From a virus: 41,364 nt of DNA. Made by a program: the position numbers and the translations under genes. Every line of letters starts with the position of its first letter. The stretch's first letter is position 1. The notes under the pieces were generated by a model. It ran no database searches and was not told where the DNA came from. It saw nothing but the letters and a program-made list of their open reading frames with translations. The stretch lies in IMG/VR virus record IMGVR_UViG_3300007735_000730, positions 1 through 41,364 of that record. The stretch is one strand, 5' to 3'. This document shows positions 1-41,364 of the stretch, piece by piece.

Positions 1-2
1 GC

Positions 3-719
3 GGGGGGGGCGGGGGCGCTGGAGGCTTTAGAACGGGTACAGGTCTATCGACTCCTGCTGGAACCTACACCATCACGATAGGATTGGCTGGAGCCGCTGG
101 TTCTGGGGGCAACCAACGGGGCGGTAATGGGGGCACGTCTTCTATTGCAGGACCCGCACCATTTACAACTATCACATCAGCTGGTGGCGGTGGTGGTGGT
201 GGAACCAGTACCGACAATGCAGGTTTAAACGGTGGATCTGGAGGCGGAGGCGGAAATCAAGGTGGCTCCGGTCCTAAAGGACTTGGTAATACACCAAGCG
301 CACCTTCAGCCGGAGGCAATGGCGCACCAGCAGTGGCGTATCAAGGATTTGATGGTGGGAATGCCGGCGGATCTGCTCCTAATTACGGTTCTGGCGGCGG
401 GGGCGGCGCGGGCGGAGCTGGAAGTGTCGGCACAAGCACTTCTGGTGGTAACGGTGGTCTAGCTCAAGTTTCAACGATCACCGGATCGTCGGTCTACTAC
501 GCTGGGGGCGGCGGCGGCGGTAGCTATGGTGGCGGAACTGTTGGCAGAGGTGGTGGTTCTGCGCCAAATGATCCCGGGGGCGGTGGAAACGGAGGAACTA
601 CACCATCTCCCTCATCAACTGCTGGACTTCCCAATACTGGCGGGGGGGGCGGCGGTCAACAACAAGCTGATGGCAAGGCAGGCGGCTCCGGCATTGTAAT
701 CATCAAAGTGAATTATTAA
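3..719 (+). CDS. Glycine-rich tail fibre-type protein, 5' end cut by window edge
   Basis: The frame is open from the left edge, so the N-terminus is missing. What remains (about 238 residues) is dominated by glycine: long runs of G with S, N, A and P, separated by short patches such as TPAGTYTITIGLAG and SSVYYAGGGGG, and it closes with SGIVIIKVNY. This arrangement (a V/TPAGTYTVTVG-like strand, then polyglycine, then a hydrophobic GxVIIKV end) is known from glycine-rich adhesin or fibre-tip domains of many phages, where polyglycine helices are exposed for receptor contact. A second protein of the same type lies at 1899-3080. Function as a fibre or receptor-contact protein is inferred from composition and neighbours. 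The DNA is GGC/GGT low complexity, so exact length in an assembly deserves caution. Confidence 0.8.
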   Translation, partial: GGGGGAGGFRTGTGLSTPAGTYTITIGLAGAAGSGGNQRGGNGGTSSIAGPAPFTTITSAGGGGGGGTSTDNAGLNGGSGGGGGNQGGSGPKGLGNTPSAPSAGGNGAPAVAYQGFDGGNAGGSAPNYGSGGGGGAGGAGSVGTSTSGGNGGLAQVSTITGSSVYYAGGGGGGSYGGGTVGRGGGSAPNDPGGGGNGGTTPSPSSTAGLPNTGGGGGGQQQADGKAGGSGIVIIKVNY

Positions 720-720
720 A

Positions 721-990
721 ATGCAACGCATAACAGACTCAAAAATGTATCGGTTAGTCGGCCTCGACGCGGCAATGTATTTGCTTCGCCCCGGTGCCAA
801 GTGGGAAATCACAAATAATCAATTTACGCGGTGGGATGACCCGCGTCCATGCCCCTCAATAGAAGAGGTGCACTGGGTAATAAACAAGATCAAGGAGTTT
901 GAGGATTCCATCCCCACGATTTGGCTGGATAAGGATTTGGAAAAGTTTACAAGCGAACGCAAGATGATCGAGGAGGCGATGGGCGTATGA
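721..990 (+). CDS. Small fibre-associated hypothetical protein (XkdW/cyanophage-type)
   Basis: 89 residues, starting one base after the stop of the glycine-rich gene. It contains YLLRPGAKWEI followed by a WDD.RPCPSIEEV stretch. This 'LRPGA.W.....W.D....P..EEV' layout is seen in small proteins encoded beside fibre genes in cyanophages and other tailed phages. A role in fibre assembly or as a small virion part is possible but not shown. Its stop overlaps the start of the oxygenase gene as ATGA, so the two are probably translated together. Confidence 0.65.
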   Translation: MQRITDSKMYRLVGLDAAMYLLRPGAKWEITNNQFTRWDDPRPCPSIEEVHWVINKIKEFEDSIPTIWLDKDLEKFTSERKMIEEAMGV

Positions 991-1589
991 ATTTGCACGG
1001 CCTATTTGCGCAGCCGGTCGGCTTTTTTGACCTGAGGCGGCCGCTTTCTGATGACGAGCGGTTCTTCCTCATGGAGCTCGAACAGCGTCCCAACATGGGA
1101 AATCGCACAAGCACTAACAACTTCATTTTGCGCGACAACGTGATGACCAGCTTGCGCAGCTGGATCGAGGATTCGGTGACTGAGTATTTCAAGGCCACCA
1201 GTAACCCCAAGCATGACGTGCATTTGCGCGTGACGCAGTCTTGGGTGAACTACTCGGAGCCCGGCCAGTATCACCACAAACACGCGCATCCGAATTCGTT
1301 TGTCTCGGGCGTGTTCTATGTGAACACCAACCCCGGCGACAAGATCTACTTTTATCGGGATGGATTCCAGCAGATCAAGTTTCCTCCTTCTGAGTGGAAT
1401 GCTTGGAATTCCGAGTCGTGGTGGTTTGAGGCCATCACTGGCCGGCTGATTCTTTTTCCCTCAAACCTCACGCACATGGTGCCGACTGTTGAGGGCGATG
1501 ATTTGCGCGTCAGCCTTTCGTTTAACACCTTTCCCGCTGGCGTCGTCGGTGAGGAGATGGATCTAACTGGTTTGAAGTTGGAGGCTTGA
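987..1589 (+). CDS. 2-oxoglutarate/Fe(II)-dependent oxygenase-like protein
   Basis: 200 residues of the phage/cyanophage 2OG-Fe(II) oxygenase type (TIGR02466-like). A histidine cluster H96-H97-K-H99-A-H101-PNSFVSGVFYV provides the proximal metal-ligand region. The distal ligand is likely H163 in SNLTHMVP, with R174 in DLRVSLSFNTF as the 2-oxoglutarate-binding arginine. These enzymes use 2-oxoglutarate, O2 and Fe(II) to hydroxylate proteins, nucleobases or small molecules; the substrate here is unknown. The gene lies inside the fibre block, between two small fibre-associated genes, so modification of a virion protein or of host surface material is possible. The start overlaps the upstream stop (ATGA). 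Family assignment is fairly secure, the substrate is not. Confidence 0.85.
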   Translation: MNLHGLFAQPVGFFDLRRPLSDDERFFLMELEQRPNMGNRTSTNNFILRDNVMTSLRSWIEDSVTEYFKATSNPKHDVHLRVTQSWVNYSEPGQYHHKHAHPNSFVSGVFYVNTNPGDKIYFYRDGFQQIKFPPSEWNAWNSESWWFEAITGRLILFPSNLTHMVPTVEGDDLRVSLSFNTFPAGVVGEEMDLTGLKLEA

Positions 1590-1590
1590 T

Positions 1591-1902
1591 ATGGCGCACT
1601 TTGTGAAAATCGATGAAAACAATCTTGTTGTTCAAGGCGTGGTCGTTAACAACAAGGACACCGCAGATGAAAACGGCGTTGAGCAAGAAAGCATTGGCGC
1701 GGCGTTTCTTCAGCAGTTGCTTGGCGGCACTTGGAAGCAAACCAGTTACAACGCTCGCATTCGCAAGAACTACGCGGGAATCGGCTACACCTACGACGCC
1801 GCGCGCGACGCGTTTATCCCGCCCAAGCCTAGCGACGATGCAACGCTCGATGAAGCGACATGCCAGTGGATTGTTCCAAGTCTAGGGGCTGATTCGGTAT
1901 GA
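1591..1902 (+). CDS. Short fibre-associated protein, compact copy
   Basis: 103 residues with TWKQTSYN, RKNYAGIGYTYDAARDAF, IPPKP and DEATCQWIVP. This family is frequent beside tail fibre genes in cyanophages and other aquatic phages; its role is unknown, with fibre assembly or a fibre cap being guesses. The gene at 3089-3451 is a paralogue with the same blocks. The present copy lacks about 20 residues that the paralogue has between QTSYN and RKN (GGVHYDPDTG...). The start is one base after the oxygenase stop, and the stop overlaps the next gene by ATGA. Confidence 0.75.
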   Translation: MAHFVKIDENNLVVQGVVVNNKDTADENGVEQESIGAAFLQQLLGGTWKQTSYNARIRKNYAGIGYTYDAARDAFIPPKPSDDATLDEATCQWIVPSLGADSV

Positions 1903-3080
1903 CTACCAAGATCACATCCGCAAACATCACGCAGTCAGGCACATCTGGTATATCCAGTGTGGCGTGGCAGGCCGTGCAGACCACGGGGTTTACGGCTGTG
2001 GCTGGCAGGGCTTATCCGTGTAATACGACTTCCGCAGCATTTACCGTCACGCTACCTGCTAGTCCAGCGGCAGGGAATGTCATTACGCTGACAGATTATG
2101 CGGGGACATTTGGGACTAACAACCTGACGATTGCAAGAAACGGAAATCTAATAAACGGGGCTACCTCAAATGTTGTATTAAACGTCAACAGAGCTTCAGC
2201 TCAACTTGTTTACGTTGATGCCACTCAAGGATGGGTTGCTTACTCTGGATGGGCTGCTACGAGCCTACCTAATCCTACGGTTTCAGTAGAATATTTAGTA
2301 GTTGCCGGTGGTGGTGGGGGTGGTGGTTATAGTGCTGGTGGTGGGGGTGCTGGTGGGTATAAAGCTTCAACTCTAACTGTAAATTTATCAACCGCGTTGT
2401 CAATAATTATTGGTGGTCCAGGCGCTGGAGGAGCGGCAGGAAGTTTGCCGCAATCAACAAACGGCTCAGACTCTACCTTTTCCACCATTACATCAACCGG
2501 TGGCGGTGGGGGTGGCGGTTATACAGGTGGTTTCTATAATGGGAAAAATGGCGGGTCTGGTGGCGGCGCAGCTTATGCAGCAAGTTCAAAAGGATTCGGA
2601 ACTGCTGGACAGGGTAATGATGGTGGAAATGGTGGTGGTTCTGGCGATGCCGCTGGCGGTGGCGGTGGTAGCGGTGGCCCCGGTGGCAACGCTGGAAGTG
2701 GGACTGGCGGTAGCGGCGGACTGGGTACTCAAAATCCTATTAGTGGATCATCACTTTTTTATGCGGCTGGTGGCGGTGGCGGAGTTTTAAGTGGAACTGG
2801 CGGTAGCGGTGGTAGTAGTATTGGTGGCAATGGTGGGGCAAATGCAAATGGTTCAAACGCTCCAACAGCAAATAGAGGGTCTGGTGGTGGCGGAGGAGGC
2901 GGCACAAGTGGCGCTGGTGGCAATGGTAGTTCTGGTGTTGTCATATTAAAAATACCAAATACAAATACCGCCACATTTTCGGGTGGCGTTACATCAAGCC
3001 TTTCAACGGCTGTTGCTGGGTACAAAATTTACACCGTGACTGCAACATCAACGACCTCAGAAACGGTCACATTTAGCTGA
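1899..3080 (+). CDS. Glycine-rich tail fibre protein
   Basis: 393 residues. The N-terminal about 125 residues form a non-repetitive beta-rich domain (TGFTAVAGRAYPCNTTSAAF, TLPASPAAGNVITLTDYAG) of the kind common in phage fibres. A linker VEYLVVAGGGGGGG then leads into about 220 residues of polyglycine patches, ending in GVVILKIPN and a short beta tail. It resembles the truncated protein at the left edge, so this block carries two fibre tips of one design. The start overlaps the upstream stop (ATGA), and a paralogous small gene follows after 8 bases. Receptor contact is inferred from the fold type. Confidence 0.8.
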   Translation: MTTKITSANITQSGTSGISSVAWQAVQTTGFTAVAGRAYPCNTTSAAFTVTLPASPAAGNVITLTDYAGTFGTNNLTIARNGNLINGATSNVVLNVNRASAQLVYVDATQGWVAYSGWAATSLPNPTVSVEYLVVAGGGGGGGYSAGGGGAGGYKASTLTVNLSTALSIIIGGPGAGGAAGSLPQSTNGSDSTFSTITSTGGGGGGGYTGGFYNGKNGGSGGGAAYAASSKGFGTAGQGNDGGNGGGSGDAAGGGGGSGGPGGNAGSGTGGSGGLGTQNPISGSSLFYAAGGGGGVLSGTGGSGGSSIGGNGGANANGSNAPTANRGSGGGGGGGTSGAGGNGSSGVVILKIPNTNTATFSGGVTSSLSTAVAGYKIYTVTATSTTSETVTFS

Positions 3081-3088
3081 GGAAAAAG

Positions 3089-3451
3089 ATGCCATATTTT
3101 GCAAAAGTTGATAACTTACAAACCGTTGTGTTTATCACTTCTGGGCGGCAGGAGGATGACGGCAAAGAACTTGAGCTTTGCGCCAGAACGGGTGACACCT
3201 ACAGGCAAACGTCTTACAACACCCGTGGCGGGGTTCACTACGACCCTGATACGGGCCTGCCATCAGCGGATCAATCTAAGGCTTTCCGTAAAAACTTTGC
3301 AGGCATTGGCTACACCTACGATCCCGTTCGTGACGCGTTTATCCCACCAAAACCAACACCAGACGCTGTACTTGATGAAGCAACTTGTCAGTGGATAGTG
3401 CCCGTGGTTGATGTTGTAGCTGCTGACTCCATCGGTGCTGATTCTGTTTAA
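3089..3451 (+). CDS. Short fibre-associated protein, full-length copy
   Basis: 120 residues, paralogue of the 1591-1902 product: YRQTSYNTRGGVHYDPDTG, FRKNFAGIGYTYDPVRDAF, IPPKP and DEATCQWIVP are shared blocks. Unlike the shorter copy it keeps the GGVHYDPDTGLPSADQSKA segment. A GAGGAAAAAG ribosome binding site precedes the ATG. Fibre gene plus small protein occurs twice in a row here, which points to tandem duplication of a two-gene unit or repeated acquisition. Biochemical role unknown. Confidence 0.75.
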   Translation: MPYFAKVDNLQTVVFITSGRQEDDGKELELCARTGDTYRQTSYNTRGGVHYDPDTGLPSADQSKAFRKNFAGIGYTYDPVRDAFIPPKPTPDAVLDEATCQWIVPVVDVVAADSIGADSV

Positions 3452-3462
3452 ATGGACAAAAC

Positions 3463-5015
3463 ATGCCTTACAGCTCGCCTAACGGCAACAATACATTACA
3501 TATCTTATTGACCAGATCAATCCTAAAACTATTTTAGATATTGGTGCTGGCAGCGGAACCTACGCCAAGTTAAAAAAGCCTGGACAATATTGGAAGGGCA
3601 TAGAGATCTGGAATCCAAACATTGAGCAATTTAGGCTTAAGGATTTCTACGACGAAATTATTTGTGCTGATGCTCGGCAAATAGACTTAGGCAAACATGA
3701 CCTAATCATACTTGGCGATGTGCTTGAGCATATGTCGAAAGAAGATGCCTGCGATTTATTAGACAAGTGCAAACAATCTAAATTTGTGATTGTTAGCATC
3801 CCTCTTGGTCACTATCCACAAGATGAATACCAAGGCAATCCTTACGAAAAGCATGTGACAGACAATTGGTCTCGTGAAGAATTTATTCAGACTTTTGGCG
3901 AACCCTGGAAAGAGCATCAAGAAAACGAGATCGGTGTATTTGTGTACCGCAACCTGAAGATTTGCGTATACGCAATATCAAAAAACGAAGAGCAGTTTGT
4001 AAAAAGATTCTGTGATTCTGCTAAAGACGCAGACCTGATCCTGATTGCTGACACAGGATCAACCGACAACACTGCTAGCCTAGCAAGAGAATGCGGGGCT
4101 ACGGTCTACGATATATCTGTTAAGCCCTGGCGATTTGATATGGCGCGAGACACTGCGCTATGCCTTATTCCCGGCGACTATGATGTTTGTGTTTCCCTGG
4201 ACCTTGACGAGGTTCTAGAACCCGGTTGGCGCGAGGAAATAGAGCGCGTATGGCAACCTGAAACAACTAGACTCCGGTACAAGTTCGACTGGGGTCAAAA
4301 CATTCTGTTCTACTACGAGAAGATTCATCATCGAGTTGGTTACCACTGGCATCACCCGGTCCATGAATATCCTAGGCCGGATCAACGCACAACAGAGATT
4401 TACGCGCACACCGACAAGCTATTAGTTTCCCATCACCCAGATCCAACTAAGAGCCGTGGTCAGTATCTTGACCTGCTTAGGATGGCGGTAAAAGAAGATC
4501 CCAAATGCCCGCGTAACGCTTTTTACTTTGCTCGCGAGCTTACGTTCTATCACCTCTGGGATGAAGCGATAACCGCACTTAATACCTATCTTGATATGCC
4601 AGAGGCAACATGGGCAAATGAGCGGTGCTATGCGATGCGGTTACTAGGCAAAGCCTATGACCATAAACAGAATCCCTGGGAGGCTCTTAAGTGGTACAGA
4701 ATGGCTATAGCCGAGGCTCCGGGAACGCGTGAGCCGTGGGTAGATGCGGCGATGTCCTTCTATATGAAATCGATGTGGAAAGAATGTTTCCACGCGGCTA
4801 CAATGGCATTAGAGATCAAAGATAAGCAACTGGTTTACACATGCGACCCCGAAGTCTGGGGTGCAAAACCTCACGATCTCGCAGCGGTAGCGGCTCATCA
4901 TCTGGGCTTAAAAGACGAAGCTATAAGACACGGTGTGGCGGCGGTAGATCTATCGCCAGATGACGAACGACTCGTTAGGAACCTTCACTATTATGGACTC
5001 GCAAACGCTGCTTAA
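3463..5015 (+). CDS. Methyltransferase-glycosyltransferase-TPR fusion with an apparent frameshift near 3487
   Basis: From 3486 onward one frame stays open to 5015 and encodes three parts. The first is a class I SAM-dependent methyltransferase core, with DIGAGSGTY at 3537-3563 as the SAM motif and DLIILGDVLEHM as the acidic loop. The second is a family 2-type glycosyltransferase (CVYAISKNEEQFVKRF, ADTGSTDNTASLA, and the metal/sugar site SLDLDEVL near 4200). The third is a TPR-like helical tail (YFARELTFYHLWDEAI, LLGKAYDH, EALKWYRMAI). No usable start codon lies in that frame upstream of the methyltransferase. The ATG at 3463 reads MPYSSPNGN in the neighbouring frame; adding one A at 3487-3488 gives a smooth MPYSSPNGKQYITYLI join. 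So either a base is lost in the sequence or the gene is truly broken, with translation only from ATG 3720 (glycosyltransferase part). Likely modifies a surface glycan or virion protein. Confidence 0.8.
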
Positions 5016-5226
5016 CATCGCTTTTGGTGCTATTTCAGCTCTTTTTGGCTGGATCTTTCGGATCATTTGGGAAGCCGTGAAAGAAATGCAGCGTGACCTG
5101 CGAGACTTGGAAAAAGATTTGCCGCACAGTTACGCGTTGAAAAAAGACTATGAGGCAGACATACATGAAATCAAAGTAATGCTTGGCAAGATCTTCGACA
5201 AACTCGACAGCAAGCAAGACAAATGA
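4993..5226 (+). CDS. Small membrane-anchored protein of lysis cassette 1
   Basis: 77 residues if the ATG at 4993 is used; this start lies inside the end of the glycosyltransferase gene and avoids a longer overlap. An N-terminal hydrophobic helix (LLNIAFGAISALFGWIFRII) is followed by a charged helical tail rich in K, D and E, fitting one membrane span with a coiled coil. It opens a tightly coupled cassette ending in a lysozyme. It could be an antiholin, a spanin-like part or a structural accessory; no family is securely recognised. The stop overlaps the next start as ATGA. Confidence 0.7.
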   Translation: MDSQTLLNIAFGAISALFGWIFRIIWEAVKEMQRDLRDLEKDLPHSYALKKDYEADIHEIKVMLGKIFDKLDSKQDK

Positions 5227-5492
5227 ATTGGTCGGACGTTCTAAAGGCAGTTATACCCGTTATTGTTGCCTCGCTTGCATGGCTACTAGGTCAGGTTGCA
5301 GACTTCTCGACGCGGCTAACAAAGATTGAGGGATCTATGCCGGCGCTCATCACGAAAGAAGGTGTGCCGACTGACAGCCCGATTAGCGCAGAAAAACGGG
5401 CGATGCAGAAAGAGCAACTCATGCAGCACATCAACGAGCTGCAAGTCAAAGTCAGGCTGTTAGAAGAGCGCGAGAGGCTAACCAAGAAATGA
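5223..5492 (+). CDS. Conserved 89-residue lysis-cassette membrane protein, copy 1
   Basis: Starts MNWSDVLKAVIPVIVASLAW, a single hydrophobic helix, followed by a linker with GVPTDSPISAE and a C-terminal coiled coil (HINELQVKVRLLEERE). The gene at 31736-32005 on the other strand encodes a protein differing at only about 7 of 89 positions, while the DNA differs at many silent sites. In both cassettes the gene sits directly before the holin. A role in membrane lesion formation or its control is likely from context, but the precise job is unknown. Start and stop both overlap neighbours. Confidence 0.8.
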   Translation: MNWSDVLKAVIPVIVASLAWLLGQVADFSTRLTKIEGSMPALITKEGVPTDSPISAEKRAMQKEQLMQHINELQVKVRLLEERERLTKK

Positions 5493-5971
5493 TGACCTTA
5501 CTTTCGTCGCTTCTTTCCTTCCTAGCCGGCGGTGTCCCGAGGCTGCTCGACATCTGGCAGGACTCCAAAGACAAAGCGCACGAATTACAGTTAGCTCAGA
5601 TGCAGATCCAGCGCGAGCTAGAGATGGCAAAAGAGGGCTTTGCAGCTCAGCAGCGGGTCGAGGAAATCCGAACGGAGCAGGTACAGATCCAGAGTCAGAC
5701 CGAAGAAATGAAAGCGCTTTACGCTCACGATATAGCCCTTGGCGAGGGTGTGTCTCAGTGGGTAAAGAACCTTCGCGCTCTTGTTAGGCCCGTGATTACT
5801 TATGGCATGTTTGCGCTGCTGGTCTTTGTTGATGTCGCAGGATTTTGGTATGCCTGGACAATGAACGTACCGTTCGATCAAATGCTGAATCAGCTCTGGG
5901 ATGATGAGACGCAGCAGATCTGGGCTGCAATCATTGCATTCCACTTTGGAAGCCGAGCATTTGCAAAGTAA
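5489..5971 (+). CDS. Holin, 3-TM gene-transfer-agent/phage type
   Basis: 160 residues. There is a short N-terminal hydrophobic segment (about 1-22), a long charged coiled-coil region (AHELQLAQMQIQRELEMAKE) to about residue 85, then VRPVITYGMFALLVFVDVAG as a membrane helix, and a final hydrophobic segment near 142-158 (IWAAIIAFHFGSRAF). This plan, with a conserved RP at the start of the middle helix, matches the 'holin of 3TMs' family known from gene transfer agents and many phages. It would form inner-membrane holes letting the lysozyme of the next gene reach the peptidoglycan. The gene at 31248-31736 is a distant homologue. Confidence 0.8.
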   Translation: MMTLLSSLLSFLAGGVPRLLDIWQDSKDKAHELQLAQMQIQRELEMAKEGFAAQQRVEEIRTEQVQIQSQTEEMKALYAHDIALGEGVSQWVKNLRALVRPVITYGMFALLVFVDVAGFWYAWTMNVPFDQMLNQLWDDETQQIWAAIIAFHFGSRAFAK

Positions 5972-6434
5972 GACTCTTGAGATGCTCAAGCATCATGAGG
6001 GCGTAAGGCTCAAACCTTACCGCTGTCCTGCGAGACTGTGGACAATTGGCGTAGGCCACGTTATCGACCCATCACATACAAGGGTGAAGTTTGAAGAGAG
6101 ACTCTCTTTACCGATCCCGACCGGATGGGACAGAACGCTCACAATGGCAGAAGTCGATGAGATTCTTGCGTCTGATCTTCAAAAATTTGAGGCTGGAGTA
6201 CGCAGACTATGTCCTCTTGCTCTTACTCCTAATCGCCTTGATGCACTCACCAGCTTTGGGTTTAATGTTGGACTAGGTAATTTACAAAGATCTACGATCC
6301 GAATGCGGCACAACCGGGTTGACTACGTTGGAGCCGCGCAAGCCTTTATGATGTGGACAAAGGCTGCTGGCAAAGAGTTGCCGGGATTGGTAAAGCGTAG
6401 GCGCGATGAGTCTATGCTTTATTTAGCCGGATGA
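5961..6434 (+). CDS. Endolysin, GH24 (T4-type) lysozyme
   Basis: About 157 residues from a TTG at 5961, which overlaps the holin stop; an upstream ATG at 5901 would overlap the holin by 71 bases, and ATG 5982 is also possible. The catalytic region reads E13-G-V-R-L-K-P-Y-R-C22, then T28 in WTIGVGH: the E-8-C-5-T spacing is that of T4-like GH24 muramidases (E-D-T in T4). The C-terminal half has LTPNRLDALTSFGFNVG and ELPGLVKRRRDE, both typical for the family. There is no signal peptide, so export depends on the holin. The lysozyme at 30603-31085 is a different GH24 subtype. Confidence 0.9.
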   Translation: MQSKTLEMLKHHEGVRLKPYRCPARLWTIGVGHVIDPSHTRVKFEERLSLPIPTGWDRTLTMAEVDEILASDLQKFEAGVRRLCPLALTPNRLDALTSFGFNVGLGNLQRSTIRMRHNRVDYVGAAQAFMMWTKAAGKELPGLVKRRRDESMLYLAG

Positions 6435-6787
6435 GAGCGTCTTTCACCATCTGGCCGACGCTCTCTCCGTGATGTTTGGCTATCTGCTCGATCAGCGGAA
6501 GCCGCCGAGTCTTAGGCTTCGATAAAAGCCAGTGAGCCCAATCCTCGACGACAAGCGGCATAACCTTTTCGTAAGCTGCCGAAATTTCCTGTCGATCACT
6601 GCTCTTCACTTCCTTGATGATCGAAAGCCAGTTCTCCGAGGCTCCAGGCTCGAAATGCTTTATGTTTTTCGATGGTGTCCTCGCACTCTGTTGAGGGCGG
6701 CTTCCAGCTGTACTGCCGCCAGATTTCCTCGACTGGCTTGAACGTCCTGGGGGTTCTTTGCTCTGCAATTAACTCTCTCCAGCTCAT
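6412..6787 (-). CDS. Hypothetical early protein, split by an apparent +1 frameshift
   Basis: Two overlapping minus-strand frames each look real in one part only. The first starts at ATG 6787, overlapping the exonuclease stop (ATGA), and reads MSWRELIAEQRTPRTFKPVE with WRQYSWKPPS. The second frame carries the C-terminal part NWLSIIKEVK, VEDWAHWLL and LIEQIAKHHGESVGQM, down to 6412. The switch falls at a run of five T on the plus strand (6665-6669). Reading it as four gives one continuous protein of about 125 residues. A homopolymer error is the simplest explanation; true inactivation or slippage is possible. No family is recognised. It is the last gene of the recombination operon. Confidence 0.6.
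6433..6465. terminator. Inverted repeat at convergent gene ends, possible bidirectional terminator
   Basis: GAGAGCGTC at 6433-6441 pairs perfectly with GACGCTCTC at 6457-6465, a 9-bp stem with a 15-base loop. It lies exactly where the plus-strand lysozyme gene ends and the minus-strand early operon ends. No run of T follows on either strand, so it is not a classical rho-independent terminator. It also lies within the coding end of the minus-strand gene. Confidence 0.35.
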
Positions 6788-7374
6788 GCTAATTTCCTTT
6801 GCATTGTGTCAACTTCCGTTAAAAAAGTCATTACATCTTGTTCTAAATCTTTAATGTCTTTGGGATCTGGTTGAAACCTAACCACAAACAACTGAAGATG
6901 CTCAGGCAACCGTGGGTCAAACGATACAAAATCGACCCACTTCCTACCCGTACAGGCAAGCTGAGCAAGCATCTGGTGTTTGTGCTCAGACGGAACGGTT
7001 CCCTTCATCATCCAATTTAAGTGCGTGGATGTCTTGGGGCATTTGATTTCTAAAAGACCTTCCTCAGCGACCAGACCGTCAGGAGACGCTGCAAACGAAT
7101 CAATCGTAGGATGATTGACGATGGCGACCTGCTCCACCCAAACACCCTTTTTAATCTCATACGCAGCCCTTGCAAGCGGTTCATTTTGCGTCCCCCATTC
7201 CATGTAGGCATTAGAAAATGATTCGGTTGGAGAGCCTGTAAGACGCTCTGTAATGATGTCGGCTAGGTAGTTGGCTCGCGCTGCGGTTCCGGGCTTAGCA
7301 CGAGCATCCGATACTCTAGATGCCGTGACCTTACCAAGCCGAGCAAGTTTCCATTCCTCGGTGCCCTGCTCCAT
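6784..7374 (-). CDS. YqaJ-type viral exonuclease
   Basis: 196 residues, usual length for phage YqaJ/lambda-Exo-like nucleases of the PD-(D/E)XK fold. Visible motifs: GTEEWKLARLGKVTAS at the start (the family's R..G.TAS block), E65 in GTQNEPLA, D99 in ASPDGLV, and E109-I-K111 in LLEIKCPKT; these form the metal-dependent catalytic site. A downstream HKHQMLAQLACTG helix fits the family's Q motif. It resects double-stranded ends to give single strands for annealing by the ERF protein encoded upstream in the same operon. Start and stop both overlap neighbours (ATGA), so it is co-translated with SSB. Confidence 0.92.
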   Translation of the reverse strand: MEQGTEEWKLARLGKVTASRVSDARAKPGTAARANYLADIITERLTGSPTESFSNAYMEWGTQNEPLARAAYEIKKGVWVEQVAIVNHPTIDSFAASPDGLVAEEGLLEIKCPKTSTHLNWMMKGTVPSEHKHQMLAQLACTGRKWVDFVSFDPRLPEHLQLFVVRFQPDPKDIKDLEQDVMTFLTEVDTMQRKLA

Positions 7375-7745
7375 CAGAACGGAACGTCTTCGTCGTTGTC
7401 GATCTCGGCTTTGGGTCTGCCGCTCAACATTTGCATTTGGTCGGCAACGATCTCGGTTGTGTATTTATCGTTACCGTTTTTGTCTGTCCACTTTCGGGTT
7501 TCTATACGACCCTCGACGTAAACCTGTGAGCCTTTCTTCACGTACTTATCGACGATCTCGCCTAGTTTTCCCCAAAAAACAATGCGATGCCATTCTGTTT
7601 TTTCCTGGCGGCTACCGTCCTGTTGCTTCCAGGAATGTTTGGTTGCCAGCGTCAAAGTGCAAACAGCGACTCCTGCGTCCGTGTATTTGATCTCTGGATC
7701 TTTTCCTGCGTTACCGATGATGATCGCTTTATTTACTGAACCCAT
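7374..7745 (-). CDS. ssb: Single-stranded DNA-binding protein
   Basis: 123 residues with a classic SSB OB fold: NKAIIIGNAGKDPEIKYTD, TLTLATKHSWK, EWHRIVFWGKLGEIVDKYVK and QVYVEGRIETRKW. The acidic tip NDEDVPF is the conserved C-terminal tail that recruits partner proteins. It protects single strands during phage replication and recombination. It lies between an HNH-type gene and the YqaJ exonuclease, and its start overlaps the end of the upstream gene by 13 bases. The protein is shorter than chromosomal SSBs because the glycine/proline linker is minimal, which is common in phages. Confidence 0.95.
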   Translation of the reverse strand: MGSVNKAIIIGNAGKDPEIKYTDAGVAVCTLTLATKHSWKQQDGSRQEKTEWHRIVFWGKLGEIVDKYVKKGSQVYVEGRIETRKWTDKNGNDKYTTEIVADQMQMLSGRPKAEIDNDEDVPF

Positions 7746-8023
7746 ATTTTGCCTCTTTCAAATAAGAACCCGATTGTTTTGCGGTGGGCTTCTTCCCACA
7801 TCGCTTCTTTTTCCTGCTTATTCATACGATGCCCTTGGTCTATAGCCATGTGGCATCTGTAGCACAAGGCGGCTATCCTGTAATCGTGAGCCTTAATTCC
7901 TTTACCTTTCCCGTCACGAAGTTGGTTACTATGTGCTGCGACAACAGTGCCATCTTCCGCGCCGCACAAAACACACTCAAACTCACGAACGGTTTCTAGT
8001 AGTTTCTGGTTTCTATACATCAT
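7733..8023 (-). CDS. HNH-like zinc protein (DUF1364-type)
   Basis: 96 residues with two cysteine pairs, C17-x2-C20 and C54-x2-C57-H58, and H31 in VVAAHSNQLRDGKGKGIKAH. The pattern C..C - AHSNQ - GKGIKAHD - CYRCHMAID resembles the DUF1364 family often found in phage recombination blocks and related to HNH nucleases. It probably binds zinc and DNA. Whether it cuts DNA is not shown. It follows an overlapping start (ATGATG) after the upstream gene. A second, different HNH-type protein is encoded at 15670-15963. Confidence 0.75.
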   Translation of the reverse strand: MMYRNQKLLETVREFECVLCGAEDGTVVAAHSNQLRDGKGKGIKAHDYRIAALCYRCHMAIDQGHRMNKQEKEAMWEEAHRKTIGFLFERGKIWVQ

Positions 8024-8349
8024 TGGGTGTTCCTAATCTCTGCTCTGGCGTTTGCTTGCTCTGAGCGCCAAATTTCAATTCGCGCTTGAGCGGCAATAAG
8101 ATCCCATCGTAACTTTTCTTCTATTGCCACGGCTATTTTTAAGCCCTCTAGAAGCTCTAAATACTCTGGGTGAGCATACGCATCACGCTCTTGAGCCGAG
8201 ATCGGCTGAGCGGTGTTTAGCTGCATTAGCAAGGCTTTCTTGCTCTTTCTAAACTCTTCCAAATACACGCGTTGAGCCCTAGCGTCTGCAAACTTTTCCG
8301 CATGTTTTAGGATGTAATCAACCGCGGCGTGAGGGTCTCTCATGAGCAC
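8020..8349 (-). CDS. Conserved coiled-coil protein of the recombination operon
   Basis: 109 residues, mostly helical and charged: DPHAAVDYILKHAEKFADA, YLEEFRKSKKALLMQ and IEIWRSEQANARAE. Proteins of this layout ('AKA.R.YLEEFRKSKKALLM ... AAQ..IEIWRS') are common next to ERF and SSB genes in phages. The function is unknown; a helper role in recombination is a guess from the neighbourhood. Overlaps both neighbouring genes. Confidence 0.7.
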   Translation of the reverse strand: MLMRDPHAAVDYILKHAEKFADARAQRVYLEEFRKSKKALLMQLNTAQPISAQERDAYAHPEYLELLEGLKIAVAIEEKLRWDLIAAQARIEIWRSEQANARAEIRNTQ

Positions 8350-8684
8350 CTCAATATTTCAACAGAAGAATTTGTGGTGCACGATTTATAAGATTGCTTT
8401 CCCCAGGTGCCTGACAAATAAGCAGTAATTGCACCAGATAAAGTTCTTGGATCAAAATTGTTAAAAGGGATAACAACAACGTCACCAATTTTTGCGTTAA
8501 CCAAAAAAGGCTTGAAATAATTAGACATCAAACCCGGTTTGTATTTACGTTGTTTTTTAAATTTTGTTACGGATGATAGCTCGCCATAAGTTTTACCTTC
8601 TTCGTCAATTACAAAATATTTGCATCCAGATGCGTTAAGCAATCTTAACGCTTGATCTATAGCTAACGCTTTCACTGTGTTCAT
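8340..8684 (-). CDS. Hypothetical protein of the recombination operon
   Basis: 114 residues, family not recognised. The N-terminal helix (ALAIDQALRLLNASG) is followed by beta-rich segments (CKYFVIDEEGKTYG, GDVVVIPFNNFD) and a C-terminal TAYLSGTWGKQSYKS. The ATG lies at the stop of the ERF gene (shared base at 8684), so expression is coupled to ERF. Its local DNA is more A/T-rich than its neighbours. Confidence 0.65.
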   Translation of the reverse strand: MNTVKALAIDQALRLLNASGCKYFVIDEEGKTYGELSSVTKFKKQRKYKPGLMSNYFKPFLVNAKIGDVVVIPFNNFDPRTLSGAITAYLSGTWGKQSYKSCTTNSSVEILRCS

Positions 8685-9283
8685 TATTTAATCCCTAATG
8701 ATGACTTACGTTGATCCTTAGCAGCCACAATTGCTTTCTGTAATTCAGGATGTCCCTTGTATTCCGTATGTAATGCTTCGTAGACTTCCCTCAGCGTTTC
8801 TTTTGTGGCTCCGGCTATCAGCATGAGTTTGTCGGTGAATTCAGGCGTATGCGCTTTCACTTCGTGCGTAGTTGCGTCAGCGTCGTTGTCACCTTCTGTT
8901 GGGATGCAGAACGCTTGGAAGGCCGCGTACTTATAAGCTGCCGACATAGCTTTGTTAGTTGCTTTGTCACCGCTGTCCATTGCTTCACCAAAAGTCTTGA
9001 CCGTGTGTTTGGTACCGTCATGGGATGAGACAAAATCGAACTCGACCTCAACCACGACATAAAACAGCGACGATCCGCTTTTGCCCATGCGCTCGCTAAC
9101 TTCACGAGCAATTACTCTAGGCAGGATTACCAGACCGTGTTTACTGATGATTGGAGCAAGCGCGTTGTAGACATCATCTATCCCGCGAAACCCGTAGCCC
9201 TGCTGAGTGTTTTTGCGGTCTTTAGCGATACCTTGCTGGCACAGGTCAGCAGATACTTTTGCGATTAAGTTATAAACGTTCAT
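8684..9283 (-). CDS. erf: ERF-family single-strand annealing protein, set 1
   Basis: 199 residues from the ATG at 9283, which has GAGGTGA just upstream; a longer reading from 9349 would start inside the preceding small gene and is less likely. Features of the ERF family: GYGFRGIDDVYNALAPIISK, a beta core ending in VKTFGEAMDSGDKATNKAMS, then AAYKYAAFQAFCIPTEGDND. The C-terminal helical part is typical. ERF proteins anneal complementary single strands and circularise or repair phage DNA, here together with the SSB and YqaJ exonuclease. A different ERF protein is encoded at 13199-13840. Confidence 0.9.
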   Translation of the reverse strand: MNVYNLIAKVSADLCQQGIAKDRKNTQQGYGFRGIDDVYNALAPIISKHGLVILPRVIAREVSERMGKSGSSLFYVVVEVEFDFVSSHDGTKHTVKTFGEAMDSGDKATNKAMSAAYKYAAFQAFCIPTEGDNDADATTHEVKAHTPEFTDKLMLIAGATKETLREVYEALHTEYKGHPELQKAIVAAKDQRKSSLGIK

Positions 9284-9285
9284 AT

Positions 9286-9363
9286 TCACCTCACGAACAG
9301 GAACAGCAGGAACCCGTAAAACATCCCTAACGCTACGAAAGCCATCCATTCAATTTTCCTCAT
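9286..9363 (-). CDS. 25-residue membrane micropeptide leading the recombination operon
   Basis: ATG at 9363 with GGAG seven bases upstream reads MRKIEWMAFVALGMFYGFLL, then FLFVR and a TGA two bases before the ERF start. It has a positively charged N-terminus and about 18 hydrophobic residues in a row, so one membrane span is expected. Its ribosome binding site and tight coupling to ERF argue for a real gene, possibly one whose translation sets that of ERF. No family recognised. Confidence 0.5.
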   Translation of the reverse strand: MRKIEWMAFVALGMFYGFLLFLFVR

Positions 9364-9450
9364 GTAAAACTCCGTTAAGTAAGAGATTTCACTATAAAAC
9401 AAGTATCTTAGACTTATGCACACGGGCAGACGAAAGGCAAAAACCAGCAG
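9364..9450. promoter_or_regulatory. Divergent intergenic control region
   Basis: 87 A/T-rich bases separate the minus-strand recombination operon from the plus-strand early operon. Start sites for both transcripts must lie here or nearby. A plus-strand TATAAAAC around 9392 and a minus-strand TTTATAGTG are -10-like, but neither has a convincing -35, so exact promoters are not assigned. A 12-codon reading frame (ATG 9416, MHTGRRKAKTSR) ends as ATGA on the start at 9451 and could be a leader peptide; support is weak. Confidence 0.45.
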
Positions 9451-9765
9451 ATGAGCGGCAAATCACCAACACAACGATCACTAGAAAAGCTCAGGTCTGA
9501 AGGCTATCTCTGCCAGATTGTCGAGCGCTGGAATCCTCATGCAAGGATCAGGCAGGACTTATTTGGCATAGGTGACATACTGGCTATTAGAGCCGGTGAG
9601 ACGCTACTGGTACAGACTACAAGTCGAGGGAACGTTGCTGCGCGAGTGACCAAGATACAAGAATCCGAGCATCTGTCTACGATCCTGGCGGCAGGCTGGA
9701 AGATCACCGTTCACGGATGGGGAAAGCTAAAGGCAGGATGGACTTGCAAGATTGTGGATTTCTAA
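9451..9765 (+). CDS. PD-(D/E)XK-like nuclease/resolvase-type protein
   Basis: 104 residues. The pattern RSLEKLRSEGYLCQIVERWN, then D36-LFGIG-D42-ILAI and LLVQTTSRGNVAARV, matches small phage proteins with a restriction-endonuclease-like core. In that core the acidic residues sit at D36/D42 and the strand after them normally ends E/Q-x-K/T; here Q55-T-T replaces E-x-K. A Holliday-junction or VRR-NUC-like role is suggested but activity is uncertain because the lysine is not obvious. First gene of the plus-strand early block, followed by a strong terminator-like hairpin. Confidence 0.65.
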   Translation: MSGKSPTQRSLEKLRSEGYLCQIVERWNPHARIRQDLFGIGDILAIRAGETLLVQTTSRGNVAARVTKIQESEHLSTILAAGWKITVHGWGKLKAGWTCKIVDF

Positions 9766-9776
9766 TACAATAAAAG

Positions 9777-9933
9777 GGTCGGTGTGGCAACCGGCAGAGC
9801 TGAGTACAACCCCAGAGTATTTAGGTGGGGCTTGTGTGGTCACAAGGTCTTACTCAGCAGACTGCGTGATTGCCCAACGCCAAAGGGCCTTGCCCCTCCT
9901 AAGTGTTCTGGGGTTTTTCTTTTGGTGCCGACC
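9777..9933 (+). ncRNA. Structured RNA candidate with long stem and competing pairing
   Basis: Several pairings nest or compete here. A 24-base arm at 9808-9831 pairs with 9892-9915 (AACCCCAGA...AGG.GGGGC; three G-U pairs, one mismatch). Inside its loop, CTTGTG 9831-9836 pairs with CACAAG 9841-9846. GCTGAGTA 9799-9806 is perfectly complementary to TACTCAGC 9851-9858, which crosses the long stem and so forms either a pseudoknot or an alternative fold. GGTCGG 9777-9782 can pair with CCGACC 9928-9933. There is no convincing reading frame. A regulatory switch or a stand-alone small RNA both fit; no known class is recognised. Confidence 0.55.
9808..9923 (+). terminator. Rho-independent terminator-like hairpin
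   Basis: The 24-bp stem 9808-9831/9892-9915 runs straight into TTTTTCTTTT at 9914-9923, the pattern of an intrinsic terminator on the plus strand. A minimal version is the short CCCC...GGGG hairpin at 9893-9913. It would end or attenuate transcription coming from the 9451 gene, or form the 3' end of the RNA listed above. The alternative pairing 9799-9806/9851-9858 could weaken it. Confidence 0.5.
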
Positions 9934-10168
9934 GTACTCCGAGCGTTATCAAGATCCTGCATGGGATGCGCGGAAGAAAACACCGGCTGGCGAAACACCC
10001 CGTTTCATGCCGATCCAGACTGTCAGTGAGGTACTGGACAAAGCCTCTTGTACATGGGTGGGACAAGCAAGAGGTGGAGAGAATCGCTGGCTTAGGCTGT
10101 ACTAGGCAGGGAACATCCAGAAGCGACCCCTGCTGGGTAAGGTGAGTGCTACCACCCTTGGGGGAACT
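9934..10168. other. Gene-free stretch with further inverted repeats
   Basis: Together with the RNA candidate this makes about 400 bases without a convincing gene, unusual in so compact a genome. Reading frames here are short and have unnatural composition. CCTCTTG 10044-10050 pairs with CAAGAGG 10068-10074, and TCCAG/CTGGA flank 10015-10040. It may extend the upstream RNA, hold a replication origin, or be leader for the 10297 gene. No iterons or A/T-rich unwinding zone are obvious. Confidence 0.4.
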
Positions 10169-10342
10169 ATGCCCAAAACTAAAGAAATACGCTTATCTGC
10201 TGAAACCAACCATTTATCAGCCCAAGAAACAAAACCAAACACTGCTCCTAAATTCCGATCTAGACTTTCCCTGTCGCAACTAACAGGAGAAATAAATTGG
10301 AAGGCTTCGAGGAGTTCTGGCAACAGTACCCACGAAAGGTAG
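10169..10342 (+). CDS. Possible small hypothetical protein
   Basis: 57 residues beginning MPKTKEIRLSAETNHLSAQE, with GGGGGA five bases before the ATG. Polar and lysine/serine-rich, no family seen. Its last 15 codons overlap the next gene in another frame and may be meaningless, so the gene could be a leader or not expressed. Confidence 0.35.
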   Translation: MPKTKEIRLSAETNHLSAQETKPNTAPKFRSRLSLSQLTGEINWKASRSSGNSTHER

Positions 10343-10662
10343 CCAAGAGAGCAGCGCAAAAGGCTTGGCTAAAGATGAGTCATCAAGAGCGGCAAGATGC
10401 AATACAAGCAGTCAAGAATCACAAGCGGTACTGGACAATTAAATCGACTGCAAGTGAATTCATGCCACATCCCGCTACATGGCTAAATCAAGCACGATGG
10501 GAAGATGAGCTAGACATGACCCACCACGAAAAAGCAGTTAACTGGTGGGCAACAGAAAAAGGGACCGCTGAAATGGCGGAAAAGATTGGATGTCCCGCAA
10601 GGCCGGGAGAGGATTGGAACCAATGGAAAACACGAATCTCGGAAAAGCTAAAGAGCGCATAG
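10297..10662 (+). CDS. Phage replication-protein C-terminal domain (O/DnaT-like)
   Basis: 121 residues from a TTG start with AGGAG seven bases upstream. It begins EGFEEFWQQYPRKVAKRAAQ and continues with AWLKMSHQERQDA and FMPHPATWLNQARWEDEL, a well-known helical domain at the C-terminus of phage replication initiator/primosome proteins. The usual N-terminal winged-helix DNA-binding part is absent and is not found in frame upstream, so this is a stand-alone version. It probably helps load host replication proteins; origin binding by this protein alone is doubtful. The stretch before it (9934-10168) is a candidate site of action. Confidence 0.75.
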   Translation: MEGFEEFWQQYPRKVAKRAAQKAWLKMSHQERQDAIQAVKNHKRYWTIKSTASEFMPHPATWLNQARWEDELDMTHHEKAVNWWATEKGTAEMAEKIGCPARPGEDWNQWKTRISEKLKSA

Positions 10663-10787
10663 ACCAAACCATCAAGAAAGCGGTAAAGGCTGGCAAATGG
10701 CCGTTTCCTGCGTTTGTGGGTAACAAATGGGTCAAGCCAAAAAAGATTAAGCCTGAGCCTATTCCTTTTGAACCAGCGCTGTGGTGA
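10623..10787 (+). CDS. Small basic hypothetical protein
   Basis: 54 residues from ATG 10623, overlapping the replication gene by 40 bases. Rich in lysine and proline (GKWPFPAFVGNKWVKPKKIK, PEPIPFEPALW). Highly basic, so nucleic-acid contact is possible. No family recognised. Confidence 0.5.
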   Translation: MENTNLGKAKERIDQTIKKAVKAGKWPFPAFVGNKWVKPKKIKPEPIPFEPALW

Positions 10788-10790
10788 CTT

Positions 10791-11117
10791 ATGACTAAGA
10801 ACGAAGAACGTTTATGGGATTGCTGGAAAGAATTCGTTAGCACTTACGAAGGTTCTGGATTTAGCTATCAATTCATCAAGCAATCTGAGTCTGTTGCTCC
10901 AGTAAGAAATGTCATGCGTCTTACGGTTCCGATTAGACCGCTTGCTACGCCTTTCATTTACATGAAAGTGCAAAAGGAATTTGAGCAATGGTTAAAAGAC
11001 AAACACAACTGGAAAATCAAGCTGTACTTCCATGTTGTCGTTTGGAATGAATCGATAGGCGAACTTGAAATGTTGGTGTCCGAGGCAAGAAGTGTACTTG
11101 CCGAAAAAATGAACTGA
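10791..11117 (+). CDS. Hypothetical early protein
   Basis: 108 residues, soluble, with aromatic-rich strands (FSYQFIKQSES, WKIKLYFHVVVWNES). It starts with its own ATG three bases after the previous stop. Family unknown. Alpha/beta composition and natural codon use support a real gene in the early operon. Confidence 0.65.
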   Translation: MTKNEERLWDCWKEFVSTYEGSGFSYQFIKQSESVAPVRNVMRLTVPIRPLATPFIYMKVQKEFEQWLKDKHNWKIKLYFHVVVWNESIGELEMLVSEARSVLAEKMN

Positions 11118-11124
11118 GGAAACT

Positions 11125-11469
11125 ATGAAAGAACATCACGAACTTGTAAAACAGCTTGCAAAGCCTGGGGAAGAGATCATTGACGATCTGACTCCAACTC
11201 AGGCATTTGTCCTGCACATGGCTATAGGTGTGTCTGGTGAAGCTGGTGAACTCTTGGACGCAATCAAGAAGTTTGCGATCTATCAAAAGCCTTTAGACCT
11301 GGAGAACGTTGTCGAAGAGCTAGGAGACATCGAGTTCTATCTGCAAGGCATTCGGCAAGCATTCTGCATCGACAGGGAATACGTTCTGCAACAGAACATA
11401 GAAAAGCTGAGGAAGCGTTACGGAAAGACGTATACCAATGCAGCGGCAATAGCGAGGGCAGATAAATGA
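11125..11469 (+). CDS. mazG: MazG-like nucleoside triphosphate pyrophosphohydrolase
   Basis: 114 residues of the all-alpha NTP-PPase superfamily. The metal-binding helices are visible: GVSGEAGELLDAIKK with E39 and E42, and NVVEELGDIEFYL with E65 and D68. Such enzymes hydrolyse (d)NTPs to monophosphates and pyrophosphate. In phages they are thought to adjust nucleotide pools or, in some proposals, to lower (p)ppGpp; the substrate cannot be read from sequence. AGGAAACT ribosome binding site before the ATG, and the stop overlaps the next start. Confidence 0.88.
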   Translation: MKEHHELVKQLAKPGEEIIDDLTPTQAFVLHMAIGVSGEAGELLDAIKKFAIYQKPLDLENVVEELGDIEFYLQGIRQAFCIDREYVLQQNIEKLRKRYGKTYTNAAAIARADK

Positions 11470-11606
11470 AAGATTTTGATATGTGGCTACGCATGTTTGC
11501 TTTGCTCGGCCTCGGTATTTCGATGGCTATGGCAGCAGGCGGATGGTTTGCTATATCGGCCATATGTGCTGCGATATTTCTTGAACCTTATAAGTGGTGG
11601 CAGTGA
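11466..11606 (+). CDS. 46-residue two-helix membrane protein
   Basis: Starts at ATG 11466, overlapping the MazG stop, and ends TGATG on the next gene. It reads MKDFDMWLRMFALLGLGISM, then AMAAGGWFAISAICAAIFLE and PYKWWQ: two short hydrophobic helices joined by glycines. Overlaps on both sides and the composition support a real gene. Function unknown; inner-membrane location is expected. Confidence 0.6.
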   Translation: MKDFDMWLRMFALLGLGISMAMAAGGWFAISAICAAIFLEPYKWWQ

Positions 11607-12010
11607 TGAGCAAAGAAGCTATGCAGATTGCTTTAGATGCGCTGGAAGCTAATTTAGGCAATTGGGCGGCAAAAACAAAAGCCGTTGAGGTATTGCGCCA
11701 AGCATTGGAGCCTGAGCAGGAGCCGGTGGCGTGGCGTACATTTGATGGTGAGGGTGGTTACGACTACCGCAGTTATGAGATGAATGAGAACTACGACAAA
11801 GAGTGGGCCGAGAGAAATCCAAACCATGCCCACTGGGTGGAGCCGCTATACACCTCACCACAGAAGCAATGGGTTGGGCTGACGGATGAGGAGATACATG
11901 ACTTGATTTATGTATCTCAAAAAATCGACGAAGGTAATGCGGCGTGGTTTGATCGCTGTGGTTTTGCCCGTGCCGTTGAGCAAGCCTTGAAGGAGAAGAA
12001 CTATGGCTAA
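11606..12010 (+). CDS. Conserved phage protein of the WVGLTDEE type
   Basis: 134 residues from the ATG at 11606 (TGATG overlap). It opens with MSKEAMQIALDALEANLGNW, contains EPEQEPVAWRTFDGEGGYDY and PLYTSPQKQWVGLTDEEIHD, and ends with a helical FARAVEQALKEK. Proteins with 'ALRQALE..E.EPVA ... PLYT.P...WVGLTDEE' are abundant in phages and prophages of Burkholderiales, which supports a betaproteobacterial host. Their function is unknown. Confidence 0.75.
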   Translation: MSKEAMQIALDALEANLGNWAAKTKAVEVLRQALEPEQEPVAWRTFDGEGGYDYRSYEMNENYDKEWAERNPNHAHWVEPLYTSPQKQWVGLTDEEIHDLIYVSQKIDEGNAAWFDRCGFARAVEQALKEKNYG

Positions 12011-12218
12011 AACAAAATACGCATTCCCACATGACGTAGGACACCTACATGAGCCAAACACAGCAGGTATGCAGCTCAGGGATTACTTCGCCGCGGCTGT
12101 AATCACCGGCATATTTTCAGGCAAGTGGGGCCAGGTGCCCAGTCAAAAGCCAGAGGTTGCCTTTGCAGACATTGCATACCTTGTGGCGGACGAGATGATT
12201 AAACGGAGGGAGCGATGA
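12003..12218 (+). CDS. Hypothetical protein with LRDYFAAA motif
   Basis: 71 residues with GMQLRDYFAAAVITGI and ADIAYLVADEMIKRRE. The same two blocks recur in small early genes of many phages of Gram-negative hosts, without known function. Overlaps both neighbours by a few bases, so it belongs to the same transcript. Confidence 0.7.
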   Translation: MAKTKYAFPHDVGHLHEPNTAGMQLRDYFAAAVITGIFSGKWGQVPSQKPEVAFADIAYLVADEMIKRRER

Positions 12219-12361
12219 ACCATGACCGATGGTTATACGAAGCGATCCTCGCAGCAGAGGACGTTATGTTCTGGGTTCAGCGTTACATTCAGGACCCTCG
12301 CCCAGACATCCTACAACTTTTGCTCGCGGCTATGGAGAAGTTTGAAGAGAGTAAGCCATGA
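12215..12361 (+). CDS. 48-residue hypothetical protein
   Basis: ATG 12215 overlaps the previous stop (ATGA), and the stop overlaps the nuclease start (ATGA). It reads MNHDRWLYEAILAAEDVMFW, then VQRYIQDPRPDILQLLLAAM and EKFEESKP, probably two helices. Double overlap is the main evidence that it is real. Confidence 0.6.
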   Translation: MNHDRWLYEAILAAEDVMFWVQRYIQDPRPDILQLLLAAMEKFEESKP

Positions 12362-13227
12362 ACATCACTAACAAATACAACCTGCCCGATGTTCTGCTGC
12401 GCTTTGCACGCAACAAGAACTACTCCAAAGGTGACGCCAAGCTATCTGTCACAGAACTCATTGACAGCCCACGGGTCGTAGCACTTAAGCACAAGCACTT
12501 CGATGAGATGGAACAAGACGTATCCGATACCGTCTTCAGTCTATTTGGTACAGCCGTCCATCACATCCTCGATAAGTTCTCAGAAGAAGACGTGATCACT
12601 GAGCAGCGGTACTTCAAAGAGATTAATGGCTGGAAGATCTCCGGTGCGATTGATCGCCAGGTTGTCACGCCCCATGGTCGCATCATCGAGGACTGGAAAG
12701 TTACGAGCAGTTTTGCAGTCATGCAAGGTAAGATCGAATGGGAATACCAGCTGAACTGCTATGCCTATCTTGCCCGTGCCCATGGCCATAACGTCGTAGG
12801 CCTGAAGATCAATGCGATCGTAAGAGACTGGGCTCGCAGAAACGTAGGCCGCCAAGCCGATTACCCAGAAGCACCGATCGTACAGATTGATGTACCCCTG
12901 TGGACCTTTGAAGAGCAAGAAGCTTTTATCAAAAGCCGCATCGCACTTCATGCCGCGACGGTCATGGATGATCCGCCACTTTGTACGCCAGACGAACGAT
13001 GGGCCAAGCCTGAAACATGGGCCATCATGAAGCCGGGAGCCAAGCGAGCACTGAAGGTATTCCTGCTAGAGCAAGAAGCAAATGATGCAGTGAAGCCAGG
13101 ACAGGAAGTCGTTCACCGTCCTGGGGCGAATACAAGATGTACAAGTTTTTGTGATGTAAGGCAGTACTGTGATTTCGGTAGACAACTAGGAGAAGCAATT
13201 GAAGCAGATAGCAACAGCATTGGTTAA
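12358..13227 (+). CDS. RecB/Cas4-like PD-(D/E)XK nuclease
   Basis: 289 residues. Nuclease core: LFGTAVHHILDKFSEED with H68/H69, GAID99RQVV, IIE111-D112-W-K114-VTSSF and the helix motif Q131-LNCY135-AYLA, in the order seen in RecB, Cas4 and AddB nucleases. The C-terminus has a cysteine group (RCTSFCDVRQYCDFG) that could hold an iron-sulphur cluster with an upstream cysteine, as in Cas4, though the full set of four is not certain. It is likely the end-resection partner of the ERF protein encoded next, with which it overlaps by 29 bases, a second pair parallel to YqaJ/ERF in the left arm. Confidence 0.85.
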   Translation: MNITNKYNLPDVLLRFARNKNYSKGDAKLSVTELIDSPRVVALKHKHFDEMEQDVSDTVFSLFGTAVHHILDKFSEEDVITEQRYFKEINGWKISGAIDRQVVTPHGRIIEDWKVTSSFAVMQGKIEWEYQLNCYAYLARAHGHNVVGLKINAIVRDWARRNVGRQADYPEAPIVQIDVPLWTFEEQEAFIKSRIALHAATVMDDPPLCTPDERWAKPETWAIMKPGAKRALKVFLLEQEANDAVKPGQEVVHRPGANTRCTSFCDVRQYCDFGRQLGEAIEADSNSIG

Positions 13228-13840
13228 AGCGCAAAAGGAATTTGGACCTGCGCTTAAGACCAGCACCAATCCTCATTTCAGGTCTAAGTACGCAGACCTT
13301 GCCGCGTGCGTCGAGGCGGTCATCGATGCGCTCAACAACAACGGTATCTACCTTATGCAGATGACGCATGAGACACCTGACGGCGCCATGGCAGAGACAG
13401 TGTTTCTCCACGAAAGCGGCGAGATGTTGTCAGCAGGGAAGCTATTCTTTCCAGCCAGCAAGCATGATGCTCAGGGGTATGCCAGTTCGCTTTCGTACGT
13501 GCGTCGGTACTCACTCATGGCAGCTTGCGGTATTGCACCAGAAGATGATGACGGTAACGCAGCGTCCAAGCCTGCGCCTAAGCCCGTGCCAAAAGTAGAG
13601 CCCAAGGTAGAAGCTAAACCTGAACCAAAGCCGGTTCAAACGAATGAAGGCGTAGCTAACTTCGCCATGAGCATGTTCATCGAGTTCCTGCCCTCGGCTA
13701 AAACAGAGGCTGAACTAAACGCATTTTGGAAAGAAAACAAAGAAGCAGTAGCAAAGATCAAGGCCCACGATGAGTCGATGTACGTGGACCTATTAGGCAA
13801 GTTCAAAGCACGTAAGGATGAGATCAATGGAACGAAATAA
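13199..13840 (+). CDS. erf: ERF-family single-strand annealing protein, set 2
   Basis: 213 residues from a TTG at 13199 with AGGAG seven bases upstream. Core motifs: LVKAQKEFGPALKTSTNPHF, RSKYADLAACVEAVIDALNN, and the ERF signature region DAQGYASSLSYVRRYSLMA with CGIAPEDDDGN. A proline/lysine linker (PAPKPVPKVEPKVEAKPEPK) leads to a small helical C-terminal domain. This is a different ERF branch from the one at 8684-9283, whose signature is GDKATNKAMSAAYKYA. It would anneal single strands made by the overlapping upstream nuclease. Confidence 0.92.
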   Translation: MKQIATALVKAQKEFGPALKTSTNPHFRSKYADLAACVEAVIDALNNNGIYLMQMTHETPDGAMAETVFLHESGEMLSAGKLFFPASKHDAQGYASSLSYVRRYSLMAACGIAPEDDDGNAASKPAPKPVPKVEPKVEAKPEPKPVQTNEGVANFAMSMFIEFLPSAKTEAELNAFWKENKEAVAKIKAHDESMYVDLLGKFKARKDEINGTK

Positions 13841-14108
13841 TTACCCTGACAACGGAAATCTTTTTTCACCAAAATTTAAGTCAGATCGAAGCCCTGACTT
13901 CAGCGGCAACGTACCCCTGTCGCCAGCGATATGTGCGTACATCATGAAAAAAGTTAAAGATGGTGAAACGCCACTTATACAAGTTTCTATATGGGAAAAG
14001 CATGGCCCATCCGCTGGTAAATTCTACGGAGCAAATATCAAGGAAGGTTGGGTTAGGGACGCCCAGCCCAAGCCAGAAGAGGATGATCTTTCGGACGTAC
14101 CTTTCTGA
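13827..14108 (+). CDS. Small SSB-like protein with acidic tail
   Basis: 93 residues from ATG 13827 (ATG 13818 is an in-frame alternative); it overlaps the end of ERF. It contains SPDFSGNVPLSPAICAYIMK, LIQVSIWEKHGPSAGKFYGA, and ends EEDDLSDVPF. The acidic tip followed by PF is the tail typical of SSB proteins, and the position after nuclease and ERF genes mirrors SSB in the left arm. The central part resembles small phage DUF736-like/OB-type proteins more than canonical SSB. An SSB replacement is therefore an inference from tail and context. Confidence 0.55.
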   Translation: MERNNYPDNGNLFSPKFKSDRSPDFSGNVPLSPAICAYIMKKVKDGETPLIQVSIWEKHGPSAGKFYGANIKEGWVRDAQPKPEEDDLSDVPF

Positions 14109-14110
14109 TC

Positions 14111-14569
14111 ATGAAGAAGATCAGAAGGCGGCGGCCAATAAAGCGCAAGAGCTACAGACTTACCGAACAAGATAGGGATCAGTTAACCCTCATGTATTTC
14201 AAGGGATACCATCCCATAGAAATGGCAGAGGCTTTGAAGATCTCTGACAAGACGGCTTATAAGTTCTGCTCTGATCGGTTCTCTCCCGTCAATAGCGGAT
14301 GGACTAAGGGTGCCCCTTCATATCAGGAACGCATCGAGATACTAGGACTGCACTACGCAGGCGACAGGATTGATGAGATAGCAGATGCTTTTAAACGGCC
14401 TTTGTGGGTTATCAATCGCATCGTAAATCCCAAGCCCGCAGGTATTGCAGCGATTGAGGGAGCACCGGTTGATGCCAAGCCTGGAGAGATCTTTGTCGTT
14501 CCGCCTCAACCCACCTTCCTTGAAAAGGTAGGCCAGTTCTTTAGGAGGCTCCTCGGTGGATCCCATTAA
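14111..14569 (+). CDS. Helix-turn-helix DNA-binding protein
   Basis: 152 residues. A very basic N-terminus (KKIRRRRPIKRKSYRLTEQD) is followed by two helix-turn-helix-like units: MYFKGYHPIEMAEALKISDK with TAYKFC, and LGLHYAGDRIDEIADAFKRP with LWVINRIV. The C-terminal part is proline-rich, ending FFRRLLGGSH. It may act as a regulator of early or late genes, or as a small terminase-like DNA binder. The end overlaps the next gene, whose AGGAGG site lies inside it. Confidence 0.65.
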   Translation: MKKIRRRRPIKRKSYRLTEQDRDQLTLMYFKGYHPIEMAEALKISDKTAYKFCSDRFSPVNSGWTKGAPSYQERIEILGLHYAGDRIDEIADAFKRPLWVINRIVNPKPAGIAAIEGAPVDAKPGEIFVVPPQPTFLEKVGQFFRRLLGGSH

Positions 14570-14978
14570 CTTTGAATGCGTCAAGGTATCCCTGCGTCAA
14601 AACAAAGAAGGCTTCATGCTGACGCTGGCCATTCATCCAGATGATCTGAACCAAGACCTTGTGCGTGACTTTGTAGGATCACGTTACGCCGTGGCCATGG
14701 TTCGGATTGGTGAAGATGAGCAACCTTACGTCAGACCCAAGGTCAGTAGCTTTGTACAGACCGCAGGCATCCTGGCTAAAGATCCAGAGTTCCAGCGCTG
14801 GTGCGTGGATACTGGTTGGTGCTTCTCTCACTCAGAGGATGATGCCGCACGGGCTATATGTGAGGCGCTGAATATTGAGTCCCGATCAGAGCTTGCTTCC
14901 AATACAGAAGCGCAAAGCGCATTGATTGATTTGCGTAAGGAGTTTGAAGAATGGAAGCGAAGTACAAGCGAAAGCTAG
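14556..14978 (+). CDS. Conserved hypothetical phage early protein
   Basis: 140 residues from a GTG at 14556 that follows AGGAGG. It contains VKVSLRQNKEGFMLTLAIHP, DLVRDFVGSRYAVAMVRIGE, and a C-terminal NIESRSELASNTEAQSALID. This combination (a beta-rich N-terminal half and a 'I.SR.EL..N..A' helical end) is widespread in phage early regions, without known function. Translational coupling to the HTH gene is likely from the overlap. Confidence 0.7.
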   Translation: MDPINFECVKVSLRQNKEGFMLTLAIHPDDLNQDLVRDFVGSRYAVAMVRIGEDEQPYVRPKVSSFVQTAGILAKDPEFQRWCVDTGWCFSHSEDDAARAICEALNIESRSELASNTEAQSALIDLRKEFEEWKRSTSES

Positions 14979-15283
14979 TTCCTTACCAGGTCTACCTGCG
15001 GCCCGACCAAGTTGAGAAGCTACGCGAGAAACCGGGCATGGCCTCAGAGCTTGTAAGGCAGGCGATTGATACGATCGGTGAAGCCCCTCTTGATTATCAT
15101 GAAGGCTACCGTCAGGGTTTCGTAAAGGCTCAGACGGTTATTACCAAATCCACCAAGGGGAATGCCATCACTGTATTTGGCAAGACCCTTAGTGATCTTA
15201 TGTGCGATGAACTACAGGAACATATTGATGGATTATTCGGGCCACTTGATCAAAGCAGACCAACTGATGAATCGCGTGTATGA
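14951..15283 (+). CDS. Ribbon-helix-helix-like small protein
   Basis: 110 residues. The N-terminus RKLVPYQVYLRPDQVEKLRE, then KPGMASELVRQAIDTI, resembles a ribbon-helix-helix (CopG/MetJ-type) DNA-binding unit: a beta strand, helix, turn, helix with the SELVRQAI end. The C-terminal half (YHEGYRQGFVKAQTVI, LMCDELQEHIDGL) is helical and unassigned. It overlaps the upstream gene by 28 bases. Could be a transcriptional regulator; medium-low confidence for the fold. Confidence 0.6.
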   Translation: MEAKYKRKLVPYQVYLRPDQVEKLREKPGMASELVRQAIDTIGEAPLDYHEGYRQGFVKAQTVITKSTKGNAITVFGKTLSDLMCDELQEHIDGLFGPLDQSRPTDESRV

Positions 15284-15422
15284 CCTTTGCCAGAGTAATG
15301 ACTACATGACCGCCATGGGCCTATGCCTTGAAGCTATTACAGAAATCAAAATGGCCTACAACGTGATGAATGATTACAGTCAACATAAGGACCAACTTAT
15401 AGGTATATGGGAGAACAAATGA
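15267..15422 (+). CDS. 51-residue hypothetical protein
   Basis: From ATG 15267, overlapping the previous gene by 17 bases; an earlier in-frame ATG at 15228 is possible. Helical: MNRVYDLCQSNDYMTAMGLC, LEAITEIKMAYNVMND. The stop overlaps the next start (ATGA). Function unknown. Confidence 0.5.
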   Translation: MNRVYDLCQSNDYMTAMGLCLEAITEIKMAYNVMNDYSQHKDQLIGIWENK

Positions 15423-15673
15423 AATCATGTCCTCCATGCCACGGTTATTGCAACCAAGGTAGAAGCTGCCCCGCGGAAACTCATCCAGCCTACGACGCAT
15501 GGGCTAAGTGGTACAAAGAGCTTAAAGTAGATATACAAGCCAACAGGTTTATGTTTTCACGCTCTTCTCACGGAAGAGCATTTCGCGCCGGCTATGACGC
15601 AGGAGTTGAAGATGTCAAGAAGGTCGTCCAAGGTGGTGAAGAATGGAAGCTTTGGGACACTGACCAAGCATGA
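15419..15673 (+). CDS. Small cysteine-motif protein
   Basis: 84 residues from ATG 15419 (ATGA overlap with the previous stop). The N-terminus carries C4-x2-C7-H-x2-C11-x5-C17 (CPPCHGYCNQGRSCPAE), a likely zinc-binding knuckle found in many small phage proteins. The rest has WAKWYKELK and GRAFRAGYDAGVEDVKKV, helical. Function unknown; the stop overlaps the Ref-like gene. Confidence 0.65.
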   Translation: MKSCPPCHGYCNQGRSCPAETHPAYDAWAKWYKELKVDIQANRFMFSRSSHGRAFRAGYDAGVEDVKKVVQGGEEWKLWDTDQA

Positions 15674-15963
15674 CTAGGAAAGCAGATAAAGCGCACATGG
15701 ATCGCGTCGCCAGTATGGGGTGCATCCTCTGCAAACACCTAGACCTTGGGGAGACCCCGGCTCATATCCACCACATCAGAGAAGGCCAAGGTATGAGCCA
15801 GAGGGCTAGCAACTTTCTAGTAGTTCCTTTGTGCCCTGAGCACCATCAAGGAAACTCAGGCGTCCATGGCCTTGGCGAGAGAGGGTTCTATACCCGCTAC
15901 AAGCTTAGCGAGTTAGACCTTCTTGCCATGACCATCGAGCGGTTCTACTCTTCATCTAAATAG
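15670..15963 (+). CDS. Ref-type (RecA-dependent) HNH nuclease-like protein
   Basis: 97 residues. C18-x2-C21, AHIHHIREGQGMSQRASNF with H34-H35, VVPLC55-PEH58-H59-QGNSG, and GLGERGFYTRYKLSELDLLA are the hallmarks of the family of recombination-enhancement RecA-dependent nuclease (Ref of phage P1) and related HNH proteins in phages. P1 Ref cuts displaced strands in RecA filaments; whether this shorter protein does so is unknown. It ends the plus-strand early operon, and its last 19 bases overlap the end of the giant late gene running the other way. Confidence 0.8.
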   Translation: MTRKADKAHMDRVASMGCILCKHLDLGETPAHIHHIREGQGMSQRASNFLVVPLCPEHHQGNSGVHGLGERGFYTRYKLSELDLLAMTIERFYSSSK

Positions 15964-18900
15964 GCTGTCTTCTCAAGCAAGTACTCTCGCTTGGGGCTCA
16001 CGATAATCCCGCGCTCTGCCCTCGATGCGGCCTTCTCACGCTGAGCAAACGATCGACGGATTGTCTTGTCATCGATCGCCTCACTAGGATTGGCAGCATT
16101 GAACTTCACGATCTGATCACCAAGGTCTGCAAAGGCTTCATAGTCACCAGCCTGCTGTGCAAGCCATAACTTACCAAGCAGCCTTGTCCTGCGCATATCC
16201 AACGCCTTCTCAATACCCTTGATCTCGCCCATGGCCTCATACGATCTAGCCACATCCTGCGGTGTAAAGCCAACCGCTTGGGCAAAGATTCCAAAGAGCC
16301 CAACATCAGCAACGATCGGATCGCCACGCAAGGTAGTTGCACCTTCTGTAGAGAAACGATAAGCCTTGAAGAAGTCCTTAATGATGGGCGGCATCATGGC
16401 TTCCATACCGCGGGCGTAATGGCCTTCGTTGATCTTCTTGATCGCATCACCCGTGTTGACCACAATACCAACAGAAGGACCAAGCAAGTCAATCACCATG
16501 TTCTTGACCCATTCCTCCTCATCCTTGGCTGTTGCGTCATCCCTAAACCAAATGCCGTTTAAGCTGGTACGGCTGGCCAGGTCTATTTGCAGCAACTCTG
16601 ACATGGGGCCGCGACTCATAGCCCTAGCAAAGTTGTCACCAAACAACTCGGCCATGGCAACCTTCATCTCTAGGCTGAAGTCATACGGCTCATCATCATC
16701 GCCCAAGAACATGTTCATCACACCTTCAATCACCCAGTACAAAGGCAGTCCTTCATACCCGGCAAAGAGTGCTGTCATGCCCATGATCCCAGTGAACTTC
16801 TTGCGGGCCTCTTTACGCAGCATAAGTGCGTCGTTGTAGACACGCTTAGCATCTGCACGCTCTTCCTCGCTAAGCCCTTTGTCTAAAGTCTTGAGCCTAA
16901 GAAGCTCTAAGTCTTTGTTGCTTAGGAAGGCTTTGTTGAACGTATCAACAAGCAAGTAAGTCATCTGCTGTGCGTAGTTCTTAAACTGCAATACCACCTG
17001 ACCGATCGGCCCACGCATAAACCTTGGCTTGGTCTCAGATGCGTACTCAAAGTGAATCTGGTCTACAAGATCCCTTGCCAAACCAATGATCTCACCGTCA
17101 CCGTACTTACGAACCCGGCCGGCTGCAACCTCTTGAGCGTTAATCTCTCTGGCTAAACGAATGGCAGCAAGTGCTGTAACTTGGCGGTTGAAAAGCTCGG
17201 CTTGGTTGAACATGTAGCCAAGCCCAAGCGATACCTTCTCAAAGATTCCAAGCCCCTTGGACTGCATGGCACCGCGGATACCCGAGGCATAGAGCGCACT
17301 GGGTCGCTCTGCAATACCAGCAAGCGATAGCGTCTGTGTACGGTTGATCGTACTTTCCAGAGCCTTCAGTGCATCAGCTTCAAAGGTCTTACCAGCCTTG
17401 CGTAACATACCCTCAAGGTCAAACTCCAAGAGCTTCGTGCGTGATGACATGAAGTCTTTTGATGCACCGGCTAGTGCAGAAGACGCCTTGGTAAATGAAA
17501 CATTGAACTTACCTGCCAAAGTAGGCATACCAATGATCGGTGTCTGCGTTAAGTTGACCAGTGCCGATGCAGGGGCGGTCAGGTAGAACATAAACGCAAA
17601 GTTGCTGATCTTGGACCAGATAGGATTCTGCTTCTGGGGAGCACTGAACTCTGCGTGCTGCTGCTTTAGTTCGTTCAGATACCGGCCGCGAGCATTCCCA
17701 CCCCGGGCATTGAAATACTTCTGCGCGTCACCAACGATCGCATCCAACGAACCACCATACTCAAGCCTAGCCAGATGGTAGGTGCTATGGAATACCGTCT
17801 CGGCAAAGGCACGCTTCATATCCATGCTAGCACCGCTTACCTTCTTGGCATGGATGAAGTGCTTATGCACAGACAGATCCGGCATGATGCTCAGATAGGC
17901 CTGGTAGATGTCGTCCTTGAGACGCGCCTTGGTATCCGTGGACACAAGATCGCCAACGTCTGTCTTATCGATCGCATCAAAGATGTCGTTCAAGAAAGCT
18001 GACTTGATGACGCCCTGAGAGAACAGCTCCTTGGAATCAACACCCGTTTTGAGGTTCTTTACCTTGCCGGACGCAATGTCCTTTTCAATGCTTTGTAGGT
18101 GAGCCCGTTGATCCGACTGAGATTCAAACATCTCATGGTAGGGGATCGTCTCACCGTTGGGCATCTTAATATCGTAGGCAACGAAGTAATCACCAAAGCG
18201 ATTCAGCGGGAAGTAAGGACCGTCGTTTAAGAACTTCTCAAACTGCTTACGCAATCCAAGTAAATTAGCTTGACGCACAGGGCCGTCCGGCAGCGCAGTC
18301 ATGAGCCGGCGCTCAATGATGTCCTTCTTGCGCAAGAGCTGTGCTTTGTAAAAGTCACGGATCTTGATGAATAGCTTCTCGCCTTCCGTACCTTTGATCA
18401 TCTCCCAATTCTTGCGGAACGATTCCTTCTTGATCTTCTCCGCCTTGATGGGATCAGTAGGATCAATGCCAGACATCCTTGCGTCTAGCATCACTTCATC
18501 CAGCGCCTTGCCAAGCTTAGGGTTCTTGTTAGACCAGTCCTGCCATTCCTGCAAAGTCTTTGCGGCCTCGGTCAGCTTGGCGTCCCGATCGTTCAACATG
18601 TTGGTGAGTACACGGTAGTACTCAGCAAACTGGGGCAACTCTTTCTTGGCTAGCTCTGATAGCTGACGCATGTTCAGGAACGACATCAGGTTCTTAGAGC
18701 TATTCATGCTTGCGTCGCCAACGAACTGGCGAAGCTTTTCCTTGGTCGCTTCAAAAGACGGCGTGTCTTTGATCATCGTATCCATGGACTTCATGCCTTC
18801 AGCAGGCGTGTCGTCAATCTTGTCCACGGCGTTAAACAGATCTTGCTGCTCTTGTGGCGATAGATCCTTACCGGCGTCGGTTAATCCTTCAACGCTACGG

Positions 18901-21900
18901 CGCATGTATTGGATCTCATCCGTACTTGGATCAAAGGTTCCTACGTTGTAAACGGATTTGATTTGGTTGGGATCAAAAGCCACCCAAGTATCGGCACCAT
19001 ACTCATCGCCACCAAGTCTCTCGGAAAGATTTTTGTCACCCTTAATAACAACCCCGTCATACCCAGAAGCTTTGGCATCATCACGGAATATTTTTGATGA
19101 CTCCGAACCTCTAACAAACCTTTCAAAAAAATCCTTTGCTGTTATTACAACCGGGTTTTTAATTGACAAATAAACCTGTACTACATTTGCACCCCTGTCA
19201 AAAGTGCGCCTCAATGGCCAGTCTTCAAATTTTTCGCCGGCAAAGCTTGTTGCAATACTTGGATCAGTAGAAAAGAATGCGCCCATTTGCGCACTTTTGT
19301 TGCCTGTAGACGCCCCCAGTTTGGACATATCAAACTTATTAAGATCGATAGTTGTGCCGTGATAAACCACCAGCGGCTGGCCATTCTCATCGACCACCTT
19401 ACTATCGCCAAACCAACGCTTGAACTCTGGCGTATCAAACTGGCTCATGGCCGCACGCATGAACAAAGCCATCTGGTCCTTCACACCAAGTGGCTTAGCT
19501 TCCACACGGACAGGGGCTATGTCCTTGACACTAGCCGTGACCTTATCCATGTACTGCTTAAAGGTTTCATTAGGCAGGTACTTCTGATTGCGTAGCTTTG
19601 CGTAGAAGGACTTGAGCGCATCTGCAAGACGCTTGAAGAACCTCTCTACAACTGTCAGCGGCTTTTCTGATGTCGTTGCCCAGCGTGATACTTGGTCTGC
19701 GTACCATTCACCAAAGCTCTTCCAGTAAGGCGTTAGATCCTCAAACTTGGTCTTCTCTCCGACTTGAGTGCCTTTACCAACGCCTCGCGCCCGCATGGAC
19801 TCGATGTAATCCCTGGCCGATTTGCCTTTGGAGGATTTTAGGAACTTATCAAACTCGTCACGTATGGAACGCTGCGTTGCAAGATCGGCACTCCTAAATG
19901 ACTCACGTTCATGGATGTGGCCAAACTCATGGGCCAGCGTCTCTAGCATCCGTGTAACTGATGCGTCCTTGGTAAAGGCTATGTAGTAGTTACCATCCGC
20001 CATCTTTCGCATGGAACCAAGTTCACCACCAAGCGCGGCAGATCCGATCGTCCGGTGCGGGCCTGTGAACTTTCCACGGTTAGCCGCAACATCCTCAATC
20101 GTTGTGACATAAACATTCTGTGGAATCTTGAGAAGCTTCTTCCATCCTGCAATCACACCGGCTAATTGCGGGGAAACGCTTTGCGACACTGCGACACCAT
20201 CGGCATCAAACTTGATGAATGGTGATTTGTCATGCAGAGCCTGATCCTTCTTCTCAAGCGATTCCTTAGCCGCAACTAACCGGGCCTTTTGTGGTGCATT
20301 GATCAGATTGCCTGTGTAGTTCTCTACATCAGTGCGCGAACGGAAAGACCCGTTAGCAACCACATAAACAGGATCGCCGGTTAACAAGGAATGGGCCCGA
20401 ATGAGCGCAAGATCACCGTCCTGCCAGACCACAACCCCACCTAAATCATTCGCATGGCTCTGTGACGTTTTAGACTGGCCTGCCGTAGCCTTCATCATCG
20501 GCTGAGCGCGGCGCTCCTCTAGGTCAGACAGTGCCCGCTCAATCTCTTGTTGATTCTCTTGGAAGTACGCATAAGCCTCATCTGTATCAGGCAACGTACC
20601 ATCCATCATCTGCTCCGCATAGGAGCGGGGCGTGAAGACTACTGGCTCAGAAACCTCACGTATTAAATAACCGCCTTGAGAGTCTTTCGCAATGATTTCA
20701 AAGGTAGCCTTCCATGAAGTTATCTCATCTCTATCTTCCTCTGGGACTTCCTCATTGATGTATTCCTCTGCTGACTGGCGATCAAAAGTTACCCATGCAA
20801 GTTCATTTGCAGGTATAGTGGCTAGATCTTTATCAGAAACAATCTCAAGGTCTTCGTTACCAAGCTCTTCTGTTTCATAATTAATAACGTCCTTTGCAGA
20901 TATTTTTTTATCCATTCCGCTAAGGCTACTTGGTCCGGTTCGGAAAACTGTACGAGTTACAACCTTCCGATCTTCAAACTCTCCGGGAGTTTCGCGAGGT
21001 CCAGCAACTCCCTCCTCGCCCTCAGGGACAGCTTGTTCCACTTGTTCAGAAACAACTCTTTCTTTCTCAGCGGACTCAAACTTTTGGGCTCTTCCTTCAG
21101 CAGCGGCTTCAGCGGCGGCAAGATTCCTTTTGAATTCATTTTCATATGTCCTTATGATTGACAAAGCCTCATCAAGCTGTAAGCCAATCTGCTTTAGCTC
21201 CTGCTTGGTTTCTTCGGTCAGTAAGTCCTTGCTAGCCAACCGGTCCTTGATATGGTTAACACCATCGATTGCAAGCGATGGATCCTGCGATCGGAACTCT
21301 GACCGCAGGTTATATGGAAGCCAAGCGTCAAGATCGCCATCGGCAACCATGAGATCAAGACCTTTAAAGCCTTTGCTCTTTTGCTTGCCCGCCAAGAACC
21401 TAAACTCAGGATCAGGTGTTGCATCTTTAATGTCTGCGATAGAGATCCTCCCTTTAAGCGCAGTCCATAAACTGCCCTTGCCTTTTTCTATCTCAGCACG
21501 TTGTTTAATAAGCTCTTGCTCAATATCAAATGCAGCGGCCACATCCTCTGGCAATGGAGCGGCGCCCACTTCTGGCGGAGGCTCAACAAACTCAGGCGGA
21601 CCTTCTTCAACAACTTGCTCAGCAGCAACCTGATCAGGCGCAGCTAACTGAAGCACCTCTGCTTGAGGTACAGGGATATTCAAATCACCAGTGGGTTGTA
21701 CAGACGGCGCAGGTAACGCAGGTGCAGCCTGAGCCTCACGCAAACGCTGCTCAATAGCCGGTGCATTATTGGCATAAAACTGCTGATCTTCTGGCGCCTG
21801 ACGAGGTACGCCAGCCATAATATCCGCCACAAATTGCTCGAAATATTTCTGGTCAACAGGCGTTTCTGTGAAGGTTTCTGGCGGTACTTGATAGCCAACA

Positions 21901-23057
21901 CTTGAAGGTTGTGGTGTAAGTGCTTGATCTGTAACGATGTCAGGGGTAATCCCGCCAGCTGGCGGGATTTGATACTTTAGTAGGGTGTCGTCAGCAGCAG
22001 GCTGTGTAACTTGTGGCTCGGCTACAGCGGCTTGCTGAGCAGGTGCGGGTTGCTCAACAGGCATACCAATACGCTGAATACCACGGCCAGCAGCACCAAG
22101 AGCGCCGCCACCAACAGCGCCGGATAGACCTGCTTCGATATACTGTTTGATACGCTCTGGAGAGAATAGATCACCACTGCCACGCACAAAGTCTACGGCT
22201 GCGTTGCCAATGACTTCTTGGGCAGCCTCAGTAAGACCTTCCTTGGGTGCAGTCTTGGCGGCTGCAATCGCAAGATCCTTGGCAGCCTCGGTAAAGCCAG
22301 CACGCTTGGCGACTTCTTCGCCAGCCTTAAGCTTGCCAAACATACCAAGCTTACTAAGGAAGGCTGATGGTGCCACTAGGTCTAAGAGCGTCTGCCCAAT
22401 CGCTGCCGTGGCAGCAACACCAGGTCTAAGTTCACCAGTTTCTTCAGCAACCTTGGCAAAGGTTTCAGGAGCATTTAGCGCATAGCCTCCAACACCAGCG
22501 CCTCCCAATCCTGCGCGTTGCATAACTTGTGATGCACGAGCTGCGCCAAGAGATTCAGCAGCCGCAGCAGGCAAACCTCTGGCAAGGGCAGCTTCTGTAG
22601 CAGCGGTCCCAGCCCTTGCTGCAATACCTCTAGCACCAGCAGCAGCGGCGCCCCCAGGTAACAACATAGCAAGTCCATAAGGTAAGGCCTCCCCAGCACG
22701 CTCATAGGCAAAACCCAGAGCAGATAGCGGACCTGTCACATCCTCATAAGACTGGTACATCCTTGGAAGACGCTCTGCACGTTCAGCGTATTCCTGCTTT
22801 GCTTCCTCAAGAAGACCTTTTGCGGCTTCGTCTTTGCCAAGAAAAGCAAGCCCCATAGCGGGCAGCTCTTTGGTAATTGAAGTGCCAATATTTTCTAGTG
22901 TTCGCTGTACAGGTCGGCCAGCAATTTGGCTAAACGAGTACTCAGGTGCTACCCCCATCTCCATTTGCATACCGCGCAAAATGGCTTGGTAGTCTTCGGG
23001 CTTCAGTCCTTCAGGTAACTGTACCCGGCCGCGACCCGGAACATTGAAGATTGGCAT
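15945..23057 (-). CDS. Giant polyvalent internal virion protein with metallopeptidase and ADP-ribosyltransferase-like domains
   Basis: 2370 residues in one uninterrupted frame; the start overlaps the upstream stop (TAATG). Regions in order: an N-terminal GRGRVQLPEGLKPEDYQAIL segment; alanine/glycine-rich hydrophobic stretches near 110-190 and 305-325; a proline/glutamine-rich linker (about 330-500); a zincin-type metallopeptidase with HEFGH at 1043-1047 in TLAHEFGHIHERES and a likely third ligand in SFGEWYADQ; an ADP-ribosyltransferase-like domain at about 1195-1385 with VVYHGTT (H1233), GAFFSTDPSIATSF and GYDGVVIKGD (ART-PolyVal type); long helical regions; and a C-terminal LPD38-like part (about 1950-2130: ELFNRQVTALAAIRLAREIN, MRGPIGQVVLQFKNYAQQ). 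Such proteins are carried in the capsid and injected with the DNA, where enzyme domains may act on host targets. Last gene of the late operon. Confidence 0.88.
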   Translation of the reverse strand: MPIFNVPGRGRVQLPEGLKPEDYQAILRGMQMEMGVAPEYSFSQIAGRPVQRTLENIGTSITKELPAMGLAFLGKDEAAKGLLEEAKQEYAERAERLPRMYQSYEDVTGPLSALGFAYERAGEALPYGLAMLLPGGAAAAGARGIAARAGTAATEAALARGLPAAAAESLGAARASQVMQRAGLGGAGVGGYALNAPETFAKVAEETGELRPGVAATAAIGQTLLDLVAPSAFLSKLGMFGKLKAGEEVAKRAGFTEAAKDLAIAAAKTAPKEGLTEAAQEVIGNAAVDFVRGSGDLFSPERIKQYIEAGLSGAVGGGALGAAGRGIQRIGMPVEQPAPAQQAAVAEPQVTQPAADDTLLKYQIPPAGGITPDIVTDQALTPQPSSVGYQVPPETFTETPVDQKYFEQFVADIMAGVPRQAPEDQQFYANNAPAIEQRLREAQAAPALPAPSVQPTGDLNIPVPQAEVLQLAAPDQVAAEQVVEEGPPEFVEPPPEVGAAPLPEDVAAAFDIEQELIKQRAEIEKGKGSLWTALKGRISIADIKDATPDPEFRFLAGKQKSKGFKGLDLMVADGDLDAWLPYNLRSEFRSQDPSLAIDGVNHIKDRLASKDLLTEETKQELKQIGLQLDEALSIIRTYENEFKRNLAAAEAAAEGRAQKFESAEKERVVSEQVEQAVPEGEEGVAGPRETPGEFEDRKVVTRTVFRTGPSSLSGMDKKISAKDVINYETEELGNEDLEIVSDKDLATIPANELAWVTFDRQSAEEYINEEVPEEDRDEITSWKATFEIIAKDSQGGYLIREVSEPVVFTPRSYAEQMMDGTLPDTDEAYAYFQENQQEIERALSDLEERRAQPMMKATAGQSKTSQSHANDLGGVVVWQDGDLALIRAHSLLTGDPVYVVANGSFRSRTDVENYTGNLINAPQKARLVAAKESLEKKDQALHDKSPFIKFDADGVAVSQSVSPQLAGVIAGWKKLLKIPQNVYVTTIEDVAANRGKFTGPHRTIGSAALGGELGSMRKMADGNYYIAFTKDASVTRMLETLAHEFGHIHERESFRSADLATQRSIRDEFDKFLKSSKGKSARDYIESMRARGVGKGTQVGEKTKFEDLTPYWKSFGEWYADQVSRWATTSEKPLTVVERFFKRLADALKSFYAKLRNQKYLPNETFKQYMDKVTASVKDIAPVRVEAKPLGVKDQMALFMRAAMSQFDTPEFKRWFGDSKVVDENGQPLVVYHGTTIDLNKFDMSKLGASTGNKSAQMGAFFSTDPSIATSFAGEKFEDWPLRRTFDRGANVVQVYLSIKNPVVITAKDFFERFVRGSESSKIFRDDAKASGYDGVVIKGDKNLSERLGGDEYGADTWVAFDPNQIKSVYNVGTFDPSTDEIQYMRRSVEGLTDAGKDLSPQEQQDLFNAVDKIDDTPAEGMKSMDTMIKDTPSFEATKEKLRQFVGDASMNSSKNLMSFLNMRQLSELAKKELPQFAEYYRVLTNMLNDRDAKLTEAAKTLQEWQDWSNKNPKLGKALDEVMLDARMSGIDPTDPIKAEKIKKESFRKNWEMIKGTEGEKLFIKIRDFYKAQLLRKKDIIERRLMTALPDGPVRQANLLGLRKQFEKFLNDGPYFPLNRFGDYFVAYDIKMPNGETIPYHEMFESQSDQRAHLQSIEKDIASGKVKNLKTGVDSKELFSQGVIKSAFLNDIFDAIDKTDVGDLVSTDTKARLKDDIYQAYLSIMPDLSVHKHFIHAKKVSGASMDMKRAFAETVFHSTYHLARLEYGGSLDAIVGDAQKYFNARGGNARGRYLNELKQQHAEFSAPQKQNPIWSKISNFAFMFYLTAPASALVNLTQTPIIGMPTLAGKFNVSFTKASSALAGASKDFMSSRTKLLEFDLEGMLRKAGKTFEADALKALESTINRTQTLSLAGIAERPSALYASGIRGAMQSKGLGIFEKVSLGLGYMFNQAELFNRQVTALAAIRLAREINAQEVAAGRVRKYGDGEIIGLARDLVDQIHFEYASETKPRFMRGPIGQVVLQFKNYAQQMTYLLVDTFNKAFLSNKDLELLRLKTLDKGLSEEERADAKRVYNDALMLRKEARKKFTGIMGMTALFAGYEGLPLYWVIEGVMNMFLGDDDEPYDFSLEMKVAMAELFGDNFARAMSRGPMSELLQIDLASRTSLNGIWFRDDATAKDEEEWVKNMVIDLLGPSVGIVVNTGDAIKKINEGHYARGMEAMMPPIIKDFFKAYRFSTEGATTLRGDPIVADVGLFGIFAQAVGFTPQDVARSYEAMGEIKGIEKALDMRRTRLLGKLWLAQQAGDYEAFADLGDQIVKFNAANPSEAIDDKTIRRSFAQREKAASRAERGIIVSPKREYLLEKTAYLDEE
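21948..21969. repeat. Perfect 22-bp palindrome inside the giant gene
   Basis: AATCCCGCCAG followed directly by CTGGCGGGATT, with no spacer. It encodes part of IPPAGGIT in the low-complexity linker of the giant protein. As RNA it would make a G/C-rich hairpin, as DNA a symmetric binding site. No T-run follows. Confidence 0.7.
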
Positions 23058-24619
23058 TATCGTCCACCTTGACCCATTTGCCTATAACGCTGCACATCGT
23101 CAGCAGGTACAACATACGGTGAATATGGAACCCCAAACTTTGATGCGTAACGTCTCAGGACATCATCCTGCTCACGACGCATTTTATCGCCAAGGCTTTC
23201 TGTTTTCCTGCCCTGTGCATCAACTGGGCCGGGTTCGCGCCATGTCTTCGGAACACTTCCAAAGATACCGGTGCCACCGAATCCAAGCGTTGTTTCAGCC
23301 ATCTTGTTGTACTTATCTTCAATGGCTTTGATCTCTGCCTGCACTTGCGGCATGGCATAAACCTCGCGCATTTCTTTGGATAGCTTAAGAGGATCAAGCG
23401 GTTTCTCGCCAGCACCCGGCTTTGGCATGGCACGAGCCGCAGCAATCCCAAGTTCAAGAGGCAGCATTGCATCTTGCCTTCTCATCTCTTGAATCCTCAG
23501 ACTGATTGATTGTTCTTCTCTGGCCGCCTTTTGCGCCGCATCATAATCACCGCGGCGTATCGCATCTTGGTATTTCGCATGGGCCAACTGTGCCTGCAAT
23601 GAAGCTTGTTGCATCGCACGATTCTCTGCACCCATGGACTTCTTAACATCCTCACCGGCCTGCAAGCCACCGGACAAGCCAGCCAAGAAGTTACGGTCCT
23701 TGCTTCCCATCATAGCCAAAGCTATCTGGCGGTTAGCCGCTTTCTGAATGTCTTGTTGACTAGGCTGTTGACCATAAAACTTCTTTAATTGGTCCATGAT
23801 TGGAGAGATTTCGTCAGTGAATCTCCCTTGCTTTTCCTTGTAAATCTGTTCTGCTCGTCCGGCTGTTTCGTATGGCTCAGCAACTTGAGTTGGCTGAATA
23901 CCAAGCTTTTTACGTAGCATCTCACCTTGGCTAAGAATTGCTTCAATACCCATAGGAGCCTGAGCGGCAGGGGCTTGCTGCGGTGCAATAACTTGTTGCG
24001 GCGCAGTAACTTGCTGTCTTTGTTGGGGCTGTGCCGGCTGTGCAGCTGGTTGGGCGGGCTTAGGCGTAGCTTCTTTCACGCGTTGCTGGATCGTAGACTC
24101 AGGATAGCCCGCCGCACGTAATTCTGCTGCTGTAGCCATGACACGCTGGCCATTGATGATGGCAGGGACGCGGACCTCTTTCTCTTCCTCGACCACCGGA
24201 TCACCACCAAACTCCATACCAACACCACCACCAGGATAGAATGCAACAGGACCACCGCCGGCCATGCGCTGCTCAGGCATTAACCCAGCAAGTCCTGCTT
24301 GTGGCATTTCTTGTTGCGACGGAGCCATTTGCATAGGCTGCTGCTCTTGCGGAGCATTCATACCAGGCGGCATCATGGGCATACTTGGCGCCATGGACTC
24401 AGCCAGCTGAGCAATAACAGGCTTGTTAGGCTTCTGCGCTCTCTGGCTGTAACGCTTACGCATATCCTCCCGGCGAGCCATTTCTGCCGCGGCAAAGATC
24501 GCTAGCTTAGGGTCTTGTGCGTACTTAGGCAGCACCTGATCAGGTACTGCCTTAAACATCTCCATGGCCTCAAGGATATTGACATCCCCGCCAAGGCCGG
24601 TATTTGCTTGTGCTTGCAT
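23057..24619 (-). CDS. Internal virion protein, glutamine/proline-rich
   Basis: 520 residues. The N-terminus has VLPKYAQDPKLAIFAAAEMA and RREDMRKRY, a block conserved in internal virion proteins of many aquatic podoviruses. Next comes MAGGGPVAFYPGGGVGMEFG, a long Q/P/A-rich linker (near residues 180-240), a helical region (IALAMMGSKDRNFLAGLSGG), and a C-terminal part with VPKTWREPGPVDA. It sits between an ejection-type protein and the giant protein, so it is probably part of the ejectosome or internal core. No enzyme motif seen. Ends overlap the giant gene. Confidence 0.7.
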   Translation of the reverse strand: MQAQANTGLGGDVNILEAMEMFKAVPDQVLPKYAQDPKLAIFAAAEMARREDMRKRYSQRAQKPNKPVIAQLAESMAPSMPMMPPGMNAPQEQQPMQMAPSQQEMPQAGLAGLMPEQRMAGGGPVAFYPGGGVGMEFGGDPVVEEEKEVRVPAIINGQRVMATAAELRAAGYPESTIQQRVKEATPKPAQPAAQPAQPQQRQQVTAPQQVIAPQQAPAAQAPMGIEAILSQGEMLRKKLGIQPTQVAEPYETAGRAEQIYKEKQGRFTDEISPIMDQLKKFYGQQPSQQDIQKAANRQIALAMMGSKDRNFLAGLSGGLQAGEDVKKSMGAENRAMQQASLQAQLAHAKYQDAIRRGDYDAAQKAAREEQSISLRIQEMRRQDAMLPLELGIAAARAMPKPGAGEKPLDPLKLSKEMREVYAMPQVQAEIKAIEDKYNKMAETTLGFGGTGIFGSVPKTWREPGPVDAQGRKTESLGDKMRREQDDVLRRYASKFGVPYSPYVVPADDVQRYRQMGQGGR

Positions 24620-24622
24620 TTC

Positions 24623-25366
24623 TTAGCCCCCGTACAAGAGACGTGCTAATCCTAACCCTTGGGTTAGTGGATTACCAGAAGACTGATAAGCAGACTGTGT
24701 GGCATAACCTGGCAAGCCAAAGATGATGTTCCTGTAACGCTCTGCCTGCTGAGCCGGATAATCCCGCTGCTGCTGGAACTCTTGATACATGGCATCCAAA
24801 TCGCGCTGACGGCGTGCTTCATCCGTAAGCCCAAGCTGCTGCAAGGTCTGGGCTTTTTGCATTTGATTGGCTAAGTCTTGCTGATACAACTGGCCAGCCT
24901 TGTCATAGGCCGCAGCCGACCCCTGCATCTGAATGTTAGATAGCTGAGATCCAAGATTACGCATGAGATCTGATTCAACAATCGCCTGACGCGAGCCACC
25001 AAACGCACCGCGCTGGCCGGCTTGTGCTTTCAGGTTTTGCAACCCTGTAGTGTAATCACGCACCGCGGCAGCCTTGGCTACATCCGTAACGCCTTGCTGA
25101 TACGGATTCATGTAAGCCTGCATGACGCCCATCTTCTGGCCGCCAACGTCAATCTGACCAAGCAGACCCGGCGAAGAGGCAGCTTGCTGAGCAGCTTCAA
25201 CACCTTGCTGGTACAAAGGCGCCGTCTCAGCATATCGCTGCTGAGAGTAAGGCGTGTAGGGGGTATACGCAATCTGCTGCCCCATGCGGAACACATCAGA
25301 TATGTACGGGAGTTGGAACTCCGGGGGCATTTGCGTGACTGTTTGCGACGGGCCGCCCATACTCAT
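24623..25366 (-). CDS. Internal virion/DNA-ejection protein
   Basis: 247 residues rich in Q and A, largely helical: YSQQRYAETAPLYQQGVEAA, AYMNPYQQGVTDVAKAAAVR, GQRGAFGGSRQAIVESDLMR. The 'YMNPYQ..V.D ... AGAFGGSR' block is typical of a protein encoded next to internal virion genes in podoviruses, thought to be part of the ejected core. It starts within the T7 gp13-like gene (ATGA overlap), which fits joint assembly. Exact location in the virion is inferred. Confidence 0.7.
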   Translation of the reverse strand: MSMGGPSQTVTQMPPEFQLPYISDVFRMGQQIAYTPYTPYSQQRYAETAPLYQQGVEAAQQAASSPGLLGQIDVGGQKMGVMQAYMNPYQQGVTDVAKAAAVRDYTTGLQNLKAQAGQRGAFGGSRQAIVESDLMRNLGSQLSNIQMQGSAAAYDKAGQLYQQDLANQMQKAQTLQQLGLTDEARRQRDLDAMYQEFQQQRDYPAQQAERYRNIIFGLPGYATQSAYQSSGNPLTQGLGLARLLYGG

Positions 25367-25716
25367 TTGGACACCTCTTCCATCAAAGTTACTGTTTTCA
25401 ATCGTTGCGGGTATATCTTCTGCCAGCCCGGACGCCCTTGCAACATGATGGCATCACAGTCTGCTTGCTTGGCGAACAATCGTATGTACGTCACGATATG
25501 CTGAATCTCATCTAAATTGCCCCCTGCAAGCCACACATTACAAAGCCTTTTGCGTGGGTACTGCTTAATCTCTGTTACTAGCGCACATTCCTTACCGGGC
25601 CAAAACTGCGCCTGCCCTTGCTGTATTGCTTCTAACACATCCTCTAGGGAAAACAAATTGCCGGCTTGGTCCAAGGCCGCTTGGATCCATGCGCTGCAAC
25701 GCTCCCATTCATTCAT
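25363..25716 (-). CDS. T7 gp13-like head/ejection assembly protein
   Basis: 117 residues: ERCSAWIQAALDQAGNLFSL, EDVLEAIQQGQAQFWPGKEC, ALVTEIKQYPRKRLCNVWLA, then GGNLDEIQHIV and CDAIMLQGRPGWQKIYPQ. This is the pattern of T7 gp13 and related podovirus proteins, needed for head maturation or stable internal cores. The fold resembles N-acetyltransferases (GNAT) and it is sometimes labelled so; no acetyl-CoA loop is evident, so an enzymatic role is unlikely. Overlaps both neighbours (ATGA). Confidence 0.82.
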   Translation of the reverse strand: MNEWERCSAWIQAALDQAGNLFSLEDVLEAIQQGQAQFWPGKECALVTEIKQYPRKRLCNVWLAGGNLDEIQHIVTYIRLFAKQADCDAIMLQGRPGWQKIYPQRLKTVTLMEEVSK

Positions 25717-27047
25717 GCAGGCATAGCCTTATCTGTCTTGACTGCCGGAGGCTGCTTGCTTGTTCCATGCCTCGCCTTACGGATCTTCTTCATCATGTCG
25801 TAGAGCTTCTGCGCCCCAGCATTCGATGAGCCATTACCAAGATCGGATACCACATCAGCAGGTACAACAAACTCACCGCGGGCTAACCTGGCAGGCTGAG
25901 TCTTACCACCGCCATGGTCAATCTGTGCTGTGATGCTGTCAGACATTCCGTCGCCCGGACCTTCTAGGTATCTTCCGGCTGCTGCGTATACATCACCGCC
26001 TTCGTTATAACCAACAAAGATGTCATCTACAGAGCCGCCCGATGCGCCACCTTGAACAGGCGCAGAAGCATTCTGGCCATATACCGTATTTAACAGGCCC
26101 GACATGTCAGAAGCTTGATTAGATTGAGTTTTATAAACTATTGGTGCTTCAGCGTTATACGTTTTTTGGTACCAATCCTTATAGGCCTGATCTTGTGCTC
26201 CCCCGTAAGAACCGGATGATACAGGGCCAAAGTACGGCGAATCGTACATATCCATCGTACCTATACCCCCTTCATTTGCCTTTAGAAAGTCTTGATATTC
26301 AGAAGAGCTTCTAAAAGCTTGTATTGGGTCAGATGGTGAAGTTTTCGGCGTTGTTACTAATTTATTTCCGCTATTTACAGTGTCATTCCCTGACCCGCCT
26401 GTTAAAGTGCTATTACCACCAGAAACCGTGTCGTTACCACTTGCACCGGTTACCGTGCTTGCACCTTGGAAGGTTATGGGTGTAATTGTCATTGGCTTAT
26501 ACAAAGAAGCTAATCCTGCCTCATACCCTGCTCGCCCTTGTGCAATCTGCTCAGGCGTTGGACCATATCTTTTTGCCGCCTCTGTTGGATCAAACTGAAA
26601 TGGATTTGGGTTGAAGAACAGGGGCATACCCTTCATGGGCGTGTAAATGTTCTGGCCAGACGCGGACTTTTGTGGCGCTGGTTGAGGAGGGAACATGGGC
26701 GCAGTAAGCGCACGGTTATACACAGGAGCAGCTTTGTATTCGGGTTGTTTGACTGCTGGTGCCTGCTGACGGGTAAGTGCGGATGCTAATGCGCCCAGAC
26801 CCAAGGCAAGGCCGGCACCCATCCCGTTTGAGCCTTGCGTGCCAAGAAGAGCCCTTCCCAGCTGATTCCAGAAATTATTGGTACTTGAAGACCCTGTGCT
26901 TAAAGCATTACCCAGATCATCCACGCCGGAAACAGGACTCCAAGTCCAATCGTAATTGGAACCCGCCCCGCTGTAGATGTCGTTTTCCATATCGTCTGAG
27001 CCGCTAGACGAACTACCGCTTACACCATAAAGATCTTCTGCTGACAT
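25713..27047 (-). CDS. Virion protein with RTX-like repeats and conserved C-terminal domain
   Basis: 444 residues. Serine/glycine-rich N-terminus, a short hydrophobic alanine/glycine segment (GAGLALGLGALASALT), then proline-rich stretches. In the middle there are repeats TGASGNDTVSGG and TGGSGNDTVNSG that look like calcium-binding RTX nonapeptides. The C-terminal about 90 residues (AAAGRYLEGPGDGMSDSITA, ARLARGEFVVPADVVSDLGN, AGAQKLYDMMKKIRKARHG) form a domain conserved in internal virion proteins of many phages. Its location between the tail and the gp13-like genes suggests an internal or ejected virion part. Stop overlaps the gp13-like start. Confidence 0.72.
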   Translation of the reverse strand: MSAEDLYGVSGSSSSGSDDMENDIYSGAGSNYDWTWSPVSGVDDLGNALSTGSSSTNNFWNQLGRALLGTQGSNGMGAGLALGLGALASALTRQQAPAVKQPEYKAAPVYNRALTAPMFPPQPAPQKSASGQNIYTPMKGMPLFFNPNPFQFDPTEAAKRYGPTPEQIAQGRAGYEAGLASLYKPMTITPITFQGASTVTGASGNDTVSGGNSTLTGGSGNDTVNSGNKLVTTPKTSPSDPIQAFRSSSEYQDFLKANEGGIGTMDMYDSPYFGPVSSGSYGGAQDQAYKDWYQKTYNAEAPIVYKTQSNQASDMSGLLNTVYGQNASAPVQGGASGGSVDDIFVGYNEGGDVYAAAGRYLEGPGDGMSDSITAQIDHGGGKTQPARLARGEFVVPADVVSDLGNGSSNAGAQKLYDMMKKIRKARHGTSKQPPAVKTDKAMPA

Positions 27048-27072
27048 GGCTTACTCCGCTAAGTAGCCCATT

Positions 27073-28455
27073 TTATTGGGTTAAGTCATAGAAGGAAATG
27101 GACCCGACACCATCTCCTTTAGTTGCACCAGATACAGTCCTTACACCTAGCGTATAAGTATCACTTGTGCCTGAGATGGTTGCACCAAGTTGTAAGTCCC
27201 AGTTATAGCCCGTAGCCGTGGAGGTATTAACCGTACCGCCACTGCCTGTTGATGTGACGTAATCAGTTTGAACAATGGTCCCACCGCTCATCGCTGTAGC
27301 GGCAACATCATAATCAACATTGGAATCAGACGGCACAGTCGCCGCCCAAGTTGCTCCAGTAAGCGTGGTGTTTTTTATTAACGCCACTTCATAGTTCTGG
27401 CTGGTTAGTGGCAGAAACTGTGTACGGTTGGGTAACACCACTGCCCCAGTGCGTCCTGAAGCAAGACGGATGGACACAATAGGATAAAACGCTGCTGTAT
27501 CAATATTAGTAAACGATGTGGTGCGCCTTGCTACATGATCAATAGAGGTCTGTTCAAACCCACCCTCAGAAACAACCGAGCAGCAAATAGACTTCATGCT
27601 GGCCGCAACGGCTGATGTAGCCGTGCTGATCTCATACCTAACCGGCAAAATGGCCGTGGTCATATAAACATTGGAGATGTCGTTTGCATTGTTAAATGTA
27701 TGGCAAACGATGTACTGGCCATTAATAATGAACCCACACCGAATTGACCCAACACCGAGCCACTCAAAATCCATCCAGAGAATCTGCGCCTTACTTGGGT
27801 CAAGCGTAAACCCCGAAGGCCCAGAACCATCTAACTTGTCACCATTCCAATTAGCTTGGTTTACGGTCCTTGCATCAGATGCCGTACCTGTAACGTAAGA
27901 CCGTAATACAAATGAATAGGTTCCATCCACTCGTTGGAAGAACACGCCGTTTTGGTCGTTGTAGTAACCAACCCGCTGCGTTAGATTTAAGCTCTGGCTA
28001 CTATTCATCACAAAGGTTGCAAGCACCAGCAAGCCTTTTCCTGGCTGGTACGGGAAGGACCGATAAGACTGACGGGTAACCGAACCTACACCAGCACCTG
28101 TAACTTCCATCTTGACAGCCGCTTCATTGGGCAGGAAAGAGGTTGTCCCTGTACCCGTGGTTGATACATCAAACTGGTTGTCAGCAGCGTATCTATTCTG
28201 GCTATCAAAAAGGGTATAAGGTTGGCTTACCCGTTGGCGACCAAACGCATCAAAGTATGTCCCTGGGAAGGTGACTGGTAATGTGTTATCGGTTGCCATA
28301 AGCAGTGATAAATAGTTGTTTAAACGGTTAAAGTACAGACGAAGGACGTTGTTTAACTGCTCCTGATACTGCGGATTCCATTGTTGAGGCGCGTAAGGAA
28401 GATTTGGCGCCGCAATCTTGGTAAGCTGATAATCAGACGTAACAACATAAGTCAT
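27073..28455 (-). CDS. Virion structural protein, beta-rich
   Basis: 460 residues. The N-terminus has APQQWNPQYQEQLNNVLRLY and FNRLNNYLSLL, then a domain with FGRQRVSQPYTLFDSQNRYA, NQFDVSTTGTGTTSFLPNEA, and RQSYRSFPYQPGKGLLVLAT. The last part is a beta sandwich-like region (TVPSDSNVDYDV, SISFYDL). Proteins with this 'F.....R...P.TLFDS....' block occur beside the tail genes of many podoviruses and may form a decoration or receptor-binding part. The function is inferred from position. Starts at ATGA with the upstream stop. Confidence 0.7.
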   Translation of the reverse strand: MTYVVTSDYQLTKIAAPNLPYAPQQWNPQYQEQLNNVLRLYFNRLNNYLSLLMATDNTLPVTFPGTYFDAFGRQRVSQPYTLFDSQNRYAADNQFDVSTTGTGTTSFLPNEAAVKMEVTGAGVGSVTRQSYRSFPYQPGKGLLVLATFVMNSSQSLNLTQRVGYYNDQNGVFFQRVDGTYSFVLRSYVTGTASDARTVNQANWNGDKLDGSGPSGFTLDPSKAQILWMDFEWLGVGSIRCGFIINGQYIVCHTFNNANDISNVYMTTAILPVRYEISTATSAVAASMKSICCSVVSEGGFEQTSIDHVARRTTSFTNIDTAAFYPIVSIRLASGRTGAVVLPNRTQFLPLTSQNYEVALIKNTTLTGATWAATVPSDSNVDYDVAATAMSGGTIVQTDYVTSTGSGGTVNTSTATGYNWDLQLGATISGTSDTYTLGVRTVSGATKGDGVGSISFYDLTQ

Positions 28456-30599
28456 GCACCACTCCCTGTGGCTCGGCCATCCGGCCTAATGTCGAGTCGC
28501 GGTGCTCCAAGTTGCCATGCACTACCAAGGTCGGTTGACTCAACTTTGAGAATCAATTGACGCCCCCTCACCCTTGTGTAGACCTGGCCAGTGAACTGTT
28601 CAATTGTGGTTGTTGATGTCCTTGTTACCGCGGCAGAGCTTGAACCACCAAGAGACTGAGGGTTGTTGTAGCCTGACCCAGAGTTCATCATGGGTATGAG
28701 CGTCATAGTTACGCTTGGATTTGGGTTGGTATTGCTAGTGCCGCTAAATGTAATATCGGGCAAGACACGCCAAACAAACCCAATATTATGGCCATCCTGA
28801 ATATCAAACTCGGCTGACTCGATATAAGCATTGATAGCCTGTGGGATGCCGCTTACGTTGTCATCATTTCCTGTTTCATGGTTTACAAGGTTGTTGCTAT
28901 AAGTTGCGGCCACAGGAAACTCACGCAAACCAGCATCTATCCACGCAGTTCTGGCCATGGTCCCGTAATACCAGATTCTTTCGAGATAGTTGTAGACTAC
29001 GTAACGGTCTATTGAGCTACTGCTTGACGAAGCGTAAAACCACCAGACCTCATTAAAACCTTCATTAGTTCCTGAGAAGTACTGAAGATATTGAGTTGAG
29101 TTTATATCTTGATAAATGTACTTACGCAGATCGCATTGCAAGGTTTGGACCCGTCCGTCATACATGTAAAACTTATCAACGCCCATCCAAAAAGCTATGC
29201 CTGTCGCAACCGATGCGGCGTTTGGACTAACGATTGAGATGTTGTCTGATAGTAGTTGCGCTCCCCATATCAACGGCGCTCCAAGGTATTGCAACGAATA
29301 TAGTGCAGTATCTGTCCAAACAAGAATCTCTTGCCTGGTCTGTGCGGCGGCTATGATCTTAGACCCATGAGAAAGCCTCAAAGAGCCAGCTTGGTTTGCT
29401 GCGGTAGGTGCCCAATCTGTCAACGACTCCTGATCTGCCCAACGTATGAGCATGGGATCTTGATCTGTATTGCCAACATCGTTTGTTCCAAGGCAAAACA
29501 CAAATCGGTAAACATCTGATACAAATACTAAATTTTGTATTACCGGAGGATCCGTTGCCCCTGGAAGCGTTGTTATATTGACGCCTCTCGAAGAAAGACC
29601 TCCTGTTGCGTCCCAGTAATACACACCGCCACCGCGTGGGCCAAATACAAGATCTTCGCCAAAGTTCATGGCCGACCACAATCTCAATGCGTCTGGAACA
29701 AAAACACCAACGCCGCCCCAGCTACCGTCGCCCCAATTACCTGCCCCCCATCCAACTTGAGCAACCTGTTCGGCTGGTCCAATCGTTATTTCATAAGCCG
29801 CACGAACCGAAGACCCCCCACCTGACGTAGTGCTTGACGCAGCAGATGATGCTGTGATTGTGAACGCATTTGCCGTCGTAACGGTCATTGAATAATTGCC
29901 ATTCAGGTCCAGGCCGGCGACAGTTGTTGCTCCTGAAAAGGTCACATAATCGCCTGTCTGGCCGCCATGTGCGGTGGCCGTAACGGTTACTACGGATGAG
30001 CCGCTTGTTGTTGCAAAAGGGTTTGCGCCAAGCAGCACCGCACTAATATAGTAATCAGCAGTAACTGTCCCGCCGCCCGTTGCTGAACTGGAGGCATTGG
30101 TCGTTACGGTTATTACATAGGTATTAGCATCCGTGATTGATGTAATAGCATGTCTAGTATTAATCTCTGTTGCTGGTATACCGCCTACCGCAACAGCATT
30201 GCTGAAATAAACAAGATCCCCAGCTGCGGCACCATGAGCAGTGTCACTGACCGAGATAGTGTTTGCGCCACTCGTTGTTGTGAATGGGTTGGTTAAGGTA
30301 GCCGTATACTCATAGGTACGAAGAGGCGTGATGTCGTTATAAGCACCACCGCTTTCAATGTAATACTTGGCACTAGTGCCGCAACCCATCAGATTGTTAG
30401 CAGTAAGCGTTACCCAGTTCCATAATGAGCGGCATGTACCAAGGAACGTATTGGACGAAATCCTAGCCCAGCCGCCTATCTTCTCAGGAGTGCCCTGGCG
30501 AAAACGTACCTTGTCTGATACAAACCAACCGTTCTCGTTTGTATATCGAGTATTTTCACGGTTCACGCCGGGTCGGTTAAGGATCTTGGTAAGCGGCAT
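28452..30599 (-). CDS. Tail structural/DNA-stabilisation protein
   Basis: 715 residues beginning MPLTKILNRPGVNRENTRYT with VSDKVRFRQGTPEKIGGW, a signature of a large tail protein of aquatic podoviruses that likely corresponds in position and role to P22 gp10-like packaged-DNA stabilisation or tail-hub proteins. Two tandem beta repeats follow (near residues 100-180 and 190-265): NPFTTTSGANTISVSDTAHG and NPFATTSGSSVVTVTATAHG. The C-terminal two thirds resemble a beta propeller-like hub (GNWGDGSWGG, YLQYFSGTNEGFNEVWWFYA). A GAGG site precedes the ATG. The family is clear as a structural type, the exact tail position is inferred. Confidence 0.75.
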   Translation of the reverse strand: MPLTKILNRPGVNRENTRYTNENGWFVSDKVRFRQGTPEKIGGWARISSNTFLGTCRSLWNWVTLTANNLMGCGTSAKYYIESGGAYNDITPLRTYEYTATLTNPFTTTSGANTISVSDTAHGAAAGDLVYFSNAVAVGGIPATEINTRHAITSITDANTYVITVTTNASSSATGGGTVTADYYISAVLLGANPFATTSGSSVVTVTATAHGGQTGDYVTFSGATTVAGLDLNGNYSMTVTTANAFTITASSAASSTTSGGGSSVRAAYEITIGPAEQVAQVGWGAGNWGDGSWGGVGVFVPDALRLWSAMNFGEDLVFGPRGGGVYYWDATGGLSSRGVNITTLPGATDPPVIQNLVFVSDVYRFVFCLGTNDVGNTDQDPMLIRWADQESLTDWAPTAANQAGSLRLSHGSKIIAAAQTRQEILVWTDTALYSLQYLGAPLIWGAQLLSDNISIVSPNAASVATGIAFWMGVDKFYMYDGRVQTLQCDLRKYIYQDINSTQYLQYFSGTNEGFNEVWWFYASSSSSSIDRYVVYNYLERIWYYGTMARTAWIDAGLREFPVAATYSNNLVNHETGNDDNVSGIPQAINAYIESAEFDIQDGHNIGFVWRVLPDITFSGTSNTNPNPSVTMTLIPMMNSGSGYNNPQSLGGSSSAAVTRTSTTTIEQFTGQVYTRVRGRQLILKVESTDLGSAWQLGAPRLDIRPDGRATGSGA

Positions 30600-30602
30600 T
30601 AC

Positions 30603-31085
30603 TCACCTCATTAAGGCAGCTTCAGCAGCGCGACGGCGCGTGAGGCCAGGAAGGATTCGACCCGCGGCTTTATTCCACAGCATACATTGGTCGGCTGCAC
30701 CATCCCAATCCCCCGCATTAATACGTTTCTTAAACGTGGAAATCTGATAATTCCTTGGGCCTAGATTGTAAACCCAGCTAATCACTGCGGCAATGCGCCT
30801 TGGTAGCGCGGTTTGGATGGTAGGGGACTGTTTAATCAGCTCTCGCCAAAAATACTCCACATGATGGTCTAGCGCATCCTCGCACTGCTGCATCGTCCAA
30901 ATTGTGCCGGGATTAATGTCAGGGCCGGTGGCTCCCCAACCGATTGTCCAAGGATGCCCACGGGTTCCGGGGTCGGGGTAGGCTTGAACTCGTCCGTCAG
31001 GCAAACGCTTTGCTAGCCCTTCAAAAGGCTTGATCAATACATCCTTGCAAAGCTTCTTGGCTTCATTCACCGGATTTCTCAGCAA
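30603..31085 (-). CDS. Endolysin, GH24 (RrrD/R21-like) lysozyme
   Basis: 160 residues. E22 in IKPFEGLAK, D38 in AYPDPGTRG and T47 in PWTIGWGATG give E-15-D-8-T: the D-8-T spacing with PGTxGxPW is that of the R21/RrrD branch, and the E-D distance is enlarged by a small insertion (KRLPDGR). The C-terminus has ISWVYNLGPRNYQISTF and RILPGLTRRRAAE, typical for the family. N-terminal residues show no strong signal-anchor helix. It differs in subtype from the lysozyme at 5961-6434. Overlaps the upstream 60-residue membrane gene by 23 bases. Confidence 0.9.
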   Translation of the reverse strand: MLRNPVNEAKKLCKDVLIKPFEGLAKRLPDGRVQAYPDPGTRGHPWTIGWGATGPDINPGTIWTMQQCEDALDHHVEYFWRELIKQSPTIQTALPRRIAAVISWVYNLGPRNYQISTFKKRINAGDWDGAADQCMLWNKAAGRILPGLTRRRAAEAALMR

Positions 31086-31245
31086 TCAGTCGGTTAACGT
31101 GTTCCCACAGCGCATGAATCTGCCTATCATGATCCTTCTCTAAATAATCAAGTCGTGTCTTAATGGTCACGGCATAGACAGCCACGCCAACAAGCGCAAC
31201 CCCCAAGAACCAAACTCTCGCAAGCGAGTCGATTAAGGCTTCCAT
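31063..31245 (-). CDS. Small membrane protein of lysis cassette 2
   Basis: 60 residues: one hydrophobic helix (VWFLGVALVGVAVYAVTI) followed by a charged coiled coil (TRLDYLEKDHDRQIHALWEH). Lies between holin and lysozyme and overlaps the latter. The topology is like the 77-residue protein of cassette 1, though the order differs. It could be an antiholin or a small spanin-like partner. No sequence family is assigned. Confidence 0.65.
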   Translation of the reverse strand: MEALIDSLARVWFLGVALVGVAVYAVTIKTRLDYLEKDHDRQIHALWEHVNRLIAEKSGE

Positions 31246-31247
31246 GA

Positions 31248-31736
31248 TTAAGCACTTTTGTTGTACTTCTCTATAGACCGTCCTACAAACCAGAACGTTA
31301 ACATCATGTTTAGCATGGCGAAGTCATCCTCGTCATAGCTCTTAGTTAGAACTTCAGCCCAGTTAGCGTTGGTCTGGAAGGCAATCGTCAGGCCAGCAGC
31401 TTTGACAGCAACGTATACGCCAAATGCAATCCAAGTAAGACCGGGGCGGGTAACAGCAGTGATAAAGCTAGCGAACCAGCCAGCCTCTTTTGCGGTCTGG
31501 GCCTGTTCTTTAAATGCCTCTTTAATCGTGTCCATCTGCTGGATAGAGTAGTCAACATACTTCTCCTCCATCTTGAACTCGCCCCGCATCTTCTCCAGAT
31601 CGGTCTGGAGCTGGAACATGGATAGCTCGTGCTGGCGCTCGTTCTTTTTATCTAAGAACTTGAGGACTTCAGGGGCAAGGCGGAAGATGCCGCCAAAGAT
31701 GGAGCCGAGCAAACCACCGCCAAGTAGCTCAAACAT
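31248..31736 (-). CDS. Holin, 3-TM gene-transfer-agent/phage type, copy 2
   Basis: 162 residues with the same plan as the holin at 5489-5971: an N-terminal glycine-rich hydrophobic segment (LLGGGLLGSIFGGIFRLAPE), a charged helical region (NERQHELSMFQLQTDLEKMR), a central membrane helix after a conserved RP (TRPGLTWIAFGVYVAVKAAG), and a final hydrophobic helix (LNMMLTFWFVGRSIEKY). Sequence identity between the two is low, so they are old relatives rather than a recent duplication. It would permeabilise the inner membrane for the lysozyme encoded two genes on. Confidence 0.8.
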   Translation of the reverse strand: MFELLGGGLLGSIFGGIFRLAPEVLKFLDKKNERQHELSMFQLQTDLEKMRGEFKMEEKYVDYSIQQMDTIKEAFKEQAQTAKEAGWFASFITAVTRPGLTWIAFGVYVAVKAAGLTIAFQTNANWAEVLTKSYDEDDFAMLNMMLTFWFVGRSIEKYNKSA

Positions 31737-32005
31737 TACTTCCTCCCCATCTTTTCACGTTCTTCAAGCAGCCTGACTTTGACTTGAAGTTCGTTGATGT
31801 GTTGCATCAGTTGCTCTTTCTGCAAAGCACGCCTCTCGGCTGATATAGGCGAATCAGTCGGCACACCCTCTTTGGTAATGAGGGCAGGCATAGCACCTTC
31901 AATCTTGGTAAGCCGCGTGGAGAAGTCAGCTACTTGTTGTAACAACCACGCTAATGATGCAACGATGACAGGGATGACCGCCTTAAGGACATCGCTCCAA
32001 TTCAT
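31736..32005 (-). CDS. Conserved 89-residue lysis-cassette membrane protein, copy 2
   Basis: Reads MNWSDVLKAVIPVIVASLAW and ends EEREKMGRK; about 82 of 89 residues equal those of the protein at 5223-5492. Changes include G23Q, S38A, KRAM to RRAL and the C-terminal few residues. At DNA level the copies differ at many third positions (for example tcggacgttcta versus agcgatgtcctt). One membrane helix and a coiled coil. Position directly before the holin is the same in both cassettes. The start overlaps the stop of the DUF1566-like gene (ATGA). Confidence 0.8.
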   Translation of the reverse strand: MNWSDVLKAVIPVIVASLAWLLQQVADFSTRLTKIEGAMPALITKEGVPTDSPISAERRALQKEQLMQHINELQVKVRLLEEREKMGRK

Positions 32006-32667
32006 ACAGCCACCTTTCTAATAGCTCTTGCAATCAAAGATTGCGTCTTGGAGTTATTAAATTGACTGCCATCAAGAAAGTCGATTCGTGTGGCAGTCGT
32101 TAAGCCAGCGCCAGGATTGGTTGACGTCCAAGTTCTTAGATTGGTCGCAAACGCTTCCGACCCACCCGACTGAAATGCAGAAACACTAGTCTGCGCCGGA
32201 GTTCCTGTCGTGTAGTTAGAGCCTCTAGCAGGTACTGAATATGGGTTAGAGCCGTTCGTTGTAACGTTTGACTGTGTTGTTGGCTTGAGATTGTAGTAAC
32301 AAATCTCTAGCTCATAAAGAGCAGGCAAATACCAATCCGAGTAACCATTGATTGTTAGCGCAGCACACCATTGAGCGGCAGGGTAAGTCGCCGAGTCCAG
32401 TTCTGCCGTGTTAGTAGCTCCGTCATAGGTAGATAAGCCCAAAGAATCAGAGGTAGCAGAAGTCTTGTAGTTGACGCCACCGTTTTGCCCAGAGGCTTTA
32501 GGGGATACAAGCAAGTAATAAGTATTGCCGCCGAATGATATTTGACCAGCGTAATACCCTCCTTGCCAGAACTCACCTATTGTCGTTGGACCTTGCGTTC
32601 TTGTACCAATACCAAACGATCCAAATCCTTGGGCAGAGGCACTACCTAATGATTGGATAACCGGCAT
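32002..32667 (-). CDS. DUF1566/Lcl-type fibre-tip protein
   Basis: 221 residues. Core motifs AALTINGYSDWYLPALYELE, ICYYNLKP, then FATNLRTWTSTNPG and a C-terminal QSLIARAIRKV match the DUF1566 (Lcl C-terminal) type, a C-type-lectin-like or FGE-like fold in phage fibre and surface proteins. The preceding GEFWQGGYYAGQISFGGNTY is typical too. Likely an exposed receptor-binding tip. It is encoded just before lysis cassette 2, mirroring the fibre block before cassette 1. Confidence 0.75.
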   Translation of the reverse strand: MPVIQSLGSASAQGFGSFGIGTRTQGPTTIGEFWQGGYYAGQISFGGNTYYLLVSPKASGQNGGVNYKTSATSDSLGLSTYDGATNTAELDSATYPAAQWCAALTINGYSDWYLPALYELEICYYNLKPTTQSNVTTNGSNPYSVPARGSNYTTGTPAQTSVSAFQSGGSEAFATNLRTWTSTNPGAGLTTATRIDFLDGSQFNNSKTQSLIARAIRKVAV

Positions 32668-33230
32668 TATGCAAACCTAGTTTGAGAAGCCAAGACCGTA
32701 AACGTAGCCGATCCTGTCTTAATGATGGAGTAGGAATACACATCAATCGAACTAGCATTACCAGCAGAAGGAGCAGTACCACCTAACCACTTAGGAATCA
32801 CTACCGAATTATCAACTCGTACCTCAGAGTTGTAGTAAGCAGGGCTTCCATTAGTCACTAGAAAGGCACAGGTTAAGACTTCGCCTGTAGCCATTGCAGT
32901 ATTCAGTGAAGTGCCAGAAGAGGCTCTAAAGTTGACTGTGAAGTTCCCAGAGGCATTCGTTGTGTAGTACAGGACACCTTGGGTTGTTGTGTCGAAGTTG
33001 ATCGTACCTGTTGCTGCTGTTGCTGAGACTGTGATGGTCTCAACCACACCCTGTAGCTTTGCACCGATCTGAGATGAGGTGGATGCTAGTGCTAACTGTT
33101 TAGCAAAGGTTGCAGCCTGTAAGGATGAGATAGTAAGTGCTGTTGTACCTGCTGTCCTGATCTCAAGAACGTCTGTGTTGTCAGACGTAATCGAGGTTCC
33201 AGCAGTAGCAGCATTAAGGACGTTAGCCAT
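32667..33230 (-). CDS. Small tail fibre/baseplate-type protein
   Basis: 187 residues. The N-terminus MANVLNAATAGTSITSDNTD with LEIRTAGTTALTISSLQ is a common opening of fibre proteins in aquatic phages; the rest is beta-rich (TLTCAF-like strands, VRVDNSVVIPKWLGGTAPSA, GNASSIDVYSYSIIKTGSAT). A fibre part is likely. Overlaps both neighbours at single bases (start and stop shared). Confidence 0.7.
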   Translation of the reverse strand: MANVLNAATAGTSITSDNTDVLEIRTAGTTALTISSLQAATFAKQLALASTSSQIGAKLQGVVETITVSATAATGTINFDTTTQGVLYYTTNASGNFTVNFRASSGTSLNTAMATGEVLTCAFLVTNGSPAYYNSEVRVDNSVVIPKWLGGTAPSAGNASSIDVYSYSIIKTGSATFTVLASQTRFA

Positions 33231-33550
33231 TAGATCACCTGTGCTGTTGTCAGGTTAGTGATTTGTGAAGATGTGAAGCTGTCTAGTTGTATGGTTGTTA
33301 GGGCTTCGATAATAGGTAGCTCAATATTGCCCCATGCGCTTTCTACCCAAGCCTTATCTGCATGGTTCCAGTTCCACTGATAGCCTGCTCTGTCTTGTGG
33401 CTTAGGGTCTCTTACGATCCATTCCCAGTTTAGCCATACAAGTTCTTTGCCAGCAGGAACGTCTGTAGGAGGTTCTGGCGCATGTTGCCAGCCTTCCGTA
33501 CCATCTGTTTCAGTGCTTGGGATAGACCCGTTCTTTGTCCAGTATTGCAT
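33230..33550 (-). CDS. Fibre-associated small protein
   Basis: 106 residues from the ATG at 33550 with TGAGG eight bases upstream; GTG 33562 is an alternative. It has KELVWLNWEWIVRDPKPQDR, AGYQWNWNHADKAWV, and a C-terminal repeat-like LTTIQLDSFTSSQITNLTTA. The tryptophan-rich part resembles short proteins found beside fibre genes, and the C-terminal 'LTTxQ' repeats resemble those in phage/prophage surface proteins. Possibly a fibre chaperone or tip. Confidence 0.65.
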   Translation of the reverse strand: MQYWTKNGSIPSTETDGTEGWQHAPEPPTDVPAGKELVWLNWEWIVRDPKPQDRAGYQWNWNHADKAWVESAWGNIELPIIEALTTIQLDSFTSSQITNLTTAQVI

Positions 33551-33558
33551 GGTTAGCC

Positions 33559-35781
33559 TCACAGTGTTGGGAAGGCTGCTGTTGGTGCAGTGAAGTTGGC
33601 TGTGTAGCGAGCGTAGCCTTTGGTAATGCGAAGGTCTTGGATGTATCCTGTAAACGGATAATTTCTATCCGCTGCTAAAGCATTGGCAATGATTAAGTAA
33701 CCATCAGACATATTTGCAGAATTGGTAACGGTTGAACTTATTTGAATTCCATTAACAAACACCCTGAAGTTTGTTCCACTTCTTGTAATCGCTAAATGTT
33801 GCCATGTGCTCGTTGTTAAACAGGACGTTGCTGTAAAAATAGTGGTGCCAGACGATGTATAAATTGTAATACCTGTTCCACTAGTTATAAAAACACCAAA
33901 ACCGCCTGTACCAAAACCGTTTCTTGTGTCAAATAAACAAGCATTTGCTGGCGTTGCACCAATATATACCCAACCTTCAATAGTAAAATCTCCTGTATTG
34001 AAAGCGTAAAGAGTGGATGCTGGAGATAACAACCAATCCCCCGTCCCATCAAAGTACATACTACTACCACCCCACTTGCTCTGTGTCGTACTTATCTGAG
34101 CATTCCCCACCGTCTCCAAGTCATTCTTACTTGTAGCATCGTAGATACCAGCGTTGGTGAAGTTGAGTAGTAGGGATGTGTTGGTGATGGCGGTGAGTGG
34201 TGCGGTTGGTGGGGTAAAGGCAGAAGTGTAAACAGCAGTGCCTTTGACTACACGAAGATCAGCAAGGTAACCGTTAAAGTATGCCGTCCCAGTTGTATAG
34301 ATTCTTCCAATTCTGTAACCACCAGCGGTTCCATTAGTCATTGTTCCTGTGTAAGTCGCTGTCCCTACGCTAACACCGTTTATGTACATAACAACATTGT
34401 TAGATCCTGTCCCTAATCTAACAAGAGCAAAATGATACCAAGTGTTAGTTGCTATTGTACTGCTTGATGTAATAGTGAAATTAGCAGATCCACCACTAGT
34501 ATATGAAGCAGCTACAATATTATTGCCAGCGCTTATTTGAATGCCAAGTTCATAGTTGCTACTGTTTTGAAAATATAATGCTGCTTGCGTTGACGCTGCT
34601 TGCGAATAAAGCCAAAACTCAACTGTAAAGTCACCTGTTCCTAAATGTAATGCAGCGCTATCAGGGGTTTCTAAATAATCCCCACTACCATCAAAATACC
34701 CACTCCCACCATAGGTAGCAGCAGACCACGATGCAGAGGGATTGAATGGGGAGAAGGCGACTACTCTGGTATCACCGTTTCTGGTGATGGTGAAGTTGTT
34801 GCCGCTTGTGTCTATGAAGCGGTTGGATTGGCATGTGAGGAGGGAAGTGCCTGATATTGCTGTTAGTGGGGAAGTTGGGACTGTAATGCTGGTTTGCGTT
34901 GGATCGTAAACTGCTGTGCCTTTGACTAATCGCAATCCAGACAAGTAACCGTCTAAATAATTAGTGCCTATATCGTTGACACCAATTAACAAACCATTCT
35001 GGGCGAAACTAGTGCTGTTAGTTGTTGTTCCGCCGCTCGTTCTTGACCCGTTTATCCATAAAGATAGTGTTGTACCGCTTCTTGCGACAGCAATGTGTGT
35101 CCATGCGTAAGCAGGAACTGTTGCCGACGATGTAATTAAATTTGCAACACCAAACTGACGGATAACAACAGCGTTGCTGATTATTTGCACCACAAAAGCA
35201 TCGGTTACATTCCCTGTGTACAGAACATCGTCACTAGTTGTTGTTCTATAAACCCATGCTTCCCAAGTAAAGTCTGATGGGGTTGCAAATGCAGCGTTGC
35301 TTGCTACACTCAAATAATCCCCAGTACCGTCAAAATAATTCCCCCACCCAGTCTGTGAGAACGGGCTAAACGTACCCTGTGTCGTGTTGCCGTTGCGGGT
35401 AATGGGGAAACCATCGGATGTGATGGTTGTACTAACAACTGTTTGGGATTGGCTAACTGTGTAGGTTCCGATTCCCCCTGTTCCAGTACCAAGTGCGGTA
35501 ATAGTTGTGTTAGCTGTTACACCAGAACCGGTAATCAAACAACCAACGTAAATGGTTCCTGACGTTACAGCCGTAACCGTCATTGTTGTGCCGGAAATGC
35601 TAGCCGTAAACACCGCATCGCCAGCAGTTCCGCTATCTAAAAATAGATTGTTCTGCGCTCCGTTAGTTCCGTTGCCAGGAAGCAATAGCGTGGTGTATTC
35701 GAAATAAGGATCAGTCGTTACCGGAGGCGCTGCTCCACCGGAGAACGCCGCAGCAATCATCGCTGTTAAGTTACCAGCCAT
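33559..35781 (-). CDS. Tail fibre protein with three LamG/lectin-like domains
   Basis: 740 residues from ATG 35781 (TAATG overlap with the upstream stop; an earlier start at 35811 is less likely). After a short N-terminus ([16 protein letters not shown]) three concanavalin/LamG-like domains follow. They begin [32 protein letters not shown] and [16 protein letters not shown], and each closes with a strand such as [32 protein letters not shown] or [16 protein letters not shown]. Each is about 150 residues. Such domains bind sugars or other surface ligands, so this is a strong receptor-binding candidate. The tandem copies share motifs but have diverged in between. Confidence 0.82.
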
Positions 35782-36542
35782 TAGGTTACTCCCGCACCAG
35801 AAACATACCAAGTATCAGTTGCTGTTTTCAGGCATGTTGCTAAACCTTTTGTAGCTACTGTTCTGTTGCCTGTTGCTCCGTTAGCTAACTGGAACGTAAC
35901 ACCAGCACCAGAGATCGTAAGGTTGCCTGAGTTGTCATTCACTACCAGAATCGTTGTACCTACAGGGAACGCTACAGAGGCATTTGTAGGCACTGTCAGC
36001 GTGGCTGTAGAACCGCCTGTGAAGATCACATGCTTACCAGAGTCTGTAAGTACCAACGTATAAGCAGAAGCGCCACCAGAGGTCTGTGGTGCAGTCCTAA
36101 AGCCTACAGAGTTAGTACCGTCTACCGTACAGTTGCTGAGTGTTCCTGATGTCGGTGTGCCTAAGATCGGTGTTACTAAGGTAGGTGTATTAGCGAATAC
36201 GTTAGCACCAGTACCTGTCTCATCCGTTAGCGCAGCAGCCAAGTTAGCAGACGAAGGTGTTGCTAAGAATGTAGCTACGTTAGCAGCTAATCCTGAGATA
36301 CCTGTGCTTACTGGTAAGCCTGTACAGTTTGTTAACGTACCTGACGATGGTGTACCTAACGCACCGCCGGAGGTTAGTCCAGTAGCAAACGATAAGTTAC
36401 CTGAACCGTCTGTAGACAGAAACTGTCCAGCAGTACCATCTGTTCCTGGTAGCGTAAACGTCTGGTTAGATGAGGTGTTTGCAGATTGGACGGTTGTAGT
36501 CCCCGTTCCAGATGCGTTACCCTGAAGTTTGATTTTGCTCAT
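35781..36542 (-). CDS. Tail fibre protein
   Basis: 253 residues. It has [20 protein letters not shown], then [20 protein letters not shown] and [20 protein letters not shown], and a C-terminal beta part ([20 protein letters not shown]). These low-complexity S/T/G blocks recur in the larger fibre gene upstream (36546-39374), so the two share a design and probably assemble next to each other. The spacing to the upstream gene is only 3 bases. Confidence 0.75.
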
Positions 36543-36545
36543 AGC

Positions 36546-39374
36546 TTATCCTAAGACCATCCAAGATTGACCATCTGGAACCGTTACAGCATACCCCGCC
36601 GCAACAGTCACCGGACTGACCGACAAACCGTTGGTATTGCTCGTTAATGTCACGTTAGAAGAAATAAGTATCTGCGATTCTAAGATAGGCCCGCCTGCTC
36701 CACCACCTGTTGCAGACAGAGTTCCAGCAGAGTAACTAAGCCCAGACCCTACGGTTACGTTACTGAATCCACCTGAACCATCGCTACCTAGTAACTGAGA
36801 TGAAGTACCTGTTGTTGCTGGAGCGTAATCCGTTCCTGATGTCGCAGTTGTAAAACCAGAACCGTTACCTTTTAGGATGCCATTCAGGCTTGTTGTTACG
36901 GCTAATGTTCCTGTACTCGTAACAGGAGAATTAGAAACCGTAAATCCAGAAGGCATTGATAAGCCAACTGAAGTAACGCCACCAGAAACAGCAGCCCAAG
37001 TAAACGCAGTACCGTTCCACTGTAGGTAAGTTGATGAGGTTGTTGGAGCATCAATAAACGATGTAGCGCCAACGCCCGTTTGGTACGGGATTTTGTTAGC
37101 AGAACCACCAGAAATGTTCTGTGCACCTGTCGCAACCGTCGCCGACGCAGAGCTTCCGGTAACTGAAATCGGCCAAGTACCGCTTGCGTTTGTGCCCGTT
37201 GTCGATGGCGCTCCTATTGTGTTGTAGCTGATCGTTCTTGCTACAGAACCATCAAAGGTCGTTCCAGAAGCAGCGCCAGAACCAGAGTTATTAAAGGTTG
37301 CAGCATTGGTTGTTGTTCCGCCACTGGAATATTGAGGAATATTAAGAGTGCTTCCTACCAGTGTTGCAGCACCTGAAGTACCTGTGGTGGTAAGGGTAAT
37401 GGGCGACTGATAGTCTGTGCCTGCCGTTGCAGCAGCGATAACGCCAGAAGTTGCTTTCAGCAAACCAGTCGTTGTAGCAGCTTTAATTAACTTACCAGTG
37501 GTGCTATCAAACAGCGCAATCTGGCTATCCGTTGCTGAAGCTGGGCCAGTAACATCTCCAGATCCAGAAGGCGTATCCCACGCAAAAGCAGAACCATTCC
37601 ACTTAAGGTAAGTGCCTGAAGTAACCGGCGCAGTAACAAAGGATGTAGCGCTTGAACCTGTCTGGTAAACAATACGATTAGTACCACCACCTGATATGGC
37701 AGCCGCATAACCAGCAGAACCTGAAATATCAATCGACCAGGTTCCAGTTGCGCCAGTACCTGTCGTACTTGGAGCGCCGACTGTGTTGTAACTAATTGTC
37801 CTGGCTACTGACCCGTCGAACGTAGTACCTGATGCTGCGCCTGAACCTGAATTGTTCATGGTCAAAGCATTGGTCGTCGTTCCTCCGCCAGCAGCGGCCC
37901 ATGCAAAAGTAGTTCCATTCCACGAAAGGTAGGTGGAACCTGTTGTTGGAGCGGTAATAAATGACGTTGCGCCTGAACCAGTCTGGTAAGCAATCTGATT
38001 GGCAGCACCGCTTGCCAGATTAGTTGCTGTCGTAGCAGCATTGGCACTGCCAGAGATGCTGATACTCCATGTACCTGAAGCGCCCGAACCAGACGTCGGT
38101 ACAAATGCTCCAGCAGAACCTACGTTGACTGCCAGTGCTGTCGCAACACCTGTGCCTAATCCGCTTACGCCTGTCGAAATAGGAAGGTTAGTACAGAAAG
38201 TAAGGGTACCGCTACTAGGTGTTCCTAATGCACCACCAGGAACAATATAGTCGGTGCCAGCGGTAGCAGCGCTGATAACACCGCTAGATGCTTTGATTAA
38301 ACCTGTGGTAGTTGCGGCTTTAAGAAGCTTTCCTGTCGTGCCATCAAAAAGTGTTATCTGACCGTCCACCGAGGATGATGGTCCAACCACATCACCGGTA
38401 CCTCCTGCCGAAGCGTATTCCAGTGCTGTTCCGCCAGAATTTACTCGCAGAACTTGCAAGGCAGAACCAATACTAGATAACCCTGTCCCGCCGTTGCCGG
38501 TTTGCAATGTCCCGGTTACGCCCGTTGTTAAAGGTAATCCATTTGCGTTAGTAAGTGTTACTGATGTCGGAGTTCCAAGGATAGGCGTAACAAGCGTAGG
38601 GCTTGTAGCAAAAACAAGCGATCCCGTGCCCGTCTCATCTGAAATAACACCACGCAACTCAGCCGATGTCGTTGATGCAAAGGCCGATAGTTTGTCTGAT
38701 GTATAGGCAACCGTCCCGCCAGCACCAAACGCCATCGTTGAACCATCTGTACCAGACAAAGTAACTGTATTGCTTGCAGTAAATGTCTTGCCATCAGCCA
38801 CCGTCAACGTAGAGCCAGTGGCAGGAGATGTGATCGTTACTTTGTTGTACTTACCGCCTGTTATATCGCCCGTAGAGTCAGCAATCGTAACCGCAGAGTT
38901 TTGTATAAGCTGACCAGTCGATCCGTCAAATCTTGCTACCGCATTATCAGTACTTAATGTAGGCCCAGCAACAGCCCCAATTACATAGTCAGAGCCATCC
39001 CAATAAACAACAGCTGTAACACCTGTTGGAATGGTTACCCCAGTGGTGGATCCCGACTTAAAAACAATCGAATTATTAGAACCGTTTTTAACGACGTACC
39101 AGTTTCTGCTCGTTGACCCGCCTGGCGCAACAACATTTCGGCTTGCGCCCGGTGTTCCTGTGATTAGTAAAACAGCATATCGCGCTTGATTGCTTGCAGA
39201 TCCATCGCCATTTGATAACGTAACGCTAGCAGATGTAACGTCAATCGTTATTGAACCGCCTATAGCCACATCAACAGGTGATGTGAGGGAGTTGTTAATA
39301 GTTGTACCCCAAGTGCCATCCTCTGTACCATTTACAGGCTGAGCCAGCTTTAATAGGGTTGTGTAATTAATCAT
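36546..39374 (-). CDS. Large repetitive tail fibre protein
   Basis: 942 residues from ATG 39374, which follows GAGG at the end of the 31-residue gene; a start further upstream would overlap that gene. The N-terminus MINYTTLLKLAQPVNGTEDG with TWGTTINNSL is a common virion-attachment start of fibres in aquatic phages. The body contains repeats: QTGSGATSFITAPTTGSTYL-like units three times, FDGSVARTISYN twice, and a TTGKLLKAATTTGLIKASSG unit twice. It is rich in S, T, G and A, giving a long beta-structured shaft. The C-terminus ends GYAVTVPDGQSWMVLG. A cut or recombination between repeats could change shaft length. Confidence 0.82.
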   Translation of the reverse strand: MINYTTLLKLAQPVNGTEDGTWGTTINNSLTSPVDVAIGGSITIDVTSASVTLSNGDGSASNQARYAVLLITGTPGASRNVVAPGGSTSRNWYVVKNGSNNSIVFKSGSTTGVTIPTGVTAVVYWDGSDYVIGAVAGPTLSTDNAVARFDGSTGQLIQNSAVTIADSTGDITGGKYNKVTITSPATGSTLTVADGKTFTASNTVTLSGTDGSTMAFGAGGTVAYTSDKLSAFASTTSAELRGVISDETGTGSLVFATSPTLVTPILGTPTSVTLTNANGLPLTTGVTGTLQTGNGGTGLSSIGSALQVLRVNSGGTALEYASAGGTGDVVGPSSSVDGQITLFDGTTGKLLKAATTTGLIKASSGVISAATAGTDYIVPGGALGTPSSGTLTFCTNLPISTGVSGLGTGVATALAVNVGSAGAFVPTSGSGASGTWSISISGSANAATTATNLASGAANQIAYQTGSGATSFITAPTTGSTYLSWNGTTFAWAAAGGGTTTNALTMNNSGSGAASGTTFDGSVARTISYNTVGAPSTTGTGATGTWSIDISGSAGYAAAISGGGTNRIVYQTGSSATSFVTAPVTSGTYLKWNGSAFAWDTPSGSGDVTGPASATDSQIALFDSTTGKLIKAATTTGLLKATSGVIAAATAGTDYQSPITLTTTGTSGAATLVGSTLNIPQYSSGGTTTNAATFNNSGSGAASGTTFDGSVARTISYNTIGAPSTTGTNASGTWPISVTGSSASATVATGAQNISGGSANKIPYQTGVGATSFIDAPTTSSTYLQWNGTAFTWAAVSGGVTSVGLSMPSGFTVSNSPVTSTGTLAVTTSLNGILKGNGSGFTTATSGTDYAPATTGTSSQLLGSDGSGGFSNVTVGSGLSYSAGTLSATGGGAGGPILESQILISSNVTLTSNTNGLSVSPVTVAAGYAVTVPDGQSWMVLG

Positions 39375-39381
39375 AACCGCC

Positions 39382-39477
39382 TCACGAAGACGTGGGAATT
39401 GTGGTCCACGTTGTAGTTGCACCAGGTGTAATAGGCGCCCATGTCGTTGTTACGCCCGGGGTAATTGGTGTCCACAT
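39382..39477 (-). CDS. 31-residue WTPITPG-repeat protein
   Basis: The ATG at 39477 follows the upstream TGA directly and the stop lies 7 bases before the large fibre gene, providing its GAGG site. It reads MWTPITPGVTTTWAPITPGA and then TTTWTTIPTSS: three W-[TA]-[PT]-I-x-P units separated by TTT. Small tryptophan-repeat peptides in this position are seen in other phage fibre operons. It may be a small virion part or fibre cofactor. Too short for a firm family. Confidence 0.55.
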   Translation of the reverse strand: MWTPITPGVTTTWAPITPGATTTWTTIPTSS

Positions 39478-39906
39478 TCAAGCAATCCTTAATACTGCAT
39501 TTGTAGCATCTGCCGGAGGAAATGTAATAACAAGATCTTGTCCTGACTTGCTGATATTTACACCAAAATTCAGCACAGCAACAGAGGCATTTCCATTGGT
39601 TGAGTTGTAAATTAAGGCACCGTTTGTGGTCAACGTCACGTTACTGAATGTTGCTGTTTGGAAAGACCAATAAGCAGTAGTTCCTTGAAAGCTTGGCGTG
39701 ATGTTTGTGAGGACAATCCCTCCAGCGGAATAATTGGTTCCACTGACTTCACCTGCCGTCGTGTAAGCAGTCGTTGAGGCACCGAGATCCGCGTTGGCGG
39801 TGTATAGGGCCAGCTTAAAGACATCGCCCGTTCCCGTGGTGAAGTTATGAAGACCCTGCGCCAGTTCAACCTTGAAGCTTGTCGTCAGGGTTTGAATGAT
39901 CGCCAT
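39478..39906 (-). CDS. Virion-associated beta-rich protein
   Basis: 142 residues: MAIIQTLTTSFKVELAQGLH, NFTTGTGDVFKLALYTANAD, a strand-rich middle (ANGAL-like), and FGVNISKSGQDLVITFPPAD at the end. It resembles small structural proteins between the adaptor and the fibre genes in aquatic podoviruses, where a tail or decoration role is likely. Overlaps the adaptor stop/start by one base, so the genes are coupled. Confidence 0.7.
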   Translation of the reverse strand: MAIIQTLTTSFKVELAQGLHNFTTGTGDVFKLALYTANADLGASTTAYTTAGEVSGTNYSAGGIVLTNITPSFQGTTAYWSFQTATFSNVTLTTNGALIYNSTNGNASVAVLNFGVNISKSGQDLVITFPPADATNAVLRIA

Positions 39907-40580
39907 TACACCACCTTATCCCGCACTTGGCCAGTCCTGTACGCATCCTGGCGCTCCAGTCCGTCACCAAGTCGTTTGGCAAGAACCAATGCTTCTTTGT
40001 ACCTGCTATTTACAAGGTTCACCATATCAGGCTCACCCTTCAGGAAGGTATAGGCCTCAATTAAACAGCCGTACAAAAGAACCGTATCGAAGTTATCACC
40101 AAGCCAGGTGGTTGTTGTACTGACATCGCCTAAGCCAATTGATGACGGATAGTAAAAGTAATGCAACTCTACCGAATAGGCGTAGTTGGGCGTTGGCCCC
40201 AACATAAATACAAGCTCTTTTGTATTCGTTGGATAGTCTGGGCCAAACAAAGCATAACAATATGGCCTGCCAGTATTTCCAGTCCCGGTTGGTATCGGAA
40301 ATGACTCACGTATAAAGTTCACATCTTTGTTAAGCAGATAATGATAGGCACCATCTGTATCAATTACTGCAAACGAGTATGGCGCAAGAAAGTCATCCGG
40401 CGCCTGTAAATAACGATTGTTTAAGACGCAAACAGATGTTACGTTTTTACGTAATGAAGGGAACTGAACGGTGTTAAAGATACGCTGTTCAGCCTGCTGA
40501 GCAAACGTCTGAAGCGTCGCCGTCTCAAACGTCGTCTCACAGAAATCTTGAATCGCGGTCTTTAATTCTCCCCAATTCAT
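39906..40580 (-). CDS. Head-tail adaptor (SU10 adaptor-like)
   Basis: 224 residues. It opens MNWGELKTAIQDFCETTFET and has FAQQAEQRIFNTVQFPSLRK, YLQAPDDFLAPYSFAVIDTD, YHYLLNKDVNFIRESFPIPT, and a helical end with TYFLKGEPDM-like and SRYKEALVLAKRLGDGLER. This is the layout of the adaptor protein of SU10-like and many marine podoviruses that links the portal to the tail. GGAG precedes the ATG. The portal and head genes would therefore be expected beyond the right edge. Confidence in the family is good. Confidence 0.82.
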   Translation of the reverse strand: MNWGELKTAIQDFCETTFETATLQTFAQQAEQRIFNTVQFPSLRKNVTSVCVLNNRYLQAPDDFLAPYSFAVIDTDGAYHYLLNKDVNFIRESFPIPTGTGNTGRPYCYALFGPDYPTNTKELVFMLGPTPNYAYSVELHYFYYPSSIGLGDVSTTTTWLGDNFDTVLLYGCLIEAYTFLKGEPDMVNLVNSRYKEALVLAKRLGDGLERQDAYRTGQVRDKVV

Positions 40581-40589
40581 ACGGGCTCC

Positions 40590-40850
40590 TTAAGCCATTG
40601 GGCCTCGGCACATAACACCCTTGGTTGCTGCCCCTGCGCCACGCATTTTAATACCAGTCGTCTTGACTTGGCTATTAGGATTGATGGCCACACCATGTGT
40701 GGGCTGCCAATCCTTATCCATGTTGTATGGCATTTGCTTGCCTGGATTAGGCGATGCAACAACCTTGGCGCCAGTCATCGTATGCGGCTCTGCGTAAACA
40801 GACGCCGGACCGACTTCCTTTCCGCCCTGATTCATGGAATATTTGGCCAT
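40590..40850 (-). CDS. Conserved small virion-region protein
   Basis: 86 residues: MAKYSMNQGGKEVGPASVYA, EPHTMTGAKVV, NPNSQVKTTGIKMRGAGAAT and KGVMCRGPMA. The 'RGxGAATKG...RGPMA' end is common to small basic proteins in the structural block of many phages, perhaps DNA-binding or scaffolding. Its start overlaps the preceding stop (TAATG). The exact role is unknown. Confidence 0.65.
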   Translation of the reverse strand: MAKYSMNQGGKEVGPASVYAEPHTMTGAKVVASPNPGKQMPYNMDKDWQPTHGVAINPNSQVKTTGIKMRGAGAATKGVMCRGPMA

Positions 40851-41026
40851 TACTTGCTCCTTTGGTTGGCAACCCTTGCAAGGTTGCGACCCATCTTTTT
40901 CATCATCTCTGATGTAGGGCCACCCTTACGCAATTTGGTTAGTGGCTTGCCTGGGTGCATGGCCTTCTCATGCTTATGCACAGCAGCCGCTGCCGTCTTT
41001 TTGTCCTGCTTAATGTCGTCCTTCAT
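40850..41026 (-). CDS. 58-residue lysine-rich virion-region protein
   Basis: ATG at 41026 with GGAG eight bases upstream; it reads MKDDIKQDKKTAAAAVHKHE, then KAMHPGKPLTKLRKGG and MMKKMGRNLARVANQRSK. The 'VHKHEKAMHPGK..TKLRKGG' block recurs in small genes of phage structural regions. Very basic. The stop overlaps the next start, so it is part of the late operon. Confidence 0.7.
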   Translation of the reverse strand: MKDDIKQDKKTAAAAVHKHEKAMHPGKPLTKLRKGGPTSEMMKKMGRNLARVANQRSK

Positions 41027-41034
41027 GTCAGCTC

Positions 41035-41364
41035 CTATGATGCTGTGACACTGTTCAACAATGCTTGACCCACAAGGTGATTAGGGGTCATGCCGGAATC
41101 GTATGATCTTGCACCGCCAACAGGGTTGAAGCCCCATTCAATAACTCGGCTTCCTTCAGATGGAACCCCCGTGTAAAGCGGGCTTGTTCCTACCGTGTTG
41201 TTCGTCTGCATCCCGTTGTAACCTGACTGGTAATACGAATTGGAATCGGGACGAGGATTCCGTACGGCCTGAGGATCGTCCACGGGCCACATGCCTAGCT
41301 GCAATTGCGGCTGGTCAGGCTCCCAGCAAGTCGGACATACCAGTATATTGACATTTTTTGTCTT
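41035..41364 (-). CDS. Virion-region zinc-motif protein, 5' end cut by window edge
   Basis: 110 codons are visible and the frame is still open at the right edge. The edge begins KTKNVNILVCPTCWEPDQPQ, the second half of a CxxC...CxxC zinc-ribbon known in small proteins of podovirus late operons, followed by LGMWPVDDPQAVRNPRPDSN and a glycine/serine-rich rest. The protein therefore starts outside the window. The TTG at about 41304 is probably internal. Function unknown. Confidence 0.65.
   Translation of the reverse strand, partial: KTKNVNILVCPTCWEPDQPQLQLGMWPVDDPQAVRNPRPDSNSYYQSGYNGMQTNNTVGTSPLYTGVPSEGSRVIEWGFNPVGGARSYDSGMTPNHLVGQALLNSVTAS

Follow-up and report, generated by a model that had tools for sequence, protein, structure and literature searches.

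Two kinds of described phage come closest to the DNA analysed here, the linear 41,364-base virus record IMGVR_UViG_3300007735_000730, which has no terminal repeat and whose full length we call the window. One is the cultured Methylophilaceae siphophage P19250A (KX815270), which has tape-measure genes and in which late genes on the plus strand are followed by a short minus-strand block with a recombinase, by a divergent region and by plus-strand genes that run round to the terminase. The same order is found in a group of environmental relatives of the window, family A, whose terminase is 67% identical to that of P19250A; at the DNA level P19250A does not match the first 9.4 kb of the window, and it is without the podophage segment described below. 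The other kind comprises HTVC023P, DSL-LC04, Pag-Yong1 and CRP-901 (52–65 kb), whose portal and stabilization proteins are 40–46% and 31–37% identical, respectively, to those of a second group of relatives, family B. In phage DSL-LC04 a plus-strand PD-(D/E)XK gene converges with a minus-strand DNA-transfer protein gene, which is followed by stabilization protein, peptidase and holin genes, an order similar to that of family B. No DNA-level match to positions 9.4–34 kb of the window exists in this kind of phage, and the matches of the family A ERF protein in the isolate collection fell in phages of other kinds. A megablast search of both halves against isolate phages also gave no match.

By its gene calls, the window consists of four transcription blocks, i.e. 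late genes on the plus strand (84–6434), early genes on the minus strand (6412–9349), early genes on the plus strand (9451–15963) and late genes on the minus strand (15945–41304), just as a previous sequence-only reading had described them. The same reading had seen a doubled set of functions in this layout, and profile searches bear this out for two GH24 endolysins (each phrog_7), two 3-TM holin-like genes (each phrog_6637), two ERF annealing proteins (each phrog_155), two nucleases of unlike families (YqaJ/phrog_149 versus PDDEXK_1/phrog_2139) and two HNH genes (phrog_131 versus phrog_1588). It does not extend to SSB, as there is one clear copy in the window (phrog_44) and the ‘SSB-like’ gene at 13818–14108 matched no profile, which leaves this label unsupported. 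Terminase, portal and capsid genes of either family were not recognised within the window, and GC and skew composition did not tell its two segments apart.

An important question is whether these doubled functions belong to one virus. By tblastn and exact 25-mers, positions 1–11911 form a segment of family A, with a fibre end, a glycosyltransferase, a lysis cassette, a recombination set and early genes. The fibre/2OG-oxygenase block at its end (84–3451, plus strand; phrog_81 2OG oxygenase) has homologues in the family A records G002 and G021 as well as in the family B records G033, G041 and G043. The lysis cassette (4960–6434, plus strand; phrog_462, phrog_6637, phrog_7) encodes two TM/coil proteins, the 3-TM holin-like protein and the GH24 endolysin (5901–6434). 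The recombination set on the minus strand (6412–9349; phrog_149/PF09588, phrog_44, phrog_131, phrog_155) consists of the 6412 ORF, the YqaJ exonuclease (6784–7374), SSB (7374–7745), HNH (7733–8023), further ORFs and ERF (8684–9349). The early genes on the plus strand (9451–11469; phrog_9474, phrog_229) include a conserved ORF (9451–9765), which is 97–100% identical in close family A relatives, a replication-initiation-like gene (10297–10662) and MazG (11125–11469). The divergence of the ERF, HNH, SSB and YqaJ genes from the 9451 ORF is found in the window within 1–11.9 kb only.

When 52 proteins of the window were compared by tblastn with 10 family A and 7 family B contigs, the glycosyltransferase (3720), the 6412 ORF, YqaJ, SSB, HNH, ERF, the 9451 ORF and MazG were present in all 10 of the former and in none of the latter. 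Likewise, exact 25-mers from family A loci cover 7,470 bases of positions 1–11900, those from family B loci 316. Family A relatives are ~35–39 kb long, and two of them, G006 (37,152 bp) and G023 (37,643 bp), have 127-bp direct terminal repeats, as in closed assemblies. G006 encodes a terminase (phrog_9), a portal protein (phrog_12), a protease, a capsid protein and a tape measure, a gene set that makes family A siphophage-like. Since neither this terminase and portal nor a capsid or tape-measure gene was recognised in the window, it appears to hold only a fragment of such a phage. The ERF gene of the second segment was absent from all 32 records obtained with two family A queries. No family A genome has more than one lysozyme locus, and G009 and G023 match neither lysozyme.

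Positions 11925–41364 form a segment of family B, as indicated by genes restricted to this family, collinearity with G034 and 25-mers; it contains a second recombination set, a DarB-like protein, tail genes, a second lysis cassette and fibres. Its early block (12003–15963, plus strand; phrog_2139/PF12705, phrog_2324/155, phrog_1588/PF16786), which is shared with family B relatives only, includes the 12003 ORF, a PD-(D/E)XK exonuclease (12358–13227), ERF (13199–13840), further ORFs and a RecA-dependent-nuclease-like HNH gene (15670–15963). It is met by virion genes on the minus strand (15945–30599; phrog_10089, phrog_4287, phrog_3287) for the DarB-like protein of 2,370 amino acids, an ejection-protein-like (24623) and a stabilization-protein-like (28452) product. 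The latter protein was also used for a host search, which returned scattered MAG contigs only and yielded no host. The lysis cassette (30603–32005, minus strand; phrog_7, phrog_6637/phrog_3427) comprises a GH24 endolysin (30603–31085), which is 79–88% identical in the family B records G034, G040, G041, G042, G043 and G045, a TM protein (31063–31245), a holin-like protein (31248–31736) and a TM/coil protein (31736–32005). Fibre and tail genes on the minus strand occupy 32002–41304. Between 12.0 and 31.7 kb the window has the order of a plus-strand PD-(D/E)XK gene converging with a DNA-transfer/DarB-like gene, followed by stabilization protein, endolysin and holin.

In the tblastn comparison of 10 family A and 7 family B contigs, the genes at 12003–30599 were found in family B relatives and in no family A contig, and those at 39478–41304 (76–99% identity) again in family B relatives only; exact 25-mers from family B loci cover 13,257 bases of positions 12000–31700, those from family A loci not a single one. 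Family B relatives are ~50–63 kb long; G033 (63 kb) and G043 (50 kb) encode a terminase (phrog_38), a portal protein (phrog_1216) and a capsid protein, and the two contig ends of G043 each hold a part of its lysozyme gene, as expected for a closed circle. By gene content, the morphotype of family B would be podophage-like. Its terminase (phrog_38) and portal (phrog_1216) were not encountered in the window and would lie beyond its right end.

The mirror axis proposed at 9364–9450 is not where these two segments meet. The divergent intergenic region (9350–9450) is an ordinary feature of family A, across which alignments of G001, L011, L013, L019 and others run; G001 aligns to 5489–9767 as one stretch of 95% identity and to 9931–12001 at 93%. 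Many family A relatives are ~300 bp longer in the interval 9364–9426, i.e. the spacer varies while both flanks are kept, and IMG/VR searches with the ERF gene (8684–9349) and with the 9451 ORF returned many contigs in common. A seam at 9.3–10.3 kb was rejected, as homology in many family A relatives crosses this interval. To judge from these alignments, the divergence at 9364–9450 is ordinary architecture of one kind of phage, and the join sits 2.5 kb to the right of the supposed axis.

The stretch to the right of the divergent region contains two noncoding elements of the family A segment. A ~157-bp insert (9777–9933) has a very stable branched hairpin that ends in a T-run (z −4.1); it is missing in the family A relative G001 and occurs in opposite orientation in the B-type loci L165 (90% identity) and L177 (83%), and is taken as a small mobile or shuffled element that may act as a terminator. 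Next to it, a structured RNA candidate of ~250 nt (9932–10180, plus strand) belongs to a noncoding block with 89–94% identity in A-like contigs whose 9451 gene is only ~70–74% identical in DNA. Homologues in 71 stretches of viral contigs, from siphophage A, podophage B and other phages (e.g. L138, L173, L174, L356, L391, L401, L408 and L409), were retrieved with a degenerate pattern; in different phages they lie near terminase, ParB-like/helicase or replication-initiation genes. Across 35 aligned sequences, 96.4% of the cells are paired in a consensus of 42 pairs, 22 of which show double-sided, i.e. compensatory, changes (171 cells versus 45 ± 5 in shuffles). The covariation score is 0.37 versus at most 0.09 when slid, a control that is flattered by deriving the structure from the same alignment; the double-sided changes are independent of that. 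The candidate had no match in Rfam 15, even at an E of 1. It is real family A sequence, independently of how the window as a whole arose.

The two segments meet in a mosaic gene (11594–12010, plus strand; motifs EPVAW...LYTSP...WVGLTDEE), which has homologues in both family A and family B relatives and matches nothing in Pfam. Family A homology stops at ~12,001, and in the best-covered family B relatives, found with the PD-(D/E)XK gene, homology begins between 11,843 and 12,018. In bins of 20 bases, G001 is identical to the window at 19–20 positions from 11,720 to ~11,920 and at 11–17 thereafter, and the family B relative L171 at 16–20 from ~11,920 onward; G001 thus drops from ~98% to ~70% at the point from which L171 continues at ~92–95%. 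The final exact 25-mer run of family A stops at 11,911, and exact runs of family B cover 11,863–11,895 and are then almost unbroken from 11,976. From this identity switch and these runs we infer that the true seam is at ~11,911–11,925, outside the 9.3–10.3 kb interval where reads spanning a join had previously been suggested to be decisive. Across the join the gene is uninterrupted and its reading frame is kept, and an exact 45-mer spanning the join does not occur a second time in the viral_contigs collection searched, from which near-identical records may have been withheld. The mosaic gene family is domain-shuffled, with none to several copies per unrelated freshwater phage, and is likely both an exchange point and an assembler trap.

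Overall, our data indicate that the contig is very probably an assembly chimera of two ordinary, unrelated freshwater phages, joined in the computer and not in the cell. Among fetched loci, which are not the same as distinct contigs, 159 contain at least two genes restricted to family A and 34 at least two restricted to family B, and none contains both. Each closed relative on either side has a single recombination set and no more than one lysozyme locus, and no relative among those compared carries the two recombination sets together with the two lysis cassettes. As the sequence-only reading had anticipated for a chimera, the halves match two separate phages; it is the boundary that moves, since relatives from family A span 1–11.92 kb and those from family B the remainder. 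As these relatives are not the input genomes themselves, identity to them is ~65–98% and not uniformly 90% or more. Sequence common to both genomes is present at the join: identical runs between family A and family B loci reach up to 254 bases, the longest being in the join's own gene family. A shared run of 254 bases exceeds the usual word sizes of short-read assemblers, and contigs of the two families come in part from the same metagenomes, as detailed below. Directly at the join, the identical overlap is only ~28 bp in the relatives compared, and a longer one would have to be assumed in the true parents. An assembler path would have run from a family A siphophage (1 to ~11,915) through the mosaic gene common to both into a family B podophage (~11,925 to the end); in the real viruses, each half would reside in its own genome, which has a single lysis cassette and a single recombination set. 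The mirror-like look of the window would then stem from joining two genomes that have convergent early and late blocks.

Among the four options that had been put forward, an assembly join fits best, with a real fusion as its one serious competitor. Such a fusion would not be one of two relatives as had been proposed, as the donors are not close relatives, one being of the siphophage type with a tape measure and the other of the podophage type. A natural recombinant, i.e. a hybrid or cointegrate produced by crossover between both phages in the shared mosaic gene, could draw on the join being in frame at a homologous motif, which homologous recombination would produce as well, on identical runs of up to 254 bp and on the presence of both kinds in the same samples, family A and family B contigs occurring together in at least 6 of the 17 metagenomes that yielded family B. 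Yet it is a single instance: no other fetched locus links the two gene sets, and the join sequence is found nowhere else in viral_contigs. Moreover, with no recognised packaging gene, it would need a second junction between the families or a cointegrate of ~90–100 kb, neither of which was seen. We therefore regard a natural recombinant as unlikely; improbable, too, is a siphophage–podophage hybrid with the domain-shuffled gene as a site at which unrelated freshwater phages exchange DNA.

Gene flow between the two families is nevertheless likely real and counts in favour of recombination, since they have fibre modules in common. Shared across the otherwise clear split are the mosaic gene itself, the fibre genes, a small TM/coil protein and, as distant homologies, holin and lysozyme. 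The block at 84–3451 belongs to a fibre pool common to both, and the fibre module at 33230–36542 (33.2–36.5 kb), which lies in the family B segment, is nearer to modules of family A; its 33230 ORF is 87% identical in the family A genome G004 and has no match in seven family B genomes. These similarities suggest fibre exchange between siphophages and podophages, and perhaps shared hosts. A second false join at this A-like fibre block (31.7–37.4 kb) was considered; as the block is flanked by genes of family B on either side and the order of its modules is consistent, a natural module swap seems more likely here. The small TM/coil protein of 89 amino acids, encoded at 5223–5492 (plus strand) and 31736–32005 (minus strand), is 91% identical between its two copies at 74% DNA identity, and 99–100% identical among family A copies at 86–95% DNA identity, which points to unusually strong constraint at the protein level. 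The inverted repeat 5223–5494/31734–32005 was rejected as a trace of genome-scale inversion, as it is this one shared gene.

Far less credible is a genuinely two-armed genome, symmetric about 9.4 kb, in which lysis and recombination functions are duplicated. Strand layout and gene names are what speaks for it; the halves are not homologous arms, their recombination sets are unlike and occur singly in the relatives of either half, and the proposed axis does not coincide with the seam. Least credible of all is that two prophages lie side by side in a bacterial chromosome, in favour of which nothing was found: the join lies within a phage gene, no integrase, intervening host gene or tRNA was recognised in the window, and the relatives are viral contigs, some of them closed.

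If the contig is indeed an assembly chimera, most likely no single virus has these lysis and recombination systems in duplicate; the contig should then be split at ~11.92 kb and is unfit as evidence for such duplication. It also shows where false joins can arise, i.e. in a mosaic gene family common to unrelated phages of the same waters. Virome assembly is documented to yield chimeric contigs where co-existing viruses share regions (PMC5610896; PMC3901335), and in simulations these usually make up less than 5% of the contigs of at least 10 kb (PMC5610896). As in such contigs, two distinct genomes would be joined here at a shared region; the chimera proposed for the window is deduced from its relatives and not from known input genomes or reads.
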